From contig JAEUHH010000117.1 of the NCBI GenBank assembly GCA_016795505.1, positions 1 to 38,077 on the forward strand: a stretch of 38,077 nt of DNA. Reading direction: 5' to 3'. The notes under the pieces are model-generated. The model saw only the letters and a list, made by a program, of their open reading frames with translations, made no database searches and had not been told where the DNA came from. Numbering within the stretch: the stretch's first letter is position 1; the number at the start of each line of letters is the position of its first letter. This document shows positions 1-38,077 of this stretch, piece by piece. Source of the stretch: Verrucomicrobiales bacterium (GTDB lineage Bacteria; Verrucomicrobiota; Verrucomicrobiia; Verrucomicrobiales; DEV007). The position numbers were made by a program, and so were the translations under genes.

Positions 1-141
1 TGCTCGGTTTCTTTTCCATTTGATCCGGTGGTGTCGTCGCTACGCTCCTCAACCACCGGCTAATAGCTGTGATGCCTGCGGCATCTATTTCGCTCGAAAC
101 ACCCGTTTGGACCGAAGAGCCGTCTTAATCCCGTGGCATTC
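1..141 (+). repeat. Dispersed hairpin-rich element, left copy (inverted partner at 37902-38042)
   Basis: This 141-bp segment recurs in reverse complement at 37902-38042; by eye the only mismatch is T at 12 versus C in the partner. It contains two hairpins: CCGGTGGT at 25-32 pairs with ACCACCGG at 52-59, and GATGCC at 71-76 pairs with GGCATC at 80-85 around a 3-nt loop. An open frame runs through it but nothing suggests coding. It abuts a 22-bp repeat locus, as does its partner. It looks like a composite REP-like intergenic element. Its mobility is unknown. Confidence 0.85.
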
Positions 142-182
142 GGAGCAACCCGGTTGCATCTCCGGACAGACCCTGTTGATTC
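140..182 (-). repeat. 22-bp tandem repeat family, locus A (about two units)
   Basis: Read on the minus strand, two degenerate units of a 22-bp repeat lie side by side (161-182 and 140-160, the second one base short). They share the core AACAGGGTCTG or its variant AACCGGGTTG, followed by a TCCGA-like end. The same family occurs at 5485-5528, 19268-19311, 27473-27538 and 37838-37903. Here and at 37838-37903 it directly adjoins the 141-bp element, so the two may be parts of one composite repeat. Confidence 0.75.
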
Positions 183-191
183 GTGGCCATC

Positions 192-1361
192 ATGCCGCAA
201 GAACCCGCCGATCCCTCCTCCGCGCCCACCGGAGGCTTTGAAACCCGTGCCATCCATGCCGGTCGCGACTTTGTCAGCGACACCGGGGCGGTCACGCCGC
301 CGATCTGGCTCACTTCCACCTTTGAGTACGGCAATCCCGGTGGATTCGACTATACGCGGTCGGGAAATCCCAATTTCCGCCTGCTGGAGCGTGCCCTGGC
401 CAGCGTCGAGTCGGCCGCGCATGCCACGGTCTTCGCCAGCGGGGTCTCGGCTATCACGGCCGTGGTTTCGACGTTGAAAGCCGGCGACGTGGTGGTGGCC
501 GAGGAGAACATCTACGGCTGCACCTACCGGCTCTTCGCCCAGGTGTTCGCCAAGTTCGGCGTGTCGATCGTGTATCTCGACTTCACCGACCCGGCATCAC
601 TGGAAGAAATCGCCGGCCACCGTCCCGCGTTGGTGTGGATCGAGTCTCCGACGAATCCCAACCTCAAAGTCATCGACATCGCGGCCGTGGCTGCGGCGAC
701 CCATGCGGCCGGCAGCATGCTGGTGGTGGACAATACTTTCGCCAGTAGCTATCTTCAGCGGCCTTTGGAACACGGTGCCGATCTCTCTCTGCTGAGCACG
801 ACCAAGTATACCAATGGCCACTCGGACGCGCTCGGCGGTGCAGTCTGCACGAACGATCTCGCCTGGCGGGACCGAATGATCTTCGCCCAGAAAGCCCTGG
901 GATTGCAGCCTTCGCCGATGGACTGCTGGCTCACCCTGCGCGGGCTGAAGACCGAGGCGGTGCGGATGGAGCGGCACTGCGCGAACGCCCTGCGGTTCGC
1001 CACCTTTCTTGAGGCCGAGTCCGGGGCACGGTTTGTGCGTTACCCGTTCCTGCTGTCCCACCCGCAACATGAGATCGCCCGTCGGCAGATGGCCGGGGGC
1101 TCGGGCATTGTGACGGCCGACTTCGGGCGCAGCTTGGAAGACACTCTGCGCTTCGTGGAAAGTTTGCGCTATTTCCCGAAGGCGGAGAGCCTTGGCGGCA
1201 TCGAGTCGCTCTGCTGTCACCCGGCATCGATGACCCACGCCAGCGTGCCGCGCGAGCAGAGGGAAAAAGTCGGCATCACCGATTCGCTGGTCCGGTTCTC
1301 AGTCGGGATCGAGTGCGTCGAAGATCTCATCGAAGACGTGCGGACGGCCTTGGCTCTCTAA
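192..1361 (+). CDS. PLP-dependent transsulfuration enzyme (cystathionine gamma-synthase / beta-lyase family)
   Basis: A 389-residue Cys/Met-metabolism PLP enzyme, the usual family size. It acts on cystathionine or an activated homoserine in methionine/cysteine interconversion in the cytosol. Visible marks are the N-terminal ETRAIHAGR, the phosphate-binding region YTRSGNPN, the substrate-side ASGVSAI, and STTKYTNGHSD with the lysine expected to form the Schiff base. The frame opens at a GTG (183), but ATG 192 is preferred; neither has a clear Shine-Dalgarno. It lies 24 nt upstream of a second, more divergent family member, so the pair probably forms one operon covering both transsulfuration steps. 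Which step each performs (synthase, beta-lyase or gamma-lyase) cannot be settled from motifs. Confidence 0.88.
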   Translation: MPQEPADPSSAPTGGFETRAIHAGRDFVSDTGAVTPPIWLTSTFEYGNPGGFDYTRSGNPNFRLLERALASVESAAHATVFASGVSAITAVVSTLKAGDVVVAEENIYGCTYRLFAQVFAKFGVSIVYLDFTDPASLEEIAGHRPALVWIESPTNPNLKVIDIAAVAAATHAAGSMLVVDNTFASSYLQRPLEHGADLSLLSTTKYTNGHSDALGGAVCTNDLAWRDRMIFAQKALGLQPSPMDCWLTLRGLKTEAVRMERHCANALRFATFLEAESGARFVRYPFLLSHPQHEIARRQMAGGSGIVTADFGRSLEDTLRFVESLRYFPKAESLGGIESLCCHPASMTHASVPREQREKVGITDSLVRFSVGIECVEDLIEDVRTALAL

Positions 1362-1385
1362 AATAGAATCTTACCGGTAGCCGCC

Positions 1386-2891
1386 ATGTTCGAGCGCCAA
1401 CTCCTCACCGATCCCCTTTGCCGGCCGGAAGACCTCGGCCTCCCCATCCCGGACCTGCCACATGCGGTCTCGGTCTGCCTGCCAACCTGGGCCGACGTGA
1501 TTGGCTACGAGGAGCGCGACCCGAGGGTGATGGAAAAGCTGGTTTGCGGCTATCCCCGTTTCGTCAGACATCCGGAGGTGGTGTCGCTGTGCGAGGCGGC
1601 GGAGTCGGAATTTGCCCGCAAGGATGAACGGGCGCTGGTCTTTCCCTCTCTCGCTGCGGCTTGGAGGGCGGTGGATCATGTGAAGCGCCAGTCCGGCGCC
1701 TCCTGCCGGCTGGAAAGCTATGGCTGGGAAGGCTTGTCCGTGTTGCTGACCGGACCGGGCGGCTACGAGGCGGCATGGAAAGCGTGGCAGCACGGAGGCG
1801 AGATCGTGAGCAGTCGGCAGGCCGAGTGTGCGCTGACCGATGAGCCATTGCCCGACGATCTCGCCACGCTGGGCGACGCGGCCCGCGAGCGGGTGCGGAC
1901 GCGCATGGGGCTGCTCACGGGTGAGTCGCCTGACGATGTGTTTCTCTTTCCATCGGGCATGGCGGCCATCGCCGCGGTTCATCGGGCCGCTCTGGCGCGA
2001 AAGCCGGGCCTGCCCACCGTGCAGATAGAGTTTCCCTATGTCGATGCGCTGAAGGTGCAGCAGCACTTCGGCCCGGGGGGCGCGGTGGACCTTTCCTTGG
2101 CTCCGCAGGGGGGCGTGCGGGAAATGGCGGACTTGCTGGCGGCGGGTGGAGACTACGCGGCCGTCTTTTCCGAGGCACCGAGCAATCCGCTGCTGCGCAC
2201 CGCGGATCTTGCCGGACTGCGTGATCTGCTGGAGCCGCGCGGCATCCCGCTCATCGTCGATGACACCGTCGCCACGGCGGCAAATCTCGATGTGCTCCGC
2301 TGTGCCGACGCGGTCACCACGAGCCTGACGAAACTGTTCTCCGGGATCGGCGATGTCATGGCTGGGGCCGTCGTCCTGCGCGCCGATTCACCCCATCGCG
2401 AGGCGTTTCGCGAGAGCCTGGCTGCGGCGGAACGGGATGCGCCGCTTTTTGCGTTGGACGCGATCATTCTGGAGCGGAATTCCCGCGACTTCCCGGAGCG
2501 GGTGCCCATGATCAATGAAAGGGGCGAGGCGGTTTATGATTTCCTGCTGTCCCACCCCCGCGTGGAGCGGATCTGGTATCCCAAAGGAGAGACCCCGGAG
2601 CACTACGAGGCGCTGTTGAAGCCCGGTGGCGGCTATGGGGGGCTGATGTCCGTGCTGCTGAAGGATGCCCCGCGGACTGCGCCGGCCTTTTACGATGCGC
2701 TGCGGATCAGCAAGGGGCCGAGTCTCGGCACCAATTACTCCCTCGCGTGTCCCTACACCCTGCTCGCCCATTATGGCGAACTCGACTGGGCAGCCAAATG
2801 TGGGGTCGATGCCCATCTGGTGCGCCTCTGGGTGGGGCTGGAGCCGGAGAATGACCTCATTGGCCGCCTGGAGGCCGCGCTTGAGGCCTGA
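1386..2891 (+). CDS. Cystathionine gamma-synthase-like PLP enzyme, long divergent (fungal-like) form
   Basis: A 501-residue protein whose C-terminal two thirds match the Cys/Met PLP-enzyme fold: FPSGMAAIAA, SEAPSNPLL, IVDDTVAT, and SLTKLFSGIGD with the candidate PLP lysine. The first roughly 150 residues are not seen in ordinary 380-400 residue members and carry no motif I recognise. The length and divergent PLP site resemble the fungal STR2 type of cystathionine gamma-synthase (recognition from memory). Being 24 nt behind a conventional family member suggests one makes cystathionine and the other cleaves it (inference). The gene ends only 7 nt before the convergent yqgE stop. Confidence 0.8.
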   Translation: MFERQLLTDPLCRPEDLGLPIPDLPHAVSVCLPTWADVIGYEERDPRVMEKLVCGYPRFVRHPEVVSLCEAAESEFARKDERALVFPSLAAAWRAVDHVKRQSGASCRLESYGWEGLSVLLTGPGGYEAAWKAWQHGGEIVSSRQAECALTDEPLPDDLATLGDAARERVRTRMGLLTGESPDDVFLFPSGMAAIAAVHRAALARKPGLPTVQIEFPYVDALKVQQHFGPGGAVDLSLAPQGGVREMADLLAAGGDYAAVFSEAPSNPLLRTADLAGLRDLLEPRGIPLIVDDTVATAANLDVLRCADAVTTSLTKLFSGIGDVMAGAVVLRADSPHREAFRESLAAAERDAPLFALDAIILERNSRDFPERVPMINERGEAVYDFLLSHPRVERIWYPKGETPEHYEALLKPGGGYGGLMSVLLKDAPRTAPAFYDALRISKGPSLGTNYSLACPYTLLAHYGELDWAAKCGVDAHLVRLWVGLEPENDLIGRLEAALEA

Positions 2892-2898
2892 TCCGGGG

Positions 2899-3456
2899 TC
2901 AGTTCAGCGAGAGATCGTCCGGCTCATCGGCGATGAGGGCGTGCCATGGGCTTAGGTCGCGCAGTAGGCGATTCCACAGCGTGTCGAGCTCATCCGTCTC
3001 GAGCATGCGGGGCTCCGCCGGGCGGGTGATCCAGGCATTGCGCTCCAGCTCCGACTCGAGCTGGCCTTCGGACCAGCCCGAGTAGCCGACGAAGGCCCGC
3101 ACCGAGTAGCCTTCGTGCCGGTGCCGCAACGCTTGGGGAGCGGACAGGTGGGTGGAGTAGTGGAGGCAATTTTCCGCCGTGCTCCAGCCCAGCGAGCCGA
3201 AGGTAAGATGCTCGGTGCTCACCGGGCCGCCGATGTAGACCGGGATGTCCGCCAGATTCTCAAACTGTTCGTCGTAAAGGAGATCTCCCACCGTTTTCCC
3301 GAGCGGGCGGTTCAGAATGTAGCCCAGCGCTCCCTGATCGGCGCTGTGCTCGGTGAGCAGCAGCACGCTGTGGCGGAAAGTCGGCTCGCGGAGGTTCGGA
3401 TCGGCGAGGATGATGCTGCCTTTCAGCGAGCGGTGGGCGGACTCTTCGGGAATCAT
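2899..3456 (-). CDS. YqgE/AlgH family protein (DUF179)
   Basis: About 185 residues, normal for YqgE/AlgH. Characteristic stretches are GSIILADPNL near the start, HSVLLLTEH, GALGYILNRPLG, the GGPV turn, and FVGYSGWSEGQLE towards the middle. The biochemical function is unknown; AlgH was named in Pseudomonas as an alginate regulator. The open frame extends to 3525, but ATG 3456 gives the family-like N-terminus MIPEESAHRSLKGS and is chosen. No Shine-Dalgarno is visible. It diverges from trpD across a 148-nt AT-richer spacer and is convergent with the transsulfuration pair. Confidence 0.9.
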   Translation of the reverse strand: MIPEESAHRSLKGSIILADPNLREPTFRHSVLLLTEHSADQGALGYILNRPLGKTVGDLLYDEQFENLADIPVYIGGPVSTEHLTFGSLGWSTAENCLHYSTHLSAPQALRHRHEGYSVRAFVGYSGWSEGQLESELERNAWITRPAEPRMLETDELDTLWNRLLRDLSPWHALIADEPDDLSLN

Positions 3457-3496
3457 GGAGCGTCGGGGAGGCGAACCTGGAAAAATGTTCGATTTA

Positions 3497-3525
3497 AATC
3501 TAGAAGTGCAAGCGCCCTGCCGCAA
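3497..3525 (-). promoter_or_regulatory. Candidate sigma-70-like promoter for yqgE
   Basis: On the minus strand TTGCGG (3520-3525) and TAGATT (3497-3502) are separated by exactly 17 nt, 41 nt upstream of the yqgE start. The match is partial (3/6 and 4/6), but the spacing and the locally AT-rich sequence in a GC-rich genome favour it. Confidence 0.3.
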
Positions 3526-3604
3526 TGTTTCTCAGTTGTGGCCATTCACCGGCCTTTTGCCACCGGGTCAAGTGCCGGCGGCGGCGCATCATCCCTTTTT
3601 TGTC

Positions 3605-4654
3605 ATGAATTCCCTCACTTCCCAACTCCTCGCCGGCGAATCCCTGTCCGATGAACAGATCGTGGCCGCCGCAAACGGACTGCTCGACGAGAGCGGCCCG
3701 GCCGACGAAAAGGCCGCCTTTCTCCGCGCCCTGGCCGACAAGGGCGAAACGCCCGCCGAGATCGCCGGCTTCGTGGGCGCCTTTCTGGAGCGTGCCGTGG
3801 TGCCGCGGATCGATCGCAGGGGGCTGGGAAAGCCCCTGATCGACGTGTGCGGTACCGGGGGGGATCGTCTGGATTTGTTCAATATCTCGACGGCGAGCGT
3901 CTTTGTGCTGGCTGCGTCCGGCGTCGCGGTGGTGAAGCATGGCAACCGGGGCATCACCTCGAAAAGCGGCGGCGCCGATGCTCTGGAGGCGCTCGGCATC
4001 CGGATCGACCTGCCGGCGGAGGCTTTCGGCGACTGCCTCGCCGAGGTGGGCGCGGGATTCCTCTTCGCGCCGCTCTATCACCCCGCCTTCAAGGCCGTGG
4101 CACCGGTGCGCCAACAGTTGGCCCGCGAGGGGCGGCGCACGATTTTCAACCTGCTGGGACCGCTGTTGAATCCGGCGCGACCCGACTATCAGTTGCTGGG
4201 AGTCTTTGATGAATCCCTCACCGAACCCTTCGCCGACATCCTGGGCCGTCTGGGACGGACCCGCGCCTGGGCAGTGCATGGGCACACCGAAAGCGGTGCG
4301 GGAATGGACGAGCTTTCCTCGGTAGGTCCGAACACCGTCTGGGAGACGGCGGCCGGGGGTGGGCGGCGGCGGTTCGAGATCGATCCCGCTGAGCATGGGA
4401 TCCGCGGTGCCTCAGTGTCGGAGCTGCGCGGCGGCGAGGCGGTGGAAAATGCCGCCATCATCACCGGCATCCTCGGCGGAGAGATCGATGGTCCCCGCCG
4501 GGACATCGTGTGCCTCAATGCCGCTGCCGGGCTCACCATCTGTGGGCAGGCAGCCGATCTCGATGCCGGCCTGCGCCTCGCGGCCGAGGCCATCGACTCC
4601 GGGGCCGCTCTCGGCGTGCTGGGGGCGTGGCAGCGGTTCTCGGCCCGTGCCTGA
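3605..4654 (+). CDS. trpD: Anthranilate phosphoribosyltransferase
   Basis: TrpD transfers phosphoribose from PRPP to anthranilate in tryptophan synthesis. The 349-residue product has the family length and signatures: DVCGTGGD (PRPP/glycine loop), FNISTASVF, KHGNRGITSKSG, FNLLGPLLNPA and AVHGHTESGAGMDELS. The frame is open back to 3353, but that part overlaps the divergent yqgE and its promoter region; ATG 3605 gives the typical N-terminal helical domain. No other trp gene is in the window, so it is a stand-alone copy. The downstream SDR begins 61 nt later. Confidence 0.95.
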   Translation: MNSLTSQLLAGESLSDEQIVAAANGLLDESGPADEKAAFLRALADKGETPAEIAGFVGAFLERAVVPRIDRRGLGKPLIDVCGTGGDRLDLFNISTASVFVLAASGVAVVKHGNRGITSKSGGADALEALGIRIDLPAEAFGDCLAEVGAGFLFAPLYHPAFKAVAPVRQQLAREGRRTIFNLLGPLLNPARPDYQLLGVFDESLTEPFADILGRLGRTRAWAVHGHTESGAGMDELSSVGPNTVWETAAGGGRRRFEIDPAEHGIRGASVSELRGGEAVENAAIITGILGGEIDGPRRDIVCLNAAAGLTICGQAADLDAGLRLAAEAIDSGAALGVLGAWQRFSARA

Positions 4655-4715
4655 GCCGGAGAGATCACGCAAGAAATCGATTGTCAGGGGCGCGATCGTC
4701 TGAAAAGGAAAGCGC

Positions 4716-5474
4716 ATGGAAAAACGCTTTGAAAACCAGATCGCCATCGTGACCGGCGGCGCCGACGGCATCGGCCGGGAAATCGCCGGACGTCTCGCCC
4801 GGGAGGGTGCCCGGGTATCGCTGTTTGACGTAAATGCCGCCAAGTCGGCTGAGACCTGTGCCGCTTTTGCCGCGGAGGGCCTGAGCGTCGATGCCGTCAC
4901 CGTCGACATCGCCGACGACGCGGCGGTGAAGGGCGCGATTGAGACCGTCGCCAGCCGCAACGGGGGCCGGCTGGACATTCTCGTCCATTGCGCCGCCATC
5001 GTGGGGCCCACCGCGCGGCGCATCACCGAGGTGGAGGTCGAGGACTTCGACCGCACCAGCGCCATCAACCTGCGTGGCACATTCTCCCTGACCAAATATG
5101 CCCTCCGCGCCATGGAATCGCGGAACTACGGGCGCATCCTGCTGTTCGCCTCCATCGCGGGCAAGGAGGGCAATGCCGGCATGACCTGCTACTCGGCGAC
5201 CAAAGCCGGGGTCATCGGTCTGACCAAGGCGGTGGGCAAGGAATTTGCCGAAACCGGCATCACCGTCAACGCCATCGCCCCTGCGGTGATCCGCACCGCC
5301 ATGGTCGACGCCATCCCGCCGGAGCAGGTGAAATACATGACCGACAAGATCCCGATGAAGCGCTGCGGCACCCTCGACGAAGTCACCGCACTGAGTTGCT
5401 GGATTGTTTCGCCCGAAGCCAGCTTCAACACCGGCTTCACCTTTGACCTGACCGGCGGCCGGGCCGTTTACTGA
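4716..5474 (+). CDS. SDR family NAD(P)-dependent oxidoreductase (FabG-like)
   Basis: A 252-residue classical short-chain dehydrogenase/reductase. The cofactor motif TGGADGIG is near residue 11, the CAAIVG segment stands in for NNAG, and the catalytic YSATK lies in the second half, followed by INAIAP-type sequence (VNAIAPAVIRT). Start ATG 4716 follows AAGGAA with a 5-nt gap, one of the better ribosome-binding sites in the window. Substrate unknown: FabG-like and sugar or hydroxy-acid dehydrogenases look alike at this level. A RidA-family protein and a flavin reductase follow on the same strand, which suggests a small catabolic or detoxifying unit. A 22-bp repeat separates it from the RidA gene. 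Confidence 0.9.
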   Translation: MEKRFENQIAIVTGGADGIGREIAGRLAREGARVSLFDVNAAKSAETCAAFAAEGLSVDAVTVDIADDAAVKGAIETVASRNGGRLDILVHCAAIVGPTARRITEVEVEDFDRTSAINLRGTFSLTKYALRAMESRNYGRILLFASIAGKEGNAGMTCYSATKAGVIGLTKAVGKEFAETGITVNAIAPAVIRTAMVDAIPPEQVKYMTDKIPMKRCGTLDEVTALSCWIVSPEASFNTGFTFDLTGGRAVY

Positions 5475-5484
5475 GCCGGCCGAT

Positions 5485-5528
5485 TCCGATCGAACCCTGT
5501 TTCATCTCCGATCCAACCCTGTTTCATC
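5485..5528 (-). repeat. 22-bp tandem repeat family, locus B (two units)
   Basis: Two perfect-length units (5507-5528 and 5485-5506 on the minus strand) differ at a single base (GGTTG versus GGTTC before GATCGGA). Each begins GATGAAACAGGGTT. They sit between the SDR stop and the RidA start, within what otherwise looks like a same-strand operon. Confidence 0.85.
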
Positions 5529-5545
5529 GAAAATCCGCGATCCCC

Positions 5546-6010
5546 ATGAGTGCTGAATCCCGAATCCTGGAACTGAATCTCGACCTGCCGGCGCCGCCGC
5601 CTCCAGGCGGGGTGTATCAGCCGGTCATCATCACCGGCAATCTGGCTTACATCTCCGGTCATGGGCCGCTGAAGAGCGATGGCACCTACATCGTCGGCCG
5701 GGTGGGGCAGGATCTCGATCTCGCGGCGGGAAAGGCGGCCGCCCGGCAGACCGGCCTGGCTTTGCTGTCCACGATCCGGGCCGGTTTGGGCTCGCTGGAC
5801 CGGGTGAAGCGGGTGGTGAAGACGCTGGGGCTGGTGAACTCGGCTCCGACTTTCTGCGAGCAGCCAGCGGTGATCAATGGCTACAGCGAGTTGTTCCGCG
5901 ATGTCTTCGGCGAGGATGCCGGGGTGGGGGCGCGCAGTGCGATCGGCACCAATGTGCTGCCGGGAAACATACCGGTGGAGATCGAGGTCATCCTGGAGAT
6001 CCATCCCTGA
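5546..6010 (+). CDS. RidA family protein (YjgF/YER057c/UK114), atypical longer form
   Basis: A 154-residue member of the Rid superfamily, longer than canonical RidA (about 130). Canonical RidA hydrolyses reactive enamine/imine intermediates of PLP enzymes. The conserved arginine region is present near the end (GARSAIGTNVLPGNIPVEIEV), with YISGHGPL in the N-terminal half. It belongs to the 'endoribonuclease L-PSP-like' subgroup, whose substrates are poorly defined. Start ATG 5546 is the first after the repeat; there is no clear Shine-Dalgarno. The flavin reductase starts 10 nt downstream, so co-expression is likely. A link to the SDR substrate is inference. Confidence 0.88.
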   Translation: MSAESRILELNLDLPAPPPPGGVYQPVIITGNLAYISGHGPLKSDGTYIVGRVGQDLDLAAGKAAARQTGLALLSTIRAGLGSLDRVKRVVKTLGLVNSAPTFCEQPAVINGYSELFRDVFGEDAGVGARSAIGTNVLPGNIPVEIEVILEIHP

Positions 6011-6019
6011 GCCGCGAAG

Positions 6020-6631
6020 ATGGCAGGCATGGAATTCGATCTTGCCGGCGAGCATCGGCGTCTGGCCTACAAGCTTCTCGCCGGATTGGTCACGCCGCGT
6101 CCGATCGCCTGGGTGTCGACCGTCGACCGGCAGGGGCGGGTGAATGCGGCTCCGTTCAGTTTTTTCAACGTGCTGGGCACCGATCCGCCTATCGTGGGCT
6201 TTGCCCCCGGGGACAGGGAGCCGGGCATCCCGAAAGACACGGCGCGCAATATCCGCCTGACGGGAGAGTTCGTGGTGAATCTGGTCGATGAGTCGCTGGC
6301 CGAGGCCATGAACCAGACGGCGGCGGAGTTGCCCGCCGGGGAGAGCGAACTGGCTTTTGCCGGTCTGACAGCCGCGCCCAGCCGGACTGTGGCGGCTCCC
6401 CGGATCGCCGAGGCTCCGGTGGCGTTGGAATGTACGGAGTGGTCCACGCTGGAGATCGGCAGAAACCGACTCGTGATCGGCGTGGTCCACCATATCTGGG
6501 CGCGGGAGGGCGTGATCGATCCGGTGAGTTTTCTCGTCAACAGCGACGCCTTCCGGCCGATCGGGCGGATGCAGGTGCCTTCGGGCTACTGCCGGACGCG
6601 CGACCGGTTCGAGATGGAGCGGCCGGACTGA
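6020..6631 (+). CDS. Flavin reductase family protein (FMN-binding split barrel)
   Basis: A 203-residue flavin-reductase-like protein. Telling segments are TPRPIAWVST (FMN contact strand typical of the DIM6/NTAB group), NAAPFSFFNVLGTDPPIVGF and NIRLTGEFVVNLV. Members bind FMN and reduce it with NAD(P)H, or act as flavoenzymes of unknown substrate. It is 10 nt downstream of the RidA-family gene and ends 7 nt before the convergent sigma-factor stop. The start could be ATG 6020 or ATG 6029; the first is used. Confidence 0.88.
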   Translation: MAGMEFDLAGEHRRLAYKLLAGLVTPRPIAWVSTVDRQGRVNAAPFSFFNVLGTDPPIVGFAPGDREPGIPKDTARNIRLTGEFVVNLVDESLAEAMNQTAAELPAGESELAFAGLTAAPSRTVAAPRIAEAPVALECTEWSTLEIGRNRLVIGVVHHIWAREGVIDPVSFLVNSDAFRPIGRMQVPSGYCRTRDRFEMERPD

Positions 6632-6637
6632 GCCGAC

Positions 6638-7249
6638 TCAATCGTCGGAGCCGGCCGCCTCGAAGTGGGCTTTGAGGCGCCGCATGCCGCGCCGGATGCG
6701 TGCCTTCACGGTACCGACAGGTTCGCCGAGACGATCAGCGATTTCCTGTTGGGTGAGTCCGTGAAAGTAGGCCATCTCGATGGCTTCGCGCTGGCAGTCG
6801 GTGAGCTCGACGACTGCCCGGCGCACGGCGAGGCAGTCGTCGCGGCGACCGGAGATCTCACGACCGTCGGGCATCGGCTCTGCTGAGACGGCGCGGGTAT
6901 CATCGACCTCGAGGGCGTCGCGGAGGCGGGCTTGGCGTTGTTTTGAGCGGAGGCGGTCGATGGCCCGATTGCGGGCGAGCGATGTCATCCACGTGAGGGG
7001 GCGTCCGCGCTCCGGTGAGAAGAGCGGGGCTTTGCGCCACAGGTTGCAGAAGGTCTCCTGCAACACTTCCTCGGCATCTGCCTGATCATTCAGCACCTTG
7101 TAAATGGTGGCGAAGAGCAGGCCCTCGTGGCGATCGTGAAGCAGTCGAAACGCGTCGCGATCACCATTGGCTACGGCCCGCAGGATGCGGGCGTCTTCCT
7201 CATCCCCGCCGCTGGCGGTGAGGGTGGGCTCCAGACTGAAGAGACTCAT
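6638..7249 (-). CDS. ECF-type RNA polymerase sigma-70 family sigma factor
   Basis: A 203-residue group 4 sigma factor with only regions 2 and 4. Region 2 covers roughly residues 20-95 (HDRHEGLLFATIYKVL, DAEEVLQETF, LTWMTSLARNRAIDRLR). Region 4 covers about 135-195 (LTDCQREAIEMAYFHGLTQQEIA, then GTVKARIRRG). The linker is charged. No anti-sigma factor, zinc-binding anti-sigma or FecR-like gene adjoins it, so its signal is not evident. It is divergent from xseA across an AT-rich spacer (7250-7405) that should hold both promoters. I could not fix a convincing -35/-10 pair there. Confidence 0.93.
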   Translation of the reverse strand: MSLFSLEPTLTASGGDEEDARILRAVANGDRDAFRLLHDRHEGLLFATIYKVLNDQADAEEVLQETFCNLWRKAPLFSPERGRPLTWMTSLARNRAIDRLRSKQRQARLRDALEVDDTRAVSAEPMPDGREISGRRDDCLAVRRAVVELTDCQREAIEMAYFHGLTQQEIADRLGEPVGTVKARIRRGMRRLKAHFEAAGSDD

Positions 7250-7405
7250 ATCAGTGATACTAATAAATGAGCCAGAAATTCGCGCAAAGGCTTTTGGGTT
7301 TAGATTTTTTAATAGTTATCCGATTGCAGAGTAGGCGGAGTAATGGCGGTGCGGACGCGGGATTCGGATGGCATTTCTTCGGGAATCCGTTTGATTTGGC
7401 CGATC

Positions 7406-8764
7406 ATGCCACCGCTATCCTCTGGTCAGGAGCCGCCCGTCCCCACCGTCACGGAGATCACCCGACAGATCCGGGAGAGTCTGGAGGGGCGGTTTGCCGA
7501 TGTGTGGGTGGAGGGCGAGATCAGCAACTACCGCCCGCACTCCTCCGGGCATCATTATTTCACGCTGAAGGATGACCGGGCGCAGTTGTCTTGTGTGATG
7601 TTCCGCAATCAGGCGCGGGCGTTGCCGGAGCCGATTCGGGACGGCCGACAGGTGCAGGCGCGGGGCGACATTTCGGTCTACGAGGCGCGGGGACAGTATC
7701 AGTTGGTGGTGCGGTGGATGCAGCCGCGGGGCTTTGGCGCTCTGCAGGCGCGCTTTGAGGCCCTGAAACGGCAACTGGAGGCGGAGGGATTGTTCGACCC
7801 GGATCGGAAGAAGCCGTTGCCGTTTTTCCCCCGTACGGTGGCTCTGGTGACCTCGCCAACTGGGGCGGCGATCCGGGACATGCTCAATATCCTCGGCAGG
7901 CGATCCCCGTGGCTGCGCATCCTGGTATGGCCGGTGAAGGTGCAGGGCGATGGAGCCGGCCGGGAGATCGCGGAGGCGCTGCGGGGGCTGGGAGAGCTGT
8001 CGGGGAAGGACGGATTTCCCCGGATCGATGTGGTGATCGCGGGTCGGGGTGGGGGGAGCATCGAGGATTTGTGGAGCTTTAACGAAGAGGTGGTGGCGAG
8101 GGCGATACACGCCTGCCCTTTGCCGGTGATCTCCGCGGTCGGGCACGAGATCGACTTCACGATTGCCGATTTTGTGGCCGATTTGCGGGCGCCCACCCCG
8201 AGTGCGGCGGCGGAGTTGGTGGCGCCTGATCGGGCTGATCTGATGCGTCAGTTGGACCAGCTTCATCGGAGCCTTTCGCTCCGGGTGGGGCAGTCGATGT
8301 CGGTGCGACGGACCCATGTGGACTTTCTCTGGCGGACGCTGGCGTCGCGGGAGCCGATGCGGGTGATCGGCGAGCACCTCCAGCAGTGCGATGAGTTCCG
8401 CGACCGGTTGGAAGAGGAGGTGGATGCAGCCCTGCGGCGCAGTCAGGAAAGCCTCGCGCAACAGCGCCGCATCCTCGATCTCAAGCACCCCGGGGCGGCC
8501 ATTGGCCGCGGTCAGGAAAGCCTTTCGGCACTGTTGCCGCGGTTGGAGCGGCGACTGGGAGACACCCTGGCCAAGCGCGCGGAGAGGCTGGCTTCCACCC
8601 GGCAGATACTGGAGTTGCTAAGCCCGCAGATGGCGTTTCAGCGGGGATTCTCCCTGACTACCGATGCCGCTGGGCGGGTGGTGACGGATGCCTCGATGGT
8701 TGCGGCCGGCGATCGCCTGCACACCCGTCTGGCCAAGGGGGAAATCGAAAGCGTGGTTGCCTGA
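7406..8764 (+). CDS. xseA: Exodeoxyribonuclease VII large subunit
   Basis: XseA is the catalytic subunit of exonuclease VII, which degrades single-stranded DNA. The N-terminal OB fold is clear (TEITRQIRESLEGRF, VWVEGEISNYR, HYFTLKD). The central domain has VALVTSPTGAAIRDML and VVIAGRGGGSIEDLW, then ISAVGHEIDFTIADFVADLRAPTPSAAAE. A long helical C-terminus follows. The frame opens at 7343, but ATG 7406 places the OB fold at the usual distance from the start. The product is 452 residues, the family length. The small subunit gene xseB, often adjacent, is not found here. Confidence 0.94.
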   Translation: MPPLSSGQEPPVPTVTEITRQIRESLEGRFADVWVEGEISNYRPHSSGHHYFTLKDDRAQLSCVMFRNQARALPEPIRDGRQVQARGDISVYEARGQYQLVVRWMQPRGFGALQARFEALKRQLEAEGLFDPDRKKPLPFFPRTVALVTSPTGAAIRDMLNILGRRSPWLRILVWPVKVQGDGAGREIAEALRGLGELSGKDGFPRIDVVIAGRGGGSIEDLWSFNEEVVARAIHACPLPVISAVGHEIDFTIADFVADLRAPTPSAAAELVAPDRADLMRQLDQLHRSLSLRVGQSMSVRRTHVDFLWRTLASREPMRVIGEHLQQCDEFRDRLEEEVDAALRRSQESLAQQRRILDLKHPGAAIGRGQESLSALLPRLERRLGDTLAKRAERLASTRQILELLSPQMAFQRGFSLTTDAAGRVVTDASMVAAGDRLHTRLAKGEIESVVA

Positions 8765-8783
8765 CAGGTGGGCGGGTCGCGTC

Positions 8784-8831
8784 GGAAAAAGAAAAAGCCG
8801 GAGAATGGCAGACATCGCCACTCTCCGGCTT
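8784..8831 (-). terminator. Rho-independent terminator of the pseudopilin gene
   Basis: On the minus strand, AAGCCGGAGAGTGG (8818-8831) pairs with the segment at 8795-8808 with one mismatch across a 9-nt loop. A T-rich tract (complement of 8784-8796) follows at once. It starts 29 nt past the pseudopilin stop at 8860. xseA converges on it from the other side, but no T-tract follows the hairpin on the plus strand, so the terminator is probably one-directional. Confidence 0.8.
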
Positions 8832-8859
8832 GGTTGATGGGTTCAGGATTGGGTAGGGA

Positions 8860-9546
8860 TCAGGGATTCAGGATGTTGTCCTGTTTCACTGCCAGAAGAC
8901 CGCGGGCTTCACCTTCGCCACCGGAGCCTTTTTCCGCGAAGATCTCGAGACCGTCGCGAGTCTTGACCGTTGCGCCCGGCTCTTTGGAGTCAAGCCGCTC
9001 GGCTGCGACGTTGCCGCCGCAGTAGCCGACCACGGCTTTCTTGGAGTTCAGCCAGGGGTGATACTCGCCATAGGTGCCGGGGCCGTCCTGCTCATCGGCG
9101 ATGAGCGGCGAACGGCTGAACGTGGTGTCGAGCTGGCCTTTGACGTAGGTGTAGGTGACCTCGTCGCTTTCCAACTCGCCATTTTCACGCGGCGGGCGCT
9201 GTTTCTCTGGGTTGGTGGTCTTGTACCAGAAGATGGATTCCGTGTCGATGTAGCCTTCTCTGATCAATTGGTTGAAGGCCTCGGTGGAGGTTCCCAGTTC
9301 CGAGTCCTGTCCGCCTCCCTGATCGTCGATGATCCACGAGGGGTAGGAACCCTCGAAGTCGGTCGCGAAGGACTTACACGCCAGGATGATCTGGCGCACG
9401 TTGCTGGTGTCCTTGGTGATCTTCGCGCTTTCCTGCATCCGGGTGAATGCGGGCATCGCGAAGCTCGCCAAGACGGCGATGATGGTGATGACCACCATCA
9501 GTTCGATCAGGGTGAACCCCTGAATCTGCTTTGGCTTCACTTTCAT
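8860..9546 (-). CDS. Type II secretion/type IV pilus-like pseudopilin (GspG-like)
   Basis: A 228-residue secreted or membrane-anchored pseudopilin. The class III leader is complete: a short basic segment (MKVKPKQIQ), Gly10 at the prepilin-peptidase cleavage point, then FTLIELMVVITII with the Glu at +5 and a hydrophobic helix. The rest is a soluble domain with Gly/Glu-rich stretches and a YCGGNVAAERL strand near the C-terminus, similar to the closing part of other PVC-group pseudopilins. No secretion ATPase, platform or secretin gene is nearby, so it probably serves a system encoded elsewhere. It is monocistronic with its own terminator. Confidence 0.9.
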   Translation of the reverse strand: MKVKPKQIQGFTLIELMVVITIIAVLASFAMPAFTRMQESAKITKDTSNVRQIILACKSFATDFEGSYPSWIIDDQGGGQDSELGTSTEAFNQLIREGYIDTESIFWYKTTNPEKQRPPRENGELESDEVTYTYVKGQLDTTFSRSPLIADEQDGPGTYGEYHPWLNSKKAVVGYCGGNVAAERLDSKEPGATVKTRDGLEIFAEKGSGGEGEARGLLAVKQDNILNP

Positions 9547-9831
9547 GGTTTTGTTTCGTTTATGGTTTGTTTTATGACTGGCCGCGATGCGGCCAATATG
9601 ACTTGTGGAAGCGGAGCCCCGAGGGATCGGCTCGCGACCCTCGGAACATCTGCTTCTGGCTTGATCGTGCCATGATCGAAAAAATCGGGCAAGAAAAACC
9701 GGTCACCGGCGAAAGTTTTTTTGCAGCCTCCTCTGCTGGCGGTTCTGTGCGGGAAATGCTAGCCTCACAAATCGCGGTTGTGCCCTCGACCAGGAGGGCG
9801 ATCCACGACCGCAGCCCGATCCAAGCCAGCC

Positions 9832-11238
9832 ATGACTTTCATCCACGACCATTTCCTGCTGCAGACGGAGTCCGCGCGGCGTCTGTACCACCGGCACGCT
9901 GCCGACCAGCCGATTCTGGACTACCACAATCACCTCCCCCCGGCCGATATTGCAGGTGATCGCCGATTCGCCAATCTGTTCGAGATCTGGCTGGAGGGCG
10001 ATCACTACAAATGGCGGGCGATGCGCTGCAATGGCACGCCGGAGCGTCTCTGCACGGGGGATGCCGATCCCTACGAGAAGTTCCTCGCCTTTGCGCGGAC
10101 GGTGCCGCATACCCTGCGCAATCCGCTCTACCACTGGACTCATCTGGAACTGAAGCGCTATTTCGGGATCGACCGGCTGCTGGACGAATCGACTGCACCG
10201 GGGATCTGGGAGGAGGCCAATGCTGCCTTGGCTGGTTCGGACATGACGACTCGCGGCATTCTGGAGCGGTTCGATGTGCGGGCGCTGTGCACGACCGATG
10301 ACCCCACGGACGATCTGAGCCATCACCGGGCGGTCGCGGCATCCGGCTTTGCGGTCAAAGTCTATCCCACTTTCCGGCCCGACAAGGCGCTGAATGTCCA
10401 TGATCCAGCGGGCTTCAATGCCTGGACGGAAAAGCTGGCGGCGGCGGCGGACCGCGACATCGGTTCGTTTGCGGCCTTCAAGGACGCGCTGCGGGCGCGG
10501 CACGATTTTTTCCACGCCTGCGGGGGCCGGCTGTCGGATCACGGGTTGGATCGCTGCCCGGCGGTGTTTGCGACGGATGCAGAGGCGGCGGCGATTTTCG
10601 ACCGGGCACGGAATGGACAGGCGGCTTCCGCCGAGGAGCGCGAGGCGTTCACCGGACATCTGATGCACTATTTCGGGGAACTCGATGCCGAAAAGGGCTG
10701 GACCAAGCAGTTGCATCTCGGTGCGATGCGGAACAACAACACGCGGCTGTTTCGCTCCATCGGTCCGGACATTGGCTGCGACTCCATCGGCGACTATCCA
10801 CAGGGCCGGGCCTTGTCGGCTTATCTGGGACGTTTGGATGAGGCGGGTTCGTTGCCGAAGACGATCCTCTACAACAACAATCCCAACGACAACTACATCT
10901 TCGCCACCATGATCGGGAACTTCCAGAGTGGCGATCTCGCCGGGAAGGTCCAGTTCGGCAGCGGCTGGTGGTTCCTCGATCAGAAGGAGGGCATGGAGTG
11001 GCAGATGAACGCTCTTTCCAACTGTGGGCTGCTGTCGCGATTCGTGGGCATGCTCACCGATTCACGGAGCTTCATGTCCTTTCCGCGGCACGAGTATTTT
11101 CGCCGCACCTTGTGCAATTTGATCGGCCGGGACGTGGAGGACGGTCTCATCCCGGACGAAGACGGGCTCGTCGGGCCGATGATCGAGAATATCTGCTATG
11201 GAAACGCCCGCGATTTCCTTGGGCTGGAGCTTGGCTGA
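9832..11238 (+). CDS. uxaC: Uronate isomerase (glucuronate isomerase)
   Basis: UxaC interconverts D-glucuronate/D-fructuronate and D-galacturonate/D-tagaturonate at the start of uronate breakdown. The 468-residue product has the family length and amidohydrolase-fold marks: ILDYHNHLPP (metal-ligand HxH), LTDSRSF-type sequence (MLTDSRSFMSF) and FPRHEYFRRTLCN at the end. The frame opens at 9778, but ATG 9832 (MTFIHDHFLL) is the family start. The 285 nt before it (9547-9831) hold no gene and presumably the promoters of both this gene and the divergent pseudopilin. No other uronate-pathway gene is present. The neighbouring sulfatase operon lies about 12 kb away. Confidence 0.96.
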   Translation: MTFIHDHFLLQTESARRLYHRHAADQPILDYHNHLPPADIAGDRRFANLFEIWLEGDHYKWRAMRCNGTPERLCTGDADPYEKFLAFARTVPHTLRNPLYHWTHLELKRYFGIDRLLDESTAPGIWEEANAALAGSDMTTRGILERFDVRALCTTDDPTDDLSHHRAVAASGFAVKVYPTFRPDKALNVHDPAGFNAWTEKLAAAADRDIGSFAAFKDALRARHDFFHACGGRLSDHGLDRCPAVFATDAEAAAIFDRARNGQAASAEEREAFTGHLMHYFGELDAEKGWTKQLHLGAMRNNNTRLFRSIGPDIGCDSIGDYPQGRALSAYLGRLDEAGSLPKTILYNNNPNDNYIFATMIGNFQSGDLAGKVQFGSGWWFLDQKEGMEWQMNALSNCGLLSRFVGMLTDSRSFMSFPRHEYFRRTLCNLIGRDVEDGLIPDEDGLVGPMIENICYGNARDFLGLELG

Positions 11239-11529
11239 TCAAATACCCATCCGAGAGAGGACGTCAGCGATCCGGCCGAGCGCCGCGGCGGTCTTCGGGT
11301 AGGTGGCCTCGATTTTCAGCAGATTCTCCTCCAGTTGGCCGGGAAGCGATTGCGGGTGCGTGTCGGCGGCCAAGCGAACCGACGTTTTTACAGGGTGCAG
11401 GTCGCCGGAACCGGCATCCACTTCCGTCTCGATCTCGGAGAGGAGCAGCAACAGTTCCTCTTTTTCAGCCTCGTCCAGATGGGGCTGATTTCTGATGTGG
11501 TCGGACAGTTTTTCGATCGATGCTCGCAT
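11239..11529 (-). CDS. DUF4404 family small protein
   Basis: A 96-residue, acidic, helix-rich protein. The C-terminal pattern EATYPKTAAALGRIADVLSRMGI-like ending (PKTAAALGRIADVLSRMGI) is the hallmark I recognise for DUF4404. Function unknown. It is soluble with no signal or membrane segment, and coiled-coil-like heptads run through the first half (EAEKEELLLLLSEIE). Its stop abuts the uxaC stop on the other strand with no gap. It follows the CPBP protease gene by 42 nt on the same strand, so it may be the last gene of a short transcript. Confidence 0.8.
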   Translation of the reverse strand: MRASIEKLSDHIRNQPHLDEAEKEELLLLLSEIETEVDAGSGDLHPVKTSVRLAADTHPQSLPGQLEENLLKIEATYPKTAAALGRIADVLSRMGI

Positions 11530-11571
11530 GACACTATCGTGGCCGAGGAAGTCCCGCCCGGCAAGAGCGCA

Positions 11572-12306
11572 TCATCGGGAGAAGAGCAGCCCGTAGCCGA
11601 CCCAGAAGATCCCGAAATCGACGATCATGTGACCAAACCACGGCCCCAGCAGGGTGCGGTGCCGTTGGTATTGCCAACTCCAGAAGGCTCCGCCGATCCC
11701 GACGGACACGCTGAGAAACAGGGCCAGGCCGAAGGGGAAAAACTGGCTGGTCACCACGAGATGGTGGGCGGCAAATCCCGTGGCGGCGATGACGTGGGCG
11801 GTCCGCTCCCGCAGGAGATGGCGCAGGTTGCCGAACACGAACCAGCGCCAGTACCATTCCTCCAGTGCGGCATGGGCGATCGAGATCGCGAGGGCGGCCA
11901 GGATGTAGTGGTTCAGCATCCCCATGTCCGCGACTCGCTGCCGCACCTGGCCGGCGGATTGCTCCATCAGGGTGCCCATGAAGGTGAACTCCTTGAGCAG
12001 GAGCATGAGGGCCACCACGGCCAGACCGAACAGCGTGCCCTCCAGCAGCGAGTGCCGCCTCGCGATCACACCCGGCGGCTCCCGACGCAGGGGCTCGCGC
12101 AGGATGAACAGGGTGGCGATGGCCGGCCAGAGCAGTTCGAAGACCTTGACCGACGAGTAGGCGGCATGGCCGATGGCGGTCCCGGGAAAAACCACGAAAT
12201 AGAGAAACGAGGCCGACAGAGGCAGCAGCAGCGCGGGCAGCACCACCGCCCAGCGACGGGTGGCGTGCGGGTGTGGGTCGGTTCGGTGGAGAAGTGGCTC
12301 GGTCAT
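11572..12306 (-). CDS. CPBP family intramembrane metalloprotease (CAAX/Abi)
   Basis: A 244-residue polytopic membrane protein with the three CPBP motifs in order: EEWYWR (EExxxR), FAAHHLV (FxxxH) and HMIVD (HxxxD). These supply the metal and general-base residues of the glutamic-type intramembrane protease fold. About six to seven hydrophobic segments are visible. Members are implicated in prenyl-protein processing, bacteriocin self-immunity and regulated proteolysis; the role here is unknown. The frame extends to 12345, but ATG 12306 gives a more usual N-terminus. It lies about 90 nt downstream of the NERD-helicase on the same strand, so linkage is possible but not shown. Confidence 0.9.
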   Translation of the reverse strand: MTEPLLHRTDPHPHATRRWAVVLPALLLPLSASFLYFVVFPGTAIGHAAYSSVKVFELLWPAIATLFILREPLRREPPGVIARRHSLLEGTLFGLAVVALMLLLKEFTFMGTLMEQSAGQVRQRVADMGMLNHYILAALAISIAHAALEEWYWRWFVFGNLRHLLRERTAHVIAATGFAAHHLVVTSQFFPFGLALFLSVSVGIGGAFWSWQYQRHRTLLGPWFGHMIVDFGIFWVGYGLLFSR

Positions 12307-12397
12307 TGCGAGCAAAGCCTCACCCGGGATCGGAAGACCCGACAATCGAAAAAACGAGGCGTTGCCATCGATTGCGGCGATGACGCGGCGCCTGTGA

Positions 12398-14335
12398 TCA
12401 GGCGGAGAGTCGGCTGGCGGGGCGCAGCTCTGTCGAGGCGGAGAGTCGGCTGTCGATCACCGTCACTGCCGGTGAAGACGCGATCTCGTGGAGAAAATCC
12501 GAGCGTCGGCTGGCCGTGATCGCGAGAAAACTTTCCGCGCGGGTCATGGCCACGTAGAGGAGCCTGCGGTCGCGGGCTTCCTGTTCCCAGGTGGAGCGTT
12601 CCTTGGGCAACTGGTCGGCCCAGATCAGGATGACGGCGCGGAATTGCAGGCCTTTGGAGGAATGAACGGTCTGGATCTTCAGTGAGCCCGGCTTCATCAC
12701 GCCCGATTCCGTGGCGCCGAACCATTCCGCCTCGACTCCAAGTTCCGCGGCGATGCGGGACGGCAGGGAGCGAAGCACCTTTTTCTCCGCGTCCGAGGCA
12801 CGGGGGTAGAGAATACCGATTTCTCCGGGCGACAGCGGGGCGCTGGCCTGGCCCTGCCATTGGCCGGCCAGGAGATCGCGTACGAGTTCGATGACACGAT
12901 CCAACTCGCCCTCCCGATTCATCTCCCGGAAAAACAGCGGCGAGGCGCCGGTGCTACGGACGCAGCGGCGCGGATCGACCCGGACGGATTCGATCCAGTC
13001 GCCGCTGGTGTCGTCGAGCGACTCCGTGCGGGTGGCGAAGGTCTCCGCCAGGGTCAGGATCTCGGTCGAGTTGCGGTAGTTCTGGTCGAGATCGAATCGG
13101 ACCGAACTCGTCCGGCCGCGTGCCTTGATGCCGAGGCGGCTCCAGGTCACCTTCGACCGCTGGTAGATGCTCTGCGAGCCGTCGGCGACGATGAGCAGGT
13201 CGCCATCCTCCGGATCTTTCATTGCGGCCAGCAGGCAGGAAAACCAGACCGGCTCGAAGTCCTGGGCCTCGTCGATCAGGACCGCGTCGAAGCTCGCAGA
13301 GTCGCGGGAGCCGGCTCGCAGATGGTGCAACAATTGCTCACCCACCTCGGTATTGGTGAATTCCCGGCGGAACATGACGCCGTTGCGTTTGGCGAGGGCG
13401 TGGAAGGTCGTCACGGTCACCTGGGGCAGGTCGGCCAGCCGGCGACGCAGCCAGAATGTCAATTGCCGGTTGTAACACACGAGGAGGATGCGTGCCCTCG
13501 GGGACAGTGTCGCGAGCAGCCGCGCGCGGGTGACGAGAATGATGGTCTTTCCCGATCCGGCGACCCCGTAGAGGATGCGATGGCCTTCCCCGATCGTCGC
13601 GGCATACTCCTCCTGCCGCAGATCGAGCACCTGCACGACATCCTGCCGATCGTGGATGGGGCGCGGGGCGCGATTCAGTTCCTCGATGGAGAAGCGGTTC
13701 TCGAAATCGATCTCGGGATGCACCAGGGCGCGCAGGGCCTTGAATTCCTCGCCTGACAATGGGCTGAACGTCCAGCGGATCTGAAAGCAGCCCTTCAGCG
13801 CGTCGAGCAGGTCTTCGGGCGACAGCTCCATCCACGCATCGAGCTGGTCGCGGGGAATGACCTGACCAGCCGGGAAGAGATCGGTCAGCGGGCGCTCGGG
13901 GTCGTTCAGTTGTTTCGAGGTGATGTTCGACAGCGTGACCACATGGCCGACCGGCAGCTTGAGCCGACCCTGATGCGGGCCGTCTTCGTGAAGAAAGCGC
14001 GATCCAAATCGGCTGTTCTCCGCGGCGCGCCGGATCACTTCGTTGTAGCTCCGGGCTTGTTCGATCGGGTGGGTGACCGTCTTCTCCTCGTCGCCTTCCA
14101 GCAGCGTGATCGAGGCCAGATCGCCGCGGATGATGGAGCCGGGACGCCAGTTTTTGTCCTCGATGACAAGAATGCCGAGCGTGGGAGACAACACGACGAA
14201 ATCCGGATGGCGGCCGCAGACATTCGGCTCGTAATAGACCACACAGTCCTCCGGCAGCCGGGACAGGAGCGCGTGCAGTCTGGCTTCGCCAGCGGTGCAT
14301 CGGGAGGATGGTCGGGAGGGAATGATCGTGGCCAT
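12398..14335 (-). CDS. NERD nuclease domain fused to UvrD-like superfamily 1 helicase
   Basis: A 645-residue two-part protein. The N-terminal NERD domain has a PD-(D/E)xK-type site, with Asp45 (HPDFVVL) and Glu59-x-Lys61 (VIEDKNW). The C-terminal SF1 helicase has Walker A GVAGSGKT, Walker B VLIDEAQDF, motif III ADGSQSIYQR, motif IV LDQNYRN, motif V TVHSSKGLQ and motif VI LLYVAMTRAE. All are intact, so nuclease and helicase activity are both plausible. Such fusions act in DNA processing, and related nuclease-helicases occur in anti-phage defence. No other defence gene is adjacent except the CPBP protease, so a defence role is only a possibility. The AT-rich stretch 14350-14400 just upstream is the likely promoter region. 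Confidence 0.9.
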   Translation of the reverse strand: MATIIPSRPSSRCTAGEARLHALLSRLPEDCVVYYEPNVCGRHPDFVVLSPTLGILVIEDKNWRPGSIIRGDLASITLLEGDEEKTVTHPIEQARSYNEVIRRAAENSRFGSRFLHEDGPHQGRLKLPVGHVVTLSNITSKQLNDPERPLTDLFPAGQVIPRDQLDAWMELSPEDLLDALKGCFQIRWTFSPLSGEEFKALRALVHPEIDFENRFSIEELNRAPRPIHDRQDVVQVLDLRQEEYAATIGEGHRILYGVAGSGKTIILVTRARLLATLSPRARILLVCYNRQLTFWLRRRLADLPQVTVTTFHALAKRNGVMFRREFTNTEVGEQLLHHLRAGSRDSASFDAVLIDEAQDFEPVWFSCLLAAMKDPEDGDLLIVADGSQSIYQRSKVTWSRLGIKARGRTSSVRFDLDQNYRNSTEILTLAETFATRTESLDDTSGDWIESVRVDPRRCVRSTGASPLFFREMNREGELDRVIELVRDLLAGQWQGQASAPLSPGEIGILYPRASDAEKKVLRSLPSRIAAELGVEAEWFGATESGVMKPGSLKIQTVHSSKGLQFRAVILIWADQLPKERSTWEQEARDRRLLYVAMTRAESFLAITASRRSDFLHEIASSPAVTVIDSRLSASTELRPASRLSA

Positions 14336-14435
14336 GAAAATGGGGAGCGAGTGATCTGAGCCCGATCATAATGCAATTATGGAAATTATAAAGAAATTTC
14401 CCGCTGGCCTTGTTCCCGCCCGAAATGCTGCCCCA

Positions 14436-15854
14436 TCACTCCACCTGCCGGAGCTGGATCGTATCGACGATCCTGCCCGAGGCGAGGGCATTGGTGATCA
14501 CCACCAGCCACGTGCCCGGGCCGCACCATTCCTGGCGCTTCAAGTAGGCCAGCGCATTGAGAATAGTCTGCTCCGGATCCTCGGAAAACGGCATCAGGAA
14601 CGGTTCCACGCCCCAAGGCAGGAGGAGTTGGCGGAAAATCGACTCCACATCGGTGAAGGCATAGATCGGGACGCCCCTGGCCCTCAGAGCCCCCAGCTTG
14701 TAGGCCAGCAGCCCGCTGCGGGTGAAGACCACGATGCCAGACTGCCCGAGATCCTGAGCCAGCACGGCGGCGGAGTGGAGCATCTTCACTTTCGGCTCCC
14801 CGAGCGTGATGCCGGTGTTGAGGTCGGCGTGCACCGAGGGTTCGATGCTGCCGATGATGTTTTTCAGCACCTGCACCGACTCGAGCGGGTAGGCACCCGT
14901 GGTGGTTTCGCCGGAGAGCATCACCGCATCGGCTTGCTCGCGGATGGCGTGGGAAACGTCGGAGATTTCCGCCCGTGTCGGCATCGGGGAGGTGATCATC
15001 GACTCCAGCAGGTGCGTGGCGATGATGACTGGCTTGCCCTCCTTCTGGCAGGCGCGGACCAGATCCGTCTGCACCAGCGGCAGCTTGTGATAATCGATTT
15101 CGATCCCCAGATCGCCTCGCGCGACCATCACCCCATCGGCCTCGCGGATGATTTCCTGCATGTTCCGCACGCCGGCTTGATCCTCGATCTTGGCGATGAT
15201 TTTGGCCGTGGATCCCAGTTCATCGAGGAAATGCCGCAGAATACGGATATCCTCTGCCTGACGGACGAAAGAGAGCGCCACAAAGTCGATCCCCGCCCGG
15301 ACGCCGGCGCGGATGTCGTCCTCGTCCTTCTTCGTCAGCGACGGCAAATTGACATAGACGCCCGGCAGATTGATGTGGCGCTTTGAGCCGAGCTTGCCCG
15401 GGGTCAGCACTTCGCACCGCACCCGGCTGTCGTCCTTGGCGACGACTTTCATCCGGATCAGGCCGCTGTCCACCAGCACCACCGAGCCGACTTCCAAGTC
15501 ACCGGGCAGACCCGGGTAATTCACCGAGACGGAGGGGATCTCCGACGAGGGGACGGCCCCTTCGATGTGAAATTCGATCTGATCTCCCGTCGCCAGCGAC
15601 AGCGGCGTTTCCACCGTGCCGGTGCGGATCTCGGGGCCTTTCACATCCATCATCACCCCGACATGGCGGCCCACCTCGGTCGACGCCTCGCGGATGAACC
15701 ACATCGCATTGTCCACCCACTGGTGAGAGGCGTGGGCCATGTTCAGACGCATGATGTCCACGCCCTCGAGGATGAGCTGGGCGAGCATTTCCTTCGATTC
15801 CGTGGCCGGACCGAGGGTGGCGATGATTTTTGTGTGGCGATAGGGAGCACGCAT
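14436..15854 (-). CDS. pyk: Pyruvate kinase
   Basis: Converts phosphoenolpyruvate and ADP to pyruvate and ATP, the last step of glycolysis. The 472-residue sequence opens with TKIIATLGPATES, contains MDVKGPEIRTG, the active-site segment IIAKIEDQAGV with its essential Lys, MVARGDLGIEI, and the ADAVMLSGETTTG signature. The C-terminal domain is complete. The start at ATG 15854 gives the usual short N-terminus. It follows rsmH by 27 nt on the same strand, so the two are probably co-transcribed. No convincing terminator follows; about 100 nt separate it from the NERD-helicase start. Confidence 0.97.
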   Translation of the reverse strand: MRAPYRHTKIIATLGPATESKEMLAQLILEGVDIMRLNMAHASHQWVDNAMWFIREASTEVGRHVGVMMDVKGPEIRTGTVETPLSLATGDQIEFHIEGAVPSSEIPSVSVNYPGLPGDLEVGSVVLVDSGLIRMKVVAKDDSRVRCEVLTPGKLGSKRHINLPGVYVNLPSLTKKDEDDIRAGVRAGIDFVALSFVRQAEDIRILRHFLDELGSTAKIIAKIEDQAGVRNMQEIIREADGVMVARGDLGIEIDYHKLPLVQTDLVRACQKEGKPVIIATHLLESMITSPMPTRAEISDVSHAIREQADAVMLSGETTTGAYPLESVQVLKNIIGSIEPSVHADLNTGITLGEPKVKMLHSAAVLAQDLGQSGIVVFTRSGLLAYKLGALRARGVPIYAFTDVESIFRQLLLPWGVEPFLMPFSEDPEQTILNALAYLKRQEWCGPGTWLVVITNALASGRIVDTIQLRQVE

Positions 15855-15881
15855 GGCGGAAGACGGGTTTGCGGAGAGTCC

Positions 15882-16988
15882 CTAAGCAAAATCGGGGCCA
15901 TTTCCCTCCGACCGCATGGCCCGCACCGCCCAGCGCAGCTTCGCCGGTGCGGCGCGACTGTTCTCGCGGACTTCTTCCGGAGACGGCCGGATCAACTCCG
16001 GGGCGATCTCTGCATACAGGCCGGAGCGGTAGCCCTCGCGGAAATGGTGTTTCACCCGCCGATCCTCGCCCGAGTGAAAGCTCAGGATCGCCACCCGTCC
16101 ACCTGGCCGCAGACACTGGGGCAGCCGGCTGAGGAAGGCGTCGAGGGCGCTGAATTCCTCGTTCACCACGATGCGGATCGCCTGGAAGACCCGCGCCACG
16201 GAGCGGTCGCGATCCTCCTCGTCGTACCGCGGCGGCAGCGCGGCTTCGACCGCCCGGCGGAGACGCAGCGTCGTTTGGATCGGGCTTCGGTCGCGTTCGG
16301 TCACGATCGCCTGCGCGATCCGGTCCGCGTGCGGCTCGTCGCCGCCGTCCTGGATGGCTCGGGCCAGCTTCTCCACCGCGCAGCGCGCCAGCCAGTCGCC
16401 TGCGGAAAGTCCCCGCTCCGGATTCATCCGCATGTCGAGCGGGCCGTCGTGTTTGTAGGAAAAACCCCGCCGGGGATCGTCGATCTGCATCGATGACAGG
16501 CCCAGATCAGCCAGCAGACCGTCGACCCCGTCCGTCCAGCCCACTTCCTCCAGCGCTCCAGCCAGACCAGCAAAATTCCGTCGGCGCACCAGCAGATGGT
16601 CCTCCCCGTAGCCCAGCGTTCGGAGCCGGGCCTCCGTTTTCGGCAGTTGCACCGGGTCCACATCCAGTGCCAGCAGCCTTCCACCCGGACACAATCGCTC
16701 CAGCAGTGCCTCGCTGTGTCCCCCGTAGCCGAAAGTGGCGTCCGCGAAGCGCTCGCCGGGCTGCGGAGCCAGGCACTCCAGGATCTCCTGCACCAAAATG
16801 GGCCGGTGTGTCCCCGCCGGCGTTTTGCCCGAGGCCAGCACTTTGGCGAACGTCTCCGGGTCCCGCTCCGGGTCGAGTTCCTTGTATTTTTCCTCGAATT
16901 TCCGCGGGTGAGTGCCCCGGTAGCGCAGCCGACGGCGGAATTCACGGGCCGCCGATTGACGGGGCTGTTGGGGATCGCGATCACTCAT
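15882..16988 (-). CDS. rsmH: 16S rRNA (cytosine(1402)-N(4))-methyltransferase RsmH
   Basis: RsmH (MraW) methylates N4 of C1402 in 16S rRNA near the ribosomal P site, using S-adenosylmethionine. Signatures are [13 protein letters not shown], the SAM-binding [16 protein letters not shown] and [26 protein letters not shown], and the closing [16 protein letters not shown]. At 368 residues it is longer than the usual 310-320: about 60 extra basic residues precede the conserved start and look disordered. ATG 16988 is preferred over the further upstream frame (17039). It is not in a dcw (cell wall/division) cluster as in many bacteria, but next to pyk. Confidence 0.95.
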
Positions 16989-17040
16989 GGGAGGCAGGAT
17001 GACAAAAAGCCGGAACGGGTTTTCATTCCGGTCTTCCACG

Positions 17041-17196
17041 ATGGACGATCCCAGCCCTCTTCACAACCTCCCGGCCAATCCCGAGCCCACCGCGCAGCCC
17101 GCGGCCGACGACGCCCCCGAGCCCACGCCCGAAGAGCAAATGGCCCGGTTCGAAGAGGCGTTGAAAGAAGAAGACTGGGGCCACCAGCCATGTTGA
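17041..17196 (+). CDS. Small hypothetical protein ending in DWGHQPC
   Basis: A 51-residue acidic, Pro/Ala-rich peptide with a conserved-looking C-terminus EEDWGHQPC; similar endings occur in small uncharacterised bacterial proteins (from memory). Its stop overlaps the start of the next gene by 7 nt (ATG of the VF530 gene lies inside the last codons), which points to translational coupling and supports its being real. An alternative start at ATG 16999 has a good GGGAGG ribosome-binding site 4 nt upstream and would add 14 residues. ATG 17041 gives the more compact protein. Function unknown. Confidence 0.6.
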
Positions 17197-17465
17197 ACCA
17201 CGACCCCCAGCCCAACGGCGACCCGCCCCCGGCCCGGCCAGCGCCGTCGCATCCCAAGGATCCCCTCCACGGCGTGACCCTGGAGACCATGCTGCGCCGG
17301 CTCGTCGACTACCTCGGCTGGGAGGAAATGGGCTACCGAGTGCCCATCCGGTGCTTCACTCACGACCCCAGCATCACCTCCTCCCTGAAATTCCTCCGCA
17401 AAACCCCCTGGGCGCGGAAAAAGGTCGAGGAACTTTACCTGCGCTACGACTACCCCGAGGAATGA
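17190..17465 (+). CDS. VF530 family protein (DUF2132)
   Basis: A 91-residue protein whose last 70 residues match the VF530/DUF2132 family: [21 protein letters not shown], then [28 protein letters not shown]. Family members are small helical proteins of uncertain role; the fold was described as resembling DNA-binding proteins. The N-terminal 25 residues are Pro-rich and probably flexible. Start ATG 17190 overlaps the upstream small gene. A GAGGGG/CCCCTC hairpin (17464-17484) straddles the stop codon and might serve as a weak terminator, but it lacks a T-run. Confidence 0.9.
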
Positions 17466-17663
17466 GGGGGCGAAGTGGCCCCTCACTTATCTTCCCGCCG
17501 CGCCGGTGGAATACGCATTGCACTCTTGTGGGATTTCAAAATTGCTTCGAAAGGTGAACCGTCCCTTTCGCCTTTGCCAACATCCGAAACCGAGACGGCA
17601 GATTCCTGCAACTGCGTCGGCATTTCGATCCATCGACCACCCTGTCCAACGAAAAGAAAATCC

Positions 17664-19220
17664 GTGGCTCACTCTGATTCACCGACCCTGCCCTCTTCAA
17701 GCCCCGACCTGGCCACAGCCATCGCCGCCCTCGAGGCCGTCGTGCGCGACCGCGCCCTGCTCAATGCCCTGAGCCCCGAGGACCGACAGCGCCTTCTCAC
17801 CGCCGCCGGCGACGTCTTCTGCCCCGACGTGTCCCAGCGTCGCCGACAGGTCAAAGCCCGCCAGCGCGAGCGCAAAGCCAGCCAGATCGACCGCACCGAG
17901 GAAGTCCTCCACCAGACCGGCATCCGCGAGTTGCGTCGCCGGCCCGTTTTCACCACCCCGAATGTCTACCCACCCGCCCTCGGCGAACCCGTCGAGGTGG
18001 ACGACCCCGCCTTCCGCGAGGTCGTCGAGCCGCAGAATTGCTACATCTGCAAAAGCGACTACCAACTCATCCACCATTTTTACGACCAGCTCTGTCCCGC
18101 CTGTGCCGAGCTGAACTTCCGCAAGCGCACCGAGACCGCCGACCTGCGCGGTCGCGTCGCCCTGCTCACCGGCGGGCGGGTGAAGATCGGCTACCAGGCT
18201 GGCATCAAGCTGCTCCGCGCCGGCGCCGAGTTGATCGTCACCACCCGGTTTCCCCGCGATGCCGCCCTGCGCTACTCCCAGGAGCCCGATTTCACCGTCT
18301 GGGGCCACCGGCTCAAGATCTTCGGCCTCGACCTGCGCCACACCCCCAGCGTCGAGGCTTTTTGCCACCATCTGCTGGAGACCCGCGAGCGGCTCGACTT
18401 CATCATCAGCAACGCCTGCCAGACCGTCCGGCGCCCCCCCGATTTCTACCTCCACATGATGGACCGCGAGAGTGCCGACCTCCGCGAGTTGCCCGGCGAT
18501 AGCGCCAGCCTGCTCGGCGAATACGAAGGCCTGCGCGGCTACCACATGCTGCCCGAGGGCCGGGATCAGACGGCCGATGCGCTCGCCGAGCCCGCCGCCG
18601 CCTCCCTGGCCGGCCTCACCCATGCCGCCGCGCTCTCCCAGGCGCCCCTGCTGCCCGACGAGCAGACTGCCCGCAGCCACCTGTTCCCCCAGGGGCAGCT
18701 CGATCAGGACCTCCAGCAGATCGACCTGCGCGAGCGCAATTCCTGGCGCCTCCTTCTGGCCGAGGTGCCCACCGTCGAGTTGCTCGAGACCCAGCTCGTC
18801 AATGCCGTCGCCCCCTTCGTGCTCAATGCCCGCCTCAAGCAGCTCATGATGCGCAGCCCCGAGCGCGACAAGCACATCGTCAACGTCTCCGCCGTCGAGG
18901 GCCAGTTCTACCGCAAATTCAAGACCACCCGCCATCCCCATACCAACATGGCCAAGGCCGCGCTGAACATGATGACCCGCACCAGTGCCGCCGACTACCA
19001 CGCCGACGGCATCCACATGAACGCTGTCGATACCGGCTGGGTCACCGACGAGGACCCCGTCCACATCGCCGAGCGCAAAGTGGACGAGCACCGTTTCCAC
19101 CCGCCCCTCGACATCGTCGACGGCGCCGCCCGCATCGTCGATCCCATCATCGACGGCTTCAATACCGGCGAGCACATCTGGGGCAAATTCCTCAAGGACT
19201 ACCGCCCGACGGATTGGTGA
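17664..19220 (+). CDS. Large SDR-fold oxidoreductase with Cys4 motif and altered active site
   Basis: About 518 residues from GTG 17664 (the frame is open to 17475, but the first 63 residues look non-coding). An N-terminal helical, Arg/Gln-rich segment is followed by a Cys4 motif: C126-x2-C129-x14-C144-x2-C147, probably a zinc knuckle. A Rossmann/SDR domain starts near residue 160. The glycine motif reads TGGRVKIG, with Lys where classical SDRs have the middle Gly. NVSAVEG gives the usual Ser, but the helix Lys (TNMAKAAL) has Thr four residues before it instead of Tyr; an alternative YxxxK (YRKFK) lies just upstream. A roughly 100-residue insertion (residues 260-370) separates the two halves. 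Cofactor use and activity are uncertain. Confidence 0.82.
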
Positions 19221-19267
19221 GAATGGATGCAAAGGCAGATCGCTGATCGGGAAGGGGAGTCATTTCC

Positions 19268-19311
19268 GATGCAACAGGGTCTGATCGCCGATGCAACAGG
19301 GTCTGATCGGA
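19268..19311 (+). repeat. 22-bp tandem repeat family, locus C (two units)
   Basis: Two units (19268-19289, 19290-19311) agree in 20 of 22 positions, each beginning GATGCAACAGGGTCTGATCG. The sequence just before them (19245-19267) looks like a decayed third unit. They lie in the gap between the Cys4 SDR and the P-loop NTPase genes. This is the least degenerate pair in which the core AACAGGGTCTGATCG is fully conserved. Confidence 0.88.
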
Positions 19312-19384
19312 AAGCCCAGGTCGGCAGAGTCGGCGCGGATTTGCGGTTTCCGCCACGGCGGCCTTGTGGGACACTCTTTTCACC

Positions 19385-20041
19385 ATGACGCCGCCCACCA
19401 CCCCACCGGAGCCGAACCGCAACCACCGCTGCCGCATCGTCGTGACGGGCGGGCCGGGTGGCGGGAAGACGACAGCGGCGGACCTGTTTCGGCGGGAGAT
19501 CGGCGATCGGGTGGTGATCGTGCCGGAGGCGGCCACGATGATGTTCCAGGGCGGTTTTCCCCGCTCGACCGAGCCCGATGCGGTCCGCGCCGCCCAGCGG
19601 GCCATCTACCACGTGCAGCGGAATCTGGAGGACATCCAGGCGATCCGCTACCCGGACCGCATCCTCCTCTGCGACCGGGGCACGATTGATGGCGCGGCCT
19701 ATTGGCCGGAGCAGGACGGGGATTTTTTCGACCACCTCGGCACCACGCTGGATGCCGAACTGGCGCGCTACGACGGGGTGATCTTTTTCGAAAGCGCGGC
19801 GGTGGGAGGTCTCGGGATCGAGGGGGGCAATCCGGTGCGTCGCGAGACGCTGGCCGAGGCGGCGGCGCTGGATGCGAAGCTGCGCCACTACTGGTCGCGA
19901 CACGAGCGCTTCGTGGTGGTGCATCACAACCCGTCGTTTTTCAAAAAGATCTCCTTCGCCCTGGCGATGCTCGACGAGATGGTGGCCGAGTTGTGCCGGC
20001 TGCGGGAGGAGCGGCTGGCGCGGCTGCGGACGATGGCGTGA
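19385..20041 (+). CDS. AAA_28-type P-loop ATPase
   Basis: A 218-residue P-loop protein. Walker A GGPGGGKTT lies about 22 residues in, followed by EAATMMFQGGFP. The DRGTIDGAAYWP block near residue 95 is typical of the AAA_28 (NadR/TTD14-like) group. A Walker B-like strand precedes it (ILLCDRG). Members resemble small-molecule kinases, and no substrate is known for this one. The start is ATG 19385 (an earlier ATG at 19364 is possible). It precedes fxsA by 39 nt on the same strand. Nearby genes give no further hint of its job. Confidence 0.87.
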   Translation: MTPPTTPPEPNRNHRCRIVVTGGPGGGKTTAADLFRREIGDRVVIVPEAATMMFQGGFPRSTEPDAVRAAQRAIYHVQRNLEDIQAIRYPDRILLCDRGTIDGAAYWPEQDGDFFDHLGTTLDAELARYDGVIFFESAAVGGLGIEGGNPVRRETLAEAAALDAKLRHYWSRHERFVVVHHNPSFFKKISFALAMLDEMVAELCRLREERLARLRTMA

Positions 20042-20080
20042 GCAGCGGGCGCCGGATCGTGCTACGGTGAGCGAGTCGCC

Positions 20081-20578
20081 ATGTTCTTCCGGCTCCTCGC
20101 GCTCTTCATTTCGATCCCGGTCATCGAGCTGTTCCTCTTCCTCCAGGTCGGGGCGAGGGTCGGCTGGCTGCCGACGCTCGCCATCGTGGTGATCACCGGC
20201 ATTCTGGGCGCCTCGCTGTCGCGGGCGCAGGGCCTGAAGACGCTGGTACGCTACCAGCAGGCGCTGGCCGAGGGGCGGCTGCCTCACCGGGAGGTGATCG
20301 AGGGCCTGATGATCCTGGCCGCCGGGGTGCTGCTGCTCACGCCGGGCTTTCTGACGGACGCGATCGGCTTTGCGCTGCTGGTCCCGCCGGTGCGTGATGC
20401 GGTGCGGGAAAAGCTGACCACCTACCTGTCTGGCCGCATCCGGGTGGTGGGAGCCGGGATGCCCACGCCGTCGGCGCAACATCCGACTGATCCCGAGACG
20501 GTGCGGCGGGTCTATCGGGAGACCGGAGTCATCGAGGTCGAGGCCGAGGTGGTGGAGGAGTCGCCACCGAAGGGGTGA
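20081..20578 (+). CDS. fxsA: FxsA family membrane protein
   Basis: A 165-residue inner-membrane protein. The N-terminal half has about three hydrophobic segments: RLLALFISIPVIELFLFLQV, LAIVVITGILGASL, and MILAAGVLLLTPGFLTDAIG. It carries the family motifs SRAQG and TPGFLTDAIG. FxsA of E. coli was named as a suppressor of F-exclusion of phage T7; its normal role is unclear. The C-terminal 50 residues are hydrophilic, acidic and variable, as usual. It is likely co-transcribed with the upstream P-loop gene. Confidence 0.92.
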   Translation: MFFRLLALFISIPVIELFLFLQVGARVGWLPTLAIVVITGILGASLSRAQGLKTLVRYQQALAEGRLPHREVIEGLMILAAGVLLLTPGFLTDAIGFALLVPPVRDAVREKLTTYLSGRIRVVGAGMPTPSAQHPTDPETVRRVYRETGVIEVEAEVVEESPPKG

Positions 20579-20669
20579 GGTGAGTTGGGGGAAAGACCGT
20601 TCTAGCAGGCCAACCAGAGGAACCTGGGCCACAAAGTGAAAAACCAAATTTTGGCAGTAGCATTTCAAA

Positions 20670-21251
20670 ATGCACTCCGGCCCCGCGCAATCTTGGATCT
20701 CCTTGCTTGAGTATTACCGGCTCGATGCTGTCGCGCCCGAGAAGAGCGACTGGTACGATGGTGAGATGTTCAACAGGGCCGGTGGCACCACGAACCACAG
20801 CCGTATCAAGGTCAACCTGGCGCGTGCATTGGGGAATCAACTGGGCGACGGTCCCTGCGAGACGCTCGATAGCGACCAGCGTCTGGCGATCATCAGCAGC
20901 GGACTGCGGACCTATCCGGATCTGTCCGTTTACTGTGGTCCGATCGATTACGACGAGGAGGATCCCCAGCGACTCACGGCGACGAATCCCGCCATGCTTT
21001 TCGAAGTGCTCTCGCCATCGACCGAGGCTTACGACCGGGGGCTGAAGGCGGAGAGTTATCGCCAGATACCTTCGCTCCGGGCCTACGCGCTCATCTCCCA
21101 GCGGGAGCCGCACATCGAGCTCTATGAGCGGCAGGATGATGGCTCGTGGCGCTACACGGAGCGCCGGGGGCTTGAGGAAGTGACGGACATGCCCGGCATC
21201 GGCGTGAGGCTCTCCCATGCCGATGTTTACGCGCGGGTCGAATTCACGTAA
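20670..21251 (+). CDS. Uma2 family protein (DUF820, putative PD-(D/E)xK nuclease fold)
   Basis: A 193-residue Uma2/DUF820 protein. The characteristic pattern is YPDLSVYCG, then FEVLSPSTEAYDRGLKAESYRQIPSLRAYALIS, in which Asp, Glu and the downstream Lys match the restriction-endonuclease-like core. Family members are abundant in cyanobacteria and PVC bacteria; their biological role is not established. ATG 20670 follows an AT-richer stretch (20640-20668). Its last 8 bases overlap the 3' end of the convergent dsrE-like gene, so the stop codons are interleaved. Confidence 0.92.
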   Translation: MHSGPAQSWISLLEYYRLDAVAPEKSDWYDGEMFNRAGGTTNHSRIKVNLARALGNQLGDGPCETLDSDQRLAIISSGLRTYPDLSVYCGPIDYDEEDPQRLTATNPAMLFEVLSPSTEAYDRGLKAESYRQIPSLRAYALISQREPHIELYERQDDGSWRYTERRGLEEVTDMPGIGVRLSHADVYARVEFT

Positions 21252-21786
21252 ACAGCACCTGCGTCCGGGTCCCGGCGGCTTCCTTGTAGAAATCGCCGAC
21301 GGTCAGCACGCCGTCGAGGCGCTCCCAGAGGTCTTCCTTGCCGAGCTTGAACATGTCCATGGCCAGCTTGCAGGCGTAAATCTTGCCGCCGGCGTCGGAG
21401 ATCATTTCGAGGAATTCGCGCACCGGGGGTACGTCGAGGCGTTCCATTTCCTTGTTCATCAGGTGCGTGGCGAAGGCGGAGACGCCGGGGATGGAGCCCA
21501 CCATGGTGGGAAACGGCATCGTGACGGGCATCCCGAGCATCGGCATGGCGAGATTCAGCGCGGCATTGCCGACGGTGGAGACTTTCAGGGAGTCCATCGT
21601 CTTTTCGATCAGGGCGTTCATCCCGAAGAAGGTGAAGAACACCGAGGCCTCGATGCCCTCCATGCGGGCGCCATTGGCGAGTATCAGGGCGGGATAGATG
21701 CCGTCGAGGGAACCTCGGCTCACGATGATGAGCACTTTTTCGAGCGGCGCGTTGTTGTCGGGATCGAAGGGGGCGGAGTCTGACAT
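21244..21786 (-). CDS. DsrE/DsrF/DrsH-like sulfur-transfer family protein (DsrE2-like)
   Basis: A 180-residue protein of the DsrE family (pattern KVLIIVSRGSLDGIYPALILANGA, FFTFFGMNALIEKTMD, GGKIYACKLAMDMF). DsrE-type proteins carry sulfur as a cysteine persulfide; Cys in IYACKLAMD is the candidate, as in the DsrE2 subgroup. A hydrophobic central stretch is typical of membrane-associated DsrE2. It is the last gene of an apparent operon led by an SQR-like flavoprotein and a TusE/DsrC-like protein, 45 nt behind the latter. The pathway role (moving sulfane sulfur after sulfide oxidation) is inference from family and context. Confidence 0.9.
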   Translation of the reverse strand: MSDSAPFDPDNNAPLEKVLIIVSRGSLDGIYPALILANGARMEGIEASVFFTFFGMNALIEKTMDSLKVSTVGNAALNLAMPMLGMPVTMPFPTMVGSIPGVSAFATHLMNKEMERLDVPPVREFLEMISDAGGKIYACKLAMDMFKLGKEDLWERLDGVLTVGDFYKEAAGTRTQVLFT

Positions 21787-21831
21787 GGGAATTCCGGGAG
21801 TGAAAGGGTGGGGACAGGGACAGAGAGGGGC

Positions 21832-22143
21832 TCAGATACAACCGACGGGCTTGGGCACACCGGCGATGCGGGCGGCTTTTTTCAGGGGGCCGTTGGGGAA
21901 CAGGGCGTAGAGATCCTTGGTGGTGACGACGCCGGATTTGCCGAGCTGACGGATGGTGACTTCCTCGCCGGCGGCGTGTTTGGCGCGCAGGTGGTGGAGC
22001 ACTTTCCAATGGGCTTCGGTCAGCGGACCGACGCTCTCCTCGGCGGCGAGGGCGGCGGCGACGGCTTCGTTCCACTGGGAGGGATCGGTGAGGAAGCCCT
22101 CCTCGTTCACGTCGATGGTGGCTCCGGCGATGGTCTTTTGCAT
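21832..22143 (-). CDS. TusE/DsrC/DsvC family sulfur relay protein, single-cysteine form
   Basis: A 103-residue TusE/DsrC protein, the usual length. It has IDVNEEGFLTDPSQWN near the start and the conserved C-terminal arm ARIAGVPKPVGCI. The penultimate Cys (CysA) is present. The second Cys of true DsrC, eleven residues earlier, is Ala here. So a DsrC-type intramolecular trisulfide cycle is not expected; a TusE-like relay or a regulator-like role is more likely. It sits between the SQR-like gene (52 nt upstream) and the DsrE-like gene (45 nt downstream) on one transcript. Confidence 0.92.
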   Translation of the reverse strand: MQKTIAGATIDVNEEGFLTDPSQWNEAVAAALAAEESVGPLTEAHWKVLHHLRAKHAAGEEVTIRQLGKSGVVTTKDLYALFPNGPLKKAARIAGVPKPVGCI

Positions 22144-22195
22144 GGCGGGGATGGGTGGGGATGGTGGATGGGATCGGGTTGGTGGGTGGAAAAAA

Positions 22196-23434
22196 TCAGG
22201 CGGCGGGGCGCAGGTCTTTGGGCACGCGCTTGTTCCGGCTGATGCCGGGGAGCGGCCGGGCCTTGAGCAGCAGGTGCCAGTAGACCCAGCGGAAGGCGAG
22301 TTTGCCCCAGTGATTCAACCGGCTCTCCCGGAGCAGGCGGAGGGGGCCCCAGCCAAAGGGGAAGCCGCCCTCGTGGGGCTCGATGTCGTAGCTGAAATCG
22401 ATGAGCAGGGCCTTGCCACCGCCGCTCTCGATGAAGCAGTTCGAGTGACCGTCGAATTCCTCTTTCAGCGGCCGGCCGGCGATGTGGAGCAGGATGTTGT
22501 CGGTCAGCGTTTCGGCCTCGAAGTGGGCGACGGAGCCGGCCTTCGATGCGGGGACATTGGTGGCGTCGCCAATGACGAAGATGTCCGGGTAGTCGCGGCT
22601 TTGCAGAGTGTGCCGGTGGGTGGGGATGAAATTCAGGTCGTCGCCCATGCCGGAGGCGGCGATGGCTTCGCTGCCCATGTTGAGCGGGGTGGTCACAAGC
22701 AGGTCGTAGGGGATCTCCCGCTCGTCGTAGGAGACGATCACGCGGCGATCCGCATCGACACGCTCAATGGCGAAGTCGGCCTCGAGGGCGATGCCTTTGT
22801 CGGCGAGCAGGTGGCCGAGGGCCTTTGAGGCTTTGGGCTTGGTGAAGGCGCCGGAAAGGGGCGTGACGTAGGTGATCTCGACACGGTCCCGGAGGCCGCG
22901 GTTCTGGAAAAAGGTGTCCGCGAGAAAGGAGAACTCCAGAGGAGCCACGGGGCACTTGATCGGCATCTCGGTGACGTGAACGACCAGTTTGCCCCCCTGC
23001 CAGGCGGCGAGCCGGTCACGCAGGGCGCGGGCGCCCTCGAAAGTGTAGAAATCGAACACGTCCCGGCGCCAGCCCGGACCCGTCATGCCCTCGGTTTCTT
23101 CCGGGGCGATGTGGGAGCCGGTCGCCACGATGAGCAGGTCATAGGCGATCGGCTCGCGGCCGGCGAGATGGACCTGGCGGGCGGCGGGATCGATCCGCTC
23201 CACCGGGGCGGCGACGAAGTCCACGTCTCGCGGCAGCAGGTCGCGGGTCTTTTTCACGATGGCCGACTCGTCGATCATCCCGAAGGGCAGAAAGAGAAAG
23301 CCCGGCTGGTAGTAGTGGTCTTCCGACCGATCCACCGCCGTGATGCGCCATTCGCCGCGCGGCAGGCGCTTGCGCAGGTGGTGCGCCATCATGGTGCCGG
23401 CCGTGCCAGCACCGAGTATGAGGAGATTTTTCAT
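22196..23434 (-). CDS. NAD(P)/FAD-dependent oxidoreductase, sulfide:quinone oxidoreductase-like
   Basis: A 412-residue flavoprotein. FAD-binding GAGTAGTMMA is near the N-terminus, LLIVATGSHI is the second dinucleotide contact, and FVIGDATNVPASKAGS is near the C-terminal FAD site. Only two cysteines are evident: one in KCPVAPLEF and one in SNCFIES, the positions expected for the redox disulfide of sulfide:quinone reductases. The end (RVYWHLLLKAR-like) could associate with the membrane. It heads a three-gene sulfur operon, which supports sulfide or persulfide oxidation (inference). The frame extends to 23497, but ATG 23434 (MKNLLILGAG) is the evident start. Confidence 0.88.
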   Translation of the reverse strand: MKNLLILGAGTAGTMMAHHLRKRLPRGEWRITAVDRSEDHYYQPGFLFLPFGMIDESAIVKKTRDLLPRDVDFVAAPVERIDPAARQVHLAGREPIAYDLLIVATGSHIAPEETEGMTGPGWRRDVFDFYTFEGARALRDRLAAWQGGKLVVHVTEMPIKCPVAPLEFSFLADTFFQNRGLRDRVEITYVTPLSGAFTKPKASKALGHLLADKGIALEADFAIERVDADRRVIVSYDEREIPYDLLVTTPLNMGSEAIAASGMGDDLNFIPTHRHTLQSRDYPDIFVIGDATNVPASKAGSVAHFEAETLTDNILLHIAGRPLKEEFDGHSNCFIESGGGKALLIDFSYDIEPHEGGFPFGWGPLRLLRESRLNHWGKLAFRWVYWHLLLKARPLPGISRNKRVPKDLRPAA

Positions 23435-23481
23435 GCGGATGGGTTGTCGTTTGGACGCTCGCGCCTGTATTCTCTTACAGC

Positions 23482-23510
23482 GATATAGAATCGCCAAGCG
23501 GATCTTTCAA
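23482..23510 (-). promoter_or_regulatory. Candidate sigma-70-like promoter of the sulfur operon
   Basis: On the minus strand TTGAAA (23505-23510, 5/6 of TTGACA) and TATATC (23482-23487, 4/6) are separated by exactly 17 nt. They lie 48 nt upstream of the SQR-like start and just after the stop of the amidohydrolase gene. This suggests the sulfur genes are a separate transcription unit from the sulfatase operon upstream. Confidence 0.45.
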
Positions 23511-23519
23511 AAAGAGCCG

Positions 23520-24530
23520 TCAGCGCGACAGGAGAGCGTCGAGCCGGGTTTCGCAGGCTGGTGGGAAGCCCATGGCGCGCTTCAGCCTCAGATCGCGCTG
23601 CAGTGGGTGACGGTCGCGCCGGCTTTCCTGCCAGGTCCGCCAGTCGATGTGGCCCCGGTGCCACGGGCCGAAGCCGCCGACGGGTACGGGGAAGTCGCTG
23701 CCGTGGATGATGCGCTCCAGCACGTCCGTCCGGAGCACCTTGGCGATGGTGTGGCTGCGGTTCAGGCTGCTCAGGGCGGAATTGTCGGCGTAGAGACGCG
23801 GGTAACGAGCAAACAGGGCTATCAGCTCGTGGGTGTAGTCGGGATCCCACAGCCCCGACCGCCCGGCGGCATGGGCGGCGATCACGGTGACGCCGCAGTC
23901 CAGTGGTGTGGCGAGGAGCCGCGGGTCGGCGAATCTCGGCTCGATCACCGGCAGGGTCATCTCGCCGCCGGTGTGGGAGAGCAGAATCAGGCCGGCCGCG
24001 GCCATCTTTTCCCAGAAAGGGTGGTAGCGCCGGTCGGCGTAGTCGATGCCGAGACAGTTGGGCAACAGCTTGACCACCCGGGCGCCGCGCGCGACGCAGC
24101 GGTCCAGTTCCTCCAGGGCATCGGGCCGGGCCGGATGAATCGACACGGCGGGGATGAACAGGCCGGGGTGCCGATCGCAGACGGCGAGCAGGTGGTCGTT
24201 CGGCACGTAGAAGCCGGCTTTTCCCGGCAGGGGCTCGCCCCGGTCGGTGTGGGGCAGATCCTGGGCCAGCAGCACGGCGGCGTCGAGATCGGACTCGCGA
24301 ACCTGCTCTACCAGCCGTCGCTCGAAACAGGCGTCCAGATCGCGTCCCAGCACGCGCGGCGGCACGCCGGCCTCCAGCAGCATGACGTGGGAGATGAGCC
24401 GCCGGTGGGGCGAGGCCATGCCCACCCAGCAGCCGCTGCCGGACGAGCCATCGCCCACCAGATGGACGTGGCAATCGATCCGCCGGGCCGTCGGCACCGG
24501 TGGGGAGCCGGAGACCGTGGAGTCGGTCAC
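23520..24530 (-). CDS. Amidohydrolase family (amidohydrolase_2-like) metal-dependent hydrolase
   Basis: A 336-residue TIM-barrel hydrolase. Metal-ligand HxH is in IDCHVHL near residue 18, Lys in VVKLLPN, His in LLSHTGGE and VIAAHAAG, and Asp in HGSDFPVPV near the C-terminal end of the barrel. This order fits amidohydrolase_2. Substrates of this group are lactones, decarboxylated aromatics and others; none can be assigned here. Its ATG overlaps the stop of the GDSL/DUF1080 gene as ATGA (24527-24530), a strong sign of translational coupling. No signal peptide is visible, so it is likely cytosolic. Confidence 0.9.
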   Translation of the reverse strand: MTDSTVSGSPPVPTARRIDCHVHLVGDGSSGSGCWVGMASPHRRLISHVMLLEAGVPPRVLGRDLDACFERRLVEQVRESDLDAAVLLAQDLPHTDRGEPLPGKAGFYVPNDHLLAVCDRHPGLFIPAVSIHPARPDALEELDRCVARGARVVKLLPNCLGIDYADRRYHPFWEKMAAAGLILLSHTGGEMTLPVIEPRFADPRLLATPLDCGVTVIAAHAAGRSGLWDPDYTHELIALFARYPRLYADNSALSSLNRSHTIAKVLRTDVLERIIHGSDFPVPVGGFGPWHRGHIDWRTWQESRRDRHPLQRDLRLKRAMGFPPACETRLDALLSR

Positions 24531-25870
24531 GGCAACTCCTGAATGCGGATGCGGCGGTACTCCATCTGCCCGCGGTCGCCCTCCAGACCGATGGGGCCGG
24601 TGGCGGGGACGGGCAGGGCTTCCTCAAGCACCTCGCCGTTGCAGGTGGCGTGGGCGACGCCGCCTTTCACGGTCACGATGAGTTCGTTCCAGTCCTGGGG
24701 TTTGTATTGCTTCAGCTCCAGATAGGGTCCGGCGAGCCGGTAGTCGCGGCATTGGAGCTGCGGCTGACGAATGAAGACGCCGCTGTCGGCATTCGGCGTG
24801 GCGCGGAACTCGAGCTTGAGGACGAAGTCGGTGGGAAACTCCCGCGTCGTCCAGAGCTGCTGGATGCGGCGGCCCTCGGCGGGAGTGGTGACGACGAGGC
24901 GGCCATTGATGGCGACGTAGCGCCCGTCGTCGCTGCGGGTTTTGCCGTCAAAGCTCACCGGCTCGGTGATCTCGACCTTGGCGGGGGCGTTGGGGTTCGT
25001 CTTGGCCTTGGCTTTCGGATTTTTGGCCTTGCCGGGTGCGGCCGGCATGGGGCGGAATCCCCAGCCGGTCAGGTCGCGGCCGTTGAACAGGCTGACGAAG
25101 CCCGGCTCGGGCTGAAAAGTGTCGGCTTCGGTCTCCAGGTAGCCGAGGGTCGCGAACACGGGGCGCAGGGCGGCGGCCCACATCCGGTAGCCGGCGTCGT
25201 TCGGGTGCAGCAGGTCGGGAAACTCCGCCGCGCCGGCATCGCCCCCGGCATCGGCAAAGAGCGTCCAGGTATCCAGCACGGTGATCTGCGGATCGCCCTT
25301 CACGGCGGCGGCGTAGAGTTCGTTGATCCGCTTGATGGCTTCGGCGGGACGTTTCTTCGAGGCGCTGCTCGGCATCACCTGGCACAGCACGATGGGCATG
25401 TCGGTGCGATGCTGCTTCAGGGCCGAGATGATGCGCTTCAGGTTTCCTGCGATGGTCTCGGGCGCGGCGCCTTCCTCCAGGTCGTTCGTCCCCATCAGCA
25501 GCACCACGGCGCGCGGCTGTAGGGCCAGCACGTCGGCTTCGAGCCGGATCAGCATGCCGCGGGTGGTGTCGCCGCTGATCCCGCGGTTCGCCGTCTTCAG
25601 GCCGGAAAAGGCTCCCTTGAAGTCGTCACCCCAGCCCTGGGTGATGGAATCGCCGAGGAAAACCACCGCGCCCCGGTCGCGTTCCACCTGTCCCGCCCAG
25701 GCGGCGCGTTTTGTCTCCCAGAGCTTGGTGAACCAGTCGTAGCGGCGGATCGGCCCCTCGCCCGGCAGCCCTTCGTCGGTGGCGGGGATGGCGTACGGCG
25801 AGGCGGGAGCCTGCCCGGCGGCGGGCAGAACCAGACAGGTGAGCAACAGGATCAGCAGGGCTTTTTTCAT
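24527..25870 (-). CDS. Secreted GDSL/SGNH esterase fused to DUF1080 (3-keto-disaccharide hydrolase) domain
   Basis: A 447-residue exported fusion. The signal peptide is MKKALLILLLTCLVLPAAG; a Cys in its hydrophobic core is not clearly a lipobox. The SGNH domain (about 50-240) has VVFLGDSITQG (block I), NRGISGDT (II), LLMGTNDLEEG (III) and FPDLLHPND (V). A Lys/Pro/Ala-rich linker follows. The C-terminal DUF1080 domain (about 260-445) has FVSLFNGRDLTGWGF, DSGVFIRQPQ and a closing jelly-roll strand. Both domains act on carbohydrates or their acyl groups. Start ATG 25870 is preferred over the longer frame to 25951, which would lack a signal. It follows the sulfatase by 28 nt. Confidence 0.92.
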   Translation of the reverse strand: MKKALLILLLTCLVLPAAGQAPASPYAIPATDEGLPGEGPIRRYDWFTKLWETKRAAWAGQVERDRGAVVFLGDSITQGWGDDFKGAFSGLKTANRGISGDTTRGMLIRLEADVLALQPRAVVLLMGTNDLEEGAAPETIAGNLKRIISALKQHRTDMPIVLCQVMPSSASKKRPAEAIKRINELYAAAVKGDPQITVLDTWTLFADAGGDAGAAEFPDLLHPNDAGYRMWAAALRPVFATLGYLETEADTFQPEPGFVSLFNGRDLTGWGFRPMPAAPGKAKNPKAKAKTNPNAPAKVEITEPVSFDGKTRSDDGRYVAINGRLVVTTPAEGRRIQQLWTTREFPTDFVLKLEFRATPNADSGVFIRQPQLQCRDYRLAGPYLELKQYKPQDWNELIVTVKGGVAHATCNGEVLEEALPVPATGPIGLEGDRGQMEYRRIRIQELP

Positions 25871-25898
25871 GAGATTTCGGTTGGAAAATGGAGGCAGT

Positions 25899-27422
25899 TC
25901 AGCGACTGCGGCCGGCCGCCTGAATGGCCTTGAGCCTGGTGGCCATGGCACGGGCGCGGTCGGGCTCGCGGGAGATCAGGTCGGTGGTCTCCCCGGGGTC
26001 GGTGGCGAGGTCGTAGAGCGATCCCGCAGGCGCGCCGCCGAGTTCCGTGCCGGTATTGGCATTCTTCTGCGGCCCCTTGGTCGGCTCGATGTATTTCCAC
26101 GAGCCCTCGCGCAGGGAGAGGCTGCGGGCGTGCTCGACGAGGTGATCGCGACCGGTTTCCGACTCTCCCAGCAGGGCGGGTAGGAGATTGAAGCTGTCCG
26201 GCGCGTCTTTTTCGGCCAGATTTTGGCCCGTCAGCGCGGCAAAAGTGGCCGGCAGGTCCACCTGGCACACGAGGGCCTCCGAGACGCGGCCGGCCGGGAT
26301 GCGCTTGGGCCAGCGGGCGAGGAAGGGCACCCGGGTGCCGCCCTCGAAGTTCGAGTATTTGCCGCCACGCCACGGGCCGGCGGGCCGGTGGTCGCCCAGT
26401 TTGGCCACGGCTTCATCGTGATAGCCGTCGTCGATGACCGGGCCGTTGTCGCTGCTGAACAGGACCAGCGTGTCGTCGGCCAGACCGAGCCGGTCCAGCG
26501 TGGCGAGCACCTGCTCGACGCACCAGTCCATCTGCACGATCGCATCGCCGCGGGGACCCATCGCCGTCTTGCCGACGAAGCGCGGATGCGGCACGCGGGG
26601 CACGTGGATGTCGTGGAAGGAGAAAAACAGGAAGAAGGGCTGATCCCGGGGCGCCTTTTCGATGAAAGCCACCGCCTTTTCCGTGATCCGGTCGGCCATG
26701 TCCTCGTCGGTCCACCGGGCCGCCTGTCCTCCGGTCATGTAGCCGATGCGGCTGATCCCATTCACGATGGTCATGTCGTGCCCGTGGCTCGGGTGCATCT
26801 TGAGCAGGTTGGGGCGCTCGCGGCCGGTCGGGTCGTCGCCGACTTTCTCGCCAAAACGCACCTGAATGGGGTCGGCAGGGTCCAGGCCGACGACGCGGTG
26901 GTTCTCCACATACACGCAGGGCACCCGGTCGCCGGTCGCGGGGATGAGAAAGCTGTAGTCGAAGCCGATCTCCAGCGGTCCGGGCTTGATGTCGCCGTTC
27001 CAGTCCGGACCGCCATCGGGGCCGAGACCGAGGTGCCATTTGCCGACCACGCCGGTGCGGTAGCCGGCTTGTTTCAGGATCGAAGGCAGGGTGGTGCGAC
27101 CCGGCTGGATGATGGCGGCCGCGTCACCCTTCGCGATGCCGGTGCCCTTTTCCCGCCAAGCGTATTCGCCGGTGAGCATGGCGTAGCGCGACGGTGTGCA
27201 GGTCGCCGAGGGCGCATGACCGTCGGTAAAGCGGATGCCCTCCTGCGCAAGGCGGTCGAGAGCCGGCGTCCGGACGGCGGTGGCTCCCTGGCAGCCCAGG
27301 TCGCCCCAACCGACATCGTCGGCATAGAGCAGCACGATGTTCGGCCGCTCGGCGGCGGACAATAGATTGGCTAGACCGAGGCTGGCGGCCAGCAAGAGGA
27401 ATCGGGCGTGGTGGGAAATCAT
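25899..27422 (-). CDS. Secreted type I sulfatase (formylglycine-dependent)
   Basis: A 507-residue arylsulfatase-family enzyme that removes sulfate esters, probably from polysaccharides. It has an N-terminal signal peptide (HHARFLLLAASLGLANLLSAA), RPNIVLLYADDVGWGDLGC with the calcium-binding Asp pair, and SATCTPSRYAMLTGE carrying the Cys-x-Pro-x-Arg site. That Cys must be converted to formylglycine, so a maturase is needed; none is in the window. GYRTGVVGKWHLG and FLFFSFHDIHVPRVP follow as expected. It leads an operon with the GDSL/DUF1080 protein and the amidohydrolase. The start is ATG 27422, not the frame start at 27461. Confidence 0.96.
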   Translation of the reverse strand: MISHHARFLLLAASLGLANLLSAAERPNIVLLYADDVGWGDLGCQGATAVRTPALDRLAQEGIRFTDGHAPSATCTPSRYAMLTGEYAWREKGTGIAKGDAAAIIQPGRTTLPSILKQAGYRTGVVGKWHLGLGPDGGPDWNGDIKPGPLEIGFDYSFLIPATGDRVPCVYVENHRVVGLDPADPIQVRFGEKVGDDPTGRERPNLLKMHPSHGHDMTIVNGISRIGYMTGGQAARWTDEDMADRITEKAVAFIEKAPRDQPFFLFFSFHDIHVPRVPHPRFVGKTAMGPRGDAIVQMDWCVEQVLATLDRLGLADDTLVLFSSDNGPVIDDGYHDEAVAKLGDHRPAGPWRGGKYSNFEGGTRVPFLARWPKRIPAGRVSEALVCQVDLPATFAALTGQNLAEKDAPDSFNLLPALLGESETGRDHLVEHARSLSLREGSWKYIEPTKGPQKNANTGTELGGAPAGSLYDLATDPGETTDLISREPDRARAMATRLKAIQAAGRSR

Positions 27423-27472
27423 GACGATCGCGATGGTAGGAGGAACGCCCGCGGCTGGCAATGCGAATGACC

Positions 27473-27538
27473 GGAGAGACCGGGTCTGATCTCCGATGAG
27501 ACAGGGTCAGATCGGAGAGGCAACCCTGTCTGATCGGG
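27473..27538 (+). repeat. 22-bp tandem repeat family, locus D (three units, one partly inverted)
   Basis: Units at 27473-27494, 27495-27516 and 27517-27538 keep the 22-nt period exactly. In the last one the central bases read ACCCTGTC, the complement-like form of the AGGGTCT core, so part of the unit is inverted. Locus D overlaps the end of the HAD gene: its TGA stop (27507-27509) and last residues lie in the repeat. Confidence 0.82.
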
Positions 27539-28238
27539 AGAGCCGGTCGATGGTGGCGAGGAAAGCGACGGGATCGGTGAAGTCCTCGAACAGGTGGTCG
27601 GGATCGTGCTGCGCCAGGTCTGCGGCGGTGTAGGCCCCGGTGGCGACGGCGATGGCCCAGGCGCCGCAGGCGCGGGCGCAGCGGATGTCTTTGGGGGTGT
27701 CGCCGATGATGAAGGTGCGCTCCGGCGGAAAGTCGCGTCCGGAATGTTGCCGGGCCCGGCCGATGGCGACGGGGCCGAGTTCGTTGCGATCGTGGTGGTC
27801 GTCCCCGAAGGCGCCGAAGGCAAAAATGCCGCCCAAGCCAAAGGTCTCGACCTTGGTCCAGGCGCCCGGGGCGATGTTGCCGGTCAGCAGGCCGAGCAGG
27901 TGGCGTCCGGCATCGGCGCGCAGGTGGTCGAGCAGTTCGGTCACGCCGGGCAGCAGACGACCGTCCTGTCGGCCGCGACCACTCAGCTCGATCTCGAGGT
28001 GGGTGTGGTAGCGGGCGTAGAACCGGTCCTCCAGCTCGGGATGGTGGCCGATCGCGAAATGATCGCAAAGCGACCGGACGATGCCCGAGTCGGTGCTGCC
28101 GGCGAGATTCAGCGGGGGGAAGCTCTCCGCCTGCTCGTGCAGGCGGAATTCCTCAATCCAAGCCGATCGCAGGGCCCGCAGGCCGGCGCCGCCGGTGTCG
28201 AGCAGGGTGCCGTCGATGTCGAAGAGCAGCAGATTCAT
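27507..28238 (-). CDS. HAD family phosphatase (phosphoglycolate phosphatase-like)
   Basis: A 243-residue haloacid-dehalogenase hydrolase. Motif I FDIDGTLLDTGG is at the N-terminus (nucleophile Asp), motif II LLTGN is in the middle, and motif IV FIIGDTPKDIRCA is near residue 190. A helical cap sits between I and II. The substrate is probably a small phosphorylated metabolite, but undefined. The last ten or so residues (LSRSDRVASPI) come from a 22-bp repeat, so the ancestral C-terminus may have been replaced. Start ATG 28238 is used; a GTG at 28259 overlaps the infC stop as GTGA after a GAGGAGGAG tract and is a real alternative. It is probably in the thrS-infC unit. Confidence 0.9.
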   Translation of the reverse strand: MNLLLFDIDGTLLDTGGAGLRALRSAWIEEFRLHEQAESFPPLNLAGSTDSGIVRSLCDHFAIGHHPELEDRFYARYHTHLEIELSGRGRQDGRLLPGVTELLDHLRADAGRHLLGLLTGNIAPGAWTKVETFGLGGIFAFGAFGDDHHDRNELGPVAIGRARQHSGRDFPPERTFIIGDTPKDIRCARACGAWAIAVATGAYTAADLAQHDPDHLFEDFTDPVAFLATIDRLSRSDRVASPI

Positions 28239-28255
28239 GAGACCGTCGGGGCGGC

Positions 28256-28942
28256 TCACTCCTCCTCCTCGCCGCGGTGGGCGTGGTCGTCGTCGTCGTG
28301 GTGATGATCGTCGGGTACTTCGGCAGCGTGGGCGGCGTCGTCGTCGGCCTCGGCTTTCTCGTGGGCTTCCCAGTCGACTTCCTCGTCCTCCTTGCGGAAG
28401 CGGGGCTTCTGCTTCGCCTTGGGTAGCGGGGAGAGCATCATGAGGATGCTGCGATTGTTCAGCTTCGGCTCGAGGTCGATGTGGGCCATGCCGAGCAGGT
28501 CGTTGCGGACTTTGCTCATCAGGTCGAAGCCCAGCTCCTTGTAGGCATTTTCGCGGCCGCGGAACTGGAGGATCATGCGGAGCTTGTGCCCGTGGGCGAG
28601 GAAATCCTCGGCGCGGGTGAGCTTGATCTGGTAGTCATGGGGATCGATCCGCACGCGGAACTTGATCTCCTTTTCCTTGATCTTGGGCTTCTGATCCTTT
28701 TTCTGCTTGGACTGCTCGTAGCGCCATTTGCCGTAGTCAACGATGCGGCAGACGGGCGGACGGGCATTGGGCGCGACTTCGACGAGGTCGAGGCCGAGCT
28801 CCTTGGCTTTGGCGAGGGCGCGGACGGTTTTCATCACGGCGTTGGCTTCGCCGTAGATGACGCGCACCTCGGGGACCCGGATGCGTTCGTTTACGCGGAT
28901 GACTTCCCGTCGGGGACGGGGTTTGAATGGTTTACTGGCGAT
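28256..28942 (-). CDS. infC: Translation initiation factor IF-3, probable AUC start, acidic/His C-terminal tail
   Basis: IF-3 governs start-codon choice and subunit dissociation. The conserved core is clear: VNERIRVPEVRVI, LGLDLVEVAPNARPPVCRIVDYGKWRYE, KEIKFRVRIDPHDYQIK, then RGRE, and a C-domain ending around LSPLPKA. No ATG, GTG or TTG lies between the upstream in-frame TAA and this conserved part. The only GTG (28867) falls inside it. ATC at 28942 gives MASKPFKPRPRREVIRVNE and is preferred; ATC at 28900 or 28882 are alternatives. After the core, about 45 residues are Asp/Glu/His-rich (DDHHHDDDDHAHRGEEEE), unusual for the family. infC follows thrS by 170 nt, as often, but rpmI and rplT do not follow. 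Confidence 0.92.
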   Translation of the reverse strand: MASKPFKPRPRREVIRVNERIRVPEVRVIYGEANAVMKTVRALAKAKELGLDLVEVAPNARPPVCRIVDYGKWRYEQSKQKKDQKPKIKEKEIKFRVRIDPHDYQIKLTRAEDFLAHGHKLRMILQFRGRENAYKELGFDLMSKVRNDLLGMAHIDLEPKLNNRSILMMLSPLPKAKQKPRFRKEDEEVDWEAHEKAEADDDAAHAAEVPDDHHHDDDDHAHRGEEEE

Positions 28943-29112
28943 GGCAGGTAGGGGTTGGAGTTAACGGTCGTTGAGGGCATCGCAGCCGGCGAACCGTCCG
29001 GAGGCGATGAGAGACGGGAAAGAAGAGCGCCGGTCCGCCGGGGGCAGGTGAGGACGGGTTTCCGCCGGGGAAACTCGGGTGGGGGGATACGGTGCGGACC
29101 TGACGAAAAGCA

Positions 29113-30996
29113 TCAGAGGGAACGGGAGCGGATCTCCGCGACGACCTGATCGCGGAAGGCGAGCACCGGAGACGAGCCAGCGTCGCCGCGATCGCGATGG
29201 CGGACGGACACTTCCTGGGACTCTGCTTCTCGGGCTCCGATGACCAACATATAGGGAATCTTGTCGAGCTGGGCAAGGCGGATCTTGGCTCCCACTTTGT
29301 CGTCGGAGCGGTCCACCGTGACGCGGACGCCAGCTTCGCGTAATACTGCCTCCACTTCTCCGGCAAAGTCCAGAAATTTTTCCGAGATCGGCAGTACGCG
29401 AACCTGCTCCGGGGACAGCCAGGTGGGGAACTTGCCGGCGAAGTGCTCGATCAGCACGCCGACGAAGCGCTCCATGGAGCCGAAGGGGGCGCGGTGGATC
29501 ATCACGGGCCGGTGGGCCTGGTTGTCGGCGCCGATGTAGGAAAGCTGGAAGCGCTCGGGCAGATTGTAGTCCACCTGCACGGTGCCGAGCTGCCACTCGC
29601 GGCCGATGACGTCCTTGACCACGAAGTCGATCTTCGGGCCGTAGAAGGCGGCCTCGCCGGGCTCCTCGGTGAAGGCGGTACCCAGGGTGGCGGCGGCTTC
29701 CCGCAGGGCGGCCTCGGCTTTGTCCCACTTGGCGGGATCGCCGACGTATTTGGACGAGTCGGGGTCGCGCAGGCCGACGCGGACGCGGTAGTCCTGCATG
29801 CCGAGGGTGCCGAGCACGATTTTCACCAGTTCGAGGCAGCCGCGGATCTCGGCGGCGACCTGATCCTCGGTGCAGAACAGGTGGGCGTCGTCCTGGGTGA
29901 AGCAGCGCACCCGGGTCATGCCGCCCAGCTCGCCGCTCTGCTCCCAGCGGTAAACCGTGCCGAACTCGGCCAGCCGCACCGGCAGGTCCCGGTAGCTGTG
30001 GTGGTTGCTCTGGAAAATCTTGATGTGGTGCGGGCAGTTCATCGGCTTCAGCAGGAAGCCGTCGATCTCGCCCGACGCGAGGCGGTTGGACAGCTCACCG
30101 CAGCCGCAGCCTTCGTCGGCGAGCTTTTTCAGGTGCTCGCGCTCGACGATGGGCGGGTATTGGGAATCGGCATAGTAGGGGAAGTGCCCCGAGGTGCGGT
30201 AGAGGTCGAGTTTGCCGATGTGGGGGGTGAATACCTGGCTGTAGCCCTGGCGGCGCAGGTGCTCGCTGATGAAGTCCTGCAACTCCTGGCGGACGAGGGC
30301 GCCCTTCGGCTTCCACAGGATGAGGCCCTGGCCGACGGCTTCGTCGATGTGGAACAGGTCCATCTCCCGGCCGACGCGGCGGTGATCGCGTTTCCGGGCT
30401 TCCTCAAGCTGCTCGAGGTGGGCGTCGAGGTCGGCGCGATTGGGGAAAGCCGTGCCGTAGACCCGCTGGAGCTGGGGATTGCTGGCGTCGCCCTTGTAGA
30501 AGGCGCTGGCGACGCTCATGATCTTGAAAGCCTTGCAGTTTCCCGTGCGGGGTACGTGGGGGCCGGCGCAGAGGTCCCAGAAGTCGCCGTTGCGGAAGAT
30601 CGAGATCTCCTCGTCCTCGGGGATGTCCTGGAGCAGGTCGATCTTGAATCGGCTGGGCACTTCGCGGTCCCCGAGGGCGGCGAGGCGGCCGCGCTGGGCG
30701 AGGTCGAGGGCCTCGCTGCGGGAGATGGTGACGCGCTCGAAGACCTGGTTTTCCTTCACCACGCGCTTCATTTCCTCCTCGATGGCGGGGAAATCGTCGG
30801 GGGTGATGCGGTGGCCGAGGTCCACATCGTAGTAGAAGCCGTTCTCGACCGGCGGGCCGGCGGCGAACTGCGCGTCGGGCCAGAGCTTCGCGATGGCCGT
30901 GGCCAGCACGTGGGCGGTGGAGTGGCGGAGGCGCTCCAGATCGGACATCTGGGCGCGTTCATCGAGGGTCTTGCGCTGTTTTGCGTCGTCAGCCAT
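29113..30996 (-). CDS. thrS: Threonyl-tRNA synthetase lacking the TGS domain
   Basis: ThrRS charges tRNA-Thr. The protein (627 residues) starts directly at the editing domain: LRHSTAHVLATA (HxxxH) and CAGPHVP (Cys/His site). The class II core has KPMNCPHHIKIF (zinc Cys), RWEQSGEL, QDDAHLF, GTVQVDYNLPER and VMIHRAPFGSMER. The anticodon-binding domain ends in a VAEIRSRSL-like tail. No TGS domain (about 60 residues in E. coli) precedes ATG 30996; the open frame beyond it runs into the tRNA gene. An insertion of about 30 residues (YPPIVEREHL, DEGCGCGELSNRL) lies before the zinc-binding part. thrS leads infC. Confidence 0.95.
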   Translation of the reverse strand: MADDAKQRKTLDERAQMSDLERLRHSTAHVLATAIAKLWPDAQFAAGPPVENGFYYDVDLGHRITPDDFPAIEEEMKRVVKENQVFERVTISRSEALDLAQRGRLAALGDREVPSRFKIDLLQDIPEDEEISIFRNGDFWDLCAGPHVPRTGNCKAFKIMSVASAFYKGDASNPQLQRVYGTAFPNRADLDAHLEQLEEARKRDHRRVGREMDLFHIDEAVGQGLILWKPKGALVRQELQDFISEHLRRQGYSQVFTPHIGKLDLYRTSGHFPYYADSQYPPIVEREHLKKLADEGCGCGELSNRLASGEIDGFLLKPMNCPHHIKIFQSNHHSYRDLPVRLAEFGTVYRWEQSGELGGMTRVRCFTQDDAHLFCTEDQVAAEIRGCLELVKIVLGTLGMQDYRVRVGLRDPDSSKYVGDPAKWDKAEAALREAAATLGTAFTEEPGEAAFYGPKIDFVVKDVIGREWQLGTVQVDYNLPERFQLSYIGADNQAHRPVMIHRAPFGSMERFVGVLIEHFAGKFPTWLSPEQVRVLPISEKFLDFAGEVEAVLREAGVRVTVDRSDDKVGAKIRLAQLDKIPYMLVIGAREAESQEVSVRHRDRGDAGSSPVLAFRDQVVAEIRSRSL

Positions 30997-31169
30997 GGGG
31001 GCGAAAAGAAATGAGAGGGGGCGGGGAAAGGGTAGAGAAAACGGGCAAAAGATACGCGGGAGCGGCGGAAACCCAACCTCTTTCCTGCGGACGGCCCGGG
31101 GAACGGGTGTTTTTTGAAGCTTGAAAGCCGCAGTGGTATCGCGCACTCTAGCCACGCTCGGGTGAGCCC

Positions 31170-31246
31170 CGGGGCGTAGCACAGCTTGGTAGTGCGCCTG
31201 GTTTGGGACCAGGAGGTCGCAGGTTCGAATCCTGTCGCCCCGACCA
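31170..31246 (+). tRNA. tRNA-Pro (anticodon TGG)
   Basis: A 77-nt gene with an encoded CCA (31244-31246). The acceptor CGGGGCG (31170-31176) pairs with CGCCCCG (31236-31242); A is the discriminator. The anticodon arm is CCTGG-TTTGGGA-CCAGG with TGG at 34-36. The T-arm GCAGG-TTCGAAT-CCTGT is intact. It lies between the thrS 5' side (divergent) and the membrane protein gene. Confidence 0.97.
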
Positions 31247-31279
31247 CTTTCCTTCCGATCCTTCCGACTCTCCCTGACG

Positions 31280-32245
31280 ATGTCCGCCGCCGGTGTCCAT
31301 GCGCCCCCAGCCGACCCGATGGCGGGGTGCACGCCGCTGCCCGACGTGATCGGGCCGGTTTTCGCCAAGGAGCTGAGACAGGGGCTGCGGGCGCACCGCT
31401 TTGTGCTGCCGTTCGTGGCGGCGCAGTTGTTCGCGCTCATGGCGATCGGGTCGGAGCTGGCGATCTCCTCGGCATTCCACGATGGCTCGGGGCCGGGCTC
31501 GTTCGGCGGCTTGGTCGTCACGGTGGTCGTCGTCGCCGTGGGACTGGTGATGCCGATGACCCACATCGGCGCCCTGCGGCCGGAGCTGGGCGACGGGCGG
31601 AACATCGAGCTGCTGCTGATGTCGAATCTCGACCGCTGGCAGATCGTCTGGGGCAAGTGGCTGGTCGGCTTTGTCCTCGCCATGCTCATGCTGGTGTCGC
31701 TGCTGCCCTACCTGCTGGCCCGCTACTTTGCCGGCGGGGTGGAGCTGATGGATTACCTGCTGACGCTGATCGGCGTGGTGCTCGGCAGTGGCCTCCTCAC
31801 GGGGATCGCGGTCGGGGCCTCGGGATTTGGCAATTTGCTGGGCCGGTTTTTCCTGATCGGCGTCGGCCTGTTCTCGGCCTGGGGATCGGTCATGGCGGCG
31901 GGTTGGCGCTTTTTTGAAAAAACGGCGTCGGCCACCGGGGGCGCCGCTTTCTGGCCGGGGCTGGCGTCGGTCGCCGTCTCCGCCCTGGTGGCCGCCCTCT
32001 ACGTGGTCTACGGCCTGCAATTGGGCCGCGCCCGGCTGCGGCTGTTCGAGAATCCGATCGATCCGCCCGCCAGCGGCCTCATCATCGCCCTCATCATCTT
32101 CACCCCCATCGTGACCGGCATCGCCACCGCCGTCACGGTCGGCTGGGGGGCCTGGGTGGCGGTCGCGGGCCTGCTGGGCCTGGCTTTGAGCATCGACCGC
32201 GGGCCGGGACGGAGCGGAGCCCGCGCCGTCTATTTGCAGCCGTGA
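31280..32245 (+). CDS. ABC-2-type permease-like integral membrane protein
   Basis: A 321-residue protein with roughly eight hydrophobic segments. After a short Pro/Ala N-terminus comes GPVFAKELRQGLRAHRF, a pattern typical of ABC-2-type permease subunits in PVC bacteria, then helices such as GLVVTVVVVAVGLVMPM and WLVGFVLAMLMLVSLLPYLL. The segment RNIELLLMSNLDRWQIVWGKW between helices 2 and 3 is also ABC-2-like. No ATPase subunit is next to it, so the partner, if any, is elsewhere, or the protein works alone. The substrate is unknown. It follows the tRNA gene by 33 nt and could be read from the same promoter. Confidence 0.78.
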   Translation: MSAAGVHAPPADPMAGCTPLPDVIGPVFAKELRQGLRAHRFVLPFVAAQLFALMAIGSELAISSAFHDGSGPGSFGGLVVTVVVVAVGLVMPMTHIGALRPELGDGRNIELLLMSNLDRWQIVWGKWLVGFVLAMLMLVSLLPYLLARYFAGGVELMDYLLTLIGVVLGSGLLTGIAVGASGFGNLLGRFFLIGVGLFSAWGSVMAAGWRFFEKTASATGGAAFWPGLASVAVSALVAALYVVYGLQLGRARLRLFENPIDPPASGLIIALIIFTPIVTGIATAVTVGWGAWVAVAGLLGLALSIDRGPGRSGARAVYLQP

Positions 32246-32282
32246 GCCCGGGCGCTCCCGCAAAACCGGGAAGCGAAATGGT

Positions 32283-32311
32283 TTGAGCCCGGCGGCGAAG
32301 GTTGCTAGCCT
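32283..32311 (+). promoter_or_regulatory. Candidate sigma-70-like promoter of acs
   Basis: TTGAGC (32283-32288) and TAGCCT (32306-32311) are separated by 17 nt, in the gap between the membrane protein gene and acs. The predicted leader to ATG 32390 is about 70 nt. The -10 is weak (TAnnnT), so this is a tentative call. Confidence 0.35.
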
Positions 32312-32389
32312 TGCCGCCCCTGACCTCCGGGTCTCCCCCTGTTTTCTTCCCTATTTGGTCAAAATCCCGACGACATCACCCATCTCCCC

Positions 32390-34354
<1,965 letters not shown>

Positions 34355-34367
34355 GCCCGTGAGGGGG

Positions 34368-34437
34368 AGTGAGGAGTGAAGAGTGAAGAGTGAAAAGTAA
34401 AAAGTGAAGAGAAAAAAGTGAAGAGTGAAGAGTGAAG
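34368..34437 (+). repeat. Heptanucleotide tandem array, forward orientation (10 units)
   Basis: Ten consecutive 7-mers of consensus AGTGAAG, with variants AGTGAGG, AGTGAAA, AGTAAAA and AGAAAAA, begin 13 nt after the acs stop. A complementary array lies at 34532-34587 with a 94-nt core (34438-34531) between, so the arrays form a long imperfect inverted repeat. The arrays are AT-rich against a GC-rich background. Function unknown. Confidence 0.85.
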
Positions 34438-34531
34438 CGTTCCGATTTCAGTCTCCCCTGCCAGCCGTGAGGAACTGTCATGTGCCAAGGGCGTCGCATT
34501 CCCAGTGCAGCCTCTGAGAACTGACCACTTA

Positions 34532-34587
34532 TTACTCCTCACTTTTTACTTTTTACTTTCTACTCTTCACTCCTCACTTCCCACTCA
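34532..34587 (-). repeat. Heptanucleotide tandem array, reverse orientation (8 units)
   Basis: Eight 7-mers of the complementary form (TTACTTT, TCACTTT, CTACTCT, TCACTCC and variants) end 7 nt before the threonine dehydratase-like gene. They can pair with 34368-34437. An open frame reads through them into that gene (start 34505), but the encoded low-complexity residues are not part of a real protein. Confidence 0.85.
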
Positions 34588-34594
34588 CCCGCCC

Positions 34595-35572
34595 GTGCCC
34601 ACCTTCTCCGCCATCGAAGCCGCGGCGGCCCTGATCTACCGGACCCTCGCGCCCACCCCGCAGATCGCCTGGCCGCTGCTCGCGCAGCGCTGTGGCTGCG
34701 ACGTGTGGGTGAAACAGGAGAACCACCTGCCCACCGGCGCCTTCAAAGTGCGCGGCGGCCTCGTCTACCTCGACTGGCTGCGCCGCACCCAGCCCGACGT
34801 GCCGGGCGTGATCGCCGCCACCCGGGGGAATCACGGGCAGAGCATCGCCTGCGCCGCCCGCGCCCAGGGACTGCCCGCCACCCTCGTCGTCCCCCACGGC
34901 AACAGCCCCGAGAAAAACCGCGCCATGCGTGCCTACGGAGCCACCCTGGTCGAGCACGGGCGCGACTTCGCCGAAGCCCTCGCCCACGCCCGCACCCTCG
35001 CCGCAGAGCAGGGCCTGCACTTCGTGCCCTCCTTCGATGACCGGCTCGTGCTCGGCGTCGCCACCTATGCCCTGGAGCTGTTCCGCGCCGTGCCCCATCT
35101 CGACCGCGTCTATGTCCCCATCGGGCTCGGCTCCGGCATCTGCGGCACCCTCGCCGCCCGCGATGCCCTGGGTCTGGAGACAGAGATCGTCGGCGTCGTC
35201 GCCGCCGAGGCGCCCGCCTACGCCCTGTCCCTCGCCGCCGGGCATCCCGTATCCACCGAGGCCATACCCGACACCCTCGCCGACGGCGTCGCCTGTCGCG
35301 TGCCCGATCCCGACGCCTTCGCCCGCATCCGGGCCGGCGTCAGCCGCATCGTCCGCGTCACCGAGCCCGAGATCCGCGCCGCCATGCGGCATTACTTCAC
35401 CGATACTCACCAGGTCGCCGAAGGCGCCGCCGCCCTGCCCCTCGCCGCCGCCCTCCAGGCCGGGGAGCGCGAGCGCCCCTCGTCGTCCGACGCCCCCCGC
35501 CGCATCGCCCTCATCCACAGCGGCGGCAATGTCGATGCCGACCGCTTCGCAGCCGTGTTGGGCGGCGAATGA
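34595..35572 (+). CDS. Threonine/serine dehydratase-like PLP enzyme
   Basis: A 325-residue fold-type II PLP enzyme like threonine/serine dehydratases. The Schiff-base Lys is in HLPTGAFKVRGG, ATRGNHGQSIA is the substrate-carboxylate loop, and VPIGLGSGICGTLAA holds the glycine-rich phosphate cup. No regulatory ACT domain follows, so it is the short catabolic-like form. Substrate choice (Thr, Ser, or a modified amino acid) is not decided. GTG 34595 is preferred to the frame start at 34505, which lies in the heptad repeats. It is on the same strand as acs, but the repeat arrays separate them. Confidence 0.9.
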   Translation: MPTFSAIEAAAALIYRTLAPTPQIAWPLLAQRCGCDVWVKQENHLPTGAFKVRGGLVYLDWLRRTQPDVPGVIAATRGNHGQSIACAARAQGLPATLVVPHGNSPEKNRAMRAYGATLVEHGRDFAEALAHARTLAAEQGLHFVPSFDDRLVLGVATYALELFRAVPHLDRVYVPIGLGSGICGTLAARDALGLETEIVGVVAAEAPAYALSLAAGHPVSTEAIPDTLADGVACRVPDPDAFARIRAGVSRIVRVTEPEIRAAMRHYFTDTHQVAEGAAALPLAAALQAGERERPSSSDAPRRIALIHSGGNVDADRFAAVLGGE

Positions 35573-35625
35573 GATGCCGCAGAGACCGGAGGACCGGGGC
35601 GCGTCATTCCGATGCGACCGAGCCT

Positions 35626-35653
35626 GATACGGAGCGCGGGCACTCCTGCCCGC
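35626..35653 (+). repeat. Dispersed palindromic repeat, copy 1 (core GCGGGCACTCCTGCCCGC)
   Basis: A 28-nt copy beginning GATACGGA and ending with the 18-nt palindrome, whose GCGGGCA arm pairs with TGCCCGC across a 4-nt loop. The same 28 bases recur at 35710-35737 without mismatch, 56 nt further on. Confidence 0.8.
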
Positions 35654-35709
35654 AATCGAACGAATCAGAACCAAACGAGCATGACCGCCCGAGTTCGCGC
35701 CCGCCGTCA

Positions 35710-35737
35710 GATACGGAGCGCGGGCACTCCTGCCCGC
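35710..35737 (+). repeat. Dispersed palindromic repeat, copy 2 (core GCGGGCACTCCTGCCCGC)
   Basis: Identical over 28 nt with 35626-35653, in the same orientation. Such 18-nt stem-loops are familiar to me as high-copy intergenic repeats in PVC-group genomes. A stem-loop in both the DNA and the transcript is possible. Confidence 0.8.
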
Positions 35738-35878
35738 TGCCAGGCGCCTTTTCCCCCTCGTTGGGGGCCGTATGCCGAAATCCCGCGCCGGATCACCCGG
35801 TGCCAGCGTTCCGCAGCCGGGCCGCCGCTCTGACCGTTGGCACCGGGCCGAGGCCGCAGCGCCGTCGGCCTGAAAACC

Positions 35879-36301
35879 CTACCGCCGCAGCGCCGCCAGC
35901 AGCTCGTCGATCTTGTTGGCGATCGACTGCACCTCGAAAGCCGTGGGCGGGTCATTGACACTCAGGGCCAAGTCCGCCACCGACGACGGGTGCCGCGCCG
36001 TCGCGCCGATCTCCGACTGGAGTTGCGCCATCGACACCTCGCCGGGCGTGCCGGGCGTCCCGTCGAGACCATCGGCCCCGTGGGGGATCTGAAAGGAAAA
36101 ATGGAGCACGCCGGCCGACAGCGAGACCGACACCTGCGCCGGATCGCCCGGCGGCACGGTCTGCACACTGTCCACCACCGCGCTGGTCACCTCGCCCCCG
36201 GCGAGGGCGTCGATCAGCGATTTCAGCCCCTGGAGCTGGGTGCGCATTTCCGCCGCGACCAGGGGCGAGCCGTCGGCAGGGAGAGAGGGATCGTAGGCCA
36301 T
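35879..36301 (-). CDS. Small protein with collagen-like G-x-y segment
   Basis: A 140-residue protein. MAYDPSLPADGSPLVAAEMRTQLQGLKSLIDAL forms an N-terminal helical part. The middle has VSVSLSAGVLHFSFQIPHG, then GADGLDGTPGTPGEVS, a short G-x-y run, then a helical C-terminus ending DELLAALRR. The layout (helix, beta segment, collagen-like turn, helix) resembles small tail-fibre or surface-like proteins, but I recognise no family. It follows the fibronectin III gene by 124 nt on the same strand. No signal peptide. Real gene likely; function unknown. Confidence 0.7.
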   Translation of the reverse strand: MAYDPSLPADGSPLVAAEMRTQLQGLKSLIDALAGGEVTSAVVDSVQTVPPGDPAQVSVSLSAGVLHFSFQIPHGADGLDGTPGTPGEVSMAQLQSEIGATARHPSSVADLALSVNDPPTAFEVQSIANKIDELLAALRR

Positions 36302-36425
36302 ATCAGTTCGGATGGGGCTACCCGGAGCGGTTGGCCGGCGGCCCGGAGCAGGAGGAACCGTTCTGCCCGTTGGACCGCCGGCCCCGCTTCCAGGGGGGAA
36401 GGCGTTTGGTGGTAAGGATCCCGTC

Positions 36426-37151
36426 TCAGGGGATGCGTTTCATGGCCGGATCGCTCCACGGCCCATTGCCATTCGGACCGACGGCGCGGACGCGGAAAAA
36501 GCAGACCGCCCCGCTGGGCAGGCCGGCAAAGGTGATCTTGCTCTTCGTCGCGATGCCGAGGTGCGACCAGCTCGTCGGCGTGACCGGGTCGGGGCTGCTC
36601 TGGACCTCGTAGCTTTTCGCGCCGCGAACGGCGTCCCACGACAGATCGATCTCGCTCGCATCGTCGCCTTCCGTGGCGCCGAGGTTGGTCACCTGACCCA
36701 TGGTCGTCGGGGCGCCCTCGCTGCGCAGATCAAATCCGCCGCTGAGCAGCTTGGTGGCGTCGCCTCCACTCACCGACTGGGCGTGGTCGGCCAGAGCGTT
36801 GAGGGCGGAGTGGTATTCCTCCTCCGCCACGGTAGCCTGTTCCGTGGCCTCCTTGGCGGCTTGCTTGGCGGCCTCCTGGGCCAGGAGTTTGGCTTTCAGA
36901 GCCGCCGTCTTGGTCACCAGAATGGCGACCAGCGGGCCGGCATCGGGGAAGGCGGAGTTGCCCGTCATCTTCGGGGCGATGGTTTCCCCCTGTACGACCT
37001 TTTCCAGGCGGCTCAGGGATTCGAGACTCAGTTTGATCAGTGCCATAGGTGTCTTTTTCGGTTGTGGGGCGGTGGCCTGTCCATCCCAGGTCTGACCGGA
37101 GTCCCACGTCACGCCGCTATCCCAGTTCAGAGGTGGATCGGGAGCGGGCAT
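36426..37151 (-). CDS. Fibronectin type III domain protein with W-D-S-G repeats
   Basis: A 241-residue protein starting at ATG 37151 (the frame is open to 37226). The first 25 residues hold LNWDSGVTWDSGQTWDG, a tandem W-D-(S/G) motif. A helical segment about residues 35-140 (KAKLLAQEAAKQAAKEATEQA) is Ala/Lys/Glu-rich and coiled-coil-like. Residues 155-241 form a fibronectin III domain (TNLGATEGDDASEIDLSWDA, SYEVQSSPD, FFRVRAVGPNGNGPWS). I know similar proteins from Verrucomicrobia, usually of unknown function. ATG 37046 (MALIKLSLESL) is an alternative start that would remove the W-D-S-G part. Probably paired with the collagen-like protein downstream. Confidence 0.85.
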   Translation of the reverse strand: MPAPDPPLNWDSGVTWDSGQTWDGQATAPQPKKTPMALIKLSLESLSRLEKVVQGETIAPKMTGNSAFPDAGPLVAILVTKTAALKAKLLAQEAAKQAAKEATEQATVAEEEYHSALNALADHAQSVSGGDATKLLSGGFDLRSEGAPTTMGQVTNLGATEGDDASEIDLSWDAVRGAKSYEVQSSPDPVTPTSWSHLGIATKSKITFAGLPSGAVCFFRVRAVGPNGNGPWSDPAMKRIP

Positions 37152-37506
37152 GGCGGTGGCGGGGCTGAGGCACGGGGCCGGAGAGGGCGGGAGACGTCCC
37201 GGTTTGTTTTTTGGTTTCGCTTGCACAGGAATAGCCGCGGGCGGGAAGGCCGCCGGGCTTTCGATTCAGGTAAAACGACGCGGCGACTCACACCTGGCTG
37301 TTCTGGCGACCGTTTTATGAAATTAGCCACCGGGCTGGCAATCTTTTTTTTCGCGGACTGGGATTTTTTTTCTTTGTCGGGTGCAGACCCGCTGCCGAAC
37401 GGGCTGGACGAGTCGCGGCACCCCACAGAGAAGCGTGCCAGCCCTTTCGGGAGGGTGCCCGGCAAGATCCGTCCCGCCGCGAGATGTCGCCCATTTTGTG
37501 ACTCCG
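37152..37506. other. Intergenic region, probable promoter of the fibronectin III gene
   Basis: No gene is supported here. On the minus strand TTGCCA (complement of 37336-37341) and CATAAA (complement of 37314-37319) lie 16 nt apart and could form a weak promoter for the fibronectin III gene, with a long leader of about 160 nt. T-runs occur at 37343-37352 and 37365-37373. Confidence 0.4.
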
Positions 37507-37737
37507 GAAGGCGTTTCCGTGGCTACGGAAGGCGTTTCCGTGGCCCCGGAAAGAGTTTCCGTAGCCCCGGAAGGAGCTTCCGTAGCCCCGGAAAGAGTTT
37601 CCGTAGCCCCGGAAAGAGTTTCCGTAGCCCCGGAAAGAGCTTCCGTAGCCCCGGAAGGAGTTTCCGTAGCCCCGGAAAGAGTTTCCGTAGCCCCGGAAGG
37701 AGCTTCCGTAGCCCCGGAAATCATTTCCGGAGTCCCT
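37507..37737 (+). repeat. 21-bp tandem repeat array (10 units plus a degenerate one)
   Basis: Ten head-to-tail 21-nt units (37507-37716) and a decayed eleventh. Each contains the near-palindrome CGGAAAGAGTTTCCG (or the AGGAGCTTCCG variant), joined by TAGCCC or TGGCCC. The differences between units are mostly A/G and T/C at the two arm positions next to the 3-nt loop, so the arms stay largely complementary. The period is a multiple of three, so several frames stay open (SVAPER- and SGATETL-type heptapeptides), but no start or neighbouring domain supports coding. Confidence 0.92.
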
Positions 37738-37837
37738 CTTTCAGGCTGGGTTCAGCCTTTAGGGGTTTGATTGTGAGGCATTTATGCCGAAATCGCCCCT
37801 GTAGCCAAGTCCCGGAGCCAGTGGAGGCAGGCGGTCC

Positions 37838-37903
37838 GATGAGACCCGGTTGCCTCTCCGATCCAAGAGGGTCTGATCGGAGAGGAAAGAGGGTCTGAGC
37901 GGA
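37838..37903 (+). repeat. 22-bp tandem repeat family, locus E (three units)
   Basis: Units at 37838-37859, 37860-37881 and 37882-37903. The last two carry GAGGGTCTGATCGGA and GAGGGTCTGAGCGGA; the first has ACCCGG in place of the AGGG core. The array runs without a gap into the right copy of the 141-bp element, the mirror image of locus A. Confidence 0.85.
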
Positions 37904-38042
37904 ATGCCACGGGATTAAGACGGCTCTTCGGTCCAAACGGGTGTTTCGAGCGAAATAGATGCCGCAGGCATCACAGCTATTAGCCGGTGGTTGAGGAGCG
38001 TAGCGACGACACCACCGGATCAAATGGAAAGGAAACCGAGCA
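37902..38042 (-). repeat. Dispersed hairpin-rich element, right copy (inverted partner of 1-141)
   Basis: Reverse complement of 1-141, with one mismatch (38031 against 12). It shows the same two hairpins (the CCGGTGGT stem and GATGCC/GGCATC). The sequence after it, 38043-38077, starts within a further hairpin CATCCCGGAGGGATG (38041-38055), and the window ends soon after. No gene is visible from 37738 to the end. Confidence 0.88.
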
Positions 38043-38077
38043 TCCCGGAGGGATGCCAGCGGGCGAGGCGGCAGGCG

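What the first reader, a model, noticed from the sequence alone, without database searches (positions are those of the whole stretch)
140..37903. Novel-looking 22-bp tandem repeat family at five intergenic loci
Twelve units at 140-182, 5485-5528, 19268-19311, 27473-27538 and 37838-37903 keep an almost strict 22-nt period and share the core AACAGGGTCTGATCGGA (variants AACAGGGTTGGATCGGA). Units occur in both orientations, at gene ends and between genes. One locus has the core inverted inside the unit. The 22-nt phase is shorter than CRISPR repeats and there are no spacers between units. High similarity of adjacent units (20-21 of 22) with divergence between loci suggests local duplication after dispersal. 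The role is open: protein-binding array, transcript processing site, or selfish repeat.
Basis: seen in the sequence. Interest (0 to 1): 0.7.

Follow-up and report, generated by a model that had tools for sequence, protein, structure and literature searches.

The report
Evenly spaced DNA grid in Verrucomicrobia
Hundreds of short two- or three-unit DNA signs stand at roughly even distances, mostly between genes, in one family of bacteria; many sit in the same places in related species but are spelled in a lineage's own dialect, and no known kind of repeat that was tested explains them.

Summary
Confirmed, and much larger than reported. The 12 window units belong to a genome-wide family: 121 exact 15-mer cores and 315 exact palindromic units in 6.55 Mb, reversed controls 0. 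The element is usually two or three 22-bp units (GAT-N3-AC-AGG-GT-N3-ATC-N3), dyads every 11 bp, core in either orientation. The skeleton was found in 35 of 74 genomes of one family, plus one single hit elsewhere in the order (386 genomes), and in none of 386 other genomes sampled across the phylum. Four properties set it apart. (1) Spacing is over-regular: mean 9.1 kb, CV 0.44 against 0.94 at random; a second genus agrees. (2) Many positions are shared: relatives carry an element at 37 of 72 gene ends where this genome has one, 24 of 283 where it has none. (3) Arms follow lineage dialects while the core barely changes. (4) Real elements fold worse than arm-redealt ones: not hairpins, REPs or terminators. 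Best reading: cooperative binding sites of an unidentified protein that marks or partitions the core chromosome. Main rival: DNA uptake sequences. The reading protein is unknown.

The parts
140..184 (-). element 1: two 22-bp units (140-162, 162-184), weakest match, between the contig-end repeat and the gene at 183
   Evidence: PWM scores 13.7 and 16.5
5486..5530 (-). element 2: two units (5486-5508, 5508-5530), fills most of the 71-bp gap between the SDR gene (ends 5474) and the gene at 5546
   Evidence: scores 30.9 and 33.4
19266..19310 (+). element 3: two identical 22-bp units (19266-19288, 19288-19310), 45 bp after the stop of the SDR-like gene 17664-19220; an element stands at the matching place in relative L102 (11557-11597)
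   Evidence: scores 33.6 and 34.8
27471..27537 (.). element 4: three units, orientation + + - (27471-27493, 27493-27515, 27515-27537), between 25899-27422(-) and 27507-28259(-), overlapping the predicted 3' end of the latter
   Evidence: scores 17.9, 30.9, 24.4
37836..37902 (.). element 5: three units, orientation - + + (37836-37858, 37858-37880, 37880-37902), next to the contig-end repeat
   Evidence: scores 22.7, 31.9, 19.4

Best explanation
Each element is a composite double-stranded DNA binding site for one sequence-specific protein that binds cooperatively along one face of the helix (units 22 bp apart, dyads every 11 bp). The protein is not identified. About 650 such sites in this genome (extrapolated from 84 in 838 kb) stand mostly between genes, many at positions shared with other species, at over-regular distances (mean about 9 kb here, 6 kb in a second genus). 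Most likely they mark or partition the core chromosome: boundaries, anchors or barriers between segments about the size of bacterial supercoil domains. SHOWN: the strict architecture, the copy number, the restriction to part of one family among the genomes searched, regular spacing in two genera, shared positions across species, dialect differences in the arms with a nearly constant core, and avoidance of stable folding. INFERRED: that a protein reads the sites, that binding is cooperative, and that the role is chromosome organisation.
For: Neighbouring units are 22 bp apart in 108 of 110 cases in G000 and in 98 of 121 in G013, where 20 more are 32 bp apart because two dimers are joined by a linker. 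Spacing in G000: 78 intervals, mean 9114 bp, CV 0.44, 2 below 4 kb; uniform null 0.94 (least 0.67) and 27.3 (least 14); intergenic null 0.91 (least 0.64) and 26.7 (least 15); 2000 simulations each. G013: 79 intervals, mean 5733, CV 0.58, 23 below 4 kb; null 0.96 and 39.9; 0 of 2000 as low. Shared positions: 37 of 72 against 24 of 283 gene ends, Fisher 6e-15; for example 17-27 bp upstream of trpS in G000, G001, G002, G013 and G025. Dialects: the letter after GA on the core strand is T in 154 of 192 units in G000 but A in 130 of 208 (T in 72) in G013; on the other arm A before TC in 155 of 192 against T in 180 of 208; G001-G003 have C on the 3' arm in 22 of 24 units. Arms do not pair above expectation and real dimers fold more weakly than arm-redealt ones in both genomes. 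64 of 84 strong loci lie between predicted genes although genes cover 86-90% of the DNA; convergent gaps are enriched, 20 of 64 against 46 of 423. Diffusible supercoils are said to move in 10-kb domains (PMC3420936, start of abstract in a search listing).
Against: No binding protein was found, and no whole-proteome comparison was made. Nearest-neighbour distance does not predict element quality (Spearman 0.13 and 0.14, not significant), which a simple model in which spare sites decay would predict. Spacing is looser in G013 (12 of 79 intervals below 3 kb). Re-spelling hundreds of sites at fixed positions is easier to explain by molecular drive (uptake) than by slow co-evolution with a binding protein; base composition (65% against 51% GC) may explain part of the dialects. 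About half of the positions are not shared (35 of 72). Sparse genomes exist: G078 has 7 elements by the strict test in 316 kb. The constancy of the core is partly built in, because the patterns and seeds asked for it.
Confidence: 0.42

Rival explanations
1. DNA uptake (self-recognition) sequences: a surface or pilus receptor takes up DNA bearing the element, and recombination spreads and re-spells the elements by molecular drive. Lineage dialects, a constant core and even spacing would follow.
For: Dialects with a constant core are described for Neisseriaceae uptake sequences (PMC3630211, abstract and passages). Relatively even distribution is described as an expected result of molecular drive (PMC7811141, passages). 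ComEC family PF03772 is present in 10 of 10 element-bearing genomes tested. One low-GC, probably acquired 40-kb stretch has no strong element (two weak matches).
Against: Density is one per 6-9 kb, whereas H. influenzae has about one per 1 kb (PMC7811141). The element is a phased 45-67-bp array, not one short word, and two uptake sequences within 100 bp gave no detectable gain in H. influenzae (PMC7811141). Elements are mostly intergenic. ComEC is also in 6 of 8 element-free relatives, so it does not discriminate.
Confidence: 0.27
2. REP/BIME-like repeats made or once spread by RAYT-type Y1 transposases.
For: Short, palindromic, mostly intergenic, hundreds of copies, clusters in both orientations; Y1 transposase matches occur in the genome (17 to PF01797).
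Against: Arms do not pair above expectation and stable folding is avoided. Ends are not enriched for a GTAG or CGTC tag. Y1 count does not follow element count: G013 and G025, element-rich, have 1 each, while element-free G006 has 36. Many positions are shared between genera.
Confidence: 0.06
3. Bidirectional intrinsic terminators or mRNA-end hairpins.
For: Enriched between convergent genes and often near stop codons.
Against: Folding is weaker than with arms re-dealt. A TTTT run within 10 nt follows 0 of 168 ends in G000 and 17 of 174 in G013 (no composition control was run). Elements sit 17-27 bp upstream of trpS in five genomes.
Confidence: 0.05
4. Transposase-binding sites kept as immunity beacons: Mu- and Tn7-type transposases use 22-bp end sites and avoid inserting near them (recalled, no call), so an even grid of such sites would shield the whole chromosome.
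For: The 22-bp unit and the rarity of short distances between loci; the rest is inference.
Against: No such transposon was searched for; shared old positions need long-lasting selection.
Confidence: 0.05
5. A relic mobile element family whose insertion avoided existing copies, now fixed and decaying.
For: Adjacent units are partly duplicated; short distances between loci are rare; copies are on average slightly more alike than column-shuffled sets in three of five classes (0 of 300).
Against: Flanks of two-unit loci are no more alike than DNA 600 bp away: best 22 of 36 against 21 in G000, 20 against 19 in G013. The closest copies lie within the column-shuffled range. The skeleton is strict after genus-level divergence and spelling follows lineage. 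Target-site duplications were not tested separately.
Confidence: 0.1

Closest known systems
DNA uptake sequences of Neisseriaceae and Pasteurellaceae (DUS/USS)
   Same: Many copies, constant core with lineage dialects, relatively even distribution, both orientations; one probably acquired stretch without strong elements seen here
   Different: Here 45-67-bp arrays of 22-bp units with strict phase, one per 6-9 kb, mostly intergenic; uptake function and receptor unknown; other phylum
REP/BIME elements with RAYT transposases
   Same: Short palindromic intergenic repeats in clusters and both orientations
   Different: Arms do not pair (stable folding avoided), no GTAG/CGTC enrichment, no link to Y1 count, many positions shared between genera, regular spacing
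Chromosome-organising sites such as parS, matS, SlmA sites and KOPS (recalled, no call)
   Same: Dispersed sequence-specific sites for a DNA-binding protein
   Different: Hundreds of sites, two or three phased units per site, regular spacing, lineage dialects, no known protein
Mu and Tn7 transposase end sites (recalled, no call)
   Same: 22-bp binding sites in arrays; proximity effects on insertion
   Different: Here spread over the core chromosome, with no transposon known to be attached

Membership tests
REP/BIME (RAYT) | Palindrome whose arms pair into a stem-loop | tested here: not met
   Mean RNA MFE of real two-unit elements -19.33 (G000, 55) and -16.14 (G013, 58) against -20.6 (sd 0.42) and -17.08 (sd 0.34) with arms re-dealt; 1 and 0 of 200 re-dealings as weak. 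The fixed skeleton alone is still palindromic. Arm identity below expectation (23 and 85 of 2000 shuffles as low)
REP/BIME (RAYT) | GTAG or CGTC tag at one end | tested here: not met
   GTAG at 2 of 168 (G000) and 8 of 174 (G013) ends, random 16-mers 5.1% and 3.9%; CGTC at 18 of 168 and 15 of 174, random 15.8% and 11.3%
REP/BIME (RAYT) | Copy number follows a Y1 transposase | tested here: not met
   PF01797 matches in 15 genomes: element-bearing 17, 6, 10, 1, 1, 12, 3; element-free: 36, 7, 2, 8, 4, 14, 10, 0
DNA uptake sequence | Species or lineage dialects with a constant core | tested here: met
   the constancy of the core is partly due to the search patterns and seeds
DNA uptake sequence | More even distribution than random | tested here: met
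DNA uptake sequence | Single short word at about one per kb | tested here: not met
   Mostly two or three phased 22-bp units per locus, mean spacing 9.1 and 5.7 kb
DNA uptake sequence | Scarce in acquired DNA | tested here: inconclusive
   One 40-kb stretch only, two weak matches and no strong element
DNA uptake sequence | Promotes uptake through a receptor | not testable with these tools
   ComEC present in 10 of 10 element-bearing and 6 of 8 element-free genomes does not discriminate
Intrinsic terminator | Stable hairpin followed by a T run | tested here: not met
   0 of 168 (G000) and 17 of 174 (G013) ends followed by TTTT within 10 nt; folding weaker than re-dealt
CRISPR array | Identical repeats separated by unique spacers | tested here: not met
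   Units abut with a 22-bp period and no spacers, in many separate loci; cas genes were not searched for
Chromosome-organising protein sites | Bound by a defined protein in vivo | not testable with these tools
   No candidate protein identified

The most novel reading that the evidence does not exclude
A bacterial family carries a genome-wide grid of composite protein sites, regularly spaced, largely at old positions and re-spelled in each lineage: an undescribed chromosome-marking system (domain grid or self-identity mark) read by an unknown protein.
Probability: 0.4. Interest if true: 0.92.

Novelty: categorically new. Interest (0 to 1): 0.8.

Why it matters
Over-regular spacing, shared old positions and lineage dialects in one element are not what ordinary bacterial repeats show. 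If the sites organise the chromosome, they give a readable map of segment borders, something usually inferred only from contact maps. If they are uptake signs, they would be a case of self-DNA recognition outside the two families (Neisseriaceae, Pasteurellaceae) known to me for it, in a phylum with little genetics. Either way a short duplex bait could identify the reading protein directly.

Tried and rejected
The exact 15-mer search in relatives found almost nothing (4 of 57 genomes, own included) and suggested a one-genome family; this was an artefact of the dialect, removed by using the skeleton pattern. Hairpin, REP, terminator and CRISPR readings were tested and rejected. A first test of arm palindromy mixed core orientations and was redone with orientation fixed; the effect became weaker (23 and 85 of 2000 shuffles as low) but kept its sign. 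A first flank test showed a best pair of 30 of 36 in G013 and 25 in G000, above letter-shuffled flanks; restricted to two-unit loci and 8-44 bp outside, it vanished (22 against 21 in G000, 20 against 19 in G013), so the excess came from nearer bases, longer loci or both. Long arrays as a pointer to an autoregulated gene: four perfect units in a row were found only in G000, G071 and G079 of 74 genomes and gave no lead. Y1 transposase as driver: no relation. Decay of elements close to a neighbour: no significant relation to score; in G013 unit count rises with distance (rho 0.28, p 0.019).

Viral contigs: six pattern scans. One full two-unit element was found, in a tailed-phage contig (L339); the other 10 loci, are partial matches; searches gave none. 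Literature: in searches no title in the listings, some of them capped, describes this element; a 12-base core string is in no paper of the library. Rows dropped: 17 of 101 loci in G000 and 12 of 99 in G013 failed my strong threshold and were left out of the spacing and context counts.
Full report
WHAT IS THERE. The five loci and twelve units of the finding are real, with limits 140-184, 5486-5530, 19266-19310, 27471-27537 and 37836-37902. The window is the whole contig C97 of a 6.55-Mb draft genome in 120 contigs (its length). Its taxon is inferred: for the protein 17664-19217 the best relatives in a named collection are mostly Verrucomicrobiota draft genomes, first HKST-UBA29 at 79% identity. 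That gene itself is missing from most tested members of the family (one strong match, G001, in 18 genomes), so the inference is good for the phylum only.

SIZE OF THE FAMILY. The exact core CAGGGTCTGATCGGA occurs 121 times (57 and 64 on the two strands; reversed control 0). The palindromic unit CCGAT-N3-AC-N3-GT-N3-ATCGG occurs 315 times exactly (reversed control 0). I then held 838,077 bases of the genome (and the window). With at most one of 14 fixed bases wrong there are 85 units, against 0 in one dinucleotide-model random copy and 0 in the reversed sequence. A weight matrix gives 101 loci with 211 units: 60 of two units, 22 of three, 2 of four and 17 of one. Neighbouring units are 22 bp apart in 108 of 110 cases. 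I loci strong (192 units) and use these for context and spacing.

ANATOMY. The repeating frame is GAT-N3-AC-AGG-GT-N3-ATC-N3-GAT..., so dyads alternate every 11 bp. The centre is AGG or, less often, CGG (146 and 22 of 170 units), in either orientation. Between units stands GGA, TCC, GCC or GGC in 90 of 94 cases; the commonest outer end is TTTCC (32 of 75 left, 28 of 75 right ends). The N3 arms vary from unit to unit. They do not pair above expectation within a unit or across a dimer. Real two-unit elements fold more weakly than the same elements with arms dealt anew among loci: -19.33 against -20.6 (sd 0.42) in G000 and -16.14 against -17.08 (sd 0.34) in G013. So the palindrome looks like a double-strand feature, and stable folding is avoided.

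WHERE. Of 84 strong loci, 64 lie between genes of my own simple gene caller, 18 inside a predicted gene and 2 at an edge, while predicted genes cover 86-90% of the DNA. Of the 64, 20 are between convergent genes (46 of 423 gaps of 40 bp or more in general), 32 between co-directional and 12 between divergent genes. A 40-kb stretch with two weak matches and no strong element (C55 1-40000, GC 0.588 against about 0.65) carries a ResIII restriction subunit, a DNA methylase and a SAVED-HNH protein among the 7 of 16 predicted genes that I scanned, so it looks like an acquired defence island. This is one case only.

SPACING. 78 intervals in G000 have mean 9114 bp and CV 0.44; 1 is below 3 kb and 2 below 4 kb. 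Random placement gives CV 0.94 (least of 2000: 0.67) and 27 below 4 kb (least 14). Placement on real intergenic gaps gives CV 0.91 (least 0.64) and 26.7 (least 15). In G013, another genus with 51% GC, a matrix built from its own units finds 87 strong loci in 514 kb (0 in the reversed sequence); 79 intervals have mean 5733 bp and CV 0.58, against 0.96 in the null, 0 of 2000 as low. The rule is looser there: 12 intervals are below 3 kb (32 expected). Few intervals exceed twice the mean in either genome: 1 and 4, against 10.6 and 10.7 expected.

WHO HAS IT. The two-unit skeleton with one ACAGGGT was searched in 386 genomes of the order: 36 match (own included), 35 of them among the 74 genomes of the window's family and one a single hit elsewhere (G042); the reversed control gave one hit in one genome (G195). 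Match counts, not loci, reach hundreds over the two strands in G000, G001, G003, G025, G079 and G071; in many others they are low, in some a single hit. A slightly narrower pattern in 387 genomes across the phylum matched only the own genome; no other member of the family was in that sample. Because the patterns ask for ACAGGGT, relatives with another core would be missed. In viral contigs one full element was found, in a tailed-phage contig with a tape-measure gene. By my rough estimate of the collection's size one chance match to the pattern is plausible, but the outer GA and TC fit as well.

POSITIONS ARE OLD, SPELLING IS LOCAL. Ten conserved genes that flank elements in G000 were sought in five relatives and 40 regions were read. 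An element stands 20, 20, 27 and 20 bp upstream of trpS in G001, G002, G013 and G025 (17 bp in G000); 51, 54 and 44 bp upstream of pdhB in G001-G003 (56 in G000); 10 and 18 bp after metK in G001 and G013 (9 in G000). Other cases are negative by the strict test: after rpsA in none of four, after moaA in none of four, within 600 bp after gmk in none of five. Over all orthologous gene ends within reach, with a looser test and the G013 matrix, relatives have an element at 37 of 72 ends where G000 has one and at 24 of 283 where it has none (Fisher 6e-15; G001 11/16 v 2/64, G002 4/14 v 0/46, G003 7/16 v 4/53, G013 11/19 v 12/94, G025 4/7 v 6/26, the last alone p 0.16). One element may count at two ends, so the p value is too small, but the contrast is large. 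Element 3 of the window also has a counterpart in L102, just after the same gene; as that gene is rare in the family, gene and element may have moved together.

The spelling differs by lineage. On the core strand the letter after GA is T in 154 of 192 G000 units, but A in 130 and T in 72 of 208 G013 units; before the closing TC stands A in 155 of 192 against T in 180 of 208. G001-G003 have C on the 3' arm in 22 of 24 units with exact ACAGGGT, G025 A in 18 of 19. GC content may explain part of this. The core letters A, GGGT stand in at least 188 of 192 G000 units and 190 of 208 G013 units; the C of AC is T in 95 of 208 in G013, and the first letter of AGG is C in 26 of 192 in G000. In G013 the two units of a dimer are nearly always + then - (65, against 1 of - then +, 16 and 16 for equal orientation); in G000 all orders occur (36, 19, 29, 22).

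Copies at different loci are not recent duplicates. The closest pair of G000 shares 43 of 45 bases; column-shuffled sets reach 44. The average nearest similarity is slightly above the shuffled value in all five classes, with 0 of 300 shuffles reaching it in three; dependence between columns or old duplication could give this. Flanks of two-unit loci are not alike.

HOW IT MOST LIKELY WORKS. A fixed two-helical-turn phase, dyads every turn, a strict core and avoidance of stable folding point to cooperative binding of a protein to duplex DNA. Regular spacing on largely old positions suggests that sites are worth about one per segment of 6-9 kb. I take chromosome marking or partition as most likely (0.42) and DNA uptake as the chief rival (0.27). 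Both fit the spacing; dialects favour uptake; the phased arrays, low density and intergenic placing favour a chromosomal binding protein. The step from site to protein is inference.

KNOWN KINDS. REPs fail three tested features (stem, tag, transposase link). Uptake sequences share dialects and evenness but not form or density. No listed title in seven searches describes the element; I saw search listings, and passages of PMC3630211, PMC3733652 and PMC7811141.

LIMITS. Draft genomes, a home-made gene caller, 13% of the genome for spacing, thresholds chosen by me, strict detection in G001-G003 that misses weak elements, core-biased patterns, and only one candidate island.

Noticed in passing
window 1-140 and 37903-38042: The two ends of the contig carry the same 140-bp sequence in inverted orientation (99% identical), directly beside elements 1 and 5; it has no other match in the 838 kb read, so it is probably a repeat at which assembly broke.
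   Followed up: partly
window 37504-37720: Minisatellite of about 10 copies of a 21-bp unit (CCGGAAAGAGTTTCCGTAGCC), apparently unrelated to the 22-bp family.
   Followed up: no
window 34367-34437 and 34526-34578: Two runs of a 7-bp unit (GAGTGAA and ACTTTTT-like) between the gene ending at 34354 and the gene at 34595.
   Followed up: no
L084-L085 (G000 C55 1-40000): Low-GC stretch with a ResIII restriction subunit, N6/N4 methylase, SAVED-HNH protein and large genes: a likely defence island without strong elements (7 of 16 predicted genes scanned).
   Followed up: partly
L339 4678-4718: A complete two-unit element inside a 225-aa open reading frame of a tailed-phage contig (IMGVR_UViG_3300035698_019880), next to a tape-measure gene; the only full one in six scans.
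   Followed up: partly
G067 contig C14: All three exact matches to the dialect of the window's genome in G067 lie on this one contig; possible misbinning or transfer.
   Followed up: no
G013 loci, e.g. in L292-L311: Four-unit loci are mostly two dimers joined by a similar linker (about GAAAAGCCNTTTCG); unit spacing 32 bp in 20 cases.
   Followed up: partly

Follow-up and report, generated by a model that had tools for sequence, protein, structure and literature searches.

Classical SDRs, such as FabG, gluconate 5-dehydrogenase and tropinone reductase, combine a Rossmann fold with a TGxxxGxG cofactor motif, a catalytic Ser, a YxxxK motif and the tetrad Asn and Lys. Some described enzymes depart from this pattern. 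The pteridine reductase PTR1 keeps Tyr-x3-Lys and is not known to have a Cys4 module or a large insertion, and eugenol synthase belongs to an atypical SDR subfamily with a different glycine motif and no known Cys4. In PTR1 and FolM, the cofactor motif reads TGX3RXG, so that a basic residue occupies the position of the middle Gly (PMC1971073). Eugenol synthase lacks the catalytic Tyr but retains the Lys, which is essential and through which catalysis proceeds (PMC1991597). There are precedents both for a glycine motif altered in this way and for an SDR enzyme without the Tyr.

Here we present a computational analysis of a 518-residue protein (the Cys4-SDR protein) encoded at positions 17664–19220 (+) of a 38,077-nucleotide stretch of DNA (the window) from a Verrucomicrobiales bacterium. 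Its family shares with the classical SDRs the Rossmann fold, the order of strands and helices, the Asn-Ala after strand 4, and the tetrad Asn and Lys. Unlike them, it has Lys for the middle Gly, Ala for the catalytic Ser and Thr for the catalytic Tyr, together with four cysteines (Cys4), an insertion of 50–109 residues and a further four-residue insertion before the Tyr position. With the pteridine reductases it has in common a basic residue at that Gly position, although this is Lys and never Arg in 39 sequences of the family; with eugenol synthase and other PIP-family SDRs it has in common the missing Tyr and the retained Lys. Our preferred reading, to which we assign a probability of about 55%, is that the protein would belong to an undescribed family of SDR-fold enzymes and work as a stand-alone, NADP(H)-dependent enzyme whose active site uses neither Tyr nor Ser.

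Gene and domain organization

The start codon of the gene is uncertain: the frame is open from 17475 to 19220 (+), and the GTG at 17664 is the putative start. Translation from this codon gives 518 residues and agrees with the coordinates and motif numbering of the original prediction, with the cysteines spaced C126-x2-C129-x14-C144-x2-C147 and HTNMAK at residues 426–431. The N-terminal region (residues 1–125; 17664–18038) is predicted to be helical between residues 14 and 92; it is variable, and nearly missing from a prophage homologue. The Cys4 module (CYIC-x14-CPAC, residues 126–147; 18039–18104) follows, and then the cofactor loop TGGRVKIG (residues 169–176; 18168–18191), in which the middle Gly is replaced by K174. 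R195, within TRFP (residues 194–197; 18243–18254), comes after strand 2. The strand-4 loop (residues 250–262; 18411–18449) contains the invariant residues N250, Q253, T254 and Y262. The active-site segment (residues 408–432; 18885–18959) comprises A410, E412, the insertion R417–K420, H424, H426, T427 and K431. All of these features lie on the forward strand.

Pfam recognizes the SDR domain in two halves, adh_short (residues 165–255) and adh_short_C2 (residues 368–462), and both halves were found in 40 of 40 family members. Between them lies the insertion of about 100 residues that had been noticed from the sequence (residues 263–364; 18450–18755, +). It is 102 residues long in the window protein and 50–109 in relatives, and ends in an invariant N359-S360-W361. 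On the opposite strand, a 511-residue open frame (17697–19232, −) is mirrored in relatives; high GC content and strong conservation most likely account for it.

Relatives, distribution and selection

Relatives were gathered by a pattern-based scan of a collection of 84,980 genomes, which yielded 339 confirmed members. The best 80 of these 339 are 70–79% identical to the window protein over nearly its full length, and come from metagenome-assembled genomes mostly labelled Verrucomicrobiota (two are labelled Gemmatimonadota). The gene is carried by 5 of 288 sampled genomes in the phylum of the window, 10 of 190 in its order, and 15 of 61 in the phylum of L068 (labelled Gemmatimonadaceae). Three of the latter genomes have two complete copies (the pairs L104/L112, L107/L113 and L103/L114), and the second copies retain all key residues. 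More distant relatives occur on plasmid records of Deinococcus, Tsukamurella and two Streptomyces (43–49% identity), on a cyanobacterium-like IMG/VR contig whose host was assigned by reading of the sequence (46%; a compact homologue of 431 residues) and, in compact form, on a prophage contig of IMG/VR (40%). The prophage copy (L157, 10190–11296, −; 368 residues) lies near integrase-like, terminase-like and DNA methylase-like ORFs, named by eye, and is possibly a phage-carried metabolic gene. A search of phage records with the window protein gave no match. A match to phrog_3142 was discarded: this is a general SDR model that also has matches in 13 of 14 control genomes. In the tree, most Verrucomicrobiota sequences group together (100/97 support) with L054 outside, and the second copies from genomes labelled Gemmatimonadota form a clade of their own; owing to long branches, the deep branching order is unsure.

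Conservation was judged in a close set of 81 sequences and in a broad set of 39, which also takes in the Deinococcus, Tsukamurella, Streptomyces, cyanobacterium-like and prophage sequences and reaches down to about 40% identity. In the broad set, 82 columns are identical in all 39 sequences; many are polar, and this invariance argues against a decayed pseudoenzyme. Divergence at codon positions 1, 2 and 3 is 0.20, 0.145 and 0.487, respectively, indicating purifying selection on the protein. With 80 homologues and this codon-position pattern, the gene is far beyond chance. The loss of the canonical catalytic residues is what a pseudogene-like, decayed SDR or a chance ORF would display, but the identity of 70–79% in 80 loci, the excess of third-position divergence and the invariant columns refute such an origin, to which we give practically no weight.

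Replacement of the canonical active-site residues

We used hhalign to align the family profile with 18 canonical SDRs that the same genome encodes (probability 99.8, E 3.9e-29). The middle Gly falls on K174, the tetrad Asn on N380, the catalytic Ser on A410, the catalytic Tyr on T427 and the Lys on K431. In the same alignment, residues 417–420 (RKFK) form a four-residue insertion specific to the family, of which K420 is invariant. Profile and fold recognition both place the protein in the SDR superfamily, and the classical Asn and Lys of the tetrad are present (N380 in 26 of 27 diverse relatives, K431 in all 27). The remaining classical motifs are absent. The cofactor motif is TGGRxKIG instead of TGxxxGxG, and K174 is invariant in the 39 diverse sequences, so that the Lys first seen in the window protein is a property of the family. 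YxxxK is replaced by T427-x3-K431; the Thr four residues before the helix Lys, also part of the original prediction, is invariant together with that Lys in both the 81 close and the 39 broad sequences. The replacement of the catalytic Ser by A410 (invariant in the broad set and in 80 of 81 close sequences) and the identification of RKFK as a family insertion go beyond what had been predicted. Among clear SDRs of the same genome, identified by motif regular expressions, the middle position is Gly, with a few Ala or Thr and Lys in none; YxxxK is present in nearly all of these SDRs, and the Cys4 pattern in none.

Invariance in the close and broad sets extends to all four cysteines, R172, R195, N250, S409, E412, K420, H424, H426, N428, D456, G458 and W459, and in the broad set also to D223 and Y262. 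The four cysteines that had been predicted to precede the Rossmann part (C126, C129, C144 and C147) are thus a constant feature. No aligned homologue has the canonical Gly or Tyr and none has lost a cysteine; neither of the two outcomes that would have spoken against the prediction was seen. One detail did not hold up: Y416 of YRKFK, suggested as an alternative catalytic Tyr, is not conserved outside close relatives, being T, N, G or S in 5 of 27 diverse relatives and Q in the prophage copy.

The residue at the Tyr position depends on the alignment. HMMER pairwise alignments with the single PDB chains 4ibo and 8hjw put H426 opposite the Tyr with a one-residue gap, whereas the profile–profile alignment places T427 there without a gap, and sequence alone does not settle between the two. 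The HMMER placement, together with the invariance of H426 and Y262, would suit ordinary chemistry, with one of these residues standing in for Tyr in a conventional carbonyl/alcohol or enoyl reductase that depends on NADP(H); FabI and the dienoyl-CoA reductases depart from YxxxK and yet are ordinary reductases. As the gapless alignment of T427 speaks against it, we consider a conventional reductase improbable.

Predicted structure and the Cys4 module

AlphaFold, run twice, produced models that are partial (mean pLDDT 62 and 66, with the active-site segment 411–426 below 50), and we therefore make no claim about residue geometry. The first model has SDR topology and matched solved SDRs with a VIA Z of about 20 over residues 156–518, in line with the SDR-like fold of the original prediction; a PDB search found no close relative of the window protein. 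The best matches of the second model in BFVD were 'oxidoreductases' of giant viruses (Harvfovirus A0A3G5A578, Homavirus A0A3G5A6W1 and Klosneuvirus A0A1V0SKJ3), at 24–29% identity over 431–454 alignment columns, which takes in almost the entire protein; other viral SDRs were far behind. These matches suggest that the family extends to viruses of eukaryotes. A search for giant-virus copies with the pattern HTNMAKA returned none beyond two contigs already known.

The Cys4 module has the hallmarks of a treble clef or zinc knuckle: it comprises two invariant CxxC pairs, and in both AlphaFold models a helix (residues 145–156) begins at the second of them. The module is probably a treble-clef-like zinc module and would have a structural or recognition role.

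Gene context and database comparisons

Clustering of ORFs over the Verrucomicrobiota, Gemmatimonadota-labelled and distant loci revealed no conserved neighbour. The large clusters consisted of the Cys4-SDR gene itself and ORFs in its other frames, and the commonest real-looking neighbour was a RidA-like ORF (by eye) at 11 loci. In the window, an AAA_28 ATPase lies just downstream (19364–20041, +), a link that was not seen in other genomes, and a UvrD-like helicase that carries a NERD nuclease-related domain at its N terminus is encoded at 12398–14335 (−). PADLOC defence-system families gave no match.

Among the NCBIfam SDR equivalogs, the best by E-value scored 60.4 bits against a cut-off of 303, and all 25 listed were far below their cut-offs. 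Annotated relatives carry only the name 'SDR family NAD(P)-dependent oxidoreductase', and a literature search for the family found nothing on it. These results and the lack of a close PDB relative support the earlier suspicion, raised by its combination of features, that the protein corresponds to no described enzyme. The family is an undescribed branch of the SDR superfamily and not a new kind of protein.

Proposed function

R172 and R195 correspond in position to an Arg pair that binds the 2'-phosphate of NADP in the 7alpha-HSDH of C. absonum (PMC4785404). They would bind the same group here and, because of this match, NADP(H) is the likely cofactor. K174 may reach the pyrophosphate or the substrate, as is thought for the Arg of the pteridine reductases. 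Around K431, residues H424, H426, K420, E412, Y262 and T427 could form a binding and proton-relay site; by analogy to eugenol synthase, the putative working site would be K431 with T427, H426, H424 and K420. The basic cluster at this site suggests an anionic substrate, one that might be converted without a Tyr as general acid. The NSW with which the insertion ends may act as a lid.

The SDR profile and fold matches, the 82 invariant residues and purifying selection favour an enzyme; the lack of a conserved gene neighbourhood, the lack of a characterized relative and the partial AlphaFold models count against one, and conservation cannot by itself prove catalysis. Instead of catalysing a reaction, the protein might sense NADP(H) and serve as a scaffold or regulator: its SDR domain would bind the dinucleotide as a redox signal (as in NmrA and HSCARG), and its Cys4 module and N-terminal helices would bind protein or nucleic acid. 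The loss of both the catalytic Ser and Tyr in every member, the attached zinc-knuckle-like module and the absence of conserved metabolic neighbours would all fit such a role. However, the invariant polar residues E412, K420, H424, H426, T427, N428, K431 and Y262 exceed what dinucleotide binding needs, and the N-terminal region is the variable part that the prophage homologue nearly dispenses with. We consider a sensor unlikely, if somewhat less so than a conventional reductase. The non-enzymatic alternative of the original prediction is accordingly not favoured, the cofactor loop and the active-site surroundings being among the most conserved parts of the protein.

Under the preferred enzymatic reading, new chemistry, as originally suggested, is possible. 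We tentatively entertain, at clearly less than even odds, a widespread family whose redox or non-redox reaction depends on an arrangement that has not been described in SDRs: Thr/His/Lys with Ala at the Ser position, Lys within the glycine loop, and a zinc module beside the active site. Such a family would be shared by several phyla of bacteria, one prophage and, apparently, giant viruses.

Automatic annotation as 'SDR family oxidoreductase' has kept the Cys4-SDR family hidden. The strict invariance yields a short list of residues that makes the enzyme and sensor readings directly testable. An enzymatic role would add a further way in which the SDR fold is put to work, and a sensory role would mean that bacteria possess a conserved module that reads NADP(H).
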